In this document: positions 1 to 64,000 of the stretch, in pieces
Layout of the letters: each line of letters starts with the position of its first letter
Position numbering within the stretch: the first letter of the stretch is position 1
Source of the DNA: Micromonospora tarapacensis
GTDB taxonomy: Bacteria > Actinomycetota > Actinomycetes > Mycobacteriales > Micromonosporaceae
Assembly (NCBI RefSeq): GCF_019697375.1
Contig: NZ_JAHCDI010000004.1
Span: 2,653,324-2,717,323 of the forward strand
Length of the DNA: 64,000 nucleotides
Direction of reading: 5' to 3'
Position numbers and translations under genes: made by a program
Notes under the pieces: model-generated
What the model saw: the letters and a program-made list of their open reading frames with translations, nothing else
The model's database searches: none
Told to the model about the DNA's origin: nothing

Positions 1-785
1 TGCAGTCGCAACCCGATCTCCACCATCCGCTGATCAATTGCGGCCCGCAGCATTTCCGCTTGCTGGCGGGTCGCGCAGTGCACCACCGCATCATCCACAT
101 ATCTTTCGAACCGGACAGCCGGAAACGTGCGGGCCATCCACAGGTCGAATCCGTAGTGGAGGAAGAGGTTGGCCAGCACGGGCGAAACGGCCGAACCCTG
201 CGGGGTTCCTCTGTCTCGCTCGTGCAGGGAACCGTCGGGATGCTGTATCGGCGCAACGAGCCACCTTTTCACATACAGCACCACCCACGGTTGGTCGGTG
301 TTGGCCTCTACCGCCTTGACCATCAGCGAGTGATCGACACTGTCGAAGAACTTTTGGATGTCCAAATCGACCACCCAATCGTATTCCCAGCAGCGTTTCC
401 GGCACGTGCCTACCGCGTCCAACGCGGAGCGCCGTGGCCGATAGCCGAACGAGTCCCGGTGGAACATCGGTTCCACCCGTTTCTCCAACTCGATGGCAAC
501 CACCGTTTGCGCAATCCGATCAGCCACAGTCGGCACGCCCAAAATTCTTACCCCGCCATGCGACTTCGGCATCTCCACCGCCTTCACCGGGGGTGGGAAG
601 TAGCTACCCGAAGACATCCTATTCCAGATCCGGTACAGATTATTCTCCAGATCGGCTTCGAACTCTTCTATCGAGCACCCATCCACACCCGGCGCACCCT
701 GGTTGGCCTTGACTCTCAGGTACGCTTCCCAGACGAGCCGCTTCGAGATGACAAACGGCTTTCCCGGCGACTTCAGCTCGCCCAC
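1..785 (-). CDS. ltrA: Group II intron reverse transcriptase/maturase, C-terminus outside window
   Basis: Intron-encoded protein that would reverse-transcribe the intron RNA during retrohoming and act as its splicing maturase. About 261 residues are visible. They begin at a GTG with a GGGAGG site 6 nt upstream. The RT finger and palm motifs are present in order: KPFVISKRLVWEAYLRVKAN, GVDG, the FFDSVDH block, RGTPQGSAVSP and the catalytic YVDD box (FERYVDDAVVHC). It reads without interruption to the window edge, so it may be full length. The sequence is similar to, but clearly diverged from, the truncated copy just upstream, so these are two related introns and not a recent duplication. The maturase X domain is not visible. 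Confidence 0.8.
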   Translation of the reverse strand, partial: MGELKSPGKPFVISKRLVWEAYLRVKANQGAPGVDGCSIEEFEADLENNLYRIWNRMSSGSYFPPPVKAVEMPKSHGGVRILGVPTVADRIAQTVVAIELEKRVEPMFHRDSFGYRPRRSALDAVGTCRKRCWEYDWVVDLDIQKFFDSVDHSLMVKAVEANTDQPWVVLYVKRWLVAPIQHPDGSLHERDRGTPQGSAVSPVLANLFLHYGFDLWMARTFPAVRFERYVDDAVVHCATRQQAEMLRAAIDQRMVEIGLRL

Positions 786-1322
786 TCGATCCCTCCCAGA
801 ATCTTCTGGTTGCCCGAACGAACTCACCCCGGATGGTCCGGCCCCTTCGCTCCCCCTCCATTACAGAGGGTTCCTCACTACTATGAGCCGGTCCGAATGC
901 CAACCCCGCGACAGTACTCAACGCCTTACGGTTTCTGCCGCTTGGCGCACTCCCTCTCGCCGCCGCTCCCCAGCGGCGGCAGTGTCGGGGCTGGCCTTCC
1001 CACGTTCCACGTGAAAGCAGCAAACCGGGCTCGCGTCGCCTACATGCCGGGCACCGCCTGGCCAGTAACCGGGTATCCGCCAGACTCATCCTGGAACCTC
1101 GTGCACGCTCCAGTTCTGATGCCATCTAAAACTAATTTCGACACTTCAATAGCGATTCGCTTACGCTCGCCTTCCCGATTCCCACCTGACACCTCTCACG
1201 GCGCCTTTTCCTCATCGCTCACCACGCCGGTCTTCAGCCAACGCAGCATGAGGCGGTTTGACACCACCCCCCGAAGGGCGATGCCGAAGGGCCACAATCC
1301 TTCATCTTCCACGCAGCAGCAC
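1..1322 (-). mobile_element. Group II intron (downstream copy), 3' part outside window
   Basis: Read on the minus strand, this element has about 540 nt of non-coding sequence (roughly 1322 down to 786) followed by a reverse transcriptase gene. The non-coding part is closely similar to the stretch upstream of the second RT gene at 2192, including a shared GCTGCGTTGGCTGAAGACC block. Two RT genes preceded by the same long leader is the layout of group II introns, where ribozyme domains I-IV precede the intron-encoded protein. The 5' edge near 1322 is placed by alignment of the two copies, not by a proven splice site. The 3' end lies off the left edge. Confidence 0.65.
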
Positions 1323-2714
1323 ATCGATCGAGGTCTCCTACCTACATCCCAACCTCTCCCTCTGCGCGCGTGGCACACACACGATCTTCGTCTTGTCGGG
1401 ATGCAACCGCAACCCGACATCCCCCATTCTGGTAGCGATAGCCTGGACCAGACGTTCCGCCTGACCCTGGTTCACGCAATGCACCACGGCATCATCTGCA
1501 TAGCGCTCGAACGGAACTCCCGGATGCTCCCTGACCATCCACATATCGAACGCATAGTGCATGAACAGGTTCGCCAGCACAGGCGACACCGCAGATCCCT
1601 GCGGAGTCCCCCGATCCCGTGTTTGCACAGTGCCGTCGGTCAAGTGCAACGGCGCGACCAGCCACCGTTTGACATAGAGCACCACCCACGGAACATCAGC
1701 GTGACTTTCAACCGCCTTGAGCATGAGCACATGGTCGACGCTGTCAAAGAACTTCTGAATGTCCAGATCGATCACCCAGTTGAACTGCCAGCAGCGCTGC
1801 CGACATGCGCTCACCGCGTCCAGAGCCGATCGGTTCGGCCGGTACCCGTACGAGTCAGGGTGGAAGATCGGTTCGACCTTCGCCTCCAACCGCCGAGCCA
1901 CGACTGTCTGCGCGACCCTGTCCGCGACCGTGGGAACACCCAACACCCGGGTGCCTCCACCATGTGCCTTCGCGATCTCCACCGCTTTCACCGGAGGCGG
2001 AAAGTACGAACCCGAGGACATCCGATTCCAGACTTTGTACAAATTGTTCTTCAGATCCGACTCGAAATCCTCGATCGTCATCCCGTCCACACCCGGGCCG
2101 CCCTTATTGGCCCTCACCTGCCGATAAGCTTCCCACACTTCCTGCTTGGAAATGTCAAACGGCTTACCTTCCGCTGACTTCTGCCTCTCCACATGACTCC
2201 TCCCGGGAACGCCGGTTGATCAGACGAAAAGACCACGAACGACCCGACCCCTTCGCTCGACCGCCATTACAGCGGCTTTCAGCACTACTACGAGTCGGTC
2301 CGCCAGCACGCCCGACATCGGTACTCGATCTCTCACGGTTTGAGCCGCTTGAGACACTCCCTCTCGCACCCCTCAACTACGGGGTTGCAGTAGCCGGGCG
2401 CACCTTCTCCTGTTCCATACGAGAGCCGCAGACCAGGCTCACGTCGCCATCCATGCCGGACACCGCCTGGCCAGAAAATCGGGAACCCGCCAGACTCATC
2501 CCGGGAACGCATTGGAAATCCCGGTTTCGATGTCACTTCTTAAATAACGACACCTCAACGACGATCGTCTTCCTGATCCCCACCTGACACATCTCGTGCG
2601 CCTTTTCCACATCGCTCACCACGACGGTCTTCAGCCAACGCAGCATGTGGTGGTTTGAAGCCTCCCCCGAGTGGGCGGCTCCGAAGGGCCAAACTTTCAT
2701 CTCCCACACAGCAC
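1323..2714 (-). mobile_element. Group II intron remnant (upstream copy), interrupted by the next intron
   Basis: This minus-strand element has the same plan as its neighbour: about 520 nt of leader RNA from roughly 2714, then an RT gene starting at 2192. It stops being recognisable near 1380-1340, in the RT7/thumb part of the protein, and the neighbouring intron's 5' region begins at about 1322. The simplest reading is that the second intron inserted into the ORF of this one. The missing 3' half would then lie left of the window. Boundaries come from alignment of the two copies only. Confidence 0.55.
1338..2192 (-). pseudogene. Truncated group II intron reverse transcriptase
   Basis: The 284-residue product covers the RT domain and ends abruptly. 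Start is GTG at 2192, preceded by GGGAGGAG with a 4-nt gap; an ATG 3 nt upstream is in another frame. Visible motifs: GPGVDG, FFDSVDH, RGTPQGSAVSP, and the catalytic FERYADDAVVHC (YADD). After the block HPDKTKIVC the sequence stops resembling the family and ends at AQRERLGCR. Full-length intron proteins continue for more than 100 residues with the thumb/X maturase domain and often an endonuclease. This copy should therefore lack maturase function, though the polymerase core looks intact. The break coincides with the 5' end of the adjacent intron. Confidence 0.75.
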
Positions 2715-2768
2715 CAACTCCAGAGCTTCGCCTACAAATGCAACTCCTTCGCTGTTCAGGACACAACA

Positions 2769-2786
2769 ATGCCGTTCAGATAGGGC
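2769..2786 (+). repeat. IS4-family terminal inverted repeat, left end
   Basis: ATGCCGTTCAGATAGGGC is an exact reverse complement of 4273-4290. It marks the transposase-distal (3') end of the element. Confidence 0.8.
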
Positions 2787-4219
2787 TCTTGGGGCAGGCC
2801 AGGATGGGTGTGGGTGGTCCGGAGTGGCGGATGATCTTGTCGGTGGGTCGTTTGACGCGGTAGGAGTTGTGTCGGCCGCGTTTGATGGCTCGTTGGCAGG
2901 TGCGGTGCCGGCGTTCGGGTAGCGGGTGACGCAGGATCTCGGCGTGGGCGTCGGTGATGGCGGTCTTCAGGCGCTCAGGGGGAAATGGCCGCCTGGTCGG
3001 TGACCTGGCGGCGTACGAGACGGAGCCCGCGTATGAAGGACAGCCGGTCGGGGTCGTAGCCGGCTTCGTCGGCGGCGTCGACGAGCAGTGCCCGGATCGC
3101 GTAGTGCGCCAGAAGTAGACCCCATATCTGCTGTTCGACCAGGTCAGGGATCTTCGACTGGAGGACCCCACCTCGACCGCGGAGGTCACTTTTGATCTCG
3201 TTGAGGGCGGATTCCTCCTCCCAGCGATCATGGTAGGCGGTAGCCAGGTCCATCGCGGATACCTCGTATGGATCGAGGATGGTGGTGATCACGGTGATGA
3301 GTTCACCGTCGGGATTGCGGTCGGGCACGGTGTAGTCCACGACCTGCACGAGGCGGGCGGTGTCAGCGGGAACCTGACCTCCGTCGGTCACCGTCTGGGC
3401 CAGGTGGCGGCGCCGCTGCGCGGACAGCCCGGGTCGATAGATCAACGCCAGGTAGGAACCGTCGGACAACCACCGCACCAGTTGCACCGATACCGACGCT
3501 TTGACGCGCCAGGCGAGGTCCGCGCCGCCAGCGGCGAACCGGTTGAACAACTCGAAGGAGTAGAAGCCGCTGTCGGCCAGCAGCAGCATCCCCGGCTCCG
3601 TCACACCGGTCAACTCCCCGGCCTGGGTGCGTTCCCCGATGCTGCACGGGCCCAGGACAGCCCCGACCACGGCCCGGCTGCCGCACTCAATGACCGCAGT
3701 GACCTGCACCTTCGGATACGCCGACGCGTTCGCCCCGGAACCCATCCGCCCGAAACGCTCCACATTCGTCGACGTGTCAGCCACATCAAAACTGGTCCCG
3801 TCGATGGCCATCAGACGGCGGCCTGCCAGCCAGGAACCCTTGGTGCCCGAGCCCGCCACTGGCACCGCAGCCCGTGCGAACAACTCCTTCACCGGCGCCA
3901 CACCCAAGCGCTGACGCGCCTGCATGATCGCCGAGGCGGTCGGGACCTGCCAATCATCCGACCAGGAGCCCATCGTGCGCAGGCCACCAACGAGCCGCCG
4001 CATCACCTCCTCAGCGGACTCCTGGCCGTACAGACCCATCGCGATCACATACCGGATCACCACGTGCGCCGGAAGCCGACGACTGCGCTTCTCCCGACAC
4101 CCCGTCCGGTTGATCACTTCCTCGAGCAGATCGCGATGGAACCGGGCCGAGAGCACACCCAGACCAATATGGTCAGTCAACCGCCCCGAGGGCACCGCCT
4201 GCGACGTCACGACCAGCAA
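2776..4219 (-). pseudogene. IS4-family DDE transposase, +1 frameshift near the C-terminus
   Basis: Cuts and joins DNA during transposition. From ATG 4219 the frame runs 414 residues: an N-terminal IS4-type helical domain, then the DDE core with LMAIDGTSFDVAD, LLLADSGFYS and the YREK-like signature YHDRWEEESALNEIK. The frame ends at TGA 2975-2977. The +1 frame continues with a typical IS4 tail (ERLKTAITDAHAEIL, then RRHRTCQRAIKR and RHNSYRVKRP) down to 2776, overlapping the inverted repeat. The junction reads TCC CCC TGA, so it is either a one-base indel or a CCC-TGA type +1 slippage site. I call it a pseudogene, but programmed frameshifting remains possible. Confidence 0.75.
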
Positions 4220-4272
4220 CCGTACCGACCCTCGACATCATCCGTCAGCCCACCACGCCGACCTGCACCGAT

Positions 4273-4290
4273 GCCCTATCTGAACGGCAT
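4273..4290 (-). repeat. IS4-family terminal inverted repeat, right end
   Basis: Exact inverted partner of 2769-2786. It lies 53 bp upstream of the transposase ATG, where a transposase promoter would be expected. Confidence 0.8.
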
Positions 4291-5100
4291 CCACGCCGGT
4301 CGGACACGCACAACCACCCGGAACTGACCACTGGAGAGCCGTGTGTCAGGGAAACCGACCAGCACGGTTCGGGAAGAGGCCGACGGAAAAGGACCCACAC
4401 CACGGGCACCTCGCCGGCGGCCCACTTCACTCGGCGAGCGGCCTGGAGAAACGGGCTGGTGGCAACACCAATACCGCGCTCCAGGCCGACTCAACCGGCA
4501 CTCCTCGCTGGGCTTCCTCAGCCCAGCCGCCTACGAAGCCACCCACCACACCAGGCAACCGGTGAACCAGGCCGATTAGATAAGATCAACACATCGACCC
4601 TGTCCGTCGAAACGGGTCATGCCCAGTGTCGCCCACCAGCATGTCCACCACCCGCCGGGAGTCGCCGGTGCTGCGCACGTAGTCGTCCAGTACGAGTGGG
4701 TTCGACGCGCGCGCCCGCCTCTATCGCTTGCTGGCCGAGCGTGCCGAGCAGGTCGGGATCCGCGTGATGGGCCCGGAGAAACCACGCTTTGGCCTGCGCC
4801 GTACGGCCCTCCGCATCGTGCTGTTGGGCCATGTTGACCGCGGCGATGGGCAGTCCGCGCTCGGTGGCCTATTCGCCGACGCCCTGGTATGCGCCGGTGA
4901 GGACCGACCCAACGCCCGTCGTGGACGTGGCCAGCCCCGACGGCCGCCATGCGATTTCGGCCCAGGCAGCTACATCTCGGTGTGAGCTGATGCCAGCCAC
5001 TGCACTTACGCTTTGACGTACTTCTGCGGATTTGTGCCCATCCGTTAGGGATACTAGTCGCCTGCCCGGTAAGTTTGGGTTTGAGCGGATGGGAGAGGGC
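4291..5100. other. Intergenic stretch with one gene remnant
   Basis: Between the IS and the molybdoenzyme operon I see no intact gene. Short overlapping frames on both strands lack starts with ribosome sites and lack family motifs. A TPR-like minus-strand fragment is listed separately. The end of this stretch should hold the promoter of the operon starting at 5101. Confidence 0.5.
4617..4869 (-). pseudogene. Fragment of a TPR/Sel1-like repeat protein
   Basis: After an in-frame TAG at 4870-4872 the minus strand reads ATERGLPIAAVNMAQQHD and then GRTAQAKAWFLRAHHADPD. Its helix spacing and small-residue pattern resemble a tetratricopeptide repeat. Downstream the frame loses any repeat pattern, and related-looking sequence upstream lies in another frame. 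I read it as a decayed gene piece next to the IS. The family call rests on one repeat only and is weak. Confidence 0.3.
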
Positions 5101-5628
5101 ATGAATCGAGACGACGGAGCCGAGGGCGAGGCTGCCCTCTCCTCACCGACTGGTGCCACCGAGGTTCGGCTGTCGCTGACCGTGAACGGAGGCCGACGCG
5201 AGTTGCGGCTCGACAGCCGGGTCACCCTGCTCGACGCGCTGCGCGATGAACTCGGCCTGGTGGGCACCAAGAAGGGGTGCGACCAGGGCGCCTGCGGGGC
5301 TTGCACGGTGCTGGTCGACGGCAAGCGGGTGCTCGCCTGCCTGACCCTCGCCGCGCAGTCTGAGGGGCGGGCGGTGACCACGATCGAAGGGCTGTCGGAG
5401 GACGGGCACCGGCACCCGTTCCAGGACGCCTTCCTGCGGCACGACGCGTTCCAGTGCGGCTACTGCACCCCGGGTCAGATCATGTCGGCGGTTGCCCTGC
5501 TGCGAGAGGGGCGGGCCGGGTCCGATGACGAGATACGGGAGTTCATGAGCGGCAACATTTGCCGCTGCGGCGCGTATCCGAACATCGTCGCCGCGATCCG
5601 CGAGGTCGCCGGCCAGGGAGCCGGATGA
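5101..5628 (+). CDS. yagT: Molybdenum hydroxylase, 2Fe-2S subunit (PaoA/YagT type)
   Basis: Small electron-transfer subunit of a xanthine-oxidase-family aldehyde/purine hydroxylase; it passes electrons from the molybdenum site to the FAD subunit. ATG 5101 follows GGGAGAGGGC directly, so I prefer it to the in-frame upstream start at 5032. The N-terminal ferredoxin fold has GCDQGACGACTVLVDGK with a further Cys in VLACLTL. The C-terminal helical [2Fe-2S] domain has FQCGYCTPGQ and GNICRCGAYPNI. Eight cluster cysteines are present. The stop overlaps the next ATG by 4 bp, so the operon is translationally coupled. About 175 residues, normal for the family. Substrate cannot be told from sequence. Confidence 0.9.
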   Translation: MNRDDGAEGEAALSSPTGATEVRLSLTVNGGRRELRLDSRVTLLDALRDELGLVGTKKGCDQGACGACTVLVDGKRVLACLTLAAQSEGRAVTTIEGLSEDGHRHPFQDAFLRHDAFQCGYCTPGQIMSAVALLREGRAGSDDEIREFMSGNICRCGAYPNIVAAIREVAGQGAG

Positions 5629-6626
5629 TCATGCGTGCCTTTGAGTACCTACGGCCAGGCGACGTTGATACAGCCGTGACGCTGGTGCGCGCCGACCCCG
5701 CCGCCCAGTACCTCGCCGGCGGTACCACCCAAGTCGACCTGATGCTCAAGGACGGCATCCTCGACCCCGAGCGGGTGGTCGACATCACCCGACTGCCGCT
5801 GCGCGGCATAACCGCCGACGAGCGGACCCTTCGGGTCGGCGCGCTGACCACGATGGAGGAGCTTGCTGCCGACCCGACCGTGGCCCGGCGCCTCCCGCTG
5901 GTCCGCACCGCACTTCTGGCCGGAGCATCCACCCAGTTGCGCAACATGTCGACGATCGGCGGGAATTTGCTGCAGCGCACCCGCTGCCGATACTTCCGTG
6001 ATCCGACCGTGCCCGACTGCAACAAACGGGCGCCGGGCTCCGGCTGCGCCGCGATCACCGGCGCGGGGGCACGGATGCACGCGATCCTCGGGGCGGGCGA
6101 GAACTGCATCGCGTTGCACGCCTCCGACCTCTGCGTACCGTTGGTGGCGCTCGACGCGGTGGTGCGGGTGCGCGGCGGCGACGGCGAGCGGGCGATCCCG
6201 CTGACCGAGTTCTACGTCCTCCCCGGCGACCGCCCGGACGTCGAGACGGTGCTGCGCCACGGCGACCTGATCACTGCGGTCGAGGTGCCGCTGCTGCCGG
6301 CCGCGGCCCGGTCGGTCTACCTGAAGATACGCGATCGCGCCTCGTATGAGTTCGCCCTCGTCTCGGTCGCTGCCGCCCTCACCATCGAGGACGGGGTCGT
6401 CACCGAGGCGCGGATGGGCCTCGGCGGTGTCGGGACGATTCCCTGGCGGGCACGCGCCGCCGAGCAGGTGTTGACCGGCGGCCCGGCGACCGTCGAGACC
6501 TACCGGGCAGCGGCGGTGACGGAGCTGCGCGACCCGTTCACGGTTCCCGGCACGGGTTTCAAACCGGAGCTGGCCCGGCGGACCATCGTGCGGGCACTGG
6601 AGACCGTTGCGGGAGGTCCGACATGA
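5625..6626 (+). CDS. yagS: Molybdenum hydroxylase, FAD subunit with [4Fe-4S] insertion (PaoB/YagS type)
   Basis: Medium subunit that binds FAD and hands electrons to the final acceptor. ATG 5625 overlaps the previous stop as ATGA. The FAD-binding motifs are AGGTTQVDLM and ASTQLRNMSTIGGNLLQRTR. The insertion after this, RCRYFRD, then CNKR and PGSGCAAI, carries the cysteines that hold an extra [4Fe-4S] cluster in the PaoB/4-hydroxybenzoyl-CoA-reductase-like group; classical xanthine dehydrogenases lack it. The C-terminal CO-dehydrogenase flavoprotein domain follows (RDRASYEFALVSVAAAL). About 333 residues. It overlaps the next ORF by 4 bp. Confidence 0.9.
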   Translation: MIMRAFEYLRPGDVDTAVTLVRADPAAQYLAGGTTQVDLMLKDGILDPERVVDITRLPLRGITADERTLRVGALTTMEELAADPTVARRLPLVRTALLAGASTQLRNMSTIGGNLLQRTRCRYFRDPTVPDCNKRAPGSGCAAITGAGARMHAILGAGENCIALHASDLCVPLVALDAVVRVRGGDGERAIPLTEFYVLPGDRPDVETVLRHGDLITAVEVPLLPAAARSVYLKIRDRASYEFALVSVAAALTIEDGVVTEARMGLGGVGTIPWRARAAEQVLTGGPATVETYRAAAVTELRDPFTVPGTGFKPELARRTIVRALETVAGGPT

Positions 6627-8854
6627 CCATGACCGAACCCACGACCATTGTCGGGGCGGGTATCGACCGCGTCGACGGGCCGCTGAAGGTGAAGGGTGCC
6701 GCGCCATACTCCTCCGACGTCAGCTACCCGGGCATGGCGCACCTCGCGCTTGTCCGGAGCACCGTCGCCGCAGGGCGGGTCAGTGAGATCGACACCGCGC
6801 TGGCCGAGGCGGTGCCCGGCGTGCTGGCGATCATCACTCATCGCAACGCGGCCCGGCTGGCCGCGGGACCAATGACGTCCCTCGGGCCGACTCCGCCACC
6901 GCCCTTTCAGGACGACCGGATTTTGTTCCACGGGCAGTATGTGGCGGCTGTGGTTGCCGAGACCAGCTACCAGGCGGCAGCCGCCGCCCGGGCCGTCATC
7001 GTCGGGTACGAATCCGCCGAGGCCGTGGTGCACATCGACGACTCCCGGGGTGAAGTGGCGGTTAACCCGTTCGGCAGTGACGGCGAGCGCGGTGACGTCG
7101 CCGCAGCACTCGCATCCGCCGACGTCGTGCACAAGGCGACCTACACGACGGCGGAGAACACCAACAACCCGCTCGGGCTCTTCGCGACGGTCGCGGTCTG
7201 GAACGGCGACGAGGTGACGGTGCACGACGCTACGCAGTGGACCTCCAATACACGCACCACCATCGCCCAGATGTTCGGGATTCCCGAATCCACCGTGCGC
7301 GTATACGCCGAGTACGTCGGCGGTGCGTTCGGGTCGGGGCTGCGGGTGTGGCCGCACGTGATCCTCGCGGTGCTCGCCGCGCGTACGGTGGGGCGGCCCG
7401 TGAAGCTGGTGCTCTCCCGTCCAGAGATGTTCACCGGCGTAGGACACCGCCCGGGCACGGTGCAGACGATCGCGATCGGCGCACGGCGTGACGGCAAGTT
7501 GGTCGCGATCGACCACGAGTCTCTGCAGACCGTCGCCATGGAAGACGAGAACATGGAGCCGGTGGCGGCTTCGAGCGCCAACGCGTACGCCTGTGCGTAC
7601 GTCGCGAACCGGGACCGGCAGCGGCGGCTCAACATCCCCTGTCCGGGATCGATGCGCGCCCCCGCCGAGGCCCAGGCCAATTTCGCGCTGGAGTCGGCGC
7701 TCGACGAACTCTCGTACCAGTTGGGCATCGACCCCTTGGACCTGCGGCTACGCAACTATGCCGAGGTCCAGCCGCAGTCTGGGCTCCCGTGGTCGAGCAA
7801 GGCACTGCGGGAGTGCTACACACTCGGGGCGGAGCGGTTCGGCTGGTCGCGCCGCGACCCGCGGGTCGGCTCGATGCGTGACGGCCGATGGCTGGTCGGT
7901 TACGGGATGGCCGGGGTTAGCTACCTATGGTGGCAGTCGCGCTGCGAGGCCCGGGCCACGATCGGCCGCGACGGGACCGGCTATGTCCGTAGCGCCGCCA
8001 ACGACATCGGCACCGGCGCCTACACCGTCATGTGGCAGCTCTCCGCGGAACTGCTCGGGTTGCCGCTGGAACACGTCCGGTTCGACCTGGGCGACTCCGA
8101 CATGCCCTGGGCGCCGCAAGCTGGCGGTTCGGGACTGACCGGCGCGCTGGGCAACGCCGTCTACGCCAGCTGCCGAGAGCTGATCCGGGTGTTCCTCAAC
8201 ACCGTTACGGACGACGCCGCCTCGCCGCTGCGCGGCTGCACGATCGACGACGTCGCGGTCAGCGGCGGGCGGATCCACCGCAAGGCCGACGCGAGAGTGG
8301 GCGAGAGCTACACCGCGATACTCGATCGGCACGGGCTGGACGGCCTGACCGCCGACGGCGCAAGCGCACCACCGGATCCCCGGGAAGTCGGGCTGGCACC
8401 CGCCGGCGCGTTCGCGGCGAAGTTCGTCGAGGTCCACGTCGACCCCGACCTCGGCCTGCTGCGGATCCCCCGGGTGGTGTCCGTGATCGACGGCGGGCGG
8501 ATCCTCAACGACAAGCTGGCGCGCAGCCAAATCACGGGCGCCACGGTCGGCGGGATCGGCCAGGCGCTGCTGGAGGAGACCGTCACCGACGGGCGGACTG
8601 GACGCATCGCGAACGCCAGTTTCAGCGACTACCTGGTGCCGGTCAACGCGGACATCGGCGAGCTGGACGTCGTCTTCGTCGGCGAACCGGACCGGCTGAC
8701 ACCGGTCGGCACCAAGGGGGTCGGCGAGGTCGGACTACCCGGCGTGGCCGCCGCGATCGCGAATGCCGTGTACCACGCCACCGGCAAGCGAATCCGTTCC
8801 CTGCCCGTCACCCTCGATCAACTCCTCCCGGCCGGCGGTGAACCGTCCGAATAG
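6623..8854 (+). CDS. yagR: Molybdenum hydroxylase, molybdopterin-binding catalytic subunit (PaoC/YagR type)
   Basis: Large 743-residue subunit carrying the molybdenum cofactor and the substrate pocket. Domain order is typical: an aldehyde oxidase a/b hammerhead domain (residues about 15-130), then two Mo-binding halves. Visible signatures are GGAFGSGLRVWPH, the cofactor-contacting PGSMRAPAEAQANFALE, and near the C-terminus KGVGEVGLPGVA with the conserved catalytic glutamate. ATGA overlap with the FAD subunit gives one transcript of three genes. No XdhC/PaoD-type cofactor insertion chaperone is visible nearby, so one must act from elsewhere. Likely an oxidoreductase for aldehydes or N-heterocycles; substrate unknown. 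Confidence 0.9.
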   Translation: MTMTEPTTIVGAGIDRVDGPLKVKGAAPYSSDVSYPGMAHLALVRSTVAAGRVSEIDTALAEAVPGVLAIITHRNAARLAAGPMTSLGPTPPPPFQDDRILFHGQYVAAVVAETSYQAAAAARAVIVGYESAEAVVHIDDSRGEVAVNPFGSDGERGDVAAALASADVVHKATYTTAENTNNPLGLFATVAVWNGDEVTVHDATQWTSNTRTTIAQMFGIPESTVRVYAEYVGGAFGSGLRVWPHVILAVLAARTVGRPVKLVLSRPEMFTGVGHRPGTVQTIAIGARRDGKLVAIDHESLQTVAMEDENMEPVAASSANAYACAYVANRDRQRRLNIPCPGSMRAPAEAQANFALESALDELSYQLGIDPLDLRLRNYAEVQPQSGLPWSSKALRECYTLGAERFGWSRRDPRVGSMRDGRWLVGYGMAGVSYLWWQSRCEARATIGRDGTGYVRSAANDIGTGAYTVMWQLSAELLGLPLEHVRFDLGDSDMPWAPQAGGSGLTGALGNAVYASCRELIRVFLNTVTDDAASPLRGCTIDDVAVSGGRIHRKADARVGESYTAILDRHGLDGLTADGASAPPDPREVGLAPAGAFAAKFVEVHVDPDLGLLRIPRVVSVIDGGRILNDKLARSQITGATVGGIGQALLEETVTDGRTGRIANASFSDYLVPVNADIGELDVVFVGEPDRLTPVGTKGVGEVGLPGVAAAIANAVYHATGKRIRSLPVTLDQLLPAGGEPSE

Positions 8855-9086
8855 TGGGTGTGACGTCGGGCCGCCGCGGGCCCGGCAAGCGCGGTTCCTG
8901 CGACGACGGACGGCGCCGGCAACACCGCCTGACACGGAGGCGGCTGAGGCGTGACGACTCCTGTTTGACGGCGTGCTCCTCCTGCCGCCCGCGCCTGCGG
9001 GGGCCGCGGCCATTCAGCCCGCATCGGGGCGCCGCCCGCCCGATGATGTCTTGACCGACGTCTCACGTTTGGGAGAGCGATCAAGA

Positions 9087-9917
9087 ATGGTCGACCAGAT
9101 ACCAGGAACGGTCGTGCTCACCGGAGGGACCAGCGGGATCGGTGCGGCGGCAGCACGGCGCATCGCGAAATCAGCCCGACGCCTGCTTCTGCACGGGCCG
9201 GAGCCACACGCGGCGGTGCAGCCGCTGCTCGACGAGCTGCGCAGCGTCGGTCGAGCCGAGGTGATTTACGCGCAGGCCGACTTCGGCAGACTTGACGACG
9301 TCGTGGCCCTGGCCAGGACGGTGGCGAACGCCACCGAGCAGGTCAACGTGCTCATCAACAACGCCGGTCGCCCCGGTGCCGAGAGCCGCCGGTGCAGCAC
9401 AGACAGCTACGAAGCGACGCTGCAGACGAACTACCTGGCGGCCGTCCTACTCACCGAACTACTCCTGCCGCTCATCCCCGCGACGGGCCGGGTGGTGCAC
9501 GTGTCGTCCGCGACCCATCTCTCTGCCCGCCTCGACCTGGACGATCTGCAATTCCAGCACGGCTACCAGCCGGCCGCCGCGTACGCCCGGTCCAAGCTCG
9601 CGCTGGTCGCCCACGCCGTCCGGCAGTCCCGGTACTACCGCCCCGGGATCGTCAGCGTTCACCCGGGAGTCGTCAACACCCGACTGTTGCACGCGATGTT
9701 CGCGGTCCGAGGTGAGGATGCGGCCCACGGGGCGGCAAACGTCATCCACGCCGCCCGCGATCCGGGGGTGCCCAGCGGGGTTTACCTGGACGAGGGGCGG
9801 GTCGCCGAGCCGGCCGAACAGGTCCGCGTGGTGAGCTTTCAAGACGGCCTCCACCAGCGCACCATGACCCTGCTTACTCCATGGCTCGACGACTCATCGG
9901 CTGAATCCCCTGCCTAG
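9087..9917 (+). CDS. Short-chain dehydrogenase/reductase (SDR)
   Basis: NAD(P)-dependent oxidoreductase of unknown substrate. I choose ATG 9087, which has GGGAGAGCGA upstream, over the longer in-frame start at 8973. The Rossmann fold is complete: VLTGGTSGIG cofactor motif, NNAG, catalytic Ser in VVHVSSATHL and the YxxxK pair in AYARSKLALVA. The C-terminal part (HPGVVNTRLLHAMF) resembles retinol-dehydrogenase/WW-oxidoreductase-like SDRs. 276 residues, normal size. It lies 232 bp after the hydroxylase operon on the same strand. It could work on an alcohol or aldehyde in the same pathway, but that is only inference from position. Confidence 0.85.
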   Translation: MVDQIPGTVVLTGGTSGIGAAAARRIAKSARRLLLHGPEPHAAVQPLLDELRSVGRAEVIYAQADFGRLDDVVALARTVANATEQVNVLINNAGRPGAESRRCSTDSYEATLQTNYLAAVLLTELLLPLIPATGRVVHVSSATHLSARLDLDDLQFQHGYQPAAAYARSKLALVAHAVRQSRYYRPGIVSVHPGVVNTRLLHAMFAVRGEDAAHGAANVIHAARDPGVPSGVYLDEGRVAEPAEQVRVVSFQDGLHQRTMTLLTPWLDDSSAESPA

Positions 9918-9971
9918 CCGCTGCACCGCCTGCGGACCGGCCACGCCGGGCACGATGACGCTGGTCTCGAT

Positions 9972-10643
9972 TCAGTCGTCGATGCGGAGGCGAAAGGATT
10001 CACCGTCGCGCAGCACGCGGCCGGCCGTGGGGCCGGCGAAGTGCGTCCCGATCAGCAGCGCCTGGTCGTAGGCCAGGGCCGAGAGGAGTTCCCGGCGGGT
10101 ACGGACGGCCTGTTCGGCGTCGAGATCGTCGGCGGACGTCCATTCCGGATGGGCTAGCTGGCAGGGATGGTGAATGCTGTCCCCGGTGATGACCGCTCGC
10201 TCACCCGCCGAAGCGGTCTCGACGCTGACGTGCCCGGCGGTGTGCCCCGGCGTGGAGATCAGCCGGACCTCGTCGCTGATCGCGTGGTTGCTGCCGACCG
10301 TGTCGACGAGGCCCGCGTCGAGCACGGGCCGCACCGAGTCCGCGAAGGCCGCAGCGTAGGCAAGCCGCATGCCACCAGTCGCGGTTTCGGCGTATCGACG
10401 CCAGTGGTCGAGATCCCCGGCCACGATCAGATGACGGGAGTTGGTGAACGGCGCCACCCACACGCCGTCCACGAGATGGGTGTTCCAGCCCACATGGTCC
10501 ATGTGGAGGTGGGTGAACAACACGGTGTCGATGGGCTCGGGCGGGAACCCGGACTCCGTCAATCGGTTCAGCAATGGGGGACGCAGGTTGTTCCATGCCT
10601 CGACGGGACGGCCCCGCTTGTGGGAACCCAGGGCGGTGTCCAC
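9972..10643 (-). CDS. Metallo-beta-lactamase-fold hydrolase, probably N-terminally truncated
   Basis: Zinc hydrolase of the MBL superfamily, closest in style to quorum-quenching lactonase/glyoxalase II-like members. The metal motif THLHMDHVGW is complete, with later ligands in STPGHTAGHVS, the Asp in VITGDSIHHP, and His in LIGTHFAGP. The listed GTG start is only about 45 residues before HxHxDH. Coding similarity clearly continues upstream in frame (KASIHSFVIETPARRIVV), but no ATG, GTG or TTG is present before an in-frame TGA near 10771. Full-length relatives have about 40-60 more residues. Either the start is unusual or the 5' end was lost, perhaps through the low-GC insertion beside it. Confidence 0.7.
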   Translation of the reverse strand: MDTALGSHKRGRPVEAWNNLRPPLLNRLTESGFPPEPIDTVLFTHLHMDHVGWNTHLVDGVWVAPFTNSRHLIVAGDLDHWRRYAETATGGMRLAYAAAFADSVRPVLDAGLVDTVGSNHAISDEVRLISTPGHTAGHVSVETASAGERAVITGDSIHHPCQLAHPEWTSADDLDAEQAVRTRRELLSALAYDQALLIGTHFAGPTAGRVLRDGESFRLRIDD

Positions 10644-11043
10644 GACGATGCGGCGCGCCGGAGTCTCGATGACGAACGAGTGGATGCTGGCTTTTAGCCT
10701 GCCGTCCTGTGTCGCGAAGTGAGATACCGCCTCGAACCCGCCGCCAGCCGAGGCGTCATAGGTGATGAGTCACCTTGGGTTCTCGGCTTCAATGCAGGGT
10801 GATCCTGCCAGCCCAGCAATTGTTTGGTATCGAATCACCCTAGATACCTCGCCCTTGCCGGCACATTCCAGTTTGTTGCAGGGGCCCGAACTCTTGGTTC
10901 CACCAGCAAAATCGTAGGGACAATCCGGTCTGCAATGCATAATCTGCCGAGGCTTCGCAGACCGACGCAAGCCTATCTCGCTGCCGCATCGAGCTAGGAC
11001 TTGAACCCCCACGGTCCGCACTGGTGCGCAATATCCCGTACCT
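10644..11043. other. Intergenic stretch of visibly lower GC
   Basis: About 400 bp with more A and T than the genes on either side and no gene with a ribosome site. The first ~125 bp on the minus strand is an in-frame upstream extension of the hydrolase. A GGTTCAAGTCC string on the minus strand near 11007-10997 looks like a tRNA T-arm, but its stem does not pair. Confidence 0.4.
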
Positions 11044-11065
11044 GTGTTCAAACCTCTTTGAACAC
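11044..11065. promoter_or_regulatory. 22-bp palindrome, possible operator of the AbrB-recombinase pair
   Basis: GTGTTCAAA-CCTC-TTTGAACAC is a perfect 9-bp inverted repeat with a 4-nt centre, 51 bp before the AbrB-like gene start at 11116. Position and symmetry fit a dimeric repressor site. No T-run follows it, so it is unlikely to be a terminator. Which protein binds is unknown; the adjacent AbrB-like protein is an obvious candidate for autoregulation. Confidence 0.45.
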
Positions 11066-11115
11066 CTCATCTACCGTCCAGCGTCACTGCGAGTGATAGC
11101 CGAGCAGGCGCGGGG

Positions 11116-11601
11116 GTGGTTACGGTGACCACCTCGTCCGTACCGCCGGTGATTCCCAAGCTGATTCCCGGAGGCGCCGGTGCCGGCCCAGGACCAGTGG
11201 GTCGGACCCGACGGCCGCTTCCCGTGCCAGCCTTGGATTCCCCGTCCTCACGAGTGACCGGCACCGTCTACGCGCTGAGCGCGGTGGACAAGAGCGGCCG
11301 GATCGCCGATCGCAGCATCGTCCGCACGCTTGGCTGGGCGCCGGGCACTCGGCTGGACATTCGCGCGCAGGCCGGACTCATCGCGGCCCGGCCAACAGCC
11401 GATGGCGTTCAGTCCATCGACGATCGCGGTCACCTGCATCTGCCGTTGGCGGTGCGCCGGTGGTGCCACCTCACAGCCGGGGACCGCGTTCTGCTCGCCG
11501 CCGATCCTGCCTCCGGCGTACTGGTGGCCCATCCCCTCGCAGCGCTCGACCAGTTGCTGGCCGACGCGCACGCCGCCGTCGCGGGGGGTGAGGCGGCATG
11601 A
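11116..11601 (+). CDS. AbrB/SpoVT-like double-domain protein
   Basis: Probable DNA-binding or DNA-structuring protein. After a Pro-rich N-terminus of about 40 residues come two copies of a swapped-hairpin AbrB-like unit: VDKSGRIADRSIVRTLGWAPG then LDIRA (about residues 57-95), and IDDRGHLHLPLAVRRWCHLTAG then VLLAADPASGVLVAHP (about 98-145). A short helical tail follows. The stop overlaps the recombinase start by 4 bp, so the two are co-translated. AbrB-type proteins regulate transition-state genes or act as antitoxins; here coupling to a recombinase suggests control of, or assistance to, recombination. The start codon is GTG or ATG near 11116; the upstream palindrome is a likely control site. 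Confidence 0.65.
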   Translation: MVTVTTSSVPPVIPKLIPGGAGAGPGPVGRTRRPLPVPALDSPSSRVTGTVYALSAVDKSGRIADRSIVRTLGWAPGTRLDIRAQAGLIAARPTADGVQSIDDRGHLHLPLAVRRWCHLTAGDRVLLAADPASGVLVAHPLAALDQLLADAHAAVAGGEAA

Positions 11602-12629
11602 ACCAGAACGCCGCAGGCCAGCCAGAGTTGGAGGCCGCCCGGTTGCTGCTGCAGCGGATGGGCATCTCCCCCGCTGACCTGCTGAACGTACGGCCGGCCC
11701 ATCCACCAGCCCCAACCTTCGCCGAGTACGTGCCGGTCGTCGCCGCCGCGGTTTCGCCCGGGACCCGCCGGGCGTACGGCTCATACTGGAATCGAGTGGT
11801 GCAGGCATGGGGTGGCCGGCGTATCGACGAGCCACGCCCCTCTGAGATCGAGCAGTTGCGGGCCCAGGTACAGGCCAATGTGGTGACGCGACGCAACAAC
11901 CGGGGAGGCCGTTCCGCTGCCGAACACCTGGTGTCCGCGCTGCGCTGCCTGTACCGGCGAGCGGTAGCGGACGGATACCTGGACGCGGCCGACAACCCGG
12001 CGTTGAAAGTGGACAAGCCACCCCGGCTACCCAGCACCCGGCGGGCGATCGGCGACGCACGCCTGGCGGCAATCAACGAGGTGGCGGCCAGCACCGGAGA
12101 CGACCCGGGCCTAGACAGCTTGCTCATTCGGCTGCACACCGAGACTGCCTGCCGCCGCGGCGGGGCGCTGGCGCTGCGTCCAAGGGATCTGGACACCGAC
12201 CAATGCCTGATCTTCCTGCGGGAAAAGGGCGGCACCTCCCGCTGGCAGCCCGTCTCCCCGACGCTGATGCGGTACCTGCTCGCGCATCACGCTGAGCGGG
12301 GTGACGGCGACCGGAACGCTGCGCTGCTGCGCTACCGCGATGGTCGGCCGCTGACCTACCGGCGCTACGACCATTTGTGGGTGAGGATCGGGCAGCATCT
12401 GCGGTGGGTGCACACCCAGCAAATCAGCACGCACTGGCTGCGGCACACCACCCTGACTTGGGTCGAGCGCACCTACGGTCATGCCGTGGCCCACGCCTAC
12501 GCCGGCCACACTGACGGCGGTAGTGGGATCGGCGCGACAGCCACCTACGTACGGGCAAGTCTGCACGAGGTCGCGGCGGCCTTGGCCGGCATCACCGGCG
12601 AGGAGCATCCGCTCGCCGCGGAAGCATAG
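11598..12629 (+). CDS. Tyrosine recombinase (phage/XerC-D-like integrase)
   Basis: Site-specific DNA recombinase of 343 residues. The N-terminal core-binding SAM-like domain spans about residues 35-125. The catalytic domain shows the Arg in TACRRGGALALRPRDL, the HxxR box in THWLRHTTL, the third His in AYAGH, and the nucleophile Tyr in ATATYVRAS. All catalytic residues are visible, so it should be active. The start ATG overlaps the AbrB-like stop. No tRNA or obvious attachment-site duplication is visible next to it, so it may belong to a mobile element whose ends I cannot see, or have an inversion/dimer-resolution role. A strong terminator follows 10 bp after the stop. Confidence 0.85.
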   Translation: MNQNAAGQPELEAARLLLQRMGISPADLLNVRPAHPPAPTFAEYVPVVAAAVSPGTRRAYGSYWNRVVQAWGGRRIDEPRPSEIEQLRAQVQANVVTRRNNRGGRSAAEHLVSALRCLYRRAVADGYLDAADNPALKVDKPPRLPSTRRAIGDARLAAINEVAASTGDDPGLDSLLIRLHTETACRRGGALALRPRDLDTDQCLIFLREKGGTSRWQPVSPTLMRYLLAHHAERGDGDRNAALLRYRDGRPLTYRRYDHLWVRIGQHLRWVHTQQISTHWLRHTTLTWVERTYGHAVAHAYAGHTDGGSGIGATATYVRASLHEVAAALAGITGEEHPLAAEA

Positions 12630-12639
12630 ACGGTGATTG

Positions 12640-12680
12640 CCGTGTGGCCTCCCTCGACCGTGGCGAGGGAGGCCACACGG
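12640..12680 (+). terminator. Strong hairpin terminator after the recombinase gene
   Basis: A perfect 17-bp inverted repeat (CCGTGTGGCCTCCCTCG and its complement) with a 7-nt loop starts 10 bp after the recombinase stop. It lacks a clear U-tract, which is common in actinobacteria. Confidence 0.75.
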
Positions 12681-12954
12681 TGCTTGGTCGGGTTACGCGA
12701 CACCGTAGGGATGCCCGTTTCGACGCAACCTGTCGCGTGCCCTCGTTTCGGCCCGTCGCACTCTTCGCCGAACGAGCTCGTCACCTAGAGTGACTCGCTG
12801 CGCAACAGTCCGCGCACTGTCGGCGGCAGTTCCGGTCGGCGAGCGGCAGTCGCCACCGTCACGCTACGTAACGCCCGACTCGAGGCGGAGCCTCTTTAGA
12901 TGAGTACGCCTACAAGCTCTGGCTATCCCGCGCTGTCCGGAGGGCGGGCTTGGT

Positions 12955-13166
12955 CGGGTGAACGCCGCGCGGGCGGGGAGCACGGCCTCGACCAGTCCGA
13001 CGGGCAGTTCAAGAAGGGACCGTCTCCGCGCGGGCGGGGAGCACAATGCCCGCGTGAGCTGATCCGGACGCATAAGGGAACCATCCCCGCGCGGGCGGGG
13101 AGCACGGCTGATCGCTGACGTAAGACGCGGGCCGCCTGGGACCATCCCCGCGCGGGCGGGGAGCAC
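12955..13166 (-). CRISPR. Short type I-E-like CRISPR array, 4 repeats and 3 spacers
   Basis: Four 29-bp repeats lie at 12955-12983, 13016-13044, 13077-13105 and 13138-13166, separated by three spacers of exactly 32 bp. The shared repeat core is CCGCGCGGGCGGGGAGCAC. In minus-strand sense the repeat forms CTCCCCGC...GCGGGGA followed by an 8-nt ATGGTCCC handle, which matches the type I-E crRNA design, so transcription should run leftward. Consistent with that, the two leftmost copies have degraded handle ends and the rightmost is consensus-like. The leader would then lie right of 13166. No cas gene is present in the window. Confidence 0.85.
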
Positions 13167-13554
13167 GGCCGGGACCTGCTGCCGGTCGACTACTAACAAC
13201 TGGCGGGATGTCGGTGACATAGCGGAGTTCGCCTGCGACCACCGGGCGACATGATCCACCACACGAGCCAGCGGGTGGGGCTGGCCGGGCATAACCGACG
13301 GTGCGTTGGCCAAGTGCAGATCGGCTTTGATGTACAACGTGTGGGGGCACACCGAATCGCGACCTCGGCAGGCCCCTGGTCATCGCCACCATCAGCCGCT
13401 CGTACCTGCCGCCGCTTCGCGGTGGGGCAGCCCGCGTAGACGTCCGGGAACTACGTGCCAGGCAGCTTCTTCCGTCTATTCGCCTGCGGTGACCTGACCG
13501 CACAGTTGAGGCGTTCCGGACGGAACATCCGGACGGACGAAGCCAAGGGATCTG
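13167..13554. other. Non-coding stretch: presumed CRISPR leader and RiPP-cluster edge
   Basis: I see no convincing gene here. Its left part adjoins the consensus-like end of the CRISPR array and is the expected leader side. No further repeat is found at the expected 61-bp spacing. The right part should hold the promoter of the small secreted peptide at 13555. Confidence 0.4.
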
Positions 13555-13710
13555 GTGATCAAAATGAAGAAGAATGCGCTGTTCGCAAGCACGCTGGCCG
13601 CCATGATCGTGATTCTCTTCCCGGCCGCCGCGAATGCCGACGCCCCGACGGACCCCGCCGCTCCCCCTGTCACTGTCGTGGACAGCAGCAACTCGACGGC
13701 CTGGGACTGA
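13555..13710 (+). CDS. Small secreted peptide of unknown function
   Basis: A 51-residue ORF from GTG 13555 (AAGGGA 4 nt upstream) or 48 residues from ATG 13564. It begins with a basic KMKKN, followed by a hydrophobic stretch ALFASTLAAMIVILFPAAA and a likely signal-peptidase site ANA-DA. That leaves a short acidic and Pro-rich mature peptide ending SSNSTAWD. It sits 92 bp before a RiPP-cluster gene on the same strand. I recognise no family. It could be a secreted signalling or immunity peptide, or an exported co-factor of the cluster. The signal peptide makes it unlike the cytosolic RiPP precursor at 15003. Confidence 0.55.
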   Translation: MIKMKKNALFASTLAAMIVILFPAAANADAPTDPAAPPVTVVDSSNSTAWD

Positions 13711-13802
13711 ACGCAGCGATCAAGACTCGCCCTGCCGGCCTTGGCGGTCCGCAGTCGTGGGGATCGACCCGCCGAAGAACGCCAATGGAAGGCAGTTGAC
13801 CG

Positions 13803-14867
13803 ATGACTGAAGCAGTACCGGTCACCCCCATCGCAGGATTGATCGTCGTCGGACCACGTTCAGAACACCCACAACTGCACGATCTGCTGACCGAGCGCAC
13901 CGCGCTCTGGCGGCGGGCGCGGATCCCGACCGGTTCGGTGAGCGGCAAGCCTTGGACCGCCGGATCGGTCGAGGCCGCGGTGCGCGACGCCGTCCTATCT
14001 GTGGACTGGGCCGACGACAGCACCGCGGCGGTCGTGGACCCGGAGCATCGGGTCACGACACTCCTCGTACTGCCCGGTGAGGGCCGGACCCGCTGGACCG
14101 GAATTCGGAGCTTGACGGATCTCGAATCGATGCCGATGGCTACCCACGTGCCAGGTGACGCCCTCGCGATATTGGCACCGTGGGCGGGACTGCTTGCTCC
14201 CGAACCGCTCGCGACACACGATTCGACGCGAATCTCAGCGGCTGCGGTGCGGACGTCCGCCCCCGCGCAGCAACACTGGGGGCTGGGCTGGGCGACTCGA
14301 ACGGACCTGGCGCTGCGGCACGCGGTTCTGGACAGTCTGCGGTCGATGTCGTCGGACGCGGTCCCGACATCTGGCCGCGCGGTGGTCGGCGCCTCGGGCT
14401 CGACGGAATGGACGTGGCTCCTCGACGGCTCGCTCAACCTCCTGAACGCGTACAGCCGGGATACCCAGTGGCACTCCCTGCCGGACACCGGCTTCGACGT
14501 CATCACCCGCCATGTTCCGCAGTTCAGCGGGCCGCTGCGGCTCGCGGCGGTCGTACGTCGGTCGTCCAGTGCCGTCGTGGCTGCAGCCTGGGGCCGGCAG
14601 AGCGAGGAGGCGATCGACTACGCCCTCACTGCGGCCCGGACCCGAGACCTGCTGCTCCCCACTACTTCCCCAGCAGCCGTCCCGAGCCCGCCGGCGACCG
14701 CTCCCCTGATCAGCGCCCTGTCCCCGGGCGACGTCCAGCGCCTGCTACACGACATCCACGCCACCGTCTTCGGCACCTCCGGCCAGCGGGTTCTCGGGAT
14801 CCGGGTCGCCGCCGACGCGCTACTCGGTCCGCAGGACCTGGCCTGGGGGCCGGTCTGGCTCGGCTGA
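13803..14867 (+). CDS. RiPP-cluster protein of unknown function, YcaO/ThiF-tail-like
   Basis: A 354-residue protein with a GGAAGG-type site just before ATG 13803. I do not recognise a named family. Its second half (HWGLGWATRTDLALRHAVLDSL, then LLDGSLNLLNAYSRD, then AAWGRQSEEAIDYALTAARTRDLL) has the same order of elements as the C-terminal part of the ThiF-like protein at 27656-29836 (SPAEAAARGLLSAVAYTRII, then LNLRGGRFG, then TWNAAVMTAVRDLL). That resembles a degenerate YcaO fold without the ATP-binding residues. It reads toward the precursor gene, 135 bp upstream of it. A role in precursor recognition or as a cyclodehydratase accessory is plausible but unproven. No signal peptide or membrane segment. 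Confidence 0.6.
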   Translation: MTEAVPVTPIAGLIVVGPRSEHPQLHDLLTERTALWRRARIPTGSVSGKPWTAGSVEAAVRDAVLSVDWADDSTAAVVDPEHRVTTLLVLPGEGRTRWTGIRSLTDLESMPMATHVPGDALAILAPWAGLLAPEPLATHDSTRISAAAVRTSAPAQQHWGLGWATRTDLALRHAVLDSLRSMSSDAVPTSGRAVVGASGSTEWTWLLDGSLNLLNAYSRDTQWHSLPDTGFDVITRHVPQFSGPLRLAAVVRRSSSAVVAAAWGRQSEEAIDYALTAARTRDLLLPTTSPAAVPSPPATAPLISALSPGDVQRLLHDIHATVFGTSGQRVLGIRVAADALLGPQDLAWGPVWLG

Positions 14868-14872
14868 GCCAG

Positions 14873-14898
14873 TCACCAGTGATGTCAGTGGAGTGACA
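14873..14898. promoter_or_regulatory. Two adjacent palindromes upstream of the precursor gene
   Basis: TCACCAGTGA (14873-14882) is followed at once by TGTCAGTGGAGTGACA (14883-14898), a 5-bp inverted repeat with a 6-nt centre. They lie about 105 bp before the precursor start in the only intergenic gap able to hold its promoter. They are candidate operators for the SARP or LuxR-tailed regulator of this cluster. No promoter hexamers are clear. Confidence 0.4.
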
Positions 14899-15002
14899 GC
14901 GAGACGTAGGTCGATCGGCTATCGGCACCCGATGGAATGGTCTTAGTCACCACGGCGGGCCGAACCGGAGACGGGCAGCCCAGACATCGCTGAGGAGTAG
15001 CA

Positions 15003-15191
15003 ATGAACATCGACGACAAGACCAACCTGGCCGACCTGGCGAACGAGATCCTCGAGCTCGAGTCGGAGACCTTCGAGATCTCGGACTACGCGGACGCGAG
15101 CGGCGTCCTGCTGGCCGTGGCCGCCTCGTGCAGCACGAGCTCCACCAGCACCTGCTCCAGCACCACCAGCACCACCTCCTGCTCCGCCTGA
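15003..15191 (+). CDS. RiPP precursor peptide, Ser/Thr/Cys-only core
   Basis: Substrate of the neighbouring modification enzymes. ATG 15003 has a clear GAGGAG site 6 nt upstream. The 62-residue product has an acidic leader rich in Leu, Glu and Asp (LADLANEILELESETFEI), as in thiopeptide and azole-peptide precursors, then a hydrophobic link ASGVLLAVAA. The last 21 residues start SCSTSSTSTCSS and end TTSTTSCSA: 10 Ser, 7 Thr, 3 Cys and one terminal Ala. Every residue except the last is a possible azoline or dehydroamino-acid site. Leader cleavage probably falls near AVAA. It has its own terminator and faces the long enzyme operon. I know no characterised product with this core. Confidence 0.9.
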   Translation: MNIDDKTNLADLANEILELESETFEISDYADASGVLLAVAASCSTSSTSTCSSTTSTTSCSA

Positions 15192-15216
15192 TCGTCCCCC
15201 GATCAGCAGTTTCCTC

Positions 15217-15260
15217 CCGAACGGCCCGCTTGGACGAAGACGTCCAAGCGGGCCGTTCGG
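15217..15260. terminator. Perfect 20-bp-stem terminator between precursor gene and enzyme operon
   Basis: CCGAACGGCCCGCTTGGACG, loop AAGA, then its exact complement, followed by TTTGT on the plus strand. It starts 26 bp after the precursor stop and 96 bp before the end of the convergent YcaO gene, so it can serve both strands. Confidence 0.9.
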
Positions 15261-15355
15261 TTTGTCAGACACAGCGGTAACAAGACCGGTGACACGACAC
15301 AGCGTGGCGCCCCGCCGGAAGGGGACCAGCGGGGCGCCACACGTCGTACGGCAGC

Positions 15356-17329
15356 TCAGGGGAACGGGTGCGGGACGGTCCGAATGTCCTGGTCGGCCAA
15401 GTCGCTTGTGCGCAGGCCGGCCCGCCGCGGCGCGGTGCGCAGCCGAGGCATCTGCAGGGCCCGTTGCCTGGTCCAGCCGAAGTCGATCGGCAGCAGGCCG
15501 GGGACGATCGTCGACACCGTGTGCAGGCCCATCCGGCGCTGTTCCGGGGTGGTCTGGTCGACCACGATCACGTCGTATCCGGCCCGTTCCAGCTCGTGCT
15601 GGCAGGCACGGAGGTCGAGCAGGAGGTCTCGGGAGTCCGGGTCGCCGGGGGGACGGATGTCCTGGATCGCGCAGTGGCCGGCCGGTTCGAGGTAGTTGCA
15701 AGCGTGTTCGGTCATCCGTGGCAGGCCGAACAGTTGGGGGTGGTCGCCCAGGTTGGCGCAGAGGGTGTAGTCGTCCGCCATGGCGTCGAGCTCGCCCCAG
15801 CGCTCGTTGACCTGCCGGGACAGGTGGGGAATGTAGGTGAGCACCTCCGATAGCGCACCCTCGACGGCCGTCTCCGGGTTGAGGCTGGCGCCGGCGGCGA
15901 AGGAGAGGGCGCCCGCGCCGCCGTCGCGGCGGACCGCGAGGCCGGTGACGACGGGTACGGCCAGGTCGACGCGGCTGTCGAAGGCGTGCACGTCGTACCC
16001 GCGGAAGGCCGCTCGGTCCACCATGGCGCGGACGGCGGGGCTGCGGCACGAGTCGAGGTCGATCTCGGTGAGCGCCAGGTTGCCGTACCAGCCGAGCAGG
16101 AAAGCGTCGCGTTCGATGAGTTCGAGCAGACCGAAGAGGATCGCCTCCTCCAGGCAGCTGCCGATCGCGCAGCCGTTGGAGGATTCGTAGACGAAGTTGT
16201 CGGCGGCCTGCCCGGAGGCGTAGTACGTGAGGCGGGCTGGCACGAGCACGGGCCGGTTGTCACGCAGGGAGTAACCCCACACCCACGGGATCGGTCGGTC
16301 CGGGGCGAACGGTTCGACCATCGGGTCGGTCCGGTACGTCTGCGCCGAGTACTCCCCGCAGCTACGCGGGTCGAGCGCGGTGTCCCCGAGGTCGGTGTAC
16401 GCGGCGACGATCGGGTCGGCCCGGCGTCGCTGGTGGGTGCCGGCGTACCGTTCGAGCCCCTCCAGATACGCGAGGTCCTTGCTGGTGCGGAAGGAGCTGG
16501 CCTGCCCACTCCAGCTGAAGTTGACGAGCCCGGCGTACCCGCGGATGAAGACGCTGCCGGTGACCGGGGAGGTGGTGGGCGAGGTGACGTCGAGCCAGGT
16601 TCCGGCGCCCAGGCTGCCGCAGACCGGGTTGGCCATCGCCCCGGTGGCCAGCGGGTATGACGTTGTCGAGGTGAGCCGGTAGCTCTCCGGGTCCGGCTTG
16701 GGGCGGGACACCAGGTCGAGGGTGGCAAGTTGCGGGGTGGCCTCTTCCAGCGGCGCGCAGTTGGGGCAGAGCGGATCGGTGAGCAGCGGGAAGGTCAGCA
16801 CGTGCAGCGTCTGGAGGTCGATCCGGGTGACCTGTGGCAAGCTGAGGTCGGCAGTGGCGTGCCAGCCGCCGGCGGCCCGCCGGCCGACGGCCCCGGATCG
16901 GCCGAGGACGGCCGCCTGGTACACCGACCAGACGGCGTCCACGACGTAGTCCGGGACGACCGGCCAGGTGCCGGCCGGGATGACGGTCCGGCCGTGTTCG
17001 AGGGCCTCTCGTTCCGATCTGGTCCGCAATCGCTGCCACCGCATCGCAAGGCACTGGCCGCAGGCCTGGGCGTCGGAGACGCCACCCCACGGGCCGATGA
17101 GTACGGCCTGGGCGCTGAGATGCACGTCCGCGACGCCGCGTACGGGTGCGAGGCGGGTGGCGGGCGCACCGAACACGTCGATCGCGCCGACGGTCTGCAC
17201 CGCCGGGCCGGGGCCGTTTGAGGCGTCCCCGACGTCACGCCGGAACCGGTCGGTGAGCGCTTGCTGCAGGGTCAGCCGGGCGAACTCCAACGGGATGGGG
17301 CGAGTGTCGGCTCGCGTCGTCGTGCTCAC
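15356..17329 (-). CDS. YcaO cyclodehydratase 1 (azoline-forming, TOMM type)
   Basis: ATP-dependent enzyme that cyclises Cys/Ser/Thr of the precursor to azolines. The frame is open far upstream, but GTG 17329 overlaps the permease stop as GTGA and is the natural start, giving 657 residues. The N-terminal third has paired cysteines CGQC (about 90-93) and CPNC (about 188-191), like the zinc-binding partner domain fused in such enzymes. The YcaO half carries SSNGCAIGSCLEEAI and ELIERDAFLLGWY with the ATP/Mg ligands. The C-terminus PHPFP matches the proline-rich end typical of azoline-forming YcaO proteins. It is the last gene of the operon. About half its features match YcaO 2, so the pair are diverged paralogues. 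Confidence 0.88.
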   Translation of the reverse strand: MSTTTRADTRPIPLEFARLTLQQALTDRFRRDVGDASNGPGPAVQTVGAIDVFGAPATRLAPVRGVADVHLSAQAVLIGPWGGVSDAQACGQCLAMRWQRLRTRSEREALEHGRTVIPAGTWPVVPDYVVDAVWSVYQAAVLGRSGAVGRRAAGGWHATADLSLPQVTRIDLQTLHVLTFPLLTDPLCPNCAPLEEATPQLATLDLVSRPKPDPESYRLTSTTSYPLATGAMANPVCGSLGAGTWLDVTSPTTSPVTGSVFIRGYAGLVNFSWSGQASSFRTSKDLAYLEGLERYAGTHQRRRADPIVAAYTDLGDTALDPRSCGEYSAQTYRTDPMVEPFAPDRPIPWVWGYSLRDNRPVLVPARLTYYASGQAADNFVYESSNGCAIGSCLEEAILFGLLELIERDAFLLGWYGNLALTEIDLDSCRSPAVRAMVDRAAFRGYDVHAFDSRVDLAVPVVTGLAVRRDGGAGALSFAAGASLNPETAVEGALSEVLTYIPHLSRQVNERWGELDAMADDYTLCANLGDHPQLFGLPRMTEHACNYLEPAGHCAIQDIRPPGDPDSRDLLLDLRACQHELERAGYDVIVVDQTTPEQRRMGLHTVSTIVPGLLPIDFGWTRQRALQMPRLRTAPRRAGLRTSDLADQDIRTVPHPFP

Positions 17330-18081
17330 GAGTTGTTGCTCCAGCGAAAGGTCCTCACCGCGAGGCAGCCGAAGACGACGGTGAACCCGGCCAGGGCCGC
17401 GCTGCTCAGGCCGATGGTCGCGAGGTCGCCGCTGCCGGTGAGGGCGGTCGAGATGCCGTCGTTCATGTAGCGCAGCGGCAGGGCTCGGGAGATGTTCTGC
17501 AGCCACGTGGGCATGAGATCGATCGGCAGGAACGAGCCCGACAGGAACGCCATCGGCACCATGATCGAGTTGGCGATGGCGGCGACGGCCTCGGGGGTGT
17601 TGGCGCGGGATCCGACGACGACGCCCATGGACAGGAACGCCGTGACACCGAGCAACAGCACGGGCAGGGCGAGCGGCCAACTGCCGGCGAGGCTGAGGCC
17701 GAACACCGGCAGCAGGGCCACGCCGACGAACAGCACGGCCTGCACCAGGCCGATCACCAGCGCGCCGGTGTATCGCGAGGCGAGCACCGTGGTCAGCGGT
17801 GTGGGCGTCATCCGGATCAGGCGCAGGATGTCGTCGTTGCGCCACTGCATGAGCGTGAACGCGATGCCGAAGAGGGCGGCGTTGCCGACGCCCCAGGAGA
17901 GCACGCCGGGTGCGATGTAGTCGATGTAGTTACGCCCGGAGCCCTCCACCTCCTGCCCCGCGAAGATCAGGCCGAAGACCACCAGGAAGAGCAGCGGGAA
18001 GGCGAAGGTGAAGAACACTGTGGTCTTGTCGCGTACGGATGCCTTGTAGTTGGCCGTGCCCAGCGCGGCGAATGCGATCAT
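17326..18081 (-). CDS. ABC-2 type transporter permease
   Basis: Membrane half of an exporter, probably for the RiPP or for self-protection. 251 residues from ATG 18081, which overlaps the ATPase stop as ATGA. About six hydrophobic segments are seen, for example FFTFAFPLLFLVVFGLIFAG, GALVIGLVQAVLFVGVALLP and ALPVLLLGVTAFLSMGVVVG, with the conserved ABC-2 stretch MVPMAFLSGSFLPIDLMPTW. Its stop overlaps the GTG of YcaO 1. The longer frame up to 18777 is shadow sequence over the ATPase gene. Confidence 0.88.
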   Translation of the reverse strand: MIAFAALGTANYKASVRDKTTVFFTFAFPLLFLVVFGLIFAGQEVEGSGRNYIDYIAPGVLSWGVGNAALFGIAFTLMQWRNDDILRLIRMTPTPLTTVLASRYTGALVIGLVQAVLFVGVALLPVFGLSLAGSWPLALPVLLLGVTAFLSMGVVVGSRANTPEAVAAIANSIMVPMAFLSGSFLPIDLMPTWLQNISRALPLRYMNDGISTALTGSGDLATIGLSSAALAGFTVVFGCLAVRTFRWSNNS

Positions 18082-19046
18082 GAGCGCGTCTCCGATCCGG
18101 TGAGTTCCAGGTAGACGTCCTCGAGGGTGGCGGTGCGGGTCTGCACCTCGTCGAGGCCGATGAGGTCGCCGACGGCCGCCAGGGTGGCGCCGGCCGTGCT
18201 GGTCTCCAGCACCACGGAGCCCCCCTCGACGGTGACCCGGATGACGCCGGGAAGAGCCCCGGCCTGGTCGGTGGAGAGCTGGCCGACCGGCACCATGACG
18301 CGGGTGGGTACGTGCGCCGCGCCGACGAGCCGGTGCGGGGTGTCGAGCGCGATGACGGCGCCGGAGACGACGATGGCGACGCGATCGCAGAGCGCCTCGG
18401 CCTCGTCGAGGTGGTGGGTGGTGTAGACGATCGTGCGGCCCTGCGCCTTCAGCTCGCGCAGCACCTGCCACAGGTCGCGGCGAGCCTGCGTGTCGAGCGC
18501 CGCGGTGGGCTCGTCGAGGAAGACCAGCTCCGGCTCGTGGATGAGGGCGCCGGCGATGGCGAGCCGCTGCCGCTGACCGCCGGAGAGATCCCCGACCCGC
18601 TTGTCCGCCTCCCCCCTCAGCCCGACCAGCTTCAGGGCGGGGCCGGCCGCCGTGGCCGGCAGTCCGTACAGGGCTGCCACCGTCGCAAGGTGCTCGCGGG
18701 CCGTCAGCCGGGCGAAGAACGCGCTCTTCTGCGTCTGCAACCCGAGGCGGGGCAGCAGTGCCACGTTGCGGGGCCACGGGGGCATCCCGAGCACCTCGAT
18801 GGTGCCGGCGTCCGCCTGGCGCAGGCCCTCCATGATCTCGATCAGGGTCGTCTTGCCGGCGCCGTTGGGGCCGAGGATGCCGAAGAACTCTCCCCGTCGG
18901 ATGGTCAGCGAGATGCCGTCGACGGCCTGCACGTCGCCGTAGCGCTTCCGGACGCTGTCCAACACGACGGCCGACTCCGTGCCTGCCTCCACGATGGATT
19001 CCTCACTGCTCAGTGTCGACGATTCGAAGGCGTGCGTCGTGGTCAT
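18078..19046 (-). CDS. ABC transporter ATP-binding protein (DrrA/NatA-like)
   Basis: ATPase partner of the adjacent ABC-2 permease. 322 residues from ATG 19046, overlapping the end of the M50 frame by 4 bp. It has Walker A GPNGAGKTTLIEIMEGL, Q-loop LGLQTQKSAFF, signature LSGGQRQRLAIAGAL, Walker B LVFLDEPTAALD and switch His in VYTTHHLDE. The C-terminal ~90 residues form the small extra domain common in antibiotic-exporting ABC-2 systems. Placement between processing protease and permease supports export of the modified peptide. No separate immunity gene is obvious, so this pair may also provide self-resistance. Confidence 0.9.
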   Translation of the reverse strand: MTTTHAFESSTLSSEESIVEAGTESAVVLDSVRKRYGDVQAVDGISLTIRRGEFFGILGPNGAGKTTLIEIMEGLRQADAGTIEVLGMPPWPRNVALLPRLGLQTQKSAFFARLTAREHLATVAALYGLPATAAGPALKLVGLRGEADKRVGDLSGGQRQRLAIAGALIHEPELVFLDEPTAALDTQARRDLWQVLRELKAQGRTIVYTTHHLDEAEALCDRVAIVVSGAVIALDTPHRLVGAAHVPTRVMVPVGQLSTDQAGALPGVIRVTVEGGSVVLETSTAGATLAAVGDLIGLDEVQTRTATLEDVYLELTGSETRS

Positions 19047-20277
19047 TTCTGGACCTCTCCTCTGCGGCCGTCGGCCGGCTTGCGGGTCCCCGTGAACGAC
19101 GTGCGAGGCACCACGAAGACCATCCCGATCAGTACGGCCAGTCCGGCCGAGATGGCCCCGGCGACCGGCCCGAAGTGGGCGGTGGCAACACGTTGCGCGA
19201 CCAACGCGACGATCGTCACGATGCTCACGACCAGAGCCGTCCCGCCCAGGGCGTACGCGCAATAGGCGATCCGGGCGGCCCGGGGGTATCCCGCCAGGCC
19301 CGGGCCGCGGCCGACCATGCCGGCCAGCGCCCGGCCGGCGAAGCGCCGGCTGCCACTGGCGTAACGCAGCATGCCCAGCGAGTGGGCGAGCATCTTGTAA
19401 CCGTCCATCGGTGGCAGCGGCAGCAGGAACAGCGCGGCCTGGGCGAGCCCCAGCAGCAGGAACGCGCCGAGCAGCGCCCGGGCCGGTTCGCCCGCCGGCA
19501 GCAACAGCCAGGCCGGCAGCACCGGCAGCAGCAACAGCAGGTTCACCAGAATGCCGGCCGACGCGGTCGTCACCTGCTGCCGGCGGGTTCGCAGGAACAG
19601 GTAGTCGTCGACTCGGCAGTACATGACGACCATGGGCAGCTGCCAGCGGATCCCGATCTCGCCAACCGTGCCGCCGAAGTGGTGCGCCACCACGCCGTGC
19701 CCAAGCTCGTGCAGGCCCATGGTGACCCACAGCGCGGTGGCGACCGCCATCAGCGCGAACGGGTCGTCGAGCACCCGGGCGGTGTCGGCGACCAGAGCCG
19801 GCCCGTGCCACATCACAGCGGCCAGCATCAGCAGAATCGCCGCGCACGCGGGGACGAGGAATCCGCCCCGGAATGTGAACCCGAAGAAGCGGTGCAGGCT
19901 GGCCGTGGTGGCCGTGGCGTCACTGACCAGCCGCAGCGAGCCGCCGAGGAGTTTGCGCCGGGCCGCCGGCGGCGGATCGACCGCCGGCGCCGGGCACCCT
20001 CGATGAGGCCCCGGGCGGCCAGCAGCCCGAGCAGCTGCTGCCAGGCGGCCGACCCGAGCGAACGACCGAAGGTGCGGCCGTACGCCTCAGCGATCTCCTC
20101 ACGCGACGTCACCCCGTCGAGCCGAACGAGGACGAAGTGCTCCTTCACCCCGATCTCGAACGTCTTGTCCGCAGCCGGATCCCGCACCAGGTGCACCGAC
20201 GTAGCGTCACGCAGGTACCGCCCGCTGATCTGGATGTCGGCGCGCACCGCCGGCCCGGCGGCGACGGCGGTGGTCAT
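19043..20277 (-). pseudogene. PqqD-like plus M50 metalloprotease membrane protein, frameshifted
   Basis: In RiPP clusters such PqqD-M50 fusions are thought to bind the leader and cut or help export it. The first frame, from ATG 20277 (ATGA overlap with the LanB-C stop), encodes a PqqD-like winged helix (RYLRDATSVHLVRD, FVLVRLDGVTSREEIAEAY). It then turns into Arg-rich nonsense near 19995. The correct continuation lies one base off (VDPPPAARRKLLGGSLRLV) and leads into ILLMLAAVMWHG and the ORF ending at 19043. That part has the zinc motif HELGH about 40 residues in, several membrane helices and the second motif PPMDGYK. A single-base indel in a GGC/CGG-rich tract between 19980 and 20000 explains both halves. 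Sequence error is possible. Confidence 0.75.
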
Positions 20278-21332
20278 GCCCGCTCGCCATGCTCGCGCAG
20301 CGCCCGGCCCAGCATGTACGACAGGTACGCCTCGTCGGTGATCGTGACGTGCAGCCGGTTGTTGGTCATGTGCATGTACGGCGACAGCAGCAGCGGCAGC
20401 GAGGTCTGCGGGTCGGTGGGGATCTCGTCGCGGGTGTCGTCCCAGGAACGGAACACGAGCTGCCCGCGCTCGGTCAGCTCGGCGGCCCGACGGCGCAGCT
20501 CAAGGCAGTGTTCGGCCCAGCCGCGCAGCAGCCCGGGTAGGTCTTGGCCCCCGGTGGTCCGCAGCGAATGCCGGATCTCGGCGAAACGCCGGCCGATCTC
20601 GGCGCCCGTCGCGGCGTACTGCTGCTGGTATTCGTCGTCGCCCGCGTAGTTGGTGTCCGGGAACGCGCTGCGCCAGAACTTGTGGTAACGGTTCAGATAG
20701 TCGACGAGGTCGTCGGTGTCCGGCAGGAAGCACGCCGACATCACCATCATCAGCTGCGCCGACGTGCCGAGCAGCACGGTGCGCAGGTGCAGATTCTTCG
20801 TGCGGATGGCGTCGACGACCATCTCGCTCGAGTGCGCGAAGTGCCACTCGGCGAGTTCGATCCCGGCTGCGCCGCCGTACTTGCCGTACTCCGGCTCGTA
20901 CGCCTCGTAGCTGTAGGTGTTGTTCTCGCGCAGGTTCATCCGGCCGTCGCCACGCAGGTAGCTGGATTTCTCGTCGGCGGAGAACTCCATGTCGAACAGG
21001 GAGTTGTAGAAGTCCTCCAGGAACCCGGCGTCGACCTGGTACAGCGCCGGCCGGACCCGCAGGTACTCGGTAATGGCCGCCTCCGCTCGCCGCTTCACCT
21101 CGGCGGTGGCGGCCACGGTCACCGGCTTGAGCCGCAGCCGTACGTGCGGACCCTCCAGCCAGTAGTTGATGAAGAAGTGGCCGGCGATCAGCCCGTCGGC
21201 CTGGAGCCCGCCGATCAGCGGACGCACGCACTGCACGAGCAGCGGCTGCGGGTTGGCCGCGTAGTAGATGTGGATGGCCTGCCACTCGCCGGCTGCCACG
21301 TCCGTCACGGGGTCGATGAGGGTCTGCGTCAT
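20274..21332 (-). CDS. LanB C-terminal / thiopeptide-type protein (probable glutamate elimination)
   Basis: 352-residue member of the SpaB-C/thiopep_ocin family. In characterised systems these proteins either eliminate glutamate to give Dha/Dhb, or form the pyridine ring of thiopeptides by [4+2] cycloaddition. The N-terminal signature IHIYYAANPQPLLVQCVRPL then FFINYWLEGPHVRLRLKP is clear, and the C-terminus SPYMHMTNNRLHVTITDEAY is typical. ATG 21332 overlaps the previous stop as ATGA; the frame to 21800 is shadow. It is the only such protein in the window and directly follows the glutamylation enzyme, so I favour the elimination role, as in goadsporin-type clusters. A cycloaddition role cannot be excluded from sequence. 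Confidence 0.82.
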   Translation of the reverse strand: MTQTLIDPVTDVAAGEWQAIHIYYAANPQPLLVQCVRPLIGGLQADGLIAGHFFINYWLEGPHVRLRLKPVTVAATAEVKRRAEAAITEYLRVRPALYQVDAGFLEDFYNSLFDMEFSADEKSSYLRGDGRMNLRENNTYSYEAYEPEYGKYGGAAGIELAEWHFAHSSEMVVDAIRTKNLHLRTVLLGTSAQLMMVMSACFLPDTDDLVDYLNRYHKFWRSAFPDTNYAGDDEYQQQYAATGAEIGRRFAEIRHSLRTTGGQDLPGLLRGWAEHCLELRRRAAELTERGQLVFRSWDDTRDEIPTDPQTSLPLLLSPYMHMTNNRLHVTITDEAYLSYMLGRALREHGERA

Positions 21333-22363
21333 GGCTGCCCGTCCTGTCGCGTCGCGGGGGGAAGGATCGAAGGGGAACGGAGGGTCTCGACGGCCAGCTC
21401 GGCGACGTGTTCGCCGCGGCTGGACCGCACGTGCAGCGCGTCCTCGTCGGGCAGCATCTCCCGGAACACCACCCGCGCTCCCGGGCTCTGCAGCAGTCCG
21501 TCGAGGGCGTACAGGGAGAGGTAACTGGTGAAGTCCACGTACTGCGGCTTGCCGCTGCGCGATCGGCCGTCCCCGGCGGTCTCGGTGACCGTGGCGAACG
21601 TGCGGTCCGGCAGGCCGTGCGTCCGCCGCCAGCGCTGCCAGGCCAGGAACCAGTCCTCGTCGGCGACCTGCGGCGACAGCCGAGGCAGGTCCTGGCCGGC
21701 GACGGTCCAGGCCCGACGGCTCAACACCAGGTTGCGATGGCGCACCCGTGGCCGGTGCCGCACCCCGTCGCGCGGCTCCGCCTCGGGCACTCCGCCCCAC
21801 AGGTTCACCGGGGCCAGCGCCGTCGGCGACAGCAGCAGCAGGGTCCGGGGGATCTCCGGAAGCGCCAGCGGCACCAGGTAGCCGAGGTAGACCGGGATGA
21901 CCTCACGGCCCAGCCGGTGTGACCGCAGCACCAGGCGTTCCTCGGCCACGTCGTGCTCCAGGTAGAGATCGTCGAGGTGGAGTTGGTCCTCGGCCGGCAC
22001 GGAGCTGGTCTCGCCCGGGCAGACGATCTGGTAGCGGGTCAGCCGACCGTGCAGGTTGAGGTTGGTGACCACCGCGCCACCGGTGATCTCCGCGAGGACC
22101 GCGCCGTCCGGTTCGATCTCCCCCGCCTGCCGCAGCAGCTGTTGCGCCAGCCCGTCCGGCTCCAGCTCGTCCGGCGGGGCGTCGAAGCAGTGCGTGAAAC
22201 GGCTGAACGGGAAGGACAACCCGCCGTACGACTGGTTCAGGACCGCGACCGGGTCATCGGGCCGGTCCGCGAGCTGGACGAAGTGGCTCTGCGGGGCGAA
22301 CCGGGTGGTCACCGGGGTCAGGTGCGCGGCGACGGCGTCGATCGTCGCCTCGTCGAGCCGCAC
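21329..22363 (-). CDS. LanB-like glutamylation enzyme, C-terminal part (second frame)
   Basis: 344 residues that continue the Lant_dehydr_N fold: SYGGLSFPFSRFTHCF, then VIPVYLGYLVPLALPEIPR and LLSPTALAPVNLWGG. On its own this is only the second part of the tRNA-Glu-dependent enzyme that activates Ser/Thr. It starts at a GTG (22363) inside the last 46 bp of the upstream frame, with only GGGGAG touching the start, which is poor spacing. Reading across a one-base shift at the G4 run (minus strand, 22369-22366) joins the two parts as AGEVRLDEATIDAV, exactly what the family needs there. I infer one gene of about 930 residues split by an indel, or less likely a true split or programmed -1 shift. 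Confidence 0.75.
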   Translation of the reverse strand: MRLDEATIDAVAAHLTPVTTRFAPQSHFVQLADRPDDPVAVLNQSYGGLSFPFSRFTHCFDAPPDELEPDGLAQQLLRQAGEIEPDGAVLAEITGGAVVTNLNLHGRLTRYQIVCPGETSSVPAEDQLHLDDLYLEHDVAEERLVLRSHRLGREVIPVYLGYLVPLALPEIPRTLLLLSPTALAPVNLWGGVPEAEPRDGVRHRPRVRHRNLVLSRRAWTVAGQDLPRLSPQVADEDWFLAWQRWRRTHGLPDRTFATVTETAGDGRSRSGKPQYVDFTSYLSLYALDGLLQSPGARVVFREMLPDEDALHVRSSRGEHVAELAVETLRSPSILPPATRQDGQP

Positions 22364-24108
22364 CTCCCCGCGTCCGCGGCCCCGGCCCAGACCGCGCGCA
22401 TCCGGACGACCAGCTCGCGGCGGGCGTCGTCGAGGGCCGTGATGCTGGGCAACCGCAGCCAGTTCACCTCCGGGACGTACTCGCCGTCCACGAACGACTT
22501 CGGGCGCCCGTTGAACGACAGGTACTGGTCGAAGAAGTCCTCGTGGAAGTCGTGCACCAACTTCAACAGGTCATCGCAGCGCCCGCCGCGGCCGTACCGG
22601 GCCAGGAAGTACCCGTTGAACGTGATGCGCTGGGGCAGGGTCACGTCGAAGGCCGGCAGGATCCGTTCCACCGACCGCAGCGAGTCCGCGAGCAGCCCGG
22701 ACCACGCCTGCCGGTCGAGCACGAGGTCGTCGACGCCGGCTCGGACGTCCTCGAACAGCAGTGTCCGGGGCAGCGTCGCGGCCTCGTCACCGAGGCTGGT
22801 CTGCAGCTCGTGCAGACTGGCGCGCAGCCGCCCGAGCAGCTCCCGCCGCTCGGCGTGACCCGCGAGCGCGTACCTGTCGACGTACGAGATCGGCTCGGTC
22901 AGCCCGTCGGCCAGCTCGTCCGCCCAGGGGCGTTCGATCGCCCGCAGGGCCTCCTGGAAATCGCGCAGCGGGTCACGGCTGTGTACGTCCGTCAGCAGCA
23001 ACGGGAACTGCAGCATGCCGAGTTGCAGGAGCGCGGCGAGGTACCTGTCGCACTCGTCGGCGCTCGCCCGCTCGGTGGCCCCGAGCCACTCGGTGAGCTG
23101 CCCGAACGACAGGCCCGGGGTGCTCTCCATCATCCGCAGCATGCGTTCGAGAACGCCCGTACGCTGCAGGAAGTAGAGCCGGTCGGAGGCCGCGTCGAAG
23201 GTCACCGCGGCGTTGTCGTCGCCCGTAGTGACCCAGCGGCGGACGAACCGCACGCGGTCTTCGTCGTTGCGCCATCCGGTGGCCGCCTGGACCGGCAGGT
23301 CGGCGCGACGCTGCGGGTCGGCCAGGACGAGTTCGGCGAGCCGACCCAGCACGACCACGTTCAGCCGGGGATGGCTGGACCAGTCGTCGGCCACGGCCAC
23401 CCGGTGCCCGGCGTCGGCGGCCTCGGCGAGCTGACCCACCCCGACCGCGGTGAACGTGCTGAACGGGCTCGGCTTGCACGCGGTCCGGTACAGGTAGGAC
23501 AGCACCGAGCGGGTGATCCGCCGCTCCTTCTTGCCGGGTCGGTCGGCGCGGCCGTCGATGAACGCGTCGAGCTGCGAATCCAGCGACGGCGAGGCGAGCA
23601 GCACACCTCGGCGCAGCCGGTCCTCGGCGGCCAGTTGGCGCAGCCGTCCGGTCGTGTCAGACACCTCCGTGCCGACGACTCGCCCACCTTCGGCGCGCAG
23701 GTCGTCGAACCTGCGCCGAGCCGCCAGCCAACTGGTGAGTTGCTCGGCGGTGGCGGGGTTCAGCCCGGCCAGCAGGGTGACGGCGGCAGCCGCGTCCTGG
23801 GGCAGCCGGTTGTTGAACACCTGTCGGCGCAGCCGCAGCAGCTGCCGGCGGACCAGGTCGTCGTCGTTGTCGTTGACCATGCCGTGGAGCAGGTCGCTGA
23901 GGTGGCTCGCCGACTCGGCCAGCGACTCCTCCTCCTGCAGCATCTCCTCGGCCCAGCGGCAGCTGTCCGGGCAGCGGAGGGTGCCGACGGTGGCCAGGGG
24001 GAGACCCGCGACCCGGGCCATCAGGCGGCTTTGCAGGGTCCAGCTGGTCTCCGTCGGTCTGCCGGCGAAAACTGCCGGTTGGAGGTCGGGTTCGGTGGTC
24101 AGGGTCAT
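22318..24108 (-). CDS. LanB-like glutamylation enzyme, N-terminal part (first frame)
   Basis: Class I lantibiotic-dehydratase-like protein that transfers glutamate from glutamyl-tRNA to Ser/Thr side chains of the precursor. I choose ATG 24108, with CGGAG 8 nt upstream; ATG 24147 is in frame but lacks a ribosome site. About 596 residues. The hallmark RTACKPSPFSTFTAVGVGQL lies near residue 200, and ITFNGYFLARYGRGGRCDDL with FHEDFFDQYLSF follow, as in the LanB N-terminal domain. The last residues (GRCGSTRRRSTPSPRT) are out-of-frame sequence after the G4 run at 22366-22369, and the true C-terminal part is the next ORF. It follows the dehydrogenase in the operon. Confidence 0.8.
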   Translation of the reverse strand: MTLTTEPDLQPAVFAGRPTETSWTLQSRLMARVAGLPLATVGTLRCPDSCRWAEEMLQEEESLAESASHLSDLLHGMVNDNDDDLVRRQLLRLRRQVFNNRLPQDAAAAVTLLAGLNPATAEQLTSWLAARRRFDDLRAEGGRVVGTEVSDTTGRLRQLAAEDRLRRGVLLASPSLDSQLDAFIDGRADRPGKKERRITRSVLSYLYRTACKPSPFSTFTAVGVGQLAEAADAGHRVAVADDWSSHPRLNVVVLGRLAELVLADPQRRADLPVQAATGWRNDEDRVRFVRRWVTTGDDNAAVTFDAASDRLYFLQRTGVLERMLRMMESTPGLSFGQLTEWLGATERASADECDRYLAALLQLGMLQFPLLLTDVHSRDPLRDFQEALRAIERPWADELADGLTEPISYVDRYALAGHAERRELLGRLRASLHELQTSLGDEAATLPRTLLFEDVRAGVDDLVLDRQAWSGLLADSLRSVERILPAFDVTLPQRITFNGYFLARYGRGGRCDDLLKLVHDFHEDFFDQYLSFNGRPKSFVDGEYVPEVNWLRLPSITALDDARRELVVRMRAVWAGAADAGRCGSTRRRSTPSPRT

Positions 24109-24133
24109 CACGGACTCCGTTCGACTCGATTGA

Positions 24134-25714
24134 TCAGGCGATGTCATAGCGAAAGTCCGCAGGACGGGCCCGTTCGTGGCCGAGCAGCATGATCAGCAGG
24201 GGCGCCTCGCCGGTAGCGCCGAGGTCGAGCTCCTCGATGAAGGAGATGTTGTCGAAGCCGAGGGCCACGCCGCCGCCGACGTCCAGTGCCGACGCCGCGG
24301 TGTAGAAGTTCTGTGCGACGGCGCCGATCGTGGCGTTGACCAGGCGGTAGCCGCGATCCCCGACGGCATCGAGCACCGCTGTCGTACGCACGGTCGGCAC
24401 GATCACCACGCCGGCCTGCTCCAGGTTGTAGTTGGACAGGAAGTAGTTGCGCTGCAGGAACGGCCCGGGCCGGCCCGCCTTGACCAGGTACAGGGCGTGT
24501 CCGTCCGGGTCGTACTCGTACGCCCCCGGGGGCACGCCGTCGACGTGGTTGACGAAGGCGTAGAGCTTCGCCAGTCGGGCTGCTCCGGCCCCGCTCGACG
24601 CATCGGTGAACGGCGTGCAAGCGCTCGCGGCCAGCCCGGTGCCGAGCTGCGCGGCGGTCAGTGGCACCTTCGCGTCGAAGCGGCCGAAGCTGCTGCGCCG
24701 ACGGCGCAGCGCGGTGCGCACCGGAACATCGAGCGCGAGTGGGGGCGGCAGCTCGACCCGCGCGCGGCCCGGCTGCGGCGGATGGGCCGCCGCGGCCACC
24801 AGTTGCCCGGGTGCGGGTGCCACGGTCGCACCCTGCACCGTCCCGGCGTGAATCTTGGTCATCGTGTCGAAGGTCAGGACGGTCCGGGACCGCTCCTGGT
24901 CGCGGTGGCGCACCGACACCCGCGCCGGCGCGCTGCCGGGCCGTCGCGCCGAGTCCCAGGCCAGCGGTACGACGGCGAAGATGCCCTCTTCCTCGTTCGC
25001 CACGCCCAGCAGCTCGGCGATCCGCGGCTCGTCGAACCAGAGCTCCGGCTCCACCACGCGACCCCGGGCACCGGCCCACAGCCGCCAGGTCTGCACGATC
25101 GTGCCGATGTCCATGGTGACCGCGTGGAACGAGAAGCTGTTGTACTTGAAGGCGTTCTGCCAGTACTTGACGCCGAGTAGGAGGAACTGGTCGTCGTCCT
25201 GGCCCGCGCGGGCGCCGAGCGCCTCGCGGACGACAGGTGTCACGTCGCCGGTGAGCAGGCGCTGCATCGCATGGTGCTTCGTTGAATAGTGGTAGACGCC
25301 CGGCGGCATCGGGCCACTCGGCCCGCAGACCCAGTAGACGCTCACCGGGTAGAGGCCACCGCCCGACGCGGTGCCACGGTTCCAGTTCGCCGTGGTGTAC
25401 GTCGGCAACGCACGCAGGTCGGTGTTGGCCTGGACGCCGAGGCGACGGCCGACCAACCCGTACGAATCGTGCAGCATCGCGCCGAGGAACGGCAGGTCGA
25501 AGGGGCGTGCCGCGTCCCGCTGCGCGCCGTCGAGCCCGTCCTGGACGGTGGCGTCCCCGGGTGGGCTCCCGTCGTGCAGGGGGAAGGTCTCGACGCCGGG
25601 GAAGTACTTCCCCTTGCGCGGCTGGTCGGGCCAGTTTGGGACGAATTCCTTCGGCTCCATCAGGACACGGCCGCGGTGCATGATGGCGGTCGCGTACTCA
25701 TATGCGTAACCCAT
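24134..25714 (-). CDS. SagB-type azoline dehydrogenase (nitroreductase family)
   Basis: FMN-dependent enzyme that oxidises azolines to thiazoles/oxazoles. 526 residues from ATG 25714, with AAGGA 6 nt upstream; the frame runs open to 27025 but that part is shadow over YcaO 2. The family signature TASGGGLYPVSVYWV lies near residue 115, with HDSYGLVGRRLGVQANTDL before it. A second nitroreductase-like half has RRRSSFGRFDAKVPLTAAQL and VNATIGAVAQNFYTAASALD. Two tandem halves are usual for thiopeptide-cluster dehydrogenases. It lies between YcaO 2 and the dehydratase. The start is 36 bp downstream of the YcaO 2 stop, so the genes probably share a transcript. Confidence 0.85.
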   Translation of the reverse strand: MGYAYEYATAIMHRGRVLMEPKEFVPNWPDQPRKGKYFPGVETFPLHDGSPPGDATVQDGLDGAQRDAARPFDLPFLGAMLHDSYGLVGRRLGVQANTDLRALPTYTTANWNRGTASGGGLYPVSVYWVCGPSGPMPPGVYHYSTKHHAMQRLLTGDVTPVVREALGARAGQDDDQFLLLGVKYWQNAFKYNSFSFHAVTMDIGTIVQTWRLWAGARGRVVEPELWFDEPRIAELLGVANEEEGIFAVVPLAWDSARRPGSAPARVSVRHRDQERSRTVLTFDTMTKIHAGTVQGATVAPAPGQLVAAAAHPPQPGRARVELPPPLALDVPVRTALRRRRSSFGRFDAKVPLTAAQLGTGLAASACTPFTDASSGAGAARLAKLYAFVNHVDGVPPGAYEYDPDGHALYLVKAGRPGPFLQRNYFLSNYNLEQAGVVIVPTVRTTAVLDAVGDRGYRLVNATIGAVAQNFYTAASALDVGGGVALGFDNISFIEELDLGATGEAPLLIMLLGHERARPADFRYDIA

Positions 25715-25749
25715 GTCGGTCCTTGTCTGTCGCGTGGTGGCTCGCGCAC

Positions 25750-27666
25750 TCACGGGAACGGATGCGGGACGAGGTGCAGGTCCGCGACCTCGAGGTCGTG
25801 ATCCCGCAGGCCGGCGGCGGCAGGTGCGGCGCGCATACGCGGCAGGTGCGGCGCGCGCTGCCGGTCCCAGCCGAAGTCGATCGGCAGGAGCCCGGGCGCC
25901 AGGACGCTCACCGTGTGCAGGCCCAGGTCCCGCTGCTCGGGCAGCGTCTGGTCGACCACCACCACGTCGAAACCCTGCGCGGCGACGTCGGCCACGCAGC
26001 GCCGCAGGTCCACGGCGAGGTCGTCGGAGAGCAATTCGGCGCGGTCGGCGGCCGGGTAGACCTCGGACACGGCCCGGGACTCCCGAGGGGCCACGAAGAA
26101 CGCCGCGTGCTCGGCCATCTCGGGCAGGCCGTACACGAGCGGGTGGTCGTGCAGCGCCTGGACGTTGGCGAAGTCGGCGACCATCGTCCGATAGCGCGCC
26201 TCCTCCCGCTCGGTGCGGCTGCGCAGGTTGACCGAATCGGTGGCGATCTCGCAGAGGGCCGCCGCCATCGCCGTCTCCGGGTCGAGGCTCGCGCCGGCCC
26301 CGAAGCAGATGGCGCCCAGGCCGCCGCCGATGCGGGTCGCCACCCCGACGACGACCGGGATGCCGAAGGTGATCCGGGCGTCGAAGAACCGGGCCCGGTA
26401 TCCGCACATCTCCAGTCGGTCGACCATCCACCGGGTCTCGGTGCGGGCACTCGTCCGTGGGTCGATCTCCGGCAGGGTCTTCCGGCCGTACCAGGAGAGC
26501 AGGAACGCGTCGCGCTCGACGACCTCCATCAGGCCGTGGTAGATCGCCTCCTCGGCGCTGCCGCCCGACGCACAGCCGTTCGAACTCTCCTGCACGAACC
26601 GGTTCTCCAGCCCCGGCGCGTGGTAGTAGGCCAGGATCTCCGGCACCAGCACCGGCCGGTCGTCGCGCAGCGAGTGACCCCAGACCCACGGGATCGGCCG
26701 ATCCGGCGCGAACGGTGTCACCCGTGGGTTCGCCGCGTAGAACGCGTCCGAGTAGAGACCGCAGACCCGCGGGTCGACCGCCGCGTCGCCGAGTTCGTCG
26801 TACGACGCCGACACCACGGTCCGTTTGGCCTTGGCGCGCATGCCGGCGATCCGTTCGAGCCCTTCCAGGACGCCGATCCGGGCGCTGCGGGCATAGCTCT
26901 CGGCGTGCCCACCCCAGTAGGTCTCCCGCAGGTAGCTGCCCGAACGCAGCAGGAATCCGCCGCTGACCGCCGAGGTGGAGGGCGACACCGGGTCGTAGGC
27001 GACCAGGGGACCGACCGGCCCGCACAGCGGGTTCGCGAACGCCTCCACCGTGAACGGGTAGTCGTCGACCGACCGCAGCCGAAACGAGTCGGGCGCTGAC
27101 TTACGGGTGCTCCCGATGGTCGGGCGAGCGGCCTCCGGGGTGTCCGGCACGCTGCGGCCGCAGGACGGGCACTCGGCGTCCGGCACCACCGGGTAGCGGC
27201 GTACCGCCAGCACGGTGAGGTCGACCACGTACACCGCGGCGTACGCGTCCCGGGCCGTCGTCGGGCCGGCCGCACGATCGAGATGCGCGTCGACGAGCGC
27301 CGCGATGGCGTCGCCGTTGAAGGCCAACCGGAATGGTGACGGCCCGGCCTGCCGGGTCGGGCCGCCCAACTCCAGGGCGTCACGCAGGGAGCGCTGCCGA
27401 ACCGCCTGCCACCGCCGGGCCAGGCACCGGGGGCACGCCGGGTGTTCGGCGTTGCCCTCGAACGGCCCGACGAGGGCGTACTGGCCGTACAGGTGCACGG
27501 TCACCGACGCCGCTTCCGGGCCGTTCGACACGGCCAGTTCATCGCGTACGCCGAGCGGCGCGACCGAGACCGTCAGGTCCCCGCCGAGTCGCCTGCGCAG
27601 CCACTTTTCGAGCTCGGCGCAGTCGAGCGCCCAGTGCTCCGGGGAGGCGACGAGGTCAGGCCGCAT
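25750..27666 (-). CDS. YcaO cyclodehydratase 2 (azoline-forming, TOMM type)
   Basis: Second azoline synthetase of the cluster, 638 residues. ATG 27666 lies 11 bp inside the end of the ThiF-like gene, so the two are coupled. Same architecture as YcaO 1: cysteine pairs CPRC (about 78-81) and CPSC (about 166-169) in the N-terminal third, then SSNGCASGGSAEEAI and MEVVERDAFLLSWY in the ATP-binding YcaO domain, and the C-terminal PHPFP. Being adjacent to the ThiF-like partner, it is the likelier general cyclodehydratase. YcaO 1, at the operon end, may act on a subset of residues such as Ser/Thr. That division is inference. Confidence 0.88.
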   Translation of the reverse strand: MRPDLVASPEHWALDCAELEKWLRRRLGGDLTVSVAPLGVRDELAVSNGPEAASVTVHLYGQYALVGPFEGNAEHPACPRCLARRWQAVRQRSLRDALELGGPTRQAGPSPFRLAFNGDAIAALVDAHLDRAAGPTTARDAYAAVYVVDLTVLAVRRYPVVPDAECPSCGRSVPDTPEAARPTIGSTRKSAPDSFRLRSVDDYPFTVEAFANPLCGPVGPLVAYDPVSPSTSAVSGGFLLRSGSYLRETYWGGHAESYARSARIGVLEGLERIAGMRAKAKRTVVSASYDELGDAAVDPRVCGLYSDAFYAANPRVTPFAPDRPIPWVWGHSLRDDRPVLVPEILAYYHAPGLENRFVQESSNGCASGGSAEEAIYHGLMEVVERDAFLLSWYGRKTLPEIDPRTSARTETRWMVDRLEMCGYRARFFDARITFGIPVVVGVATRIGGGLGAICFGAGASLDPETAMAAALCEIATDSVNLRSRTEREEARYRTMVADFANVQALHDHPLVYGLPEMAEHAAFFVAPRESRAVSEVYPAADRAELLSDDLAVDLRRCVADVAAQGFDVVVVDQTLPEQRDLGLHTVSVLAPGLLPIDFGWDRQRAPHLPRMRAAPAAAGLRDHDLEVADLHLVPHPFP

Positions 27667-29836
27667 GGACCGAACCGCCCGTCAACACGATCCGGGCCGT
27701 GTGGAGGCCACCGGCGAGCAGGTCCGGCGGGGTGGTGCGGATCAGCAGCACGTCGCCGCCCGCGTTGCGGACCCCGTCGAGCAGGTCGTCCCACGTGACG
27801 TCCGGTACGTCGGCCGGGGCGCCGGTCACCGCGAGCACGGCCGGGTCGAAATCGGCGACCAGGTCGTCTCCCGGGTCGACGTCGGCGTCGCGTTCCCGGC
27901 CCAGCTGCACCCGGCCGAGCAGGTCTCGCACGGCGGTCATCACGGCGGCGTTCCAGGTCAGCTCACTCCCGGCCGCCCACAGGACGCCCCCGGTCCGCGG
28001 GTCGGTGGCGTGGGCGATTGCCACGGGCGAGGTGCCGAACCGTCCGCCGCGCAGGTTCAGCACGGTGACATCCACCCCGGCGTTCGCCGCGGACCGGCGC
28101 AGGAAGACGATCTCCGGGTTGTCGATGTCGGAGAGCTGCGCCGGGGCCACCTCGGCGTGGCCACGGAGTGCGTCGATGATCCGGGTGTACGCGACGGCCG
28201 ACAGCAAGCCCCGCGCGGCGGCTTCGGCTGGGGATGTCCCCGCCCCGGCACCCGCCGAGGTGGCGATGACCGGCCGGTGGGCGTTGTGCTCGCCGAACGG
28301 CCGGACCGCGGCGGCCGGCACTCCGATCTCCTCCTTCGTGAGCAGCGACGTCGCCGTCACGACCGGCCCGGTTGCGGGTGCCGTGCCGCTGGACGTGACG
28401 ATCTCGGCGACCGGCACCGTCCGGTCCGGCGCGGCCTGTTCGGCGGGTAGGGGGACACCGTGGTCCACGTAGCTGACCGCGGCCGTGCGCAGGGCTGCGA
28501 GCCGGGCGCCGGCCAGGGTGTGCAGGTCGAACGTCGCCACCTCCCGGGTGCGCCCCGGGCCGGGCGAGAATCGCAGGGTGCTCACCTTCAGCGGGGTCTG
28601 GGTCCACTGCTCGTCGCTGAACTCGGCGAAGACGCCGACATGGGGGTGGATCAGCACCTCGCGGTTGGTCAACTCGGCCAGCAGCTCCGACGCCTCGACC
28701 TGCGCCTCGACGATCCGGGTCTGCCCGATGGCGAGGTCCGTCGTGACCGGCTCGTCGAGCACCGCGTCGCCGGAGCAGAACCCACAGGCCGGGTGCGGCA
28801 GCAGCGGCTCGGTGACCACGTCGAGCGACTCGAGGTCCTGGATGATGACGCTGCCGGCCGTCTCCGCCGGTAGGGCGCCGGTCAGGGTCCGGAACACCTC
28901 GTACCCGAGGAGGTTCCCGATCATCGCGGCGAGCGGCCGGCCCATCGCGGCGTCCCGGCGGGCCGTGGCGAGGGAGACGCCCTGCCACAGGTCGGCGGCG
29001 GCCGCCGGGTCGCCGTTGGCGGCGAGGCGCAGTGCGGCGCAGAGCCAGCAGCCGGTACTGCCGGCCGTCATGTGCGGGCCGATCACGGCACGCCGGCCGA
29101 ACGTCCACGCGGTGAGCAGGTGACGCCCGGCCGGCACCCGCTCGCTCAGCAGGTCCAGCGTCTGTCGGGCGCCGGCGGACCCGCCGGTCACGACGACGAC
29201 GTCGTACGCCGCGAGTTCGTCCCAGGTGTAGCGGGGGCCGGCTGCCGGGACGACCTCGATGTCGACCGGGCAGCCCTCGTCGGTGAGCGCCCGCACCTCG
29301 GCCCGCACCTCGGCGAGCCGGTTGTCGGGATGGTCCAGGCTCGGCATGATGCCGATGCCCGCCGACCCGTTGCGCACCAGACTTAGGACGCACCATCGTG
29401 CCACCAGGTCGTCGCCCAAGACCGCCACCCGGGCATCGCGGAACGTCATGAACCGGGCATCCGCGCCGTCGGCGTAGTGATCCACGTACGCGATCTGCGG
29501 CGCGAACCGCCCGGCGACCGCCACCTGTCCCACGCCGGTGGCCCGGGTTGCCAGCGGCACGTCGCGGGCGAAGCCACGCTCGTACAGCGTCCCGACCAGG
29601 TTGGCGACCATGGCCCGCTGCTCCGCGCCGAGCGCCGCGCCGAGGTCCGCCATCTGGTGGTCGCCGGTGAGGTACGGGACGATCAGGGTGGCCAGCCGGT
29701 ACGCGCTCCGGCCGGTCAACTGGAAGCCGCCGAGGGAGTTGTGGAAGAGGACGCCGTCCGGCGTCTGGGTGTAGAGAACGTCCCGGCGGATGCGTGGCCG
29801 GGTCTGGGCGATGTCGTCGAAGGTCGCTGCGGCCAT
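27656..29836 (-). CDS. ThiF/E1-like TOMM partner protein (ocin-ThiF type)
   Basis: Leader-binding partner that presents the precursor to the YcaO enzyme. 726 residues from ATG 29836; the frame to 30043 overlaps the SARP gene and is shadow. The N-terminal ~90 residues look like a PqqD-type recognition element (LYTQTPDGVLFHNSLGGFQL). A Rossmann-like E1 core follows (RVAVLGDDLVARWCVLSLV, then YDVVVVTGGSAGARQTL), without an obvious ATP-binding GxGxxG. The paired cysteines GCWLC and ACGFC suit the structural zinc of this fold. The C-terminal third is a degenerate YcaO-like region similar to the product of 13803-14867. First enzyme gene after the regulator. Confidence 0.82.
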   Translation of the reverse strand: MAAATFDDIAQTRPRIRRDVLYTQTPDGVLFHNSLGGFQLTGRSAYRLATLIVPYLTGDHQMADLGAALGAEQRAMVANLVGTLYERGFARDVPLATRATGVGQVAVAGRFAPQIAYVDHYADGADARFMTFRDARVAVLGDDLVARWCVLSLVRNGSAGIGIMPSLDHPDNRLAEVRAEVRALTDEGCPVDIEVVPAAGPRYTWDELAAYDVVVVTGGSAGARQTLDLLSERVPAGRHLLTAWTFGRRAVIGPHMTAGSTGCWLCAALRLAANGDPAAAADLWQGVSLATARRDAAMGRPLAAMIGNLLGYEVFRTLTGALPAETAGSVIIQDLESLDVVTEPLLPHPACGFCSGDAVLDEPVTTDLAIGQTRIVEAQVEASELLAELTNREVLIHPHVGVFAEFSDEQWTQTPLKVSTLRFSPGPGRTREVATFDLHTLAGARLAALRTAAVSYVDHGVPLPAEQAAPDRTVPVAEIVTSSGTAPATGPVVTATSLLTKEEIGVPAAAVRPFGEHNAHRPVIATSAGAGAGTSPAEAAARGLLSAVAYTRIIDALRGHAEVAPAQLSDIDNPEIVFLRRSAANAGVDVTVLNLRGGRFGTSPVAIAHATDPRTGGVLWAAGSELTWNAAVMTAVRDLLGRVQLGRERDADVDPGDDLVADFDPAVLAVTGAPADVPDVTWDDLLDGVRNAGGDVLLIRTTPPDLLAGGLHTARIVLTGGSVHAA

Positions 29837-29900
29837 AGCGGAAGCACCTCTGTTTCTTGTGGATGACGGCAGACGCCGTCGGGACGGGGTGGACCGGCAG

Positions 29901-31703
29901 TCACGCCGCGAGAGCTGTGATCCGTTCGCCGTAGCCATCGACGGCGAAGGCCCGGACCAGTTCGTGCATGGTGTAGGTGCCGGAGCCGCCCTCAAGGGCG
30001 CCGGCGTCAGCCAGCAGGTCGAGGATCTGTCCGGTGGCGGCAACGGGCCGGTCGAGGACGCCGGCGAGGTCGGCGAGGGTCATAGATTCCGGGAACGAAC
30101 ATCGGGCGATCCGGACGAGCGCGTCGCTGAGCCGGGGATCGAGCTCGTCGAGCCAGGCCCCGAAGGTCCCGGTGATCGACATCCGCGGGTCGTCGATGAG
30201 GGACATCCGGGCAAAGCGGTCGCCCCGCAGCCAGGTGACACAGTCGGCGATCCGGGTTCGCGGGCGAACCTGCAATCGAGCCGCCATGATCCGCAGGGCT
30301 AGCGGGAAGTTCCCGCAGAGCGCCGCCAGCTGGTGCGCTGCGCCGGGTTCGGCTGCGGTCCGATCCGGTCCGAGTAGGACCGAGAGGAGTTCGAAAGCCT
30401 CGTCGTCGGTGAACGGGTCGAGCCGGTGCACCCGGCCACCGTGCGTCGCCACCAGGCCGGTGAGGCTCATCCGGCTGGTGATGAGCACCGAGTGTCCGCC
30501 GTCGAGCGACAACACCCCGCGGATCTGCTCGGCGTCGAGCACGTCGTCCAGGATGAGCAAGGCCGGGTCGGCCGCCCCGGCAACCTGGAGCCGCACCAGC
30601 TCGGCGGTCAGCTCCACGGGCGTCCGGGCCGTACCGTCGGGCCGGCGCATTCGGAGCGTGGCGTGGCCTGCCACGGACCTGGCCCGGAGTTGGTCCGCGA
30701 CGTGTAGCGCCAGCGCGGTCTTGCCGATGCCCGGTGCGCCGGTCAGCACGACCGTGCGCGGGCCCGGCCGATCGTCGCCGAGCCACCCGGTCAGCAGTGC
30801 GACATCCGCCGCCCGCCCAGTGAAGTCGCTGGTCGCCATCGGCGGAGGTGGCTCCTCCGTCCTCGCCGCGCCACCGGTGGTGATCGGGGCATCGTTGGCC
30901 GCGCCGACGGGCGTCAACTCGTCACCGCGCAGAATCGCGGCCTCCAGCCGTTGCAGCGACGGGCCTGGGTCCAGGCCCAACTCGTCGAGGAGGTACCGCT
31001 TGACGTTGCGGTACTCGACCAACGCCTCGGTCTGCCGGCCGGTGCGGTACAGCGCCTCGATGAGCTGCTCCGCGAAGCGCTCGTGCCCCGGATGCGAGCG
31101 GGCGGCTCGCCACAGGTCGGGCAGCACCTCCCGGCAGCGGCCGAGCACCAACTTGAGGTCGTGCACCCGTTCGGACGCCCGCAGCCACTCCTCCGTCAGC
31201 CGCGGCGCCTCGTCCCGGCACAGCGCGTCGGACGGCACATTGGCCAGCAGCGCGCCGCGCCACAGCCCCAGGCCCTCCGTCAGGAGGTGCAGCTCGGACT
31301 CGGGATCCGTCTCGTTCTCGGCCCTGCCCACCAATTGGCGAAACCGCAGCAGGTCGAGCGTCTCGGCGTCCGCGACGATGCGGTAGCCGCCCGGAACTGA
31401 CTCGATCACGTTGCCGGCGATGCCGTGCTTGGCGAAGAGTCGCCGCAGGCGAAGGACGCAGGTCTGGAGCGCGGCCTTGGCCGACGCCGGCTGTTGCTCG
31501 CCCCAGATCGCGCCGAGCAACGAGTTGATCGACACCACCGCGTTGGGGCGAAGCAGCAGGGCCGCCAACAGAGTGGTCGGCTTGGATGGCGGGAGCACGG
31601 CGACGTCACGCCCGTTGGTCAGGTTCAGCGTGCCTAGGATTTGAAAACTCATGCGCCGAAATTGGGCTACGCCCACAGTTTCAACATTCGCGAGACTCGT
31701 CAT
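29901..31703 (-). CDS. SARP-type pathway regulator with NB-ARC ATPase domain
   Basis: Probable activator of the RiPP operon, which begins 64 bp downstream on the same strand. I prefer ATG 31703, with AGGAC 8 nt upstream; starts at 31763 and 31652 are in frame. Order of domains: OmpR-like winged helix (FQILGTLNLTNGRDVAVLPP, then TTLLAALLLRPNAVVSI), a bacterial transcriptional activation domain with TPR-like helices ending LGLDPGPSLQRLEAAIL (both together the SARP core), then a P-loop GAPGIGKTALALHVA and Walker B-like ALLILDDVLD of an NB-ARC ATPase, and a short C-terminal helical part. About 600 residues, shorter than AfsR, which has a long TPR tail. Confidence 0.87.
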   Translation of the reverse strand: MTSLANVETVGVAQFRRMSFQILGTLNLTNGRDVAVLPPSKPTTLLAALLLRPNAVVSINSLLGAIWGEQQPASAKAALQTCVLRLRRLFAKHGIAGNVIESVPGGYRIVADAETLDLLRFRQLVGRAENETDPESELHLLTEGLGLWRGALLANVPSDALCRDEAPRLTEEWLRASERVHDLKLVLGRCREVLPDLWRAARSHPGHERFAEQLIEALYRTGRQTEALVEYRNVKRYLLDELGLDPGPSLQRLEAAILRGDELTPVGAANDAPITTGGAARTEEPPPPMATSDFTGRAADVALLTGWLGDDRPGPRTVVLTGAPGIGKTALALHVADQLRARSVAGHATLRMRRPDGTARTPVELTAELVRLQVAGAADPALLILDDVLDAEQIRGVLSLDGGHSVLITSRMSLTGLVATHGGRVHRLDPFTDDEAFELLSVLLGPDRTAAEPGAAHQLAALCGNFPLALRIMAARLQVRPRTRIADCVTWLRGDRFARMSLIDDPRMSITGTFGAWLDELDPRLSDALVRIARCSFPESMTLADLAGVLDRPVAATGQILDLLADAGALEGGSGTYTMHELVRAFAVDGYGERITALAA

Positions 31704-31970
31704 TGCGTCGTCCTGCTCAACAGATACACACCGTTTCTCCCCCCACTCGACACCGATGACCATTGCGGGATGATTTCGACCGCGCTCCCCTCTTGCAGGA
31801 TTAGCGCTTTCGCTCTGCGGTGCTGTAACAAGTTTGTTGAGTTGGCAATAGGAGGGTCAAGGAACAACCGGCGGTAAGAAGCTGCATGGCAGCTTTCCCA
31901 CGAATGGCAGGGCAGCCTCGTCGAAGGATCGCCGCTGGTAGCGGGCGGTCGGCCGAGCCGCCATCCGCGG
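31704..31970. promoter_or_regulatory. Promoter region of the SARP-led RiPP operon
   Basis: A 267-bp gap of visibly lower GC upstream of the SARP gene and after the M20 stop. It contains AACAA-GT-TTGTT (31827-31838), a short palindrome that could be an operator. No clear sigma hexamers can be named. Confidence 0.4.
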
Positions 31971-33233
31971 TCACCGCCGCAGGTGGGCGAGCGCGGCGAG
32001 CGTCATCGCCGAGATGCCGGTCGGCAGGGCCAGCGCCACGTGCGGGGCGAACGCGGGAGAGTGGTTGGCGGGCACCGGGACCGTCGCGGCCGCCGACCAT
32101 TGGCGAGGGCTGGTGACGCCCAGCAGCCAGTAGACCGTCGGTATGCCCGAATGGCCGTGCACATCGCTGCCCTCGTCGCCGAAGAGCGGGAAATCCTCGG
32201 TCGCCATCGCTCGTGGCCAGGACGCGATCCGCGAGGCGCCAAAGGCGGCCTCGTGCGCCGCGCGGACCACGGCGGTCGCCGTGGCATCCGGCAGGTTCAC
32301 CGGCGAGGAGGAGACCGTACGGATCTCGGGATCGGAGTCCGCTCCGGAGGCCGCGCACTCGGCCCTGACAATCCGGGTGACCGCCGCGACCACCCGGTCC
32401 AGGGTGGCGGTGGCGAACGCGCGGATCGTCAACCCGATGACGGCCTCGGCGGGAATGACGTTGCCCGTCTCGCCGGCTCGCAGCGAGCCGACGGTGAGCA
32501 CGACCGGCTCAGCCGGGTCCACCTCCCGGGACACGACCGTCTGCAGTCGGAGCACGACGGCCGCGGCGATGACCACGGGGTCGATGGTGAGGTGCGGCGT
32601 CGCCGCGTGACCGCCCCGACCGAGAATCGTGATCTCCAGGGAGACGCTGCCGGCCATCACCGGGCCGGCGCCGAACGCCAGCATCCCCGCCGGAAAGGGC
32701 GCGCTGTGCTGAGCGAGGACGACATCGGGTCGTCCGGTCAGGTCGTACAGGCCCGCCGCCAGCATGGCGCGGGCCCCCTCCAGGGTCTCCTCAGCGGGTT
32801 GCCCGACGATGGCGAGCGTCCCACTCCATTGCTCGCGATCGGCGGCCAGCACGGTGGCGGCCCCGGCAAGACAGGCGAGGTGCAGGTCATGCCCGCAGGC
32901 ATGCATCACCGGCACCTCCCGGCCGGTGGGACCGGCGGCCACCTCCCCGCTCGCGTACGGCAGGCGGGTCTCCTCCTTGACCGGCAGCGCGTCGAGTTCG
33001 GCGCGGAGCAGGACTGTCGGGCCGACGCCGTTACGCAGGACGGCCACCACGCCGTGGCCCCCGACCTCGGTGGACACTCGATAGCCGTCACGGCGTAGCC
33101 GCTCGGCGAACTTGGCTGCCGTCCGCGCTTCCGCGCCAGACAGCTCGGGATGGGCATGCAGGTCGATGTAGAAGGCGGCGGCCTCCCGTGAGGCGACGCT
33201 CGGGCCAGACAGGGGCGCAGAGGCTGATTTCAT
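31971..33233 (-). CDS. M20-family amidohydrolase (HipO/AmaB-like)
   Basis: Zinc-dependent amidase/carboxypeptidase-like enzyme of 420 residues. ATG 33233 follows AAAGGA with an 8-nt gap. Family marks: DLHAHPELSG, RAELDALPVKEE, HACGHDLHLACL with metal ligands, GQPAEETLEGARAML with the catalytic Glu, and the dimerisation domain with GRGGHAATPHLTIDPV. No signal peptide. It shares strand and direction with the RiPP operon, 267 bp ahead of the SARP gene, and is divergent from the LuxR-tailed regulator. It could hydrolyse an amide during precursor trimming or detoxify the product. It could equally be a neighbour with an unrelated job. Confidence 0.82.
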   Translation of the reverse strand: MKSASAPLSGPSVASREAAAFYIDLHAHPELSGAEARTAAKFAERLRRDGYRVSTEVGGHGVVAVLRNGVGPTVLLRAELDALPVKEETRLPYASGEVAAGPTGREVPVMHACGHDLHLACLAGAATVLAADREQWSGTLAIVGQPAEETLEGARAMLAAGLYDLTGRPDVVLAQHSAPFPAGMLAFGAGPVMAGSVSLEITILGRGGHAATPHLTIDPVVIAAAVVLRLQTVVSREVDPAEPVVLTVGSLRAGETGNVIPAEAVIGLTIRAFATATLDRVVAAVTRIVRAECAASGADSDPEIRTVSSSPVNLPDATATAVVRAAHEAAFGASRIASWPRAMATEDFPLFGDEGSDVHGHSGIPTVYWLLGVTSPRQWSAAATVPVPANHSPAFAPHVALALPTGISAMTLAALAHLRR

Positions 33234-33448
33234 CCAGAAGTCCTTTCAGTACCGGCGTTTTCCCGGGGAACGTCGCCGAAAGAAGGTGACCACTTCCTGC
33301 CCTGTACGGAAAGAATTCCCCAAACGAGTCGTGCCATCGGCGGATGAGCGGAATTGCAGTGGTCGAACGGATCTTGCATCACCGCATGGCGGCTGATATC
33401 TTGCGGGTATTTCCATATGTTGAGCTGTCGGGGTGGTGAGGTGACCCG
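33234..33448. promoter_or_regulatory. Divergent promoter region, M20 gene and regulator
   Basis: A 215-bp intergenic region between two diverging starts, with a comparatively AT-rich centre (around 33385-33425). Such placement fits control of the amidohydrolase gene by the adjacent regulator. Confidence 0.45.
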
Positions 33449-34489
33449 GTGAAGGCTGAGGACCACCGACAGGGAAACCGGCCAGAGGGCACAACCACTG
33501 TTGAAGCGGCCAATCTCTACCAGTGGATTCTGCAGCGGGGCCAGGTATCCACTGGAGAGCTGGAGGACGCGACGACCGCCCTTGGGCAGTCCCCGGAGGA
33601 GTTGGCCGAGGCCCTGGCCTCGCTGCTGGCCCTGCGGCTGCTGCGGCATGCGCCCGACGAGCCCGACGTGCTGGTGGCGAACAGCCCGGATTCGGCCGTC
33701 GCGGAGCTCGTGGCCCCCCTGGAGTTCGAGGTACGTCAGCGCCAGCGCCGGATGGAGGAGCTGGAGGCGACCCTGCTGGCCTTCAACCCGATTTACTTCA
33801 ACACCCGACAGGTCCGCAATCGGCGTGAAGCCATCGACATCATCGACGAGGTGGGCCGGGTACGCGCCACTCTCGCCGGGATCGCCCGACGGTGCTCGGT
33901 CGAGGTCTTCAGCGCCCATCCGGGGGTGCTATCGGACGGCGCCATCGAGGAATCCCTGCCGAAGGACCTCGAGATGCTGGCACGCGGGATTCGTATAAGA
34001 ACAGTCCACCAACATCCGGTTCGTGTCCATCCGCGCATGCGCCCTTTCCTCAAAGAGCTCGTCGATGCGGGCTGCGACGTGCGCACCCGAGAAGAGATCA
34101 CCGACCGGATAATCATCTTCGACCGTGAGATTGCGGTCATTCCGAACATGCTCGCGAGCGGTGCGGTCGTCCTACGGGAGCCGTCCGTGGTGGATTACCT
34201 GTACCGTTCGCTGGAGCAGGTCTGGGCCTCGGCCCTGCCCTTCGATGACGAGACCACGCCAAACGGCGGCTACGGAGTGGCCGGCGACGACCTCAAACGG
34301 GCACTGCTACACCTGCTGGCGGCCGGCCGGAAAGACGAATTCATCGCTCGCAAGTTGAGCATCTCGGTGCGCACCTGCCGCCGGCACATCGCCGAGATCA
34401 TGCATGACCTGGGTGCGGAGAGCCGGTTCCAGGCCGGGGTGCTCGCACGGCAGCGCGGGCTACTGGACGATCTCACCGAGGCGGGGTGA
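33449..34489 (+). CDS. LuxR-tailed transcriptional regulator with TrmB-like N-terminus
   Basis: 346-residue DNA-binding regulator, start GTG 33449 with GAGGTG about 8 nt upstream. The N-terminal ~60 residues (EAANLYQWILQRGQVSTGEL) look like a TrmB-type winged helix. The middle resembles the PLD-like ligand/dimer region found in such actinobacterial regulators (FDREIAVIPNM). The C-terminus is a LuxR helix-turn-helix: ALLHLLAAGRKDEFIARKLS then ISVRTCRRHIAEIMHDLGA. This mix is common beside RiPP clusters. It likely controls the divergent M20 gene and perhaps the cluster. It ends the right side of the cluster. Confidence 0.8.
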   Translation: MKAEDHRQGNRPEGTTTVEAANLYQWILQRGQVSTGELEDATTALGQSPEELAEALASLLALRLLRHAPDEPDVLVANSPDSAVAELVAPLEFEVRQRQRRMEELEATLLAFNPIYFNTRQVRNRREAIDIIDEVGRVRATLAGIARRCSVEVFSAHPGVLSDGAIEESLPKDLEMLARGIRIRTVHQHPVRVHPRMRPFLKELVDAGCDVRTREEITDRIIIFDREIAVIPNMLASGAVVLREPSVVDYLYRSLEQVWASALPFDDETTPNGGYGVAGDDLKRALLHLLAAGRKDEFIARKLSISVRTCRRHIAEIMHDLGAESRFQAGVLARQRGLLDDLTEAG

Positions 34490-34765
34490 GAGCGGCCGCG
34501 CCAGTCAGTCCCAGCCCGTGGAGTTCCCGCCGCTGAGGATCCGCATCTCACTCCCCCTTCCGATATCTTTGCCGGTTGGCTTACCTGGCATACCCAAATT
34601 CTGCGGGGGCCGAGCGACGGCGAACAGCCGCAGGAAGCTGCCTGACATGTTGTTCCGTGTCCGGCTGCCGGCACGCCCCGGCCGTTGCATCCGCGCCGCC
34701 CCAGCTCACTCCCCTCCGCAGACGGACGACCTAGCCTCCAGGGCTATTGCGTGAAAGACCGAGGC

Positions 34766-36276
34766 TAGTACGGCAGCCGCCATTAGCTGTCTGACCAGGG
34801 TGGATGCCCGCGGGTGGGGCGGGTGAGATGGGCGCAGCCGCCCTGATGATCATGTGTGTGTGAAGACAACAAGATCGAGGACGGCTGCGGCTGCCAGGAT
34901 AGCGGCTCGGCGGGTGCAGCGGGTGCGGGCTGATCTGGTGGGGCGTCTGCGGTCGTGTTTCGTGCGGACGCAGACGTGGCAGCAGGCGACGAGGTACGTA
35001 TCCGCGGTGGCCAGTGACCTGCCGAAACGCAACGGGTGGACGATCGCCGAGTATGTCGGGGACCGCACCCCGGACCGCATGCAGCGGTTGCTGAACCGGG
35101 CGGTGTTGGGACGGCGACGAGGCGATGAGCCTGGTGCGCCGGTTCGTGGTCGACGGGCTGGGCACGGCAGCCCGACGGCGGCGGGGACTGGTGGTCGGGG
35201 CGTTGGACGAGACCAGTCAGCGCAAGCGGGGCACCGCCACGTGTGGGGTGAAGCGGCAGTACATGGGCTGCGCGGGTCGGGTGGACAACGGCATCAACAC
35301 GGTGCACCTGTCGTACCTGCGGGAGGGGGTCGGGCATGCGTTGATCGGTGCCCGGCAGTGGATCCCCGCCGAGCAGATCGACGACCCGGACACCGCCCAG
35401 GCGATGGGACTACCGGCTGACCTGCAGTTCCGCACCAAGGGACAGCTGGCAATCGACATCTGCACGCAGGCGTACGCCGACGGGGTGCGCTTCGACGTGA
35501 TCTGCGGCGACGAGGTCTACGGGGGCTGCACCCAGCTACGGGAGTTCTTCGAACAACACCAGCAGGTGTACGTGCTGCGGGTGGCCTGCACCTTCATGAT
35601 CGACCTGCCCTCGGAGACCCGGTTGACCTGCCAGCAGGCCGTGCAGCAACTGGTGGACGACCGCCAGTGGGAGGTGCGTTCCGCCGGGACAGGGTCGAAG
35701 GGGCAGCGCTGGTACGCGTGGACGCAGATCGCCACCGCCAGTTCTCGTCATCTGTTGCTGGTACGCCGGCACCTGCACACCGGTGACCTGGCCTTCCACT
35801 ACTGCTACCTGGGGCCCGAGGGACAGCGGGCGAGCATGACCAGGCCGATCCGCGCCTCGGGACTACGGTGGCCCGTCGAAGAAGATTTCGAGTTCGGCAA
35901 GGACCAGTTCGGCCTCGACCAGTGCCAAGCCCGCCTACACACCGCGATCCGCCGGCACACCGTCCTGGCCATGGCCGCCCTCGCCGTCTGCGCCGTCGCC
36001 GCCGCCCAACTCCGCGCCCGCACCGACACCCAGGCCCCACCACCGGTCACCCCCGACCAGGCCCCACCACCCGAGCCCGGCCTGATCCCCCTGACCGTCC
36101 CCGAAACCCGACGACTCCTGACCAGACACGAACACCGCCAGACACCGCCCGACCACGCCGACCACTGGAGCACCTGGCGCCGCCGCCACCAAGCCCGCGC
36201 ACGCTGGTTCCACCAACGCACCCGACTCAACCGCGAATACACCCTGGTCAACTAGCCAATGGCGGCTGCCGTACTA
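34766..36276 (+). mobile_element. IS701-family insertion sequence
   Basis: TAGTACGGCAGCCGCCATT at 34766-34784 is repeated inverted at 36258-36276, and imperfect similarity continues inward (left CTGACCAGGGTG, right TTGACCAGGGTG). The flanks read CTAG on the left and CTAC on the right, close to the 4-bp CTAG-like duplication IS701 elements make. One transposase gene fills it. Confidence 0.8.
34854..36255 (+). pseudogene. IS701-family transposase, frameshifted
   Basis: DDE transposase in two frames. The first (from 34854) encodes the N-terminal part through RNGWTIAEYVGDRTPDRMQR and LLNRAV. The second, open from 35125, begins MSLVRRFVVDGLG and has the DDE parts GALDETSQRKRG, DVICGDEVYGG and RWPVEEDFEFGKDQFGLDQ. 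The junction reads GCGGTGTTGGGACGG at about 35102-35116; dropping one T would give the family sequence NRAVWDGDEAMSLVRRF. A single-base insertion therefore inactivates it, unless it is a read error. Confidence 0.8.
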
Positions 36277-36433
36277 CTACCATTAAGTCGCCAAGAGCGA
36301 CTGATGAACGCCCTGGATCGCCCTGCCGAAGACGGCAAGCGTCGGGGCAGGATCGGGGTGGATTTTCGCTCGGTAAGCCTCTGCCATGTCGCCGCCGGCT
36401 TTACCGACCTCGCCCGTTCAGAGTGGAATTGAT

Positions 36434-38098
36434 GCATCGAGGGTGATAAGGGAAAGGTGCGCCCGAGCTGTAAGGATGTGAGTGTCTACGTCATATCCAT
36501 AGCAGAATCGGGTGCACCTCTCTGGTGAGCAAGGGTAGCGGGTGGGATCAGCGGCTGCAGGTAGCGGCGGGTGGGACGGGTCTGGTTGGGCATACGGGCG
36601 CGGTCTTGCTGCGCCGGTGCGGGGATCGGACCGGCCTGACTGGGGCGTTGAACGCGGTGCTGTCGCGGGGTGCGGGGCCGGGGTGGTGGGACCGGGGCAC
36701 GGTCCTGGTCTGCCTGGCGACCGCGATCGTGATCGGCGCGACGAGCATGTCCGACATCGGGCTACTCGCCCATCAGGCGCTCGTGTTCGCTGATCCGCCG
36801 TCGGAAGCGACCGTCCGTCGGGCTCTGGCGGGGCTGGACGAGACCGCCCTGCGTCGGATCGCCAAGGCGAGGGCGAAGGTCCGCGCTCGGGTATGGGACC
36901 TGCTGGCCCGCCGGCCGCAAGGGTTTCCGTGGCTGTGCGTGGCCGGCAAGCTGCTGTCCGGGTGGGTGGTCATCGACATGGACGCCACGTTGATCACCGC
37001 TCACTCCGACAAGCAGGGCGCGGCGGCCACCTTCAAGAAGGGCTTCGGGTCCATTCGCTGGGGGCGTGGTGTGCCAACACCACGGAGAGCCTGGCCATGC
37101 TGCTGCGGCCGGGTAACGCCGGCTCGAACACGGTCACCGACCATATCCGCGTGTTGGGTGAGGCGATCGCCCAGCTGCCGGTGGCATACCGGCGGAAGAT
37201 CCTCGTGCGGGTCGCCGGGGCCGGCGCCACCCACGACCTCGTGACACACCTCGAGCAGATGAACCGGCTGTGGCGCAGTGTGCGCTTCACCGTCGGCTGG
37301 ACGATCACCGACGCCGACGAGACCGCGATCGCCGCTCTGCCCGCCGATGCCTGGACCAGCAGCCTGCAGTCCGACGGCACCGCCACCGACACCGCACAGG
37401 TCGCCGAGCTGACCGGCCTCAACCCACGCCTCGGCAACTGGCCGGCCGGGTTACGGCTGATCGTCCGACGCACCCGACCCGCCGCCCGGCATGCGACGAA
37501 CCTCACCGACCTGGAGAAACGCACCGGTTGGCGGTACGCGATAGTCGTGACCAACATCCGCCGTATCCATGGCGTTCCCGGCTCCCACCAGCCGCAACGG
37601 CTCGACGTACTGCACCGCTGCCATGCAGGAGTGCAAGACCGGGTACGCACGAACAAGGCCATGGGCCTGCGGAACCTGCCCAGCAAAGCCTGGACCGTCA
37701 ACCAAGGCTGGGTCCTCACGGCCAACATCGCCGCCGACCTGGCCGCCTGGACCCGGCTACTCGGCCTGCACGACCAACCCGACCTCGCTGACGCCGAACC
37801 CGACACCCTGCGCTACCGACTGCTGCACCTACCCGCGAAACTGGCCACCCACGCACGCCGACGCGTCCTGTCCATCCCCGACACCTGGCCCTGGGCCAAC
37901 GCGTTCCAGCTCTGCTGGCAACGCCTCGGCCTGCTACCCCTGACCACCTGACCCATCCACCCCGGCCCTACCAGCGCAAAGACCACCCGGACCCGGAGAA
38001 CCGGCGCCCACGCAGCGACACGCGCTGACCTCTACCCCACCACGAGGGACAAAACGGTCAAGCCGAAACGCGCGACCGAGGATCAAAACCCTCTGACG
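36434..38098 (+). mobile_element. IS1380-family-like element, ends uncertain
   Basis: An IS1380-type transposase is flanked by GAGGGT (36439-36444) on the left and its complement ACCCTC (38088-38093) on the right, in short, imperfect inverted context. I place the ends there tentatively. It cuts off the 5' part of the phosphatase gene fragment at 38115. Confidence 0.5.
36525..37951 (+). pseudogene. IS1380-family transposase, frameshifted
   Basis: The first frame (from 36525) carries the N-terminal region and the first catalytic block VVIDMDATLITAHSDKQGAA followed by TFKKGFG. The family then needs FHSLGAWCANTTESLA, which lies in the next frame; TTCGGGTCCATTCG near 37049 has one T too few. The second frame continues through LLRPGNAGSNTVTDHI, LEKRTGWRYAIVVTNI and the C-terminal domain to 37951. 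Single-base deletion, so inactive as written. Confidence 0.8.
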
Positions 38099-38114
38099 GA
38101 TCGAGGCCGAGGGC

Positions 38115-38348
38115 GTGCTGGAATTCGCGAAGGGCTTCGCTATATGGGATCTAGCTCCGGGCCACCACATTCTGCACTCGGCAGGCGGCGCGGTCATCGA
38201 TCTCGCAGGCGAGCCAATTACTCTTGACTACAATTTGCGGTCATTGTCTGACATTGAGCAAGCGATGAACCGCAGGCAGAAGTTCGTCGCCGCAGGCACC
38301 CTTGAGCTAGCGCAGGAGGTGCTGAGCCACCTGGACTTGACTGAATGA
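38115..38348 (+). pseudogene. C-terminal fragment of an inositol monophosphatase-family protein
   Basis: About 77 residues matching only the end of the IMPase/CysQ fold: IWDLAPGHHILHSAGGAVID (the conserved metal-binding W-D-x-AP-G block), then GEPITLDY and FVAAGTLELAQEVLSHL. The full protein needs roughly 180 more N-terminal residues. They are absent, and the IS1380-like element abuts it, so the gene was probably cut by that insertion. Confidence 0.7.
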
Positions 38349-38396
38349 AGGCAGAGGCTGCCTGCAGTGCCCGCCACCGAGCGGGGTCGGGAGTTG

Positions 38397-39017
38397 CTAC
38401 CGGGCGAACGAGCCGATGGCAGCCAGGTACACCGCGTCACGGAACGCGTGTGGAGGGATCAACTCGTGGTGCATCTGGCCCGGGGTGGTGCGGGAATCGA
38501 GGAACGCACCGCCGCAGCGTCCGCAAAACCATGCTGCGCTCCAGATCGCACCGATCGCGGGCATCGCCTTACGCCACTGCCGATCCGTTCGCAGCCGACG
38601 AACAAGCATCACCAGGACGACCGTGATCGCGATCAGACCAGGTGACATGCACAGGGCGACGCCGGCAACGACGCCCCACGGCGTCAGCTCGGACGAGTCC
38701 GATCCGTCGTGGATCGACCAGACACCCACGGCGATCCATCCGGCGCAGTATCCGGTGAGCACGGTGAGCCAGATCCACCAGGCAGTGCGAGACGGCGGCG
38801 CGGGCGGAGGAGAAAGCACCTGCGCCAGGCTCGTCACATGTGACCCATGATGGGCGCTCACCCCGACGGCCGGCCACAGCCCCCACCCGACCACGCCCAC
38901 GTGGGCGCCGCGGACGCTCGACTGACTGTGCCCTTCCCACACCACGGCAGACACCCGGCGCACCATCACCGTCGTTGTGCACTGAGGGCAGGCGGGCACC
39001 GCACCGTTGTGATTCAT
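38397..39017 (-). CDS. Small membrane protein with two cysteine pairs
   Basis: I recognise no named family. From ATG 39017 the product is about 206 residues: an N-terminal CPQC pair followed by a VSAVVWEGHSQS stretch, two hydrophobic segments (WWIWLTVLTGYCAGWIAVGVW and GVVAGVALCMSPGLIAITVV), and a second pair CGRC in a soluble tail. The pairs could form zinc ribbons. The longer start at 39074 is possible; neither has a strong ribosome site. Confidence 0.5.
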   Translation of the reverse strand: MNHNGAVPACPQCTTTVMVRRVSAVVWEGHSQSSVRGAHVGVVGWGLWPAVGVSAHHGSHVTSLAQVLSPPPAPPSRTAWWIWLTVLTGYCAGWIAVGVWSIHDGSDSSELTPWGVVAGVALCMSPGLIAITVVLVMLVRRLRTDRQWRKAMPAIGAIWSAAWFCGRCGGAFLDSRTTPGQMHHELIPPHAFRDAVYLAAIGSFAR

Positions 39018-39428
39018 GTACGACAGGTAGCACCTGGACCAAGCGCAAACAACCCGACCAGGGGCCAAACTCATCCACTGCCTCCCATGCGAGCCGTCAG
39101 CAGCACAACGCCCGATGGACCCGATCGATCAACCCCTTCGCTCCCCGGACGTCGCGTGTCAGCCGTACGCCGCCACGCTCTGTGACCGCACGCAGCCGGC
39201 TGCCACGCATGCCCTGCGGCATGAGCGTGCACTGGATCATGGCTGCTGCCGTGATGGGAGCCCCTCGTCGGTAGGTCGTTCATGGCTCGGCGAGCGCCCG
39301 GGCCACGAACATCGACCGGGCAGGGGCCTGGTGACCAAGCGCCGCGCCGGCCGGGAGGTGCTCTACTGGCACACCCGACGCGGCGCGGCGCTCTGCGCAC
39401 AGGCCATGCACGGCGACGACCAGCCCGG
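39018..39428. other. Intergenic stretch holding an ArsR-like remnant
   Basis: No intact gene is seen. Short frames on both strands have no ribosome sites or motifs apart from the winged-helix fragment listed separately. Confidence 0.4.
39286..39420 (+). pseudogene. Fragment of an ArsR-like winged-helix regulator
   Basis: The plus strand reads GLVTKRRAGREVLYWHTRRG then AALC, the typical wing and end of an ArsR-family HTH (AGLV-x-x-R-x-GRE-x-x-Y). The recognition helix before it is scrambled and no start is present. Only a decayed 3' piece remains. Confidence 0.4.
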
Positions 39429-41264
39429 TCAGGCGGTCGCGCCACCTCGGGTGGTCGACGCCCGGAGGGCGCCCTGGGCCAGCAGCCACGGCAGGTGGGC
39501 GGTGCGGGCGCGGGCGGGGCCGCGCAGGGCCACCAGCACTACCCGGTCGCCGACCCGGAACACGGCCCCCTCGCCGATCAGGTATGCTCCGCCGCCGATG
39601 CCGGGCAACTCCTGCCCTCGGGCGTTGACCCGCCAGATCCACTGCGCTGCCGTGCCGGCCACCGTCTGGACCGCCAGCACCGGCTGGCCGTCGCCGGCAG
39701 CATGGAACTCGACACCGGTCAACGAGGCCGGCAGGGCGACCCGCTCGGGGGCCCGCACCGGCAGGCCCAGCGCCTGCCCGACCTCCTCCGGGGTGAACAC
39801 CGACTCCGCTGGTGTCGGCGGGCCGTCTGCCGACGCACCTCTACCGACCGGCTCCAGCAGGCTCCGCGAGCGGCCGTGGCCGACCACCGACAGGCTCATC
39901 ACCCGGCGGCTCCAGGGGCGGCCCCGGATCGTGACGGTGTCGCCGTCGTGGCACCGGCCGGCCCACTCGCTCGGCAGCCCCCAGGCGGTCGTCCGGTCGG
40001 CGGTGCCGTCGTCCACCGCCAGGTAGTGCAGCCAGGGCAGAGAAGGCTGGTTCTCGCCCTGGGACCTCTTCCGCCACACCTGCACCCAGAGCACCTCGCC
40101 GGTGATGGTGCGCTCGGTGGCCAGGTCGACGAGGCCGCGCACCACCTTCCAGATGCCGGAGAACACCAACAGCAGCGCAATCACCGCGACGATGCTGGTG
40201 ACCAGGGTGAAGGTCGCCGCGCGTGGGTAGGGCGAGGAGGGTGAGAGGTCGAACGACGGGCCGAAGAACCGCAGCAGAAAGGCACCCACCACGATGCTGA
40301 TCCCCGAGGCGAACAACAGCTTCGGCAGGGTCATGCCGTAGCGCGTGGCGAAGCGCGGGTAGTGCACCCGCACCCGGCGCCAACTGCCGCCGTACGACGA
40401 CCAGACCAGCGTCCGGTCGCCCATGCCCAGGTCGAGCACGGCGCTGGTCAGGTGGGTCGCGCCGACTGCGGCGCCGTAGCCGAGGTAGCGGTCCCAGATC
40501 GCCACCGAAGCCGGCGGCAGCTCGTGGAATTGCTCGTGCGCGCGCAGCCAGGACTGCACACCGAGCCACCTGGCGGCCACCTCGCGGCCGAGCGGCGTGT
40601 CGCGCTCCCCCGGCGACCGGCTGGAGATGGTCGACAGCACGACAAGGGTGAGCACGCCGACGAAGTAGCCGAAGTTGTGCCAACCCTGCCCCATCGAGCG
40701 CGCGGCGGCGTAACCGACGAGCACCGCGACGACCATCGCGGCGGCGGTCAGCGCGCTGGTCACCGTCGGCCCGAAGCGTCGCCGGGACAACCCGGCCGCG
40801 CGGGCGTCCGCGACGACCTCCGCAATCATTCGCTTATTCCACGTCCTGGCATGCGCCCGGTCTCGGAAGGTCAGCGCGGTCAGCGGCAGCACACCGTCGA
40901 TCGCGAGGCTGCGGATCCGGCTGAGCACCCGATGCTCGTACGGTCGCAGCGTGCTGTCGTCCGGTCGCGTCGCCGGCAGGTGCACGGTCGTGTGCGTCGG
41001 GTCGTCGCCCGGCTGGCGCAGCTCGAAGAAGCCACGGGCGGCGAGGTCGAGCAGCGTCGACTCGACCGCGTCCTCGGTAACCGACCAGCGGTTGACCAGC
41101 AGGCTGACCACGGCGGGCCGTTCGTTGCCCAGCTCCATCGTGGCCGGTGCGGGAGCTGGCATGACCGGCCGGGTGGCCAGCCACACCACACCGTGGATGG
41201 CGAACCAGCCGAGCACCGCGACCGCGATCACGGCCAAGTCGAAGAGCAGACGTCCGTCCATCAC
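39429..41264 (-). CDS. DUF2207-like membrane protein
   Basis: 611-residue membrane protein. An N-terminal hydrophobic segment (LLFDLAVIAVAVLGWFAIHG) precedes a cytosolic winged-helix-like part (VSLLVNRWSVTEDAVESTLL). Further helices follow at about 185-225 and in the middle (LPKLLFASGISIVVGAFLL, VTSIVAVIALLLVFSGIW), then a long soluble C-terminal domain. This matches the DUF2207 layout commonly found beside lemA, as here: the LemA gene ends 12 bp upstream on the same strand. The role is unknown; LemA/DUF2207 pairs are linked to envelope functions. Confidence 0.7.
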   Translation of the reverse strand: MMDGRLLFDLAVIAVAVLGWFAIHGVVWLATRPVMPAPAPATMELGNERPAVVSLLVNRWSVTEDAVESTLLDLAARGFFELRQPGDDPTHTTVHLPATRPDDSTLRPYEHRVLSRIRSLAIDGVLPLTALTFRDRAHARTWNKRMIAEVVADARAAGLSRRRFGPTVTSALTAAAMVVAVLVGYAAARSMGQGWHNFGYFVGVLTLVVLSTISSRSPGERDTPLGREVAARWLGVQSWLRAHEQFHELPPASVAIWDRYLGYGAAVGATHLTSAVLDLGMGDRTLVWSSYGGSWRRVRVHYPRFATRYGMTLPKLLFASGISIVVGAFLLRFFGPSFDLSPSSPYPRAATFTLVTSIVAVIALLLVFSGIWKVVRGLVDLATERTITGEVLWVQVWRKRSQGENQPSLPWLHYLAVDDGTADRTTAWGLPSEWAGRCHDGDTVTIRGRPWSRRVMSLSVVGHGRSRSLLEPVGRGASADGPPTPAESVFTPEEVGQALGLPVRAPERVALPASLTGVEFHAAGDGQPVLAVQTVAGTAAQWIWRVNARGQELPGIGGGAYLIGEGAVFRVGDRVVLVALRGPARARTAHLPWLLAQGALRASTTRGGATA

Positions 41265-41276
41265 TCGCTCACGTCG

Positions 41277-41858
41277 TCAGTAGCGCACCTGAACGGTGGC
41301 CCGCTCGCCGTCCAGGGCCTGGAAGAAGTCCGTCGTCCGGAACCCGCCGACGCTCGCGATCAGGTTGGTGGGGATGGACTGCACGGTGTTGTTGAACGTA
41401 TGCACGGCGCTGTTGTAGAACTGCCGCGCGTACGCGATCTTGTCTTCGGTGCGAGTCAGCTCGGCCTGCAAGGCCGCGAAGTTCTGGTTGGCCTTGAGGT
41501 CCGGGTACGCCTCGGCCAACGCGAAGAGTCGACCCAGCACCTGGGTGAGCAGGTTCTCGGCCCCCTCCCGATCGACCACGCCCGGCGTGCCGGCGGCCGC
41601 GACCGCCCCGCCACGGGCGGCCATCACGGCCTCCAGCGTGCCGCGTTCGTGCCCGGCGTAGCCCTTGACCGTCTCCACCAGGTTGGGGATCAGGTCGTGC
41701 CGCCGCTTGAGCTGCACGTCGATCTGCGCCCAGGACGCCCGCACCTGGTTACGCTGCCCGACCAGCCGGTTGTAGGCGCGCAACACCCAACCGACCACGA
41801 CCACCGTCAACAGGCAGAGCAGCCCACCGCCGAGGCCCAGCAACACGCCCGAGTCCAT
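41277..41858 (-). CDS. lemA: LemA family protein
   Basis: 193 residues from ATG 41858, with GGGGGTCG just upstream; longer in-frame starts run into shadow sequence. One N-terminal membrane helix (LLGLGGGLLCLLTVVVVGWV), then the four-helix LemA domain: NQVRASWAQIDVQLKRRHDL then IPNLVETVKGYAGHE, and NFAALQAELTRTEDKIAYAR then QFYNSAVHTFNNTVQSIPTN. Membrane-anchored with a coiled-coil domain, function poorly defined. Operon partner of the DUF2207-like gene downstream. Confidence 0.88.
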   Translation of the reverse strand: MDSGVLLGLGGGLLCLLTVVVVGWVLRAYNRLVGQRNQVRASWAQIDVQLKRRHDLIPNLVETVKGYAGHERGTLEAVMAARGGAVAAAGTPGVVDREGAENLLTQVLGRLFALAEAYPDLKANQNFAALQAELTRTEDKIAYARQFYNSAVHTFNNTVQSIPTNLIASVGGFRTTDFFQALDGERATVQVRY

Positions 41859-42037
41859 TTTCGACCCCCAGCCCTGAAACTTTGTCCGGATGATGCGCGT
41901 GGGCGTCACCGTACGCAGTCCGGTAAACGGCCGGCACCCCGGCATCGGTGGTGACCAGCCCTCGGCCTGCCCGAGCACCGGGCCGTGCAGACTCTGCCGA
42001 GACGAAATCCCTGCTCAGGGTCGCTTCGGGAAGGCGC

Positions 42038-42293
42038 ATGTCGAAGAGTTACGAGGTGCCGCTGCTGGTGCTCACCGAGGTGCCGCCTGCCGCTTCGGGC
42101 GATACTGCGGTGCGTATGCCCCCATGCGCTGCAGCACCACTTCCAGTACCAGATGTGGGACATCGAGACCCCGCACGTGCTCGGCGCGCACGGCAGGTCG
42201 ATGACCGGCCACGACCTCGACCCCGACCAAGCCGCCGACTTCGAACAGGTGAGGCGCACCTTCGCGCTCGCCGCTCGCACCGAGGACGACTGA
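42038..42293 (+). pseudogene. Small hypothetical protein, apparently frameshifted
   Basis: ATG 42038 has a strong GGGAAGG site and encodes MSKSYEVPLLVLTEVPPAA then SGDTAV. The next frame carries a coherent ending, ALQHHFQYQMWDIETPHVLG then DLDPDQAADFEQV and a stop at 42293. Joined with a one-base shift near 42115 this would be a protein of about 85 residues. I know no family for it; the frame change is inferred from codon pattern and the good start only. Confidence 0.4.
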
Positions 42294-42304
42294 GCGCCGG
42301 TACG

Positions 42305-42970
42305 GTGAACGCGGTGACCACCGAATCCCAGCCCTGGCATACCGCCAACCTGGTCGCCCTCGACCTGGAAGGCAGCGGCGCCCAGGAACGCGACCAGGAG
42401 CAGATCCTTGAGATCGCCGCGGTCCGGCTGCTCAACGGACACCCGGACATGGCCACCGCCTACTCCACCGGCATAGATCCCGGCCGGGCGATCCCCGCCC
42501 GGCCGTGGATCTCACCCGGGCTGGCCGGCATCGCCTTGCAGGGCCAGCCCACCCTCGACGACATCCGCCCTGCCTTGCACGCCCGCTTGAACGGTGCCTG
42601 GCTCGTCGGCCACAACATCGGCGTCGACTGGCGGCTGCTGCACCGGCACCTGCCCGACCTGACCGTCGCCGGCCTCATCGACACGATGCGTCTTGCGCGA
42701 GCCGCCACCATCCCCGGCAAACTCGGCCTCACCGACCTGCTGGCCCATCTCCAGCTGACCGCCGCCGTCACGGCCGCCGCGCCCGGCAGCCAACCTCACC
42801 GCGCGCTGTGGGACACCACCGGCACCGCGCTGCTTCTGCCCGCCCTGATCCGCCGCCACTTGCCGACCCATCCGACGCTGCAGCAACTGATCGCCGTCGC
42901 CGGGATCCCCACCACACCTCCACAGCCGGCCGCCGCGACGGCAGATCCGCAACCGACCCTGTTCGACTAA
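42305..42970 (+). CDS. DEDDh 3'-5' exonuclease (DnaQ-like)
   Basis: Metal-dependent exonuclease of about 221 residues. GTG 42305 or 42314 starts it; the frame open from 41948 is upstream noise. ExoI VALDLEGSG supplies the Asp/Glu pair, ExoII WLVGHNIGVDWRLL the second Asp, and ExoIII HRALWDTTGTALLL the His and last Asp, so all four acidic/His positions are present. It resembles the proofreading epsilon/RNase T fold without other domains. Repair or nucleic-acid degradation role. It is followed closely by the aldo/keto reductase gene. Confidence 0.82.
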   Translation: MNAVTTESQPWHTANLVALDLEGSGAQERDQEQILEIAAVRLLNGHPDMATAYSTGIDPGRAIPARPWISPGLAGIALQGQPTLDDIRPALHARLNGAWLVGHNIGVDWRLLHRHLPDLTVAGLIDTMRLARAATIPGKLGLTDLLAHLQLTAAVTAAAPGSQPHRALWDTTGTALLLPALIRRHLPTHPTLQQLIAVAGIPTTPPQPAAATADPQPTLFD

Positions 42971-43012
42971 AAGGCCCTCGCCGACACCGGGGGCTTGTGC
43001 GAAAGGCACCCG

Positions 43013-43800
43013 ATGATCAGCAGTACCGATACCCAGACTTTCGCCATCGGCGATGACGGCGCCTCGGCTACGGCACGATGCAGCTCACCGGCCCTGGCCA
43101 CTGGAACCTGCCCGCCGACCCGGACACGGCTCGCCGCATCCTGCGCGCCGCCGTCCACGACCACGGCATCAACCACCTCGACACCGCCGACGCCTACGGC
43201 CCGCACACCGTCGAAACGCTGATCCGCGAAGCACTGCACCCGTACCCCGACGACCTGCTGATCGCGACCAAAGGCGGGCTGACACGTCCGGGACCGAACA
43301 TCTGGCGGCCCTGCGGACGCCCGGAGTACCTGACCCAATGTGCCGAACTGAGCCTGCGGCGCCTCGGCGTTGACGTCCTCGACCTGTACTACCTGCACCG
43401 CATCGACCCACAGGTGCCGCTCGCCGACCAGCTCGGCGCCCTCGTCGACCTTCAACGAGCCGGGAAGATCCGGCATATCGGCCTGTCGAAAGTCACCGTC
43501 GACCAGCTCGAACAAGCCCGCACCATCACTGCCATCTCCGCCGTACAGAACCAACACACACCGACCCGCACCGACCCAGTCCTCGGATACTGCGAACGCA
43601 ATGGCATGCCCTACGTCGCCTACAAACCGTTCGACGCCGGGGCCGACCTGCCGCGCAAGGAGTCAGGCGCGAGGGTTCATGGACCGGTCGAGATACTCCA
43701 AACGTTGCTGGACCGTTCCCCGGCGATGCTGGTCATTCCCGGTACGGCCTCGCTCGAGCACCTCCAAGCCAACTGCACCGCCGACGGTGCCGCGGCCTGA
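43013..43800 (+). pseudogene. Aldo/keto reductase, frameshifted near the start
   Basis: NADPH-dependent oxidoreductase of the AKR family. ATG 43013 opens with MISSTDTQTFAIGDDGA, but the expected RLGYGTMQLTG lies in the next frame (CGCCTCGGCTACGGCACGATG at about 43060). From there the frame is open to 43800. It has the catalytic HLDTADAYGPHTVETLI with Asp and Tyr, the Lys in IATKGGLTRPG, the His in DLYYLHRID, and the cofactor-binding GTASLEHLQAN end. A one-base indel near 43055-43063 explains the break. An internal start at 43078 would give a protein lacking the first strand. Confidence 0.7.
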
Positions 43801-43822
43801 GGATTTGTCCGGAGGGAACCGC

Positions 43823-44365
43823 GTGGCTGCCACCGAAGCTGGAACCAATCTAACCACCGACAGCGCCGCTGACGGGCTGTTCTGGTTGCTCGTGGACACC
43901 GCCCGAACATTGGCAGCCCGCTACCCCCAAGACACGGGTGCCTTTGTCCGACTGGCGAAGCTCACCGAAGAGACCGGGGAGGTCGCCGCGCAAATCAACA
44001 TCTGGGCCGGAACCGGCCTCAAACGCGAGGAACACGGCGAATTCGACCCCCGCGAACTCGCCGCAGAGCTTTCCGACGTCCTGCGGTCCGCCGTCAGCAT
44101 CGCCCTCGCCCTCGACATCCTTGACTTGCTCATCGCCGAGATCCGCGGCAGGCACACCGAAATCGCAGCCGCCACCAGCCAGGCCTATGACACCGTCCGC
44201 CAGCGAGGTTCAGCTACTGCCGCCGCCCAGCAACCTGCGGACGAGCCCCAGCGGCTGCGAAGTCGCACAGGAAGCCGAGGCGGTAAGAACTTCCCATTCT
44301 TGCCAGCTGCGGCGCAGCGGCCCGCCGCGCCATACCGACACGCCCAGATAGCCCATTCGAACTAA
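43823..44365 (+). CDS. MazG-like nucleotide pyrophosphohydrolase domain protein 1
   Basis: Probable hydrolase of (d)NTPs or related nucleotides of the all-alpha NTP-PPase group. GTG 43823 has GGAGGGA 5 nt upstream. 180 residues; the MazG-like core is RLAKLTEETGEVAAQINIW with the ExxE metal motif and ELAAELSDVLRSAVSIAL with the second acidic motif. The C-terminal ~45 residues (after RQRGSATAAA) are basic and low-complexity. First of three MazG-like genes in a row on the same strand. Confidence 0.75.
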   Translation: MAATEAGTNLTTDSAADGLFWLLVDTARTLAARYPQDTGAFVRLAKLTEETGEVAAQINIWAGTGLKREEHGEFDPRELAAELSDVLRSAVSIALALDILDLLIAEIRGRHTEIAAATSQAYDTVRQRGSATAAAQQPADEPQRLRSRTGSRGGKNFPFLPAAAQRPAAPYRHAQIAHSN

Positions 44366-44513
44366 TGTGCTACCCGATGTGCGGACTTCGTCGGCTGGCC
44401 GACACCGCATCGGCTCTGCGGTCCGGTATCCGTATGACGTGACCGCCGACCAGCAACTCTCGCCAGGACCCACGCCCCTCAAGCGGATCGACCGGCAGGA
44501 GGAAAACGCGCAG

Positions 44514-45056
44514 GTGAGCACCACAACGAACAGCCGCAACGGCAGCGGATCCATCCCGTCCCAGAGCTCGCCGAGCGACCCACAGGAGGCGCTCCCGGAG
44601 TTCCGCCAGAGCTGGTGGGAGACCGGGCTCCGGGCCCGGGCGAACGCCAGCGAGTTCGGCGTCTTCGCCGAACTGCCGGGCCTGACCCGGCGGGCTGTGC
44701 CAGTGGCGTGGCGGGCTGACCGGCTGCGGACATCGCTGCTCGACGAGCAGGACGGCACCGACCGTCTGGAACTGACGTGCCGGATCATGAAGATCGCTGA
44801 AGAGGCGGGCGAGGCCACGCAGGCGTGGTTCGGGGTGCTGGGCCAGAATCCGCGCAAGGGGGTCACGCACGCGGTCGATGACGGTGTCGGTGAACTCACC
44901 GATGTGGTGTTCACCAGCCTGGTAGCGATCGCCAGCCTGGGTGCCGACCCGCAGGAGGCGGTCGCCGCGGTGGCAGCGAAGGCCGCGACCTACCGGTCGG
45001 GACTCGCCACGACGACGGCCGGGTCACCACCGACCGGATCCGGAACCGCCGCATGA
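44514..45056 (+). CDS. MazG-like nucleotide pyrophosphohydrolase domain protein 2
   Basis: GTG 44514 follows an AGGAGG site (about 12 nt); an in-frame start at 44367 would add low-complexity residues. 180 residues. The core contains RIMKIAEEAGEATQAWFGVL (EExxE) and DDGVGELTDVVFTSLVAIAS (ExxD), the paired acidic helices of MazG-like enzymes. An N-terminal extension with EFRQSWWETGLRARANASEF is not seen in the other two copies, so the three are related but not recent duplicates. ATGA overlap with the next gene. Confidence 0.75.
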   Translation: MSTTTNSRNGSGSIPSQSSPSDPQEALPEFRQSWWETGLRARANASEFGVFAELPGLTRRAVPVAWRADRLRTSLLDEQDGTDRLELTCRIMKIAEEAGEATQAWFGVLGQNPRKGVTHAVDDGVGELTDVVFTSLVAIASLGADPQEAVAAVAAKAATYRSGLATTTAGSPPTGSGTAA

Positions 45057-45463
45057 CAGCCGGACCGGAGACGCCGCCGCACGCCAGCGGCGGGCCGTTG
45101 CCGGACACGTTCGCGGCGCTCGTGGCGACGGTGCATGCGCTGACCCGCCGGTTCCCTGACCACAACGGCCCGTTCGAGAGGGTGTCACGGCTGGCTGAGG
45201 AGTCCGGTGAGCTCGCCGCGGCGGCGGTCAACCACGCCGAAGCGACAGGCATCAAGATCGCCAAGCATGGCCCGTTCGATCCGGCGCGCCTGGTCAAAGA
45301 AGTGATGGACGTGCTGCGGGCGGCGGTCGGGATCGCCGCGCACTACGACGTGGTCGACGAACTGTGTACGGCGATCGCCGACCACTACCTGCGGCATGTT
45401 CAGCTTGGCTTGATCGACGTACCGCAGCCGGAGACGGGCGGAGAGCAGCATGATGACCGCTGA
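45053..45463 (+). CDS. MazG-like nucleotide pyrophosphohydrolase domain protein 3
   Basis: 136 residues, ATG 45053 overlapping the previous stop. Compact MazG-like fold: FERVSRLAEESGELAAAAVN (EExxE) and LVKEVMDVLRAAVGIAAHYD (ExxD). It is closest in layout to copy 1 (RRFPDHNGPFERVSRLAEES against ARYPQDTGAFVRLAKLTEET). The MFS transporter gene starts inside its last 14 bp, so at least copies 2, 3 and the transporter form one operon. Confidence 0.78.
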   Translation: MTAGPETPPHASGGPLPDTFAALVATVHALTRRFPDHNGPFERVSRLAEESGELAAAAVNHAEATGIKIAKHGPFDPARLVKEVMDVLRAAVGIAAHYDVVDELCTAIADHYLRHVQLGLIDVPQPETGGEQHDDR

Positions 45464-46778
45464 CCGCCGCCCGGACACCAGGCCCGAACCGATGCCGACG
45501 TTGCGCGGCAGTGGCCCGCGGGTGCGGCGGGCGTGGGCGGCGTACGCGATCTCGCAGGCCGGCAGCGGCATCGGCACCGGAGCGTTGCCGCTGGTGGCGA
45601 TTCTGCTGCTGGACGCCTCGGACTGGCAGATCTCACTGCTGGCCGCGGTCGCGGGGATCGCCGGCGCCGTGGCGGTGGTGCCGCTGGGGCCGTGGGTCGA
45701 GTTCCACCGCAAACGCCCGGTCATGGTCGGCGCGGACCTGCTGCGCGGTGTCACCCTGCTCAGCGTCCCGGTCGCCGCCTGGGCCGGCGGGCTGACGTAT
45801 GGCCAGTTGTGTCTGGTGGCCGCCGCACAGACGATCGGGACGATTCTGTCTTCGGCGGCCAGCACCGCGTTCCTGAAGTCGCTGGTGCCCGGCGACCAGC
45901 TGGTGCTGGTCAACGCCAGGTGGGAGAGCACCACGTGGACGGCCACCACGTTCGGGCCTCCGGCGGGCGGGATACTGGTCTCCTGGGTCGGCGCGCCCGC
46001 CACGCTCCTGGTCAACGCGGCCAGTTTCCTGCTGTCGGCGGTCACGCTGGGCCGGATCCGGCACCGTGAACCCGCACCCACTGGCCCCGAGCGCGGCCGG
46101 CACTCGATGGCGCAAATGACTGCCGGGTGGCGGCACATCGCTGCCCACCCGGTTCTTCTCCGGCTGTTCGGGCACGCACTGGTCTTCGGTGGCTGCATTG
46201 TCGCGTCCACGCCGCTGATCGCCGTGCTCATGCTCCGCGATCTCGGGTTCAGCCCGGCGCAGTACGGCCTCGCGCTCGGGGTGCCGTGCGCGGCCGGGGT
46301 CCTCGGGTCGGTGCTGGCGCCACGGATAATCCGCCGGGCCGGGTTGATGCCGACGCTGCTGGTCGCCGGGGCGGCCCGCTGCCTGTGGATGGCCGTCGTC
46401 CCGTTCGCGCCGGGCACGACCGCCGGACTGGTGCAGATCATCGCCGCGGACACGATGCTGTTGCTGTGCGCCGGGATTTTCAATCCCGCCTTCTCGACCT
46501 ATCGGATGCGGGCGGTCGCCGACGGCTACCTGGCCCGGGTGACCGCGGCGTGGGCGGTCAGCAGCAAGGTCGCCCAGCCCATCGTCATCGCGGCTGCCGG
46601 CGTGGCCGCCGCGGCGGTCGGCGCCCGTCCCGCACTGCTCGGTCTGGCCGGTGTGCTGCTGGCCAGCGTGGTCGTGCTGCCCTGGCGTAGCTGGACCAGG
46701 CGAGACCTTCCTGTGGGCCGAGGCCGAGACGTCCCTGTGGGCATCGGGCAAAGCCAGACGACGGGAGTACAGCCGTGA
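45450..46778 (+). CDS. MFS transporter (drug-efflux-like)
   Basis: 442-residue membrane protein with about 12 hydrophobic segments, of the Pfam MFS_3/enterobactin-exporter style common in actinobacteria. Recognisable parts: AYAISQAGSGIGTGALPLVA, the loop motif FHRKRPVMVGADLLRGVTLL, GTILSSAASTAFLKSLVPGD, and the family-typical WESTTWTATTFGPPAGGIL. ATG 45450 lies within the MazG-like 3 gene. Substrate unknown; co-transcription with nucleotide-hydrolase genes hints at a nucleoside-like or otherwise toxic compound, which is speculation. Confidence 0.85.
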   Translation: MMTADRRPDTRPEPMPTLRGSGPRVRRAWAAYAISQAGSGIGTGALPLVAILLLDASDWQISLLAAVAGIAGAVAVVPLGPWVEFHRKRPVMVGADLLRGVTLLSVPVAAWAGGLTYGQLCLVAAAQTIGTILSSAASTAFLKSLVPGDQLVLVNARWESTTWTATTFGPPAGGILVSWVGAPATLLVNAASFLLSAVTLGRIRHREPAPTGPERGRHSMAQMTAGWRHIAAHPVLLRLFGHALVFGGCIVASTPLIAVLMLRDLGFSPAQYGLALGVPCAAGVLGSVLAPRIIRRAGLMPTLLVAGAARCLWMAVVPFAPGTTAGLVQIIAADTMLLLCAGIFNPAFSTYRMRAVADGYLARVTAAWAVSSKVAQPIVIAAAGVAAAAVGARPALLGLAGVLLASVVVLPWRSWTRRDLPVGRGRDVPVGIGQSQTTGVQP

Positions 46779-46896
46779 GCAACCCGATGCAGCATGGCCG
46801 GTTCGCGCGCCTCGCCGGCACGGCGACACCAACGAACGCCCGGTCAGTCCCGCCGCGGGAAACCGCGACCAACTACTCGGTGATCGTCGACATCCG

Positions 46897-47436
46897 ATGA
46901 CCGGGGTGACAATGCAGAAAATCGCGATCGTCGGTAACAGCGGCGCCGGCAAGACCGTGCTCGCGCACCGGCTCGGTGCCCTGCTGCACCTGCCGGTGAC
47001 CCACCTGGACGCGCTGCGTTACGACACCGACTGGAACCTGGTGCCCGAGGCCGAGTTCGCCGACCAGCAACGCGCAGCCGTCACCGCCGACACATGGATC
47101 ATCGATGGGAACTCTCTGGCCACGCTGTCCATCCGGGCAGCCGCCGCGGACACCGTCATCATGGTGGACCCGCCACCGTGGGTCTGTCTGTGGGGCATCC
47201 TGCAACGCCGGTGGCGCTACCGCGGCGGCCAGCACCCCGACGGTGTCTTCGACCGCATCACCGTCGATTCCCTGCGTTATACGGCCACGTACCGGCGCAG
47301 CCATGGTCCTCGCACGCTGGCCTGCATCGCTGTAGCCGGTCTCCCAGCTCGCCATCAGCTCGCGACGGCTCTCGTCGACCGCGTACCACGTCATCCGCCG
47401 CCCCCTCTTCGAAAGCTCGCCGCAGCCTACCGGTGA
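46897..47436 (+). CDS. P-loop kinase-like protein (FlaR/topology-modulation type)
   Basis: Small adenylate-kinase-like ATP-binding protein. ATG 46897 or 46912; the frame from 46651 is shadow of the transporter gene. The P-loop is KIAIVGNSGAGKTVLAHRLG, followed by HLDALRYDTDWNLVP and WIIDGNSLATLSIRAAAADT, and the lid-like WGILQRRWRYRGGQHPDG. The last ~35 residues (after YRRSHGPRTLACIA) do not follow the family pattern, so the C-terminus may be altered. About 179 residues, near normal length. Confidence 0.7.
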   Translation: MTGVTMQKIAIVGNSGAGKTVLAHRLGALLHLPVTHLDALRYDTDWNLVPEAEFADQQRAAVTADTWIIDGNSLATLSIRAAAADTVIMVDPPPWVCLWGILQRRWRYRGGQHPDGVFDRITVDSLRYTATYRRSHGPRTLACIAVAGLPARHQLATALVDRVPRHPPPPLRKLAAAYR

Positions 47437-47488
47437 CGGCGCGGTCACACACGGCCCCGCGTGGGTGACCGCGCCAGCCGACACCCGC

Positions 47489-48448
47489 CTATACGCGCTC
47501 GCCGATACCCAGTCGCGCCTGCGTCTCCTGTGCCCGCTCGGCGGCGGCGCTGGCGCCGTAGTGGCGAGGCATGTCCCCTGAGGTCCATCCGAGCAGCAGC
47601 ATCAGGTCACCGGAGTCGCCGCCGGCACGCTTCCACTCGTGGGCGAAGCTGTGCCGCCACCGGTGCGCGTGCACGTCCGCCACGCCGGCCGCGGCTCCCA
47701 ACCGTTTGAGCAGGATCTTGATGCCGTTCGGAGTCAACGCTGCGGTGCCTCGTTCGGCCAGCCACAGGTTCGGCAGGGCGGCGCCCTTGTGCTTGTCCCG
47801 GGCCCGCAGATAGCGCGACAGCGCCCGGGCCGTCTTGGGCCCGAACCGCACTCGCCGATCCTTGGCGCCCTTGCCGTGGAAACGCACCGACTCCGTGTTC
47901 AGGTCCACGTCGTCGACCAGAAGGTTGCCGACCTCCGACAGGCGTGCGCCGGTGTTGCAGTACACCCGGATCAACGCCTCGTCGCGCAGGTTCGCGAAGC
48001 CTTTGCCCTTGCAGGCGTCGAGAAGCTTGCTGGTGTCCTCGTCGCGCATGACCGGGATCAGCTTGCGGGGTGTCTTCGGCTGCCGCACCCGCTGCATCGG
48101 CGACCGGTCGATGGCCTCCTCGTCGAGGAGCAGCCACTTGAAGAACTGCTGCAGTCCCTTGTGCTTGTTCACCGCCGTCGACGCGGACCTGGTCTCGATC
48201 ATCCAACCCTGGAACGCCTCCACATGCGCCCGCGTCACCGCACACGGATCCTCGGCCGCGTCCCCGGCGTCCGGATCCGGCGACTGCTCTGCCAGATAGC
48301 GGCCAAGCTGCGCGGCGGCGAGGAGGTAGTTGTAGCGGGTGGTCTCCGGATAGTTCCCGGCCCGCAGGCACCGGTCCCAGTCGCGGAGGAACCCGGCCCA
48401 GGTCCGGGAGAGCCCGACGGTGAGTTTCTGAAGATCCAGTAGTGGCAT
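47489..48448 (-). CDS. Tyrosine integrase next to tRNA-Pro
   Basis: 319-residue site-specific recombinase. N-terminal SAM-like DNA-binding domain (FLRDWDRCLRAGNYPETTRY) and catalytic domain with Arg in NTGARLSEVGNLLVDDVDL, the HxxR box HRWRHSFAHEW, Trp/His position in LLLGWTSGDMP, and nucleophile Tyr in PRHYGAS. All catalytic residues are present. ATG 48448 lies 114 bp from the 3' end of a tRNA-Pro gene, the classic arrangement for an element integrated at a tRNA 3' end. The element would extend to lower coordinates. No matching tRNA 3'-end copy was found by eye. Confidence 0.85.
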   Translation of the reverse strand: MPLLDLQKLTVGLSRTWAGFLRDWDRCLRAGNYPETTRYNYLLAAAQLGRYLAEQSPDPDAGDAAEDPCAVTRAHVEAFQGWMIETRSASTAVNKHKGLQQFFKWLLLDEEAIDRSPMQRVRQPKTPRKLIPVMRDEDTSKLLDACKGKGFANLRDEALIRVYCNTGARLSEVGNLLVDDVDLNTESVRFHGKGAKDRRVRFGPKTARALSRYLRARDKHKGAALPNLWLAERGTAALTPNGIKILLKRLGAAAGVADVHAHRWRHSFAHEWKRAGGDSGDLMLLLGWTSGDMPRHYGASAAAERAQETQARLGIGERV

Positions 48449-48561
48449 GACAACCTGCCCGAGTCAAGGAGTCCAACAGCGGCGTGCCAGACCAGGCATC
48501 CATGCCGAGCAATGAAAAGAGGGCTCCCGCAAGTCTCTGACCTGCGGAAACCCTCTCGCTG

Positions 48562-48635
<74 letters not shown>

Positions 48636-48799
48636 ATGCCCTCGCGTGATCTCCCGCGCGACAGCCGGTACAGCTTAGCGCAGGAACCCCCGTCCGTCGC
48701 ACAGGCCCCTGTCCGGCTGGTGACCGCCCACACCACCGGTAAAGCGTCCTAGGAGGGTGGGATCCTGGGGGTGGTGGTCGGGGAGGCGGGCGGTGTGGG

Positions 48800-50200
48800 T
48801 CAGCCGTGTGCCTTGCCCCGGCCGCCGGGGCCGAGCTTCTTGCGGGGGCGTACCGAGATCTCGATCGGGCTGCCCTCGAAGCCGAACTCCTCGCGCAGCT
48901 TGCGCTCGACGAAACGCTGGTAGCCGGCGTCCAACGGCCCGGTGGTGAACAGCACGAAGCGCGGCGGGGCCACACCCGCCTGGGTGGCGAACAGGATCCG
49001 CGGCGCCCGGCCGCCCCGTACCGGGTGCGGGGTGGCCTGGACCAGGGCGGTGAGCCAGGCGTTGAGCTGTGCGGTGGGGATCCGCGTCTCCCAGCTGGCC
49101 AGCGCCCGATGCAGGGCGGCGGCCAGCTTGTCCACCGCCCGCCCGGTCTTCGCCGACAGGTTCAGCCGGATCGCCCACGGGATCCGGCGCAACTCCCGGT
49201 CGATCTCCTTGTCCAGGTAGTACCGGCGATCGGCGTCGACCAGGTCCCACTTGTTGAAGGCGATCACCAGTGCCCGGCCGGACTCGGTGACCATGGACAG
49301 GATCCGCTGGTCCTGCTCGCTGATCGGCTCGCTGGAGTCGAGCAGCACCACCGCCACCTCGGCCGCCTCGATCGCCGAGGCGGTCCGCAGACTGGCGTAG
49401 TACTCGGTGCCGCTGGCCCTGGCGACCCGCTTGCGCAGGCCGGCCGTGTCCACCAGGTGCCAGGTCTCGCCACCGATGTCAACCAGGCTGTCCACCGGGT
49501 CGACGGTGGTGCCGGCGACCGCGTCGACGACCGCCCGCTCCTCACCGGAGAAGCGGTTCAGCAGACTGGACTTGCCGACGTTCGGCCGGCCCACCAGGGC
49601 TACCCGGCGCGGGCCACGCGGGCGGTTCTCCGCCACCTTCGGCGCCTCGGGCAACGCCGCCAGGATGGCGTCGAGCAGGTCGCCGGAGCCGCGGCCGTGC
49701 AGCGCCGACACCGCGTACGGCTCGCCCAGGCCGAGCGACCACAGCGAGGTGGCCTCCAGCTCGACGTTGGTGTTGTCGGCCTTGTTGGCCACCAGGATTA
49801 CCGGTTTGGCGCTGCGGCGCAGCATCTTCACCGCCGCCTCGTCGACGTCGGTGGCGCCCACCGTCGCGTCGACCACGAACAGCACCACGTCGGCGGTGGC
49901 CACAGCCGCCTCGGCCTGGGCGGCGATCGCCGCCGCCCGGTCCTTCGCGTCCGGCTCCCAGCCGCCCGTGTCCACCACGGTGAACGCCCGGCCGGACCAC
50001 TGTGCGTCGTACGGGATCCGATCCCGGGTCACTCCGGGCACGTCCTCCACGACGGCCTGGCGGCGGCCGATGATCCGGTTGACCAGCGTGGACTTGCCGA
50101 CGTTGGGACGGCCGACCACGGCCACCACCGGCTGCGGTCCGGTCGGCTCCTCGGTGTCGAGGTCCGGCTCCCGCAACTCCACCCAACCGTCGTCACTCAC
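48800..50200 (-). CDS. der: GTPase Der (EngA), ribosome biogenesis
   Basis: Essential double GTPase that assists 50S subunit assembly. 466 residues, GTG 50200 overlapping the cmk stop by 4 bp. G domain 1 has [20 protein letters not shown], the G3 DTGGWEPD and NKADN; G domain 2 has [27 protein letters not shown] and NKWDL. The KH-like C-terminal domain ([20 protein letters not shown]) is complete and ends with a basic tail [16 protein letters not shown]. Typical actinobacterial cmk-der order. Confidence 0.97.
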
Positions 50201-50877
50201 GCCGCTGACCGCTCGGCCAGCAGTGCGCGCAGCCGTGCCACGACCTCGTCGATGCCCAGCTCGGTGGTGTCCAGCACGACCGCGTCGGGTGCCTGGGCGA
50301 GCGGGTCGGCCTTGCGGGTCGAGTCCAGTTGGTCACGCCGGGCCAGGTCGGCGGCGGTGACCGCGACGTCGGAGGCGTTCTCGGCGCTGCGCCGGGCGGC
50401 ACGCGCCGCCGCCGAGGCGGTGAGGTAGACCTTCAGGTCGGCGTCCGGGGCCACCACGGAACCGATGTCGCGGCCCTCGACGACGATCCGGCCCGCATTG
50501 ATGATCATGTCCTGCTGGCGGGCCACCAGCAGCGCGCGGACCGCCGGCACGGCGGCCACGGCGGAGACCGCGGCGGTCACCTCGGGCCCACGGATCTCGG
50601 CGTCGACGTCCACGCCGTCGGCGGTCACGCCGTACCCGGCGGGGTCGGTGCCGATGCGCAGGTCGACCTCGCCGGCAACCTTGGCCACCGCCTGGGCGTC
50701 GGTCAGTTCGACGCCGGAACGCAGCACCGCCCAGGTGATCGCCCGGTACATCGCACCCGTGTCGAGGTACCGGGCGCCCAGGCCGGTGGCGAGCCGCCGG
50801 GAGACGGTGGACTTACCCGAACCGGACGGCCCGTCCACAGCGACCACGCAGCGCCCGGCCGGTACGTTTTCCTCCAC
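50197..50877 (-). CDS. cmk: Cytidylate kinase
   Basis: Phosphorylates CMP/dCMP to the diphosphates. I place the start at GTG 50877, which follows GAGGAGG at good spacing; the in-frame extension to 50940 has no ribosome site. 226 residues: P-loop [18 protein letters not shown], then [17 protein letters not shown], the CMP-binding insert, [20 protein letters not shown] and the C-terminal [19 protein letters not shown]. It overlaps der by 4 bp. Confidence 0.95.
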
Positions 50878-51034
50878 CGTTGTCCTCCTCAGCCCGTACC
50901 TCACGTTCCGCCTCGACGGTGCACGCGAGCGGTTGACCACACGTCCTCAATCATGCCCGGCGGCGCCGCGTACGGCCTGCCGACGTCACCGGGCCGTCAG
51001 GAGCCTACCCTCAGCCGTACCCGCGACCGCGCGG

Positions 51035-51805
51035 TCAGTCACCCACGGCCTTGAACAGGGCGGCGACCTCCGCGTTGGTCAGCCGTCGGGTGCGCCCGGC
51101 GCGCAGGTCGCCGAGCCGGATCGGCCCGATGGAGGTACGCACCAGGCGGCTCACCGGGTGGCCGACCTCGGCGAGCAGCCGCCGTACGATGTGTTTGCGG
51201 CCTTCGTGCAGGGTCAGCTCGACCTGGGCGGTACGTCCCAGACTGTCCACCACCCGGAACGCGTCGACCGTCACCGGTCCGTCGTCCAGCTCGATCCCGG
51301 CCGCCAGCCGCCTGCCGAGGTTGCGCGGGATCGGCCCGGCGACCTCGCACAGGTACGTCTTCGGCACCCCGTACGAGGGGTGCATCAGGCGGTGCGCCAG
51401 GGTGCCGTCGTTGGTGAGCAGCAGCAGGCCCTCGCTGTCCGCATCGAGCCGCCCGACGTGGTAGACCCGCTGTTCGACGCGGTTGCCGATGAAGTCGGCC
51501 AGGGCGGTGCGCCCCTTCTCGTCGGCCATTGTGGAAACCACTCCGCGCGGCTTGTTCAACGCCAGGTAGACCAGCCGGGTGTCGGCCACCAACCGCTCGC
51601 CGTCGACGTGGATGACCGCGGTGGCCGGGTCGACCTTGTCGCCGAGCTGGGCCACCCGCCCGTCGACCGTCACCCGCCGGCGGAAGATCAGGTCTTCGCA
51701 GGCACGCCGGGAGCCCACACCGGCGGCGGCAAGCACCTTCTGCAGGCGCTCGGGGCCGGTGTAGACGGGCGCGTCCGGGGACGGGGTGCGGTTATCGCGT
51801 GGCAT
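51035..51805 (-). CDS. rluB: rRNA pseudouridine synthase (RluB/RsuA family)
   Basis: Isomerises a uridine in 23S rRNA. ATG 51805 is within the end of scpB (14 bp overlap). An N-terminal S4 RNA-binding domain (ERLQKVLAAAGVGSRRACED) precedes the catalytic domain with the active-site HVGRLDADSEGLLLLTNDG and the LNKPRGVVST block. 256 residues. The scpA-scpB-rluB order is widely conserved in bacteria, which supports the RluB name over other RsuA-family members. Confidence 0.9.
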   Translation of the reverse strand: MPRDNRTPSPDAPVYTGPERLQKVLAAAGVGSRRACEDLIFRRRVTVDGRVAQLGDKVDPATAVIHVDGERLVADTRLVYLALNKPRGVVSTMADEKGRTALADFIGNRVEQRVYHVGRLDADSEGLLLLTNDGTLAHRLMHPSYGVPKTYLCEVAGPIPRNLGRRLAAGIELDDGPVTVDAFRVVDSLGRTAQVELTLHEGRKHIVRRLLAEVGHPVSRLVRTSIGPIRLGDLRAGRTRRLTNAEVAALFKAVGD

Positions 51806-52694
51806 CGGCAAGCTCTTCTACGTCGTCGGGGAGGAACGGGGCCAGCGGTGGCAGGTCGTCGAGGCTGTCGAGGCCGAGCTTCTCCAGGAACATCGTGGTC
51901 GTCCGGTACAGGTACGCCCCGCTGTCCGTCTCGGTGCCGCACTCCTCGATCAGGCCCCGGGAGACCAGGGTACGGATCACCCCGTCGCAGTTGACGCCGC
52001 GGATGGCCGAGATGCGCGACCGGGTGACCGGCTGCTTGTACGCCACCACGGCCAGGGTCTCCAGCGCGGCCTGGGTCAGCCGGACCGACTGCCCGTCCAG
52101 GACGAACCGTTCGACGTAGGTGGCGTATTCCGGCCGGGTGTAGAGACGCCATCCGCCGGCCGCCCGGCGCAGCTCGAATCCGTGGCCGGCGGCGGTGTAG
52201 CCGGCGGCGATCTCGTCCAGCATCGGGCCGATCCGTTCGGCGGGCTGCTCGAGCACCTGGGCCAGGATCAGCTCGCTGACGGGTTCGTCCACCACGAGCA
52301 GGATCGCCTCCAGCGCGCCACGCAGTTCGGCGTCGTCGAGCACCGGCGGCGGCTCCGGCACCACCCGGGCCCGTGCCGGCGGACGCTTCCGCCCCGCTGC
52401 CGCGCCGTCCTGCATCGCCGAACCCGGGTCGCCGGTCGCGGACCCGGCCGTCTCCCCGCCCGCCCCCGCACCGTGCGCCGAGGTTTCGGTGTCGGAGTGC
52501 CCCTGGCGGGGCAGCTGCGTACCGGAGTGCCCCCGGCGGGGCAACTGGGTACCAGGATCTGTCACGTCGTCGGGCTCGCGTGGGGCGGGGAGGTCTTCGG
52601 GAGCGGGGTCGCGGGGCGGGGTGGTGCGCTGCCAGGGTGGGATCCAGGCGGCGGCCTGGTCGGCCAGGGAATCGGGGCGTTCCTCGTTGCTCAT
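51792..52694 (-). CDS. scpB: Segregation and condensation protein B
   Basis: Kleisin-interacting winged-helix subunit of the SMC complex. 300 residues from ATG 52694, overlapping scpA by 4 bp. The first ~110 residues are a Pro/Arg/Gly-rich low-complexity extension, with a GHSGTQLPRQGHSDT imperfect repeat, not found in short ScpB proteins. The conserved tandem winged helices follow: LRGALEAILLVVDEPVSEL and LTQAALETLAVVAYKQPVTR, then SRISAIRGVNCDGVIRTL. Co-transcribed with scpA and rluB. Confidence 0.93.
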   Translation of the reverse strand: MSNEERPDSLADQAAAWIPPWQRTTPPRDPAPEDLPAPREPDDVTDPGTQLPRRGHSGTQLPRQGHSDTETSAHGAGAGGETAGSATGDPGSAMQDGAAAGRKRPPARARVVPEPPPVLDDAELRGALEAILLVVDEPVSELILAQVLEQPAERIGPMLDEIAAGYTAAGHGFELRRAAGGWRLYTRPEYATYVERFVLDGQSVRLTQAALETLAVVAYKQPVTRSRISAIRGVNCDGVIRTLVSRGLIEECGTETDSGAYLYRTTTMFLEKLGLDSLDDLPPLAPFLPDDVEELADATR

Positions 52695-53695
52695 CCGGCT
52701 CGCTCCTCCGTCGTTGCCGTCCCGGCCGCGCCGGATGCCGGCTCGGCGCCAGGTGCCGGCTCGGTGTCCGCCGCCGGCCCGGCGGGCGTTCCGGCGTACT
52801 CGTCGATCGTCAGAGTCTCGCCGCCGTCGGCGGGGCCGGTCCAGCGGACAGTCAGCTCCTCCAGGGCCTGCTCCTGGACGAAGGCCACCACGCCCTGCCG
52901 GTACAGCTCCAGCAGGGCGAGGAACCGGGCGACCACCTCCAGGGTGGCCTCGCAGTCGGCACAGAGCAACGAGAACGTGGCGGTTCCGGCGCGACGCAGC
53001 CGCTCGGCGATGACCGCGGCGTGCTCCCGCACGCTGACCCGGACCATGTGCACGTGCGCGATGGAGACCTCGGGCACCGGCTTCGGGCTCATCGCCTTGA
53101 CGGCCAGCCGGAGCAGCCGCTGCGGGCCGACGCCGAGCACCAGGTCGGGCAGCGCCTCGGCGAAGCGGGCCTCCAGGGTGACGGCGCGGGGGTAGCGGCG
53201 TCCGCCGACCTCCTCCAGGACGGCGATGTGCGCCGCCGCCTCCTTGTAGGCCTTGTACTGCAACAGCCGGGCGAAGAGCAGGTCCCGCGCCTCCAGCAGC
53301 GCGAGGTCCTCCGGGTCCTCCACCTCGGCGGCGGGCAGCAGCCGGGCCGCCTTCAGGTCGAGCAGGGTCGCGGCGATCAGCAGGAATTCGCTCGCCTCGT
53401 CCAGGTCCCAGGCGTCGCCCATCGCCCGGATGTAGGCGATGAACTCGTCGGTGACCCGGTGCAGGGCGACCTCGGTGACGTCGAGCTTGTGCTTGCCGAT
53501 CAGTTGCAGCAGCAGGTCGAAGGGGCCGGTGAAGTTCGCCAGCCGGACGGTGAACCGGCCGCCGTCCGCCGACGCCACGTCGGCGACGGAAAGTGGCACG
53601 CCAGGGTCGGCCGCCAGGGTCGGAGTCTGGGCCGCGGCGGTCGGGTCGATGGGCGGCGCACTCACGCCGACGACCGTAGTCCACGGTCTGGACAC
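52691..53695 (-). CDS. scpA: Segregation and condensation protein A (kleisin)
   Basis: Bridges the heads of SMC in chromosome condensation. The conserved N-terminal kleisin helix starts FTVRLANFTGPFDLLLQLIG, with HKLDVTEVALHRVTDEFIAY, and the C-terminal winged helix includes SLLCADCEATLEVVARFLAL. GTG 53695 is the longest start; GTG 53665 is equally possible and neither has a clear ribosome site. Up to 334 residues including an Ala/Pro-rich tail. It lies 15 bp after the parA stop on the same strand. Confidence 0.92.
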   Translation of the reverse strand: MSRPWTTVVGVSAPPIDPTAAAQTPTLAADPGVPLSVADVASADGGRFTVRLANFTGPFDLLLQLIGKHKLDVTEVALHRVTDEFIAYIRAMGDAWDLDEASEFLLIAATLLDLKAARLLPAAEVEDPEDLALLEARDLLFARLLQYKAYKEAAAHIAVLEEVGGRRYPRAVTLEARFAEALPDLVLGVGPQRLLRLAVKAMSPKPVPEVSIAHVHMVRVSVREHAAVIAERLRRAGTATFSLLCADCEATLEVVARFLALLELYRQGVVAFVQEQALEELTVRWTGPADGGETLTIDEYAGTPAGPAADTEPAPGAEPASGAAGTATTEERAG

Positions 53696-53710
53696 CTGGA
53701 AATTGCCGGC

Positions 53711-54634
53711 CTACCGGTCCGCCTGCGCGGCGATCACCTCACGGGCCAGCTGACGGTAGTTGCGGGCGCCCGAGGACGCCGGGTCGAGCGTGGTGATCGG
53801 TGAGCCGGCGACGGTGGACTCGGGAAACTTCACCGTCTTGGTGATCACCGTCTGGTAGACCTTGTCGCCGAACGCCTCCACCACCCGCTGGAGCACCTGC
53901 CGGCAGTGCGTGGTGCGGCTGTCGTACATGGTGGCGAGGATGCCCTCGAGCTCCAGGTCGAAGTTGAGCCGCTCGCGCACCTTGTCGATGGTGTCCAGCA
54001 GCAGGGCCACCCCGCGCAGGCTGAAGAACTCGCACTCCAGCGGGACGAGCACGCCGTGCGAGACGGTCAACGCGTTGATCGCCAGCAGGCCGAGCGACGG
54101 CTGGCAGTCGATCAGGATGTAGTCGTACTCCTTGCGGACGCTCTTGAGCACCCGCGCCAGGGCCATCTCGCGGGCGACCTCGTTGACGAGCTGGATCTCG
54201 GCCGCGGAGAGGTCGATGTTGGCCGGCAGCAGGTGCAGCCCGGCCACGTCGGTCTTGATGAGCACGTCGTCGGCGGTCACGTCGTCCTGCATCAACAGGT
54301 TGTAGACCGACAGGTCCAGGTTGTGGGGGTTCACCCCCAGCCCGACGGAGAGAGCGCCCTGCGGGTCGAAGTCGACAAGCAGGACCTTGCGACCGTACTC
54401 GGCGAGCGCGGCACCGAGGTTGATGGTCGTGGTGGTCTTGCCGACGCCGCCCTTCTGGTTGGCCATGGCGATGATGCGGGCCGGGCCGTGCCGGTCGGTG
54501 GGCATGGGCTCGGGGATCGGCTTGCGCATCGTGTAGGCGGCCGGGTCCGCCGGGCCGAGGTCCGAGCCGAGGGCGTTCTGCTGTTCGCGGAGCTCGGTCG
54601 TCCAGGTCTCGGCACGGTCACCGTTGCCAGCCAT
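53711..54634 (-). CDS. parA: ParA/Soj-family chromosome partitioning ATPase
   Basis: Deviant Walker-type ATPase of about 307 residues. The P-loop is ANQKGGVGKTTTTINLGAAL, followed by LLVDFDPQGALSVGLG and the Walker B region YILIDCQPSLGLLAINAL. No parB follows; this scpAB-linked ParA-like protein is a second, conserved actinobacterial copy separate from the origin-proximal parAB pair. Partner unknown here. The first ~50 residues are a variable extension. The 242 bp upstream hold no gene that I can support. Confidence 0.9.
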   Translation of the reverse strand: MAGNGDRAETWTTELREQQNALGSDLGPADPAAYTMRKPIPEPMPTDRHGPARIIAMANQKGGVGKTTTTINLGAALAEYGRKVLLVDFDPQGALSVGLGVNPHNLDLSVYNLLMQDDVTADDVLIKTDVAGLHLLPANIDLSAAEIQLVNEVAREMALARVLKSVRKEYDYILIDCQPSLGLLAINALTVSHGVLVPLECEFFSLRGVALLLDTIDKVRERLNFDLELEGILATMYDSRTTHCRQVLQRVVEAFGDKVYQTVITKTVKFPESTVAGSPITTLDPASSGARNYRQLAREVIAAQADR

Positions 54635-54876
54635 GTTCTCGTTGCCCCCTCCCGACGACCATCCGGCGTCGGAGCCGCCCGACGTCCTTCGCAGCGCCGC
54701 TGCGCACCCCGGTCCACTCGCCGCGAGGGCCGCGCCGATGCCGACTGTACGCCACCGGCCAGCAGGGGTTCGGCACCCGCTCGGCGTGTCGGCCGACGGC
54801 GTCCGGCAGCGTCGGTCGGCCCCGCGCCCGCGGCCGGCGGCACCCGGCCCTCCGCCGCGAGGCCGGCCGGTGGCGG

Positions 54877-55884
54877 TCAGCCCCGGGCGCGCGGGTGCGC
54901 GGTGGCGTAGACCTCCCGCAGCCGTTCGACGGTGACCAGGGTGTAGACCTGCGTGGTGGTGACCGAGGCGTGGCCGAGCAGTTCCTGCACCACCCGCACG
55001 TCCGCGCCGCCGTCGAGCAGATGGGTGGCGTACGAGTGGCGCAGCGTGTGCGGCGAGACGGCGTGCGGCCCCTCGACGGTCAGGCCGGCCCGCACGGCGG
55101 CGCGGCGCAGGATGGTCCAGGCGCCCTGGCGGGTCAGCGGGCCACCCCGGGCGTTGAGGAAGACCGCCGGGGTGCCCCGACCGGCGGCGGCCAGCCCGGG
55201 CCGGGCCCGCACCAGGTATGCGCCCAGCGCCCGCGACGCGTACCCGCCGATCGGCACCAGGCGGGTACGCCCGCCCTTGCCGCGGAGCACCGCCACCGCG
55301 TCGTCGAGGTCCACATCGTCCACCGCGGCGCCGACCGCCTCGGAGATGCGGGCCCCGGTGCCGTACAGGAACTCCAGCAGCGCCCGGTCGCGCAGCGCCA
55401 ACGGCCCGGCGTCGCCGGCCGCGTCCACCGGCCCGGCGGTCTCCAGCAGCCGGATCACGTCGTCGACCGGCAGCGCCCGGGGCAGCCGGCGGGGCGGGAC
55501 GGGCGGACGGACGTCGCGGCTCGGGTCGGCGCCGGCCAGGCCCTCGCGCACCGCGAACCGGTGCAGGCCGCGCACCGCGCTGGCGGCACGGGCGGCCGAC
55601 GAGACGGCCAACGGTGGATGCCCGTCGGCGCCGGCGCGCAGCCGGGCGAGGTGACGTTCGATCTCGCCGGCCGAGACGGCGGACAGGTCGGTCACTCCGG
55701 CGGCGGTCAGCGAGCCGAGGTAACGGTCCAGGTCCCGGCGGTACGACGCGAGGGTGTTCGCGGCCAGTCCACGTTCGACGGTGAGGTGGTCCAGGTAACC
55801 GCGGAGGGCACGACGCAGGGCCGGCGCGGGCGCCTCGCCCGCGTCGGCCCGGTCCGCCTCGGCGGTGCGCCGGTCGCCGGTCAG
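54877..55884 (-). CDS. xerD: Tyrosine recombinase XerD
   Basis: Chromosome-dimer resolving recombinase. The frame has no ATG, GTG or TTG near the expected start. CTG 55884 overlaps the ald stop, has GAGGTG 5 nt upstream and gives 335 residues, so I choose it. SAM-like N-terminal domain [20 protein letters not shown] then [13 protein letters not shown]. The catalytic core has Arg in [20 protein letters not shown], Lys in [45 protein letters not shown] with the last His and nucleophile Tyr. The ald-xerD-parA-scpA order is common in Micromonosporaceae. Confidence 0.9.
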
Positions 55885-56996
55885 GCCAGCACCTCGGCCA
55901 GCGGCAGGGTGGGCAGGCCGTGCGCGTCGGCGACCGGGCCGTAGACGACCTGCCCGGAGTGGGTGTTCAGGCCCAGCGCCAGCGCCGGGTCGCGGCGCGC
56001 GGCCTCGCGCCAGCCGTGGTTGGCCAGCTCCAGCGCGTACGGGAGGGTGACGTTCGTCAGCGCGTAGGTGCTGGTGTTCGGCACCGCGCCGGGCATGTTC
56101 GCGACGCAGTAGAAGATCGACTCGTGCACCCGGTAGACGGGATCGGCGTGCGTGGTGGGCCGCGAGTCCTCGAAGCAGCCGCCCTGGTCGATGGCGATGT
56201 CGACAAGCACGCTGCCGGACTTCATCCGGGAGACCAGCTCGTTGGAGATCAGCTTCGGCGCCTTCGCGCCCGGCACCAGCACCGCGCCGATGACCAGGTC
56301 CGCATCCAGCACGGCCCGTTCGATCTCGTACGCATTGGAGGCCACCGTCTGCAGGTGGCCCCGGTAGATGGCGTCGGCCTGCCGCAACCGGCCGACGTTC
56401 TTGTCCAGCAGCAGCACCTCGGACTGCAGGCCCAGGGCGATCGCGGCGGCGTTCATGCCGGAGACGCCGGCGCCGATGACCACGGTCTTGGCCGCGTACA
56501 CGCCGGAGACGCCACCGGGCAGCACCCCCCGGCCGCCACCGGTGCGCATCAGGTGGAAGGCACCGACCTGCGGGGCGAGCCGTCCGGCCACCTCGGACAT
56601 CGGCGCGAGCAGCGGCAACGACCGGTCCGGCAGCTCGACGGTCTCGTAGGCGATGCCGGTGACCCCGTGGTCGAGCAGCGCCTGGGTGCAGTCCCGGGAC
56701 GCGGCCAGGTGCAGGTAGGTGAAGAGGACCTGCCCCTCGCGCATCCGGTGGTGCTCCTCGGCGACCGGTTCCTTGACCTTGAGGACCAGTTCCGCGGCGT
56801 CCCACACCTCGTCGGCGGACTCCAGGATCTTGGCGCCGGCCGCGGTGAACTCCTCGTCGGTGATGCTCGACCCGATCCCGGCGCCGGCCTCGACGAAGAC
56901 CTGGTGGCCGGCGCGGCTGAACTCGTTGACGCCCGCGGGCGTGATCGCCACCCGGTACTCGTGGTTCTTTACCTCGCGTGGGATGCCGACCTTCAC
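55881..56996 (-). CDS. ald: Alanine dehydrogenase
   Basis: NAD-dependent interconversion of alanine with pyruvate and ammonia. 371 residues, ATG 56996: [20 protein letters not shown] is the typical start with substrate-binding Arg and the catalytic Lys in VLKVKEPV. The NAD domain has [19 protein letters not shown], and the signature [20 protein letters not shown] is present. Full length. The 291 bp upstream contain its promoter and no other gene that I can support. Confidence 0.96.
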
Positions 56997-57501
56997 GATG
57001 CAGACACCTCTCTTCGGGGAGATCCTCCCCGAGTGCGCGGTGCCGTGGCCGGCCCCTTTGCCGCCACGGTCATCCGGTCCCGCCGGCGGCAGTCTAGGCG
57101 TGTCCGCAGCTCACCGGAGCCTGCACTGTGACACCCGGTCGCCGTTGCCGTTGACGAAGTGTCAGGTGTGGAACCCCGGCCCGGGTGGACGTCACCTCAG
57201 CCGTCAGGACGGTGTTCGACCCTCATCGTCCCACCTGGTGCGCACCGGTGCGGACAGCGACTGAGTCGATCACTATCGTGTCGCCTCATGACCACTCCTC
57301 CCATCCAGCCCGGGCATCCCCAGGGCGTTTCTGACAAGAGCAAGGTCGTCGCAGGCGTCCTCGGCATCCTGCTCGGCTTCTTCGGCGCCGGCCGGTTCTA
57401 CATCGGTGACACCAAGACCGGCGTCCTACAGCTCGTCGTGAGTGTCTGCACCTTCGGCGTCGGCAGCCTCTGGGGCCTCGTCGACGGCATCCTGATCCTG
57501 G

Positions 57502-62405
<4,904 letters not shown>

Positions 62406-62409
<4 letters not shown>

Positions 62410-63581
62410 CGGCGTCCCGTCGACGGTGCGTCGGCGCCCGGCGTGGCCGGCCCGGCGTGGCCGGGCGCCAGCTCGGCGTAGAGGGCGACCAGCTGGCCGA
62501 CCGTCTCCGCCTCGGTCGGCCAGGTCGCCGCCCGCGCCGCGCCCCGCCGGCCCAGCTCGACCCGGCCGGCCGGGTCGTCGAGCAGCACGCGCACCGCGGT
62601 GTCGACCGCGTCGACATCGCCCGGCGACACCAGCACCGCGCCGTCACCGACCAGCTCCGGCAGGCCACCCACCGCGGTCGCGACCAGCGGTACGCCGGCG
62701 CGCAACGCCTCCTGCGCGAACAGCTGCCGGGCCTCCCAGTCGCTGGTCACCACGGCCAGGTCCGCGCCGGTGAGCAGGTCGGCCACATCGGTACGGTGCC
62801 CCAGCAGGGTGACCGGTGCCCGGGCGGCACTGACCCGGGCGGCCAGCGGCAGATAGGCGGGACCACTGCCGGCGATCACCACGACCGGCGGCGGGACGCG
62901 CTCCCGCCACCGGGCGGCGGCGTCCACCAGCACGTCGTACCGCTTCTGCGGATGCAAACGGCCCACCGACAGGATCAGCGGCTGGTCGGCGGCGACGGCG
63001 AACTCCGCCCGTACGGCGGCGCGACGCCGACGCGGCGCGGGCAGTTCCGGAGCGGCGACCGGGGCCAGCCGGACGTCCGCCGCGCCCAGCGCGCCGGCGC
63101 GCTCGACCAGATCGGCGGAGGCGCCCAGGGTCACCCGGGCACCCCGGGCCACGATCCGCTCGGCCAGCCGGGACAGCCCGCCGCGCAACCCGCCGGCGAG
63201 CACCGCGTTGTGCCAGGTGACCACGACCGGGGCGGCCGGCCGGGCGAGCACCGCGACCAGCCCGGCGCGCAGCCCGTGCGCATGCACCACGGCGGCCCGC
63301 TCCGCGGCGAGCACCCGGCGTAGCGCGGCGACCGCGCGGACGTCGGCCGGGGTGGGGCTGGCCGGGATCTCCACCGGCCGGAACCGCGCGCCGGTGGCGG
63401 CGAAGTCGAACTGGTCCTGGGTCGCGGCCGGCCCGCAGACCAGCACCGGCTCGCCCGCGGCGGTCAGCCCTCGGGCCAGCGCTCGGACATGCTGCCCCAC
63501 GCCGCCGGTGCTCGAGGCGAGCAGCAGCACCACCGTGCCGCGCCGGTGGTCAGCGGCCGCCGGTCCACTCCTCGCGCTCAC
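62406..63581 (-). CDS. GT4-type glycosyltransferase
   Basis: 391-residue GT-B fold glycosyltransferase. The N-terminal half has TVVLLLASSTGGVGQHVRAL and AAVVHAHGLRAGLVAVLARP. The C-terminal donor-binding half has LILSVGRLHPQKRYDVLVDA, the GSGPAY turn and SDWEARQLFAQEALRAGVPL with the E-x7-E motif. Its stop overlaps the next start by 4 bp. The sugar and acceptor are unknown; the location beside a MurJ-like gene points to envelope polysaccharide synthesis. Confidence 0.88.
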
Positions 63582-63633
63582 CGCACCGGCCCTCCGTTCG
63601 CGACTGCGGGGCTCGCAAGCTCACTCCTCGCGC

Positions 63634-64000
63634 TCACCGGGACACTTCCTCCTTCCTACCCCGCGCCCGGGCCTGGCGCAGGCGTCGGCCCAGGCCGGCC
63701 AGCAGCGGTCGCAGGTCCTGCCGGTCGACCAACCAGACCACGCCGAGGAACACGACACCGACCAAGACTCCGGACAGCATGCCCTGCACGAGTGCCGTCC
63801 ACCGCGCCGGGGTGCCGTCCCCGGCGCCCAGCAACCGCAGCAGCGCCACCCCGGCGAGGGCGGCCGTCGTGCCGGCCAGCAGGCCGGCACCGCCGGCCCG
63901 TCCGGCACCGGCCAGAGCCGCCCGGCCACCCGCCCGCCCCACGGCGACCAGCAGCAACACGCCGAGCAGCAGCATCCCCACGGAGTTGGCCAGTGCCACG
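63634..64000 (-). CDS. murJ: MurJ/MviN-like flippase, C-terminal end only
   Basis: Only the last ~120 residues are in the window; the gene continues to the right. It shows alternating hydrophobic segments (VGMLLLGVLLLVAVG, GLLAGTTAALAGVALL, GMLSGVLVGVVFLGVVWLVD) ending in a basic cytosolic tail RRLRQARARGRKEEVSR. The spacing fits the last helices of a MATE-like lipid flippase. The call rests on the helix pattern and the neighbouring glycosyltransferase, so MurJ is likely but not certain. Confidence 0.55.
   Translation of the reverse strand, partial: VALANSVGMLLLGVLLLVAVGRAGGRAALAGAGRAGGAGLLAGTTAALAGVALLRLLGAGDGTPARWTALVQGMLSGVLVGVVFLGVVWLVDRQDLRPLLAGLGRRLRQARARGRKEEVSR

Follow-up and report, generated by a model that had tools for sequence, protein, structure and literature searches.

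The window analyzed here is a stretch of 64,000 nucleotides from Micromonospora tarapacensis (contig NZ_JAHCDI010000004.1). A first-pass annotation had listed in it a precursor peptide, two YcaO proteins, a ThiF-like partner, an azoline dehydrogenase, LanB N- and C-type proteins, a protease, an exporter and regulators, and gene finding together with family scans confirmed all of these parts. The features, in window coordinates, are the following.

13803..14867, plus strand: U354, a 354-residue protein without known family (no Pfam or NCBIfam match)
15003..15191, plus strand: precursor peptide of 62 residues, with a predicted 41-residue leader and 21-residue core (TIGR03892, 41 bits, cut-off 25)
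15356..17329, minus strand: YcaO cyclodehydratase 1, a C-D fusion (TIGR03604, 348 bits, cut-off 219; TIGR03882, 80 bits)
17326..18081, minus strand: ABC-2 permease of the exporter (PF01061, 88 bits)
18078..19046, minus strand: DrrA-like ABC ATPase of the exporter (PF00005, 99 bits; TIGR01188, 222 bits, below its cut-off of 312)
19043..20277, minus strand, in two frames: membrane protease of PqqD-like/M50 type with an HExxH motif, presumed to cut the leader (PF02163, 31 bits; daptide protease model, 62 bits against a cut-off of 300)
20274..21332, minus strand: LanB C-type protein, read as a glutamate eliminase (PF14028, 147 bits)
21329..24147, minus strand: LanB N-type glutamylation protein, in two overlapping ORFs, 22318-24147 and 21329-22363 (PF04738 in both)
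24134..25714, minus strand: SagB-type FMN azoline dehydrogenase (TIGR03605, 142 bits, cut-off 78; PF00881, 48 bits)
25750..27666, minus strand: YcaO cyclodehydratase 2, a C-D fusion (TIGR03604, 316 bits, cut-off 219; TIGR03882, 106 bits)
27656..29836, minus strand: ocin-ThiF-like F protein (TIGR03693, 63 bits, below its cut-off of 562; TIGR03882, 60 bits, above cut-off; PF02624, 45 bits)
29901..31763, minus strand: SARP/AfsR-type regulator with BTAD and NB-ARC (PF03704, 127 bits)
31971..33233, minus strand: M20 metallohydrolase (PF01546, 86 bits)
33449..34489, plus strand: LuxR-type regulator, divergent from the M20 gene (PF00196, 29 bits)

Read along the minus strand from 31.8 to 15.4 kb, the order is SARP, F protein, YcaO2, dehydrogenase, LanB N, LanB C, PqqD-M50 protease, ATPase, permease and YcaO1. 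The precursor gene (15003-15191) is divergent from YcaO1, and at the other end the M20 gene and the divergent LuxR gene occupy 31971-34489, the M20 hydrolase (31971-33233) being an additional member of the unit. The cluster had initially been delimited as 13803..33233; the LuxR regulator (33449-34489) lies past that end, while the start coincides with U354, which has no known family. Since 13440-34659 is collinear with the corresponding stretch of M. chokoriensis (L002, and L153, apparently the same strain) at 91-96% DNA identity, the boundaries of the unit are best set at 13803 and 34489. The PqqD-M50 label of the protease holds for its M50 part (PF02163, 31 bits), whereas the 149-residue piece assigned to PqqD has no family match. 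Regulation through bldA-type TTA codons was considered and dropped, none being present in the 10 cluster genes checked.

A LanB-C profile search of species genomes yielded 166 confirmed places, of which the best 80 were taken as relative loci; these best 80 comprise three loci from Micromonospora, one from Sphaerimonospora, one from an actinomycete bin and the rest from Streptomyces. Laboratory strains are among the carriers, such as S. lavendulae CCM 3239 (L020) and S. griseus (L068). Of the 80 loci, 58 exceed 20.5 kb in length, and 55 of these 58 have the whole series of twelve query pieces, SARP through YcaO1, in the same order and on the same strand, which excludes chance association. The precursor is divergent beyond YcaO1 in 52 of these 58 loci. 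In 54, the M20 gene lies to the right of YcaO1, where it adjoins the precursor in Streptomyces loci. A LuxR match occurs in 24 of the 58, at 27-36% identity, and at 98% in the M. chokoriensis locus. ORF clustering across the 58 long loci found no other group in more than four of them, save an antisense ORF in 11; the same clustering recovered the known cluster genes, precursor aside, in 24 to 57 of the 58 loci, so that any gene as readily detected as these should have appeared, while a small gene could escape it. Because the long-locus DNA ends near SARP, we looked further out on that side, over an extra 20 kb in each of 12 Streptomyces genomes: SARP was present in all 12, and no gene beyond it was shared.

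In a wider count, 45 of 295 Streptomyces genomes have a LanB-C match of at least 479 bits, and 48 have one of at least 268 bits; it is the LanB-C match, not the whole cluster, that is counted here. Among 160 Micromonospora genomes, the window genome included, matches fall into groups of 4 (at least 654 bits), 14 (495-543 bits) and 21 (346-398 bits). The one locus inspected from the middle group keeps the gene order and has the core end TSTCSSTTSTTSCSA; the one inspected from the lowest group has three Cys-rich precursors and represents a sister type.

U354 lies beside the cluster in Micromonospora. It has nine homologues, the five with an organism name all coming from Micromonospora, and it gave a tblastn match in three of the 80 relative loci (L002-L004). 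The idea that it is a relative of the YcaO or F proteins was rejected, neither BLASTP nor hhalign having detected any relation, and its AlphaFold model was unusable (pLDDT 37). A mobile island at tRNA-Pro was also rejected, as there is no duplicated tRNA end in the window or in two nearby 20-kb stretches, and the search for plasmid copies returned just two distant matches, at 37-42% identity.

The predicted core of the window precursor, SCSTSSTSTCSSTTSTTSCSA, consists of 21 residues, all Ser, Thr or Cys except for the final Ala. It contains no Ile and starts with Ser-Cys, a start shared with many thiopeptide cores. Unmodified, it has a monoisotopic mass of 1975.73 Da, which each azole would lower by 20.03 Da and each Dha/Dhb by 18.01 Da. 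The precursors carry the NCBI annotation 'thiazolylpeptide-type bacteriocin'. The match of the window precursor to TIGR03892, at 41 bits, is above the cut-off of 25 for this thiopeptide-type family. A precursor-like ORF was found in 62 of the 80 relative loci. Many of the 18 loci in which it was not found are on short contigs, but in six long ones (L018, L028, L064, L067, L069 and L076) the precursor is absent even under looser inspection, and L028 additionally has no permease and no YcaO1 in place. A C-terminal TSTCSSTTSTTSC[STC]A occurs in 75 of the 120 precursor homologues listed, out of 141 found, and the leader has a conserved ETFEISDY stretch. The core is nearly invariant and under purifying selection. 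Among 52 precursors that passed a stricter pattern (51 sources, window included), 16 of the 21 core positions are invariant, and in the last 16 codons a pair of precursors differs on average by 3.74 synonymous and 0.28 nonsynonymous codons, compared with 2.02 synonymous and 0.80 nonsynonymous differences in 19 leader codons. In the Streptomyces loci, LanB-C is only 58-70% identical to the window protein, while the core stays nearly fixed.

The azole-forming part of the cluster combines YcaO proteins with an azoline dehydrogenase, the pairing by which linear azol(in)e peptide clusters are recognized. YcaO1 and YcaO2 are 45% identical to each other. In the 63 relative loci with two separate YcaO genes, ExxERD is retained in 63 of 63 sequences of YcaO1 and likewise of YcaO2, and the C-terminal PxPxP, a sign of azoline-forming YcaOs, in 62 of 63 of each. 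The C-terminal part of the F protein is also YcaO-like, yet degenerate: just one of 69 rows shows ExxERD, namely L081, where the match is a cross-hit that belongs to a YcaO gene. The motifs kept in both YcaOs and missing from the end of the F protein suggest one scaffold serving two active enzymes. Both YcaOs are thus active-type cyclodehydratases, and the F protein is presumed to be the leader-binding scaffold.

Whether the product is a thiopeptide depends on the LanB-C protein, as the [4+2] pyridine synthase is the enzyme that defines thiopeptides. In a thiopeptide pathway, the single LanB-C protein would be the pyridine synthase, or would perform elimination and cycloaddition in one, and the product would be macrocyclic. 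For comparison, we used 13 thiopeptide-type loci, each with an eliminase and a pyridine synthase (26 control proteins). With these 26 proteins as queries, no second LanB-C protein was detected in 81 loci: 1632 matches fell in the one LanB-C gene and 124 at the dehydrogenase gene, three of the latter just outside the marked gene stretch, and some of the controls are fused to a dehydrogenase. LanB-C is likewise absent from the 12 further 20-kb SARP-side stretches of Streptomyces. Two other PF14028 matches in the window genome are encoded 1.4 Mb from the cluster, by open frames 1010 and 906 residues long. The early observation of only one LanB-C protein is therefore borne out.

In the LanB-C tree, the 12 family rows fall together in a single clade (100/100) on the side of the eliminases, and the 13 pyridine synthases separate at 99/96. 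The motif H-x3-NR[LV] is present in 31 of 31 family members and 13 of 13 eliminases and in none of the 13 pyridine synthases. At the position aligned to His 321, all 31 family members and all 12 scorable eliminases have His (the 13th was cut off there by alignment trimming), and all 13 pyridine synthases have Tyr. The single LanB-C protein of the cluster thus groups by sequence with the eliminases and carries their His motif. Structure leans the other way. The predicted model (pLDDT 83.5) has TbtD, a pyridine synthase, as its top-ranked fold, and the best PDB profile matches are TbtD and PbtD; such fold similarity, however, does not by itself appear to separate an eliminase from a pyridine synthase. 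A pyridine-synthase assignment, prompted by the PDB profile and a match to NF045556, was rejected on the control tree and the motif, although the fold comparison still leans to it. The pyridine-synthase model, whose cut-off is 325 bits, scores the LanB-C protein, its sole match in this genome, at 86 bits, though 6 of the 13 control synthases stay below that cut-off as well. Moreover, with no other eliminase found in the cluster, a pyridine synthase would have no source of Dha unless the protein had a dual function. We therefore consider a thiopeptide improbable, even with the TIGR03892 match and the Ser-Cys core start in its favor. No [4+2] pyridine synthase was recognized in the cluster, and the original expectation that a single LanB-C protein means a linear product, unlike the thiopeptides, is supported by the eliminase grouping and the His motif, although the fold comparison leans toward a pyridine synthase.

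A different concern is that the cluster may be decaying, with real breaks in the LanB N and protease genes and no product in this strain. In the window, LanB N and the PqqD-M50 protease are indeed each broken once, out of frame. Profile comparison relates LanB N to the solved structures 6ec7 (66 bits) and 9jhq, a goadsporin protein (39 bits). In 77 of the 80 relatives it is a single ORF of at least 880 codons, with a median of 943; of the three exceptions, two sit where a contig ends or on a contig that is short, and the third is L023. The protease is one ORF of at least 330 codons in 78 of 80 relatives and has HExxH in 80 of 80. The 'split' LanB N enzyme described at first is consequently a frame break of this sequence, and a functional frameshift was rejected because the relatives are unbroken. 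The remaining genes of the cluster are open. Elsewhere in this genome, within 20 kb unrelated to the cluster, 16 of 18 M. chokoriensis ORFs were matched, and two of these continue in a second frame. A third frame-shifting ORF in that stretch lies opposite one of the two and may be no gene. Split genes in an unrelated stretch, together with intact relatives, favor small indels across the assembly over decay; with one stretch sampled, both breaks are probably assembly errors, and a cluster without product is unlikely. A LanB-type lanthipeptide, in which Cys would add to dehydro residues and the YcaOs would play a minor part, could draw on LanB N and C and on the Cys and Ser/Thr of the core, but it is very improbable given the joint conservation of two YcaOs, F protein and azoline dehydrogenase and the lack of any LanC-type cyclase (LANC) among the Pfam matches of the scanned cluster ORFs.

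The reading we favor, at a probability of about 0.77, is that the cluster encodes a linear RiPP rich in azol(in)es and dehydroamino acids, which would not be a thiopeptide despite its NCBI name. Judging from the protein families, the F protein would bind the leader at the conserved ETFEISDY and offer the core to both YcaOs, which would form azolines at Cys and at some Ser/Thr; the SagB-type dehydrogenase would then oxidize azolines to azoles. LanB N would glutamylate the leftover Ser/Thr using Glu-tRNA, and LanB-C would remove the glutamate to give Dha/Dhb. Placing azoles before glutamylation is an assumption modeled on goadsporin. No ring closure would be expected, as neither a pyridine synthase nor a LanC was found. 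The membrane protease may cleave the leader, the ABC pair may export the product and the M20 hydrolase may trim it or turn it over, with the SARP and LuxR proteins as the likely regulators. While gene content, gene order and conservation, the family and motif assignments, the eliminase grouping and the fixed core are direct observations, each reaction, the reaction order, the export and the leader site are predicted in this way.

How does this cluster compare with characterized systems? Goadsporin (GodA-H) is an azole- and Dha-containing peptide made by a YcaO protein, a dehydrogenase and a LanB split into GodF for glutamylation and GodG for elimination (PMC4603692, PMC5303826). Cox et al. group it among clusters without a [4+2] protein (PMC4603692), and GodF is suggested to require azoles before glutamylation, a precedent for azole-then-LanB chemistry (PMC5303826). 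The present cluster shares the azole/Dha logic and a split LanB without pyridine synthase, and its LanB N matches 9jhq. In goadsporin, however, the cyclodehydratase is fused, and the cluster includes an N-acetyltransferase and a putative transporter that bears a peptidase domain (PMC4603692, PMC5303826). The present cluster differs in having a pair of YcaOs with an F protein, a stand-alone M50 protease and an M20 hydrolase, and its core is built of Ser/Thr/Cys up to a final Ala. No GodH-type N-acetyltransferase was seen among the Pfam matches of the scanned cluster ORFs or the conserved groups of the 58 long loci.

The coryneazolisins of Corynebacterium, compared here by their published description, combine a pair of D (YcaO) proteins with LanB-like dehydratases, lack a [4+2] enzyme and have highly similar precursors (PMC4603692). 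The two D proteins and the LanB-like dehydratases without a [4+2] enzyme are found here as well. Of the coryneazolisin D proteins, one is fused and the other stands alone, whereas both are C-D fusions here (TIGR03882 plus TIGR03604), and the coryneazolisin core of Cys/Ser/Thr is interrupted by Ile, unlike the present one. With thiomuracin/GE2270-type thiopeptides, the cluster shares the TIGR03892-type precursor, F protein, YcaO, dehydrogenase and split LanB with an eliminase, but it has two YcaOs and no pyridine synthase was found in it. Some thiopeptide clusters, according to Cox et al., carry an additional fused cyclodehydratase (PMC4603692). Dehydrazoles (carnazolamide) likewise combine azoles with dehydrated Ser, but their dehydratase is of the DUF4135/LanM type and their leader resembles nitrile hydratase (PMC10676384); DUF4135 gave no Pfam match in the cluster ORFs, which have LanB domains (PF04738/PF14028) instead.

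Searches of open-licence papers did not find the core strings; by enzyme names, they returned goadsporin, coryneazolisins, dehydrazoles and lactazole, none recognized as this cluster. In that literature, then, no characterized cluster with this gene set was recognized, in agreement with the initial statement that the product could not be matched to a known compound. We class the predicted product with the dehydrated azole peptides, as goadsporin-like or coryneazolisin-like but with a gene set and a core of its own. It is uncharacterized but not unseen, since the family is common, its precursor has an NCBI name and the coryneazolisins share its enzyme logic.

RiPP cores are usually variable, and the fixed core, two regulators, dedicated exporter and lack of a visible target-protection gene (none was seen among the conserved cluster genes) fit a signal or morphogen. 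Such a role would explain why the core stays fixed despite LanB-C divergence to about 60% identity, and why no target-protection gene is seen. Patchy presence within each genus and an identity to M. chokoriensis above that of one sampled backbone stretch (91-96% versus 79-92%) fit an exchanged trait, for example an antibiotic. Speculatively, and with the odds against it, the cluster might define a new structural class: a linear Ser/Thr/Cys peptide, modified along almost its whole length by a LanB pair and by two YcaOs cooperating on a single F protein, whose role in actinomycetes would be that of a conserved, goadsporin-like signal or morphogen and not of a variable weapon.

About one in seven of the sampled Streptomyces genomes (45/295) hold the family LanB-C, and no reported product was found; the thiopeptide-type name of the precursor would steer product searches to the wrong chemistry. 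As the core barely varies, isolating one compound would account for a large family of gene clusters, and that compound could point to a signal or target conserved among actinomycetes. With its two YcaOs, the cluster would also allow tests of how a pair of cyclodehydratases share out Cys, Ser and Thr.

Several features lie on both sides of the RiPP cluster (window positions):

1184-4430, minus strand: two group II intron D1D4-2 matches within this interval
1184-4430, plus strand: one group II intron match within the same interval
11598-12629: tyrosine recombinase
12955-13166: small CRISPR-like array of four 29-nt repeats at 61-base spacing, of the GGGACCATCCCCGCGCGGGCGGGGAGCAC type
35125-37951: transposase ORFs
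47489-48635: tyrosine recombinase, adjoining a tRNA-Pro gene

The two tyrosine recombinases flank the cluster region, one on each side, and the CRISPR-like repeat array is located directly to its left. A search of the window and two nearby 20-kb stretches found no duplicated tRNA end. At a DDE transposase (36525-37951), two ORFs overlap in different frames, which is possibly one further frame break of this assembly.

Among the relatives with a match to the LanB C-type protein, a Micromonospora locus (L149) carries a sister cluster with three Cys-rich precursors, one of which has the C-terminal end TSSSCSCSSCCSCSTSSCCSCSTSCSSCG; ORFs of this locus start from about 433, 2360 and 2713. Its enzymes are of the same types as those of the window cluster, at 33-46% identity. 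LanB-C matches in the score range of this locus were present in 21 of the 160 Micromonospora genomes. A Streptomyces locus (L028) is the cluster in shortened or rearranged form: from about 13.3 kb, the usual place lacks the permease, YcaO1 and the precursor, and a LuxR-type match follows the ABC ATPase.

Elsewhere in the genome of the window (G000:C4:4096733-4099538), two open frames, 1010 and 906 aa long, contain two more LanB C domains, which perhaps represent a separate lanthipeptide-type cluster.
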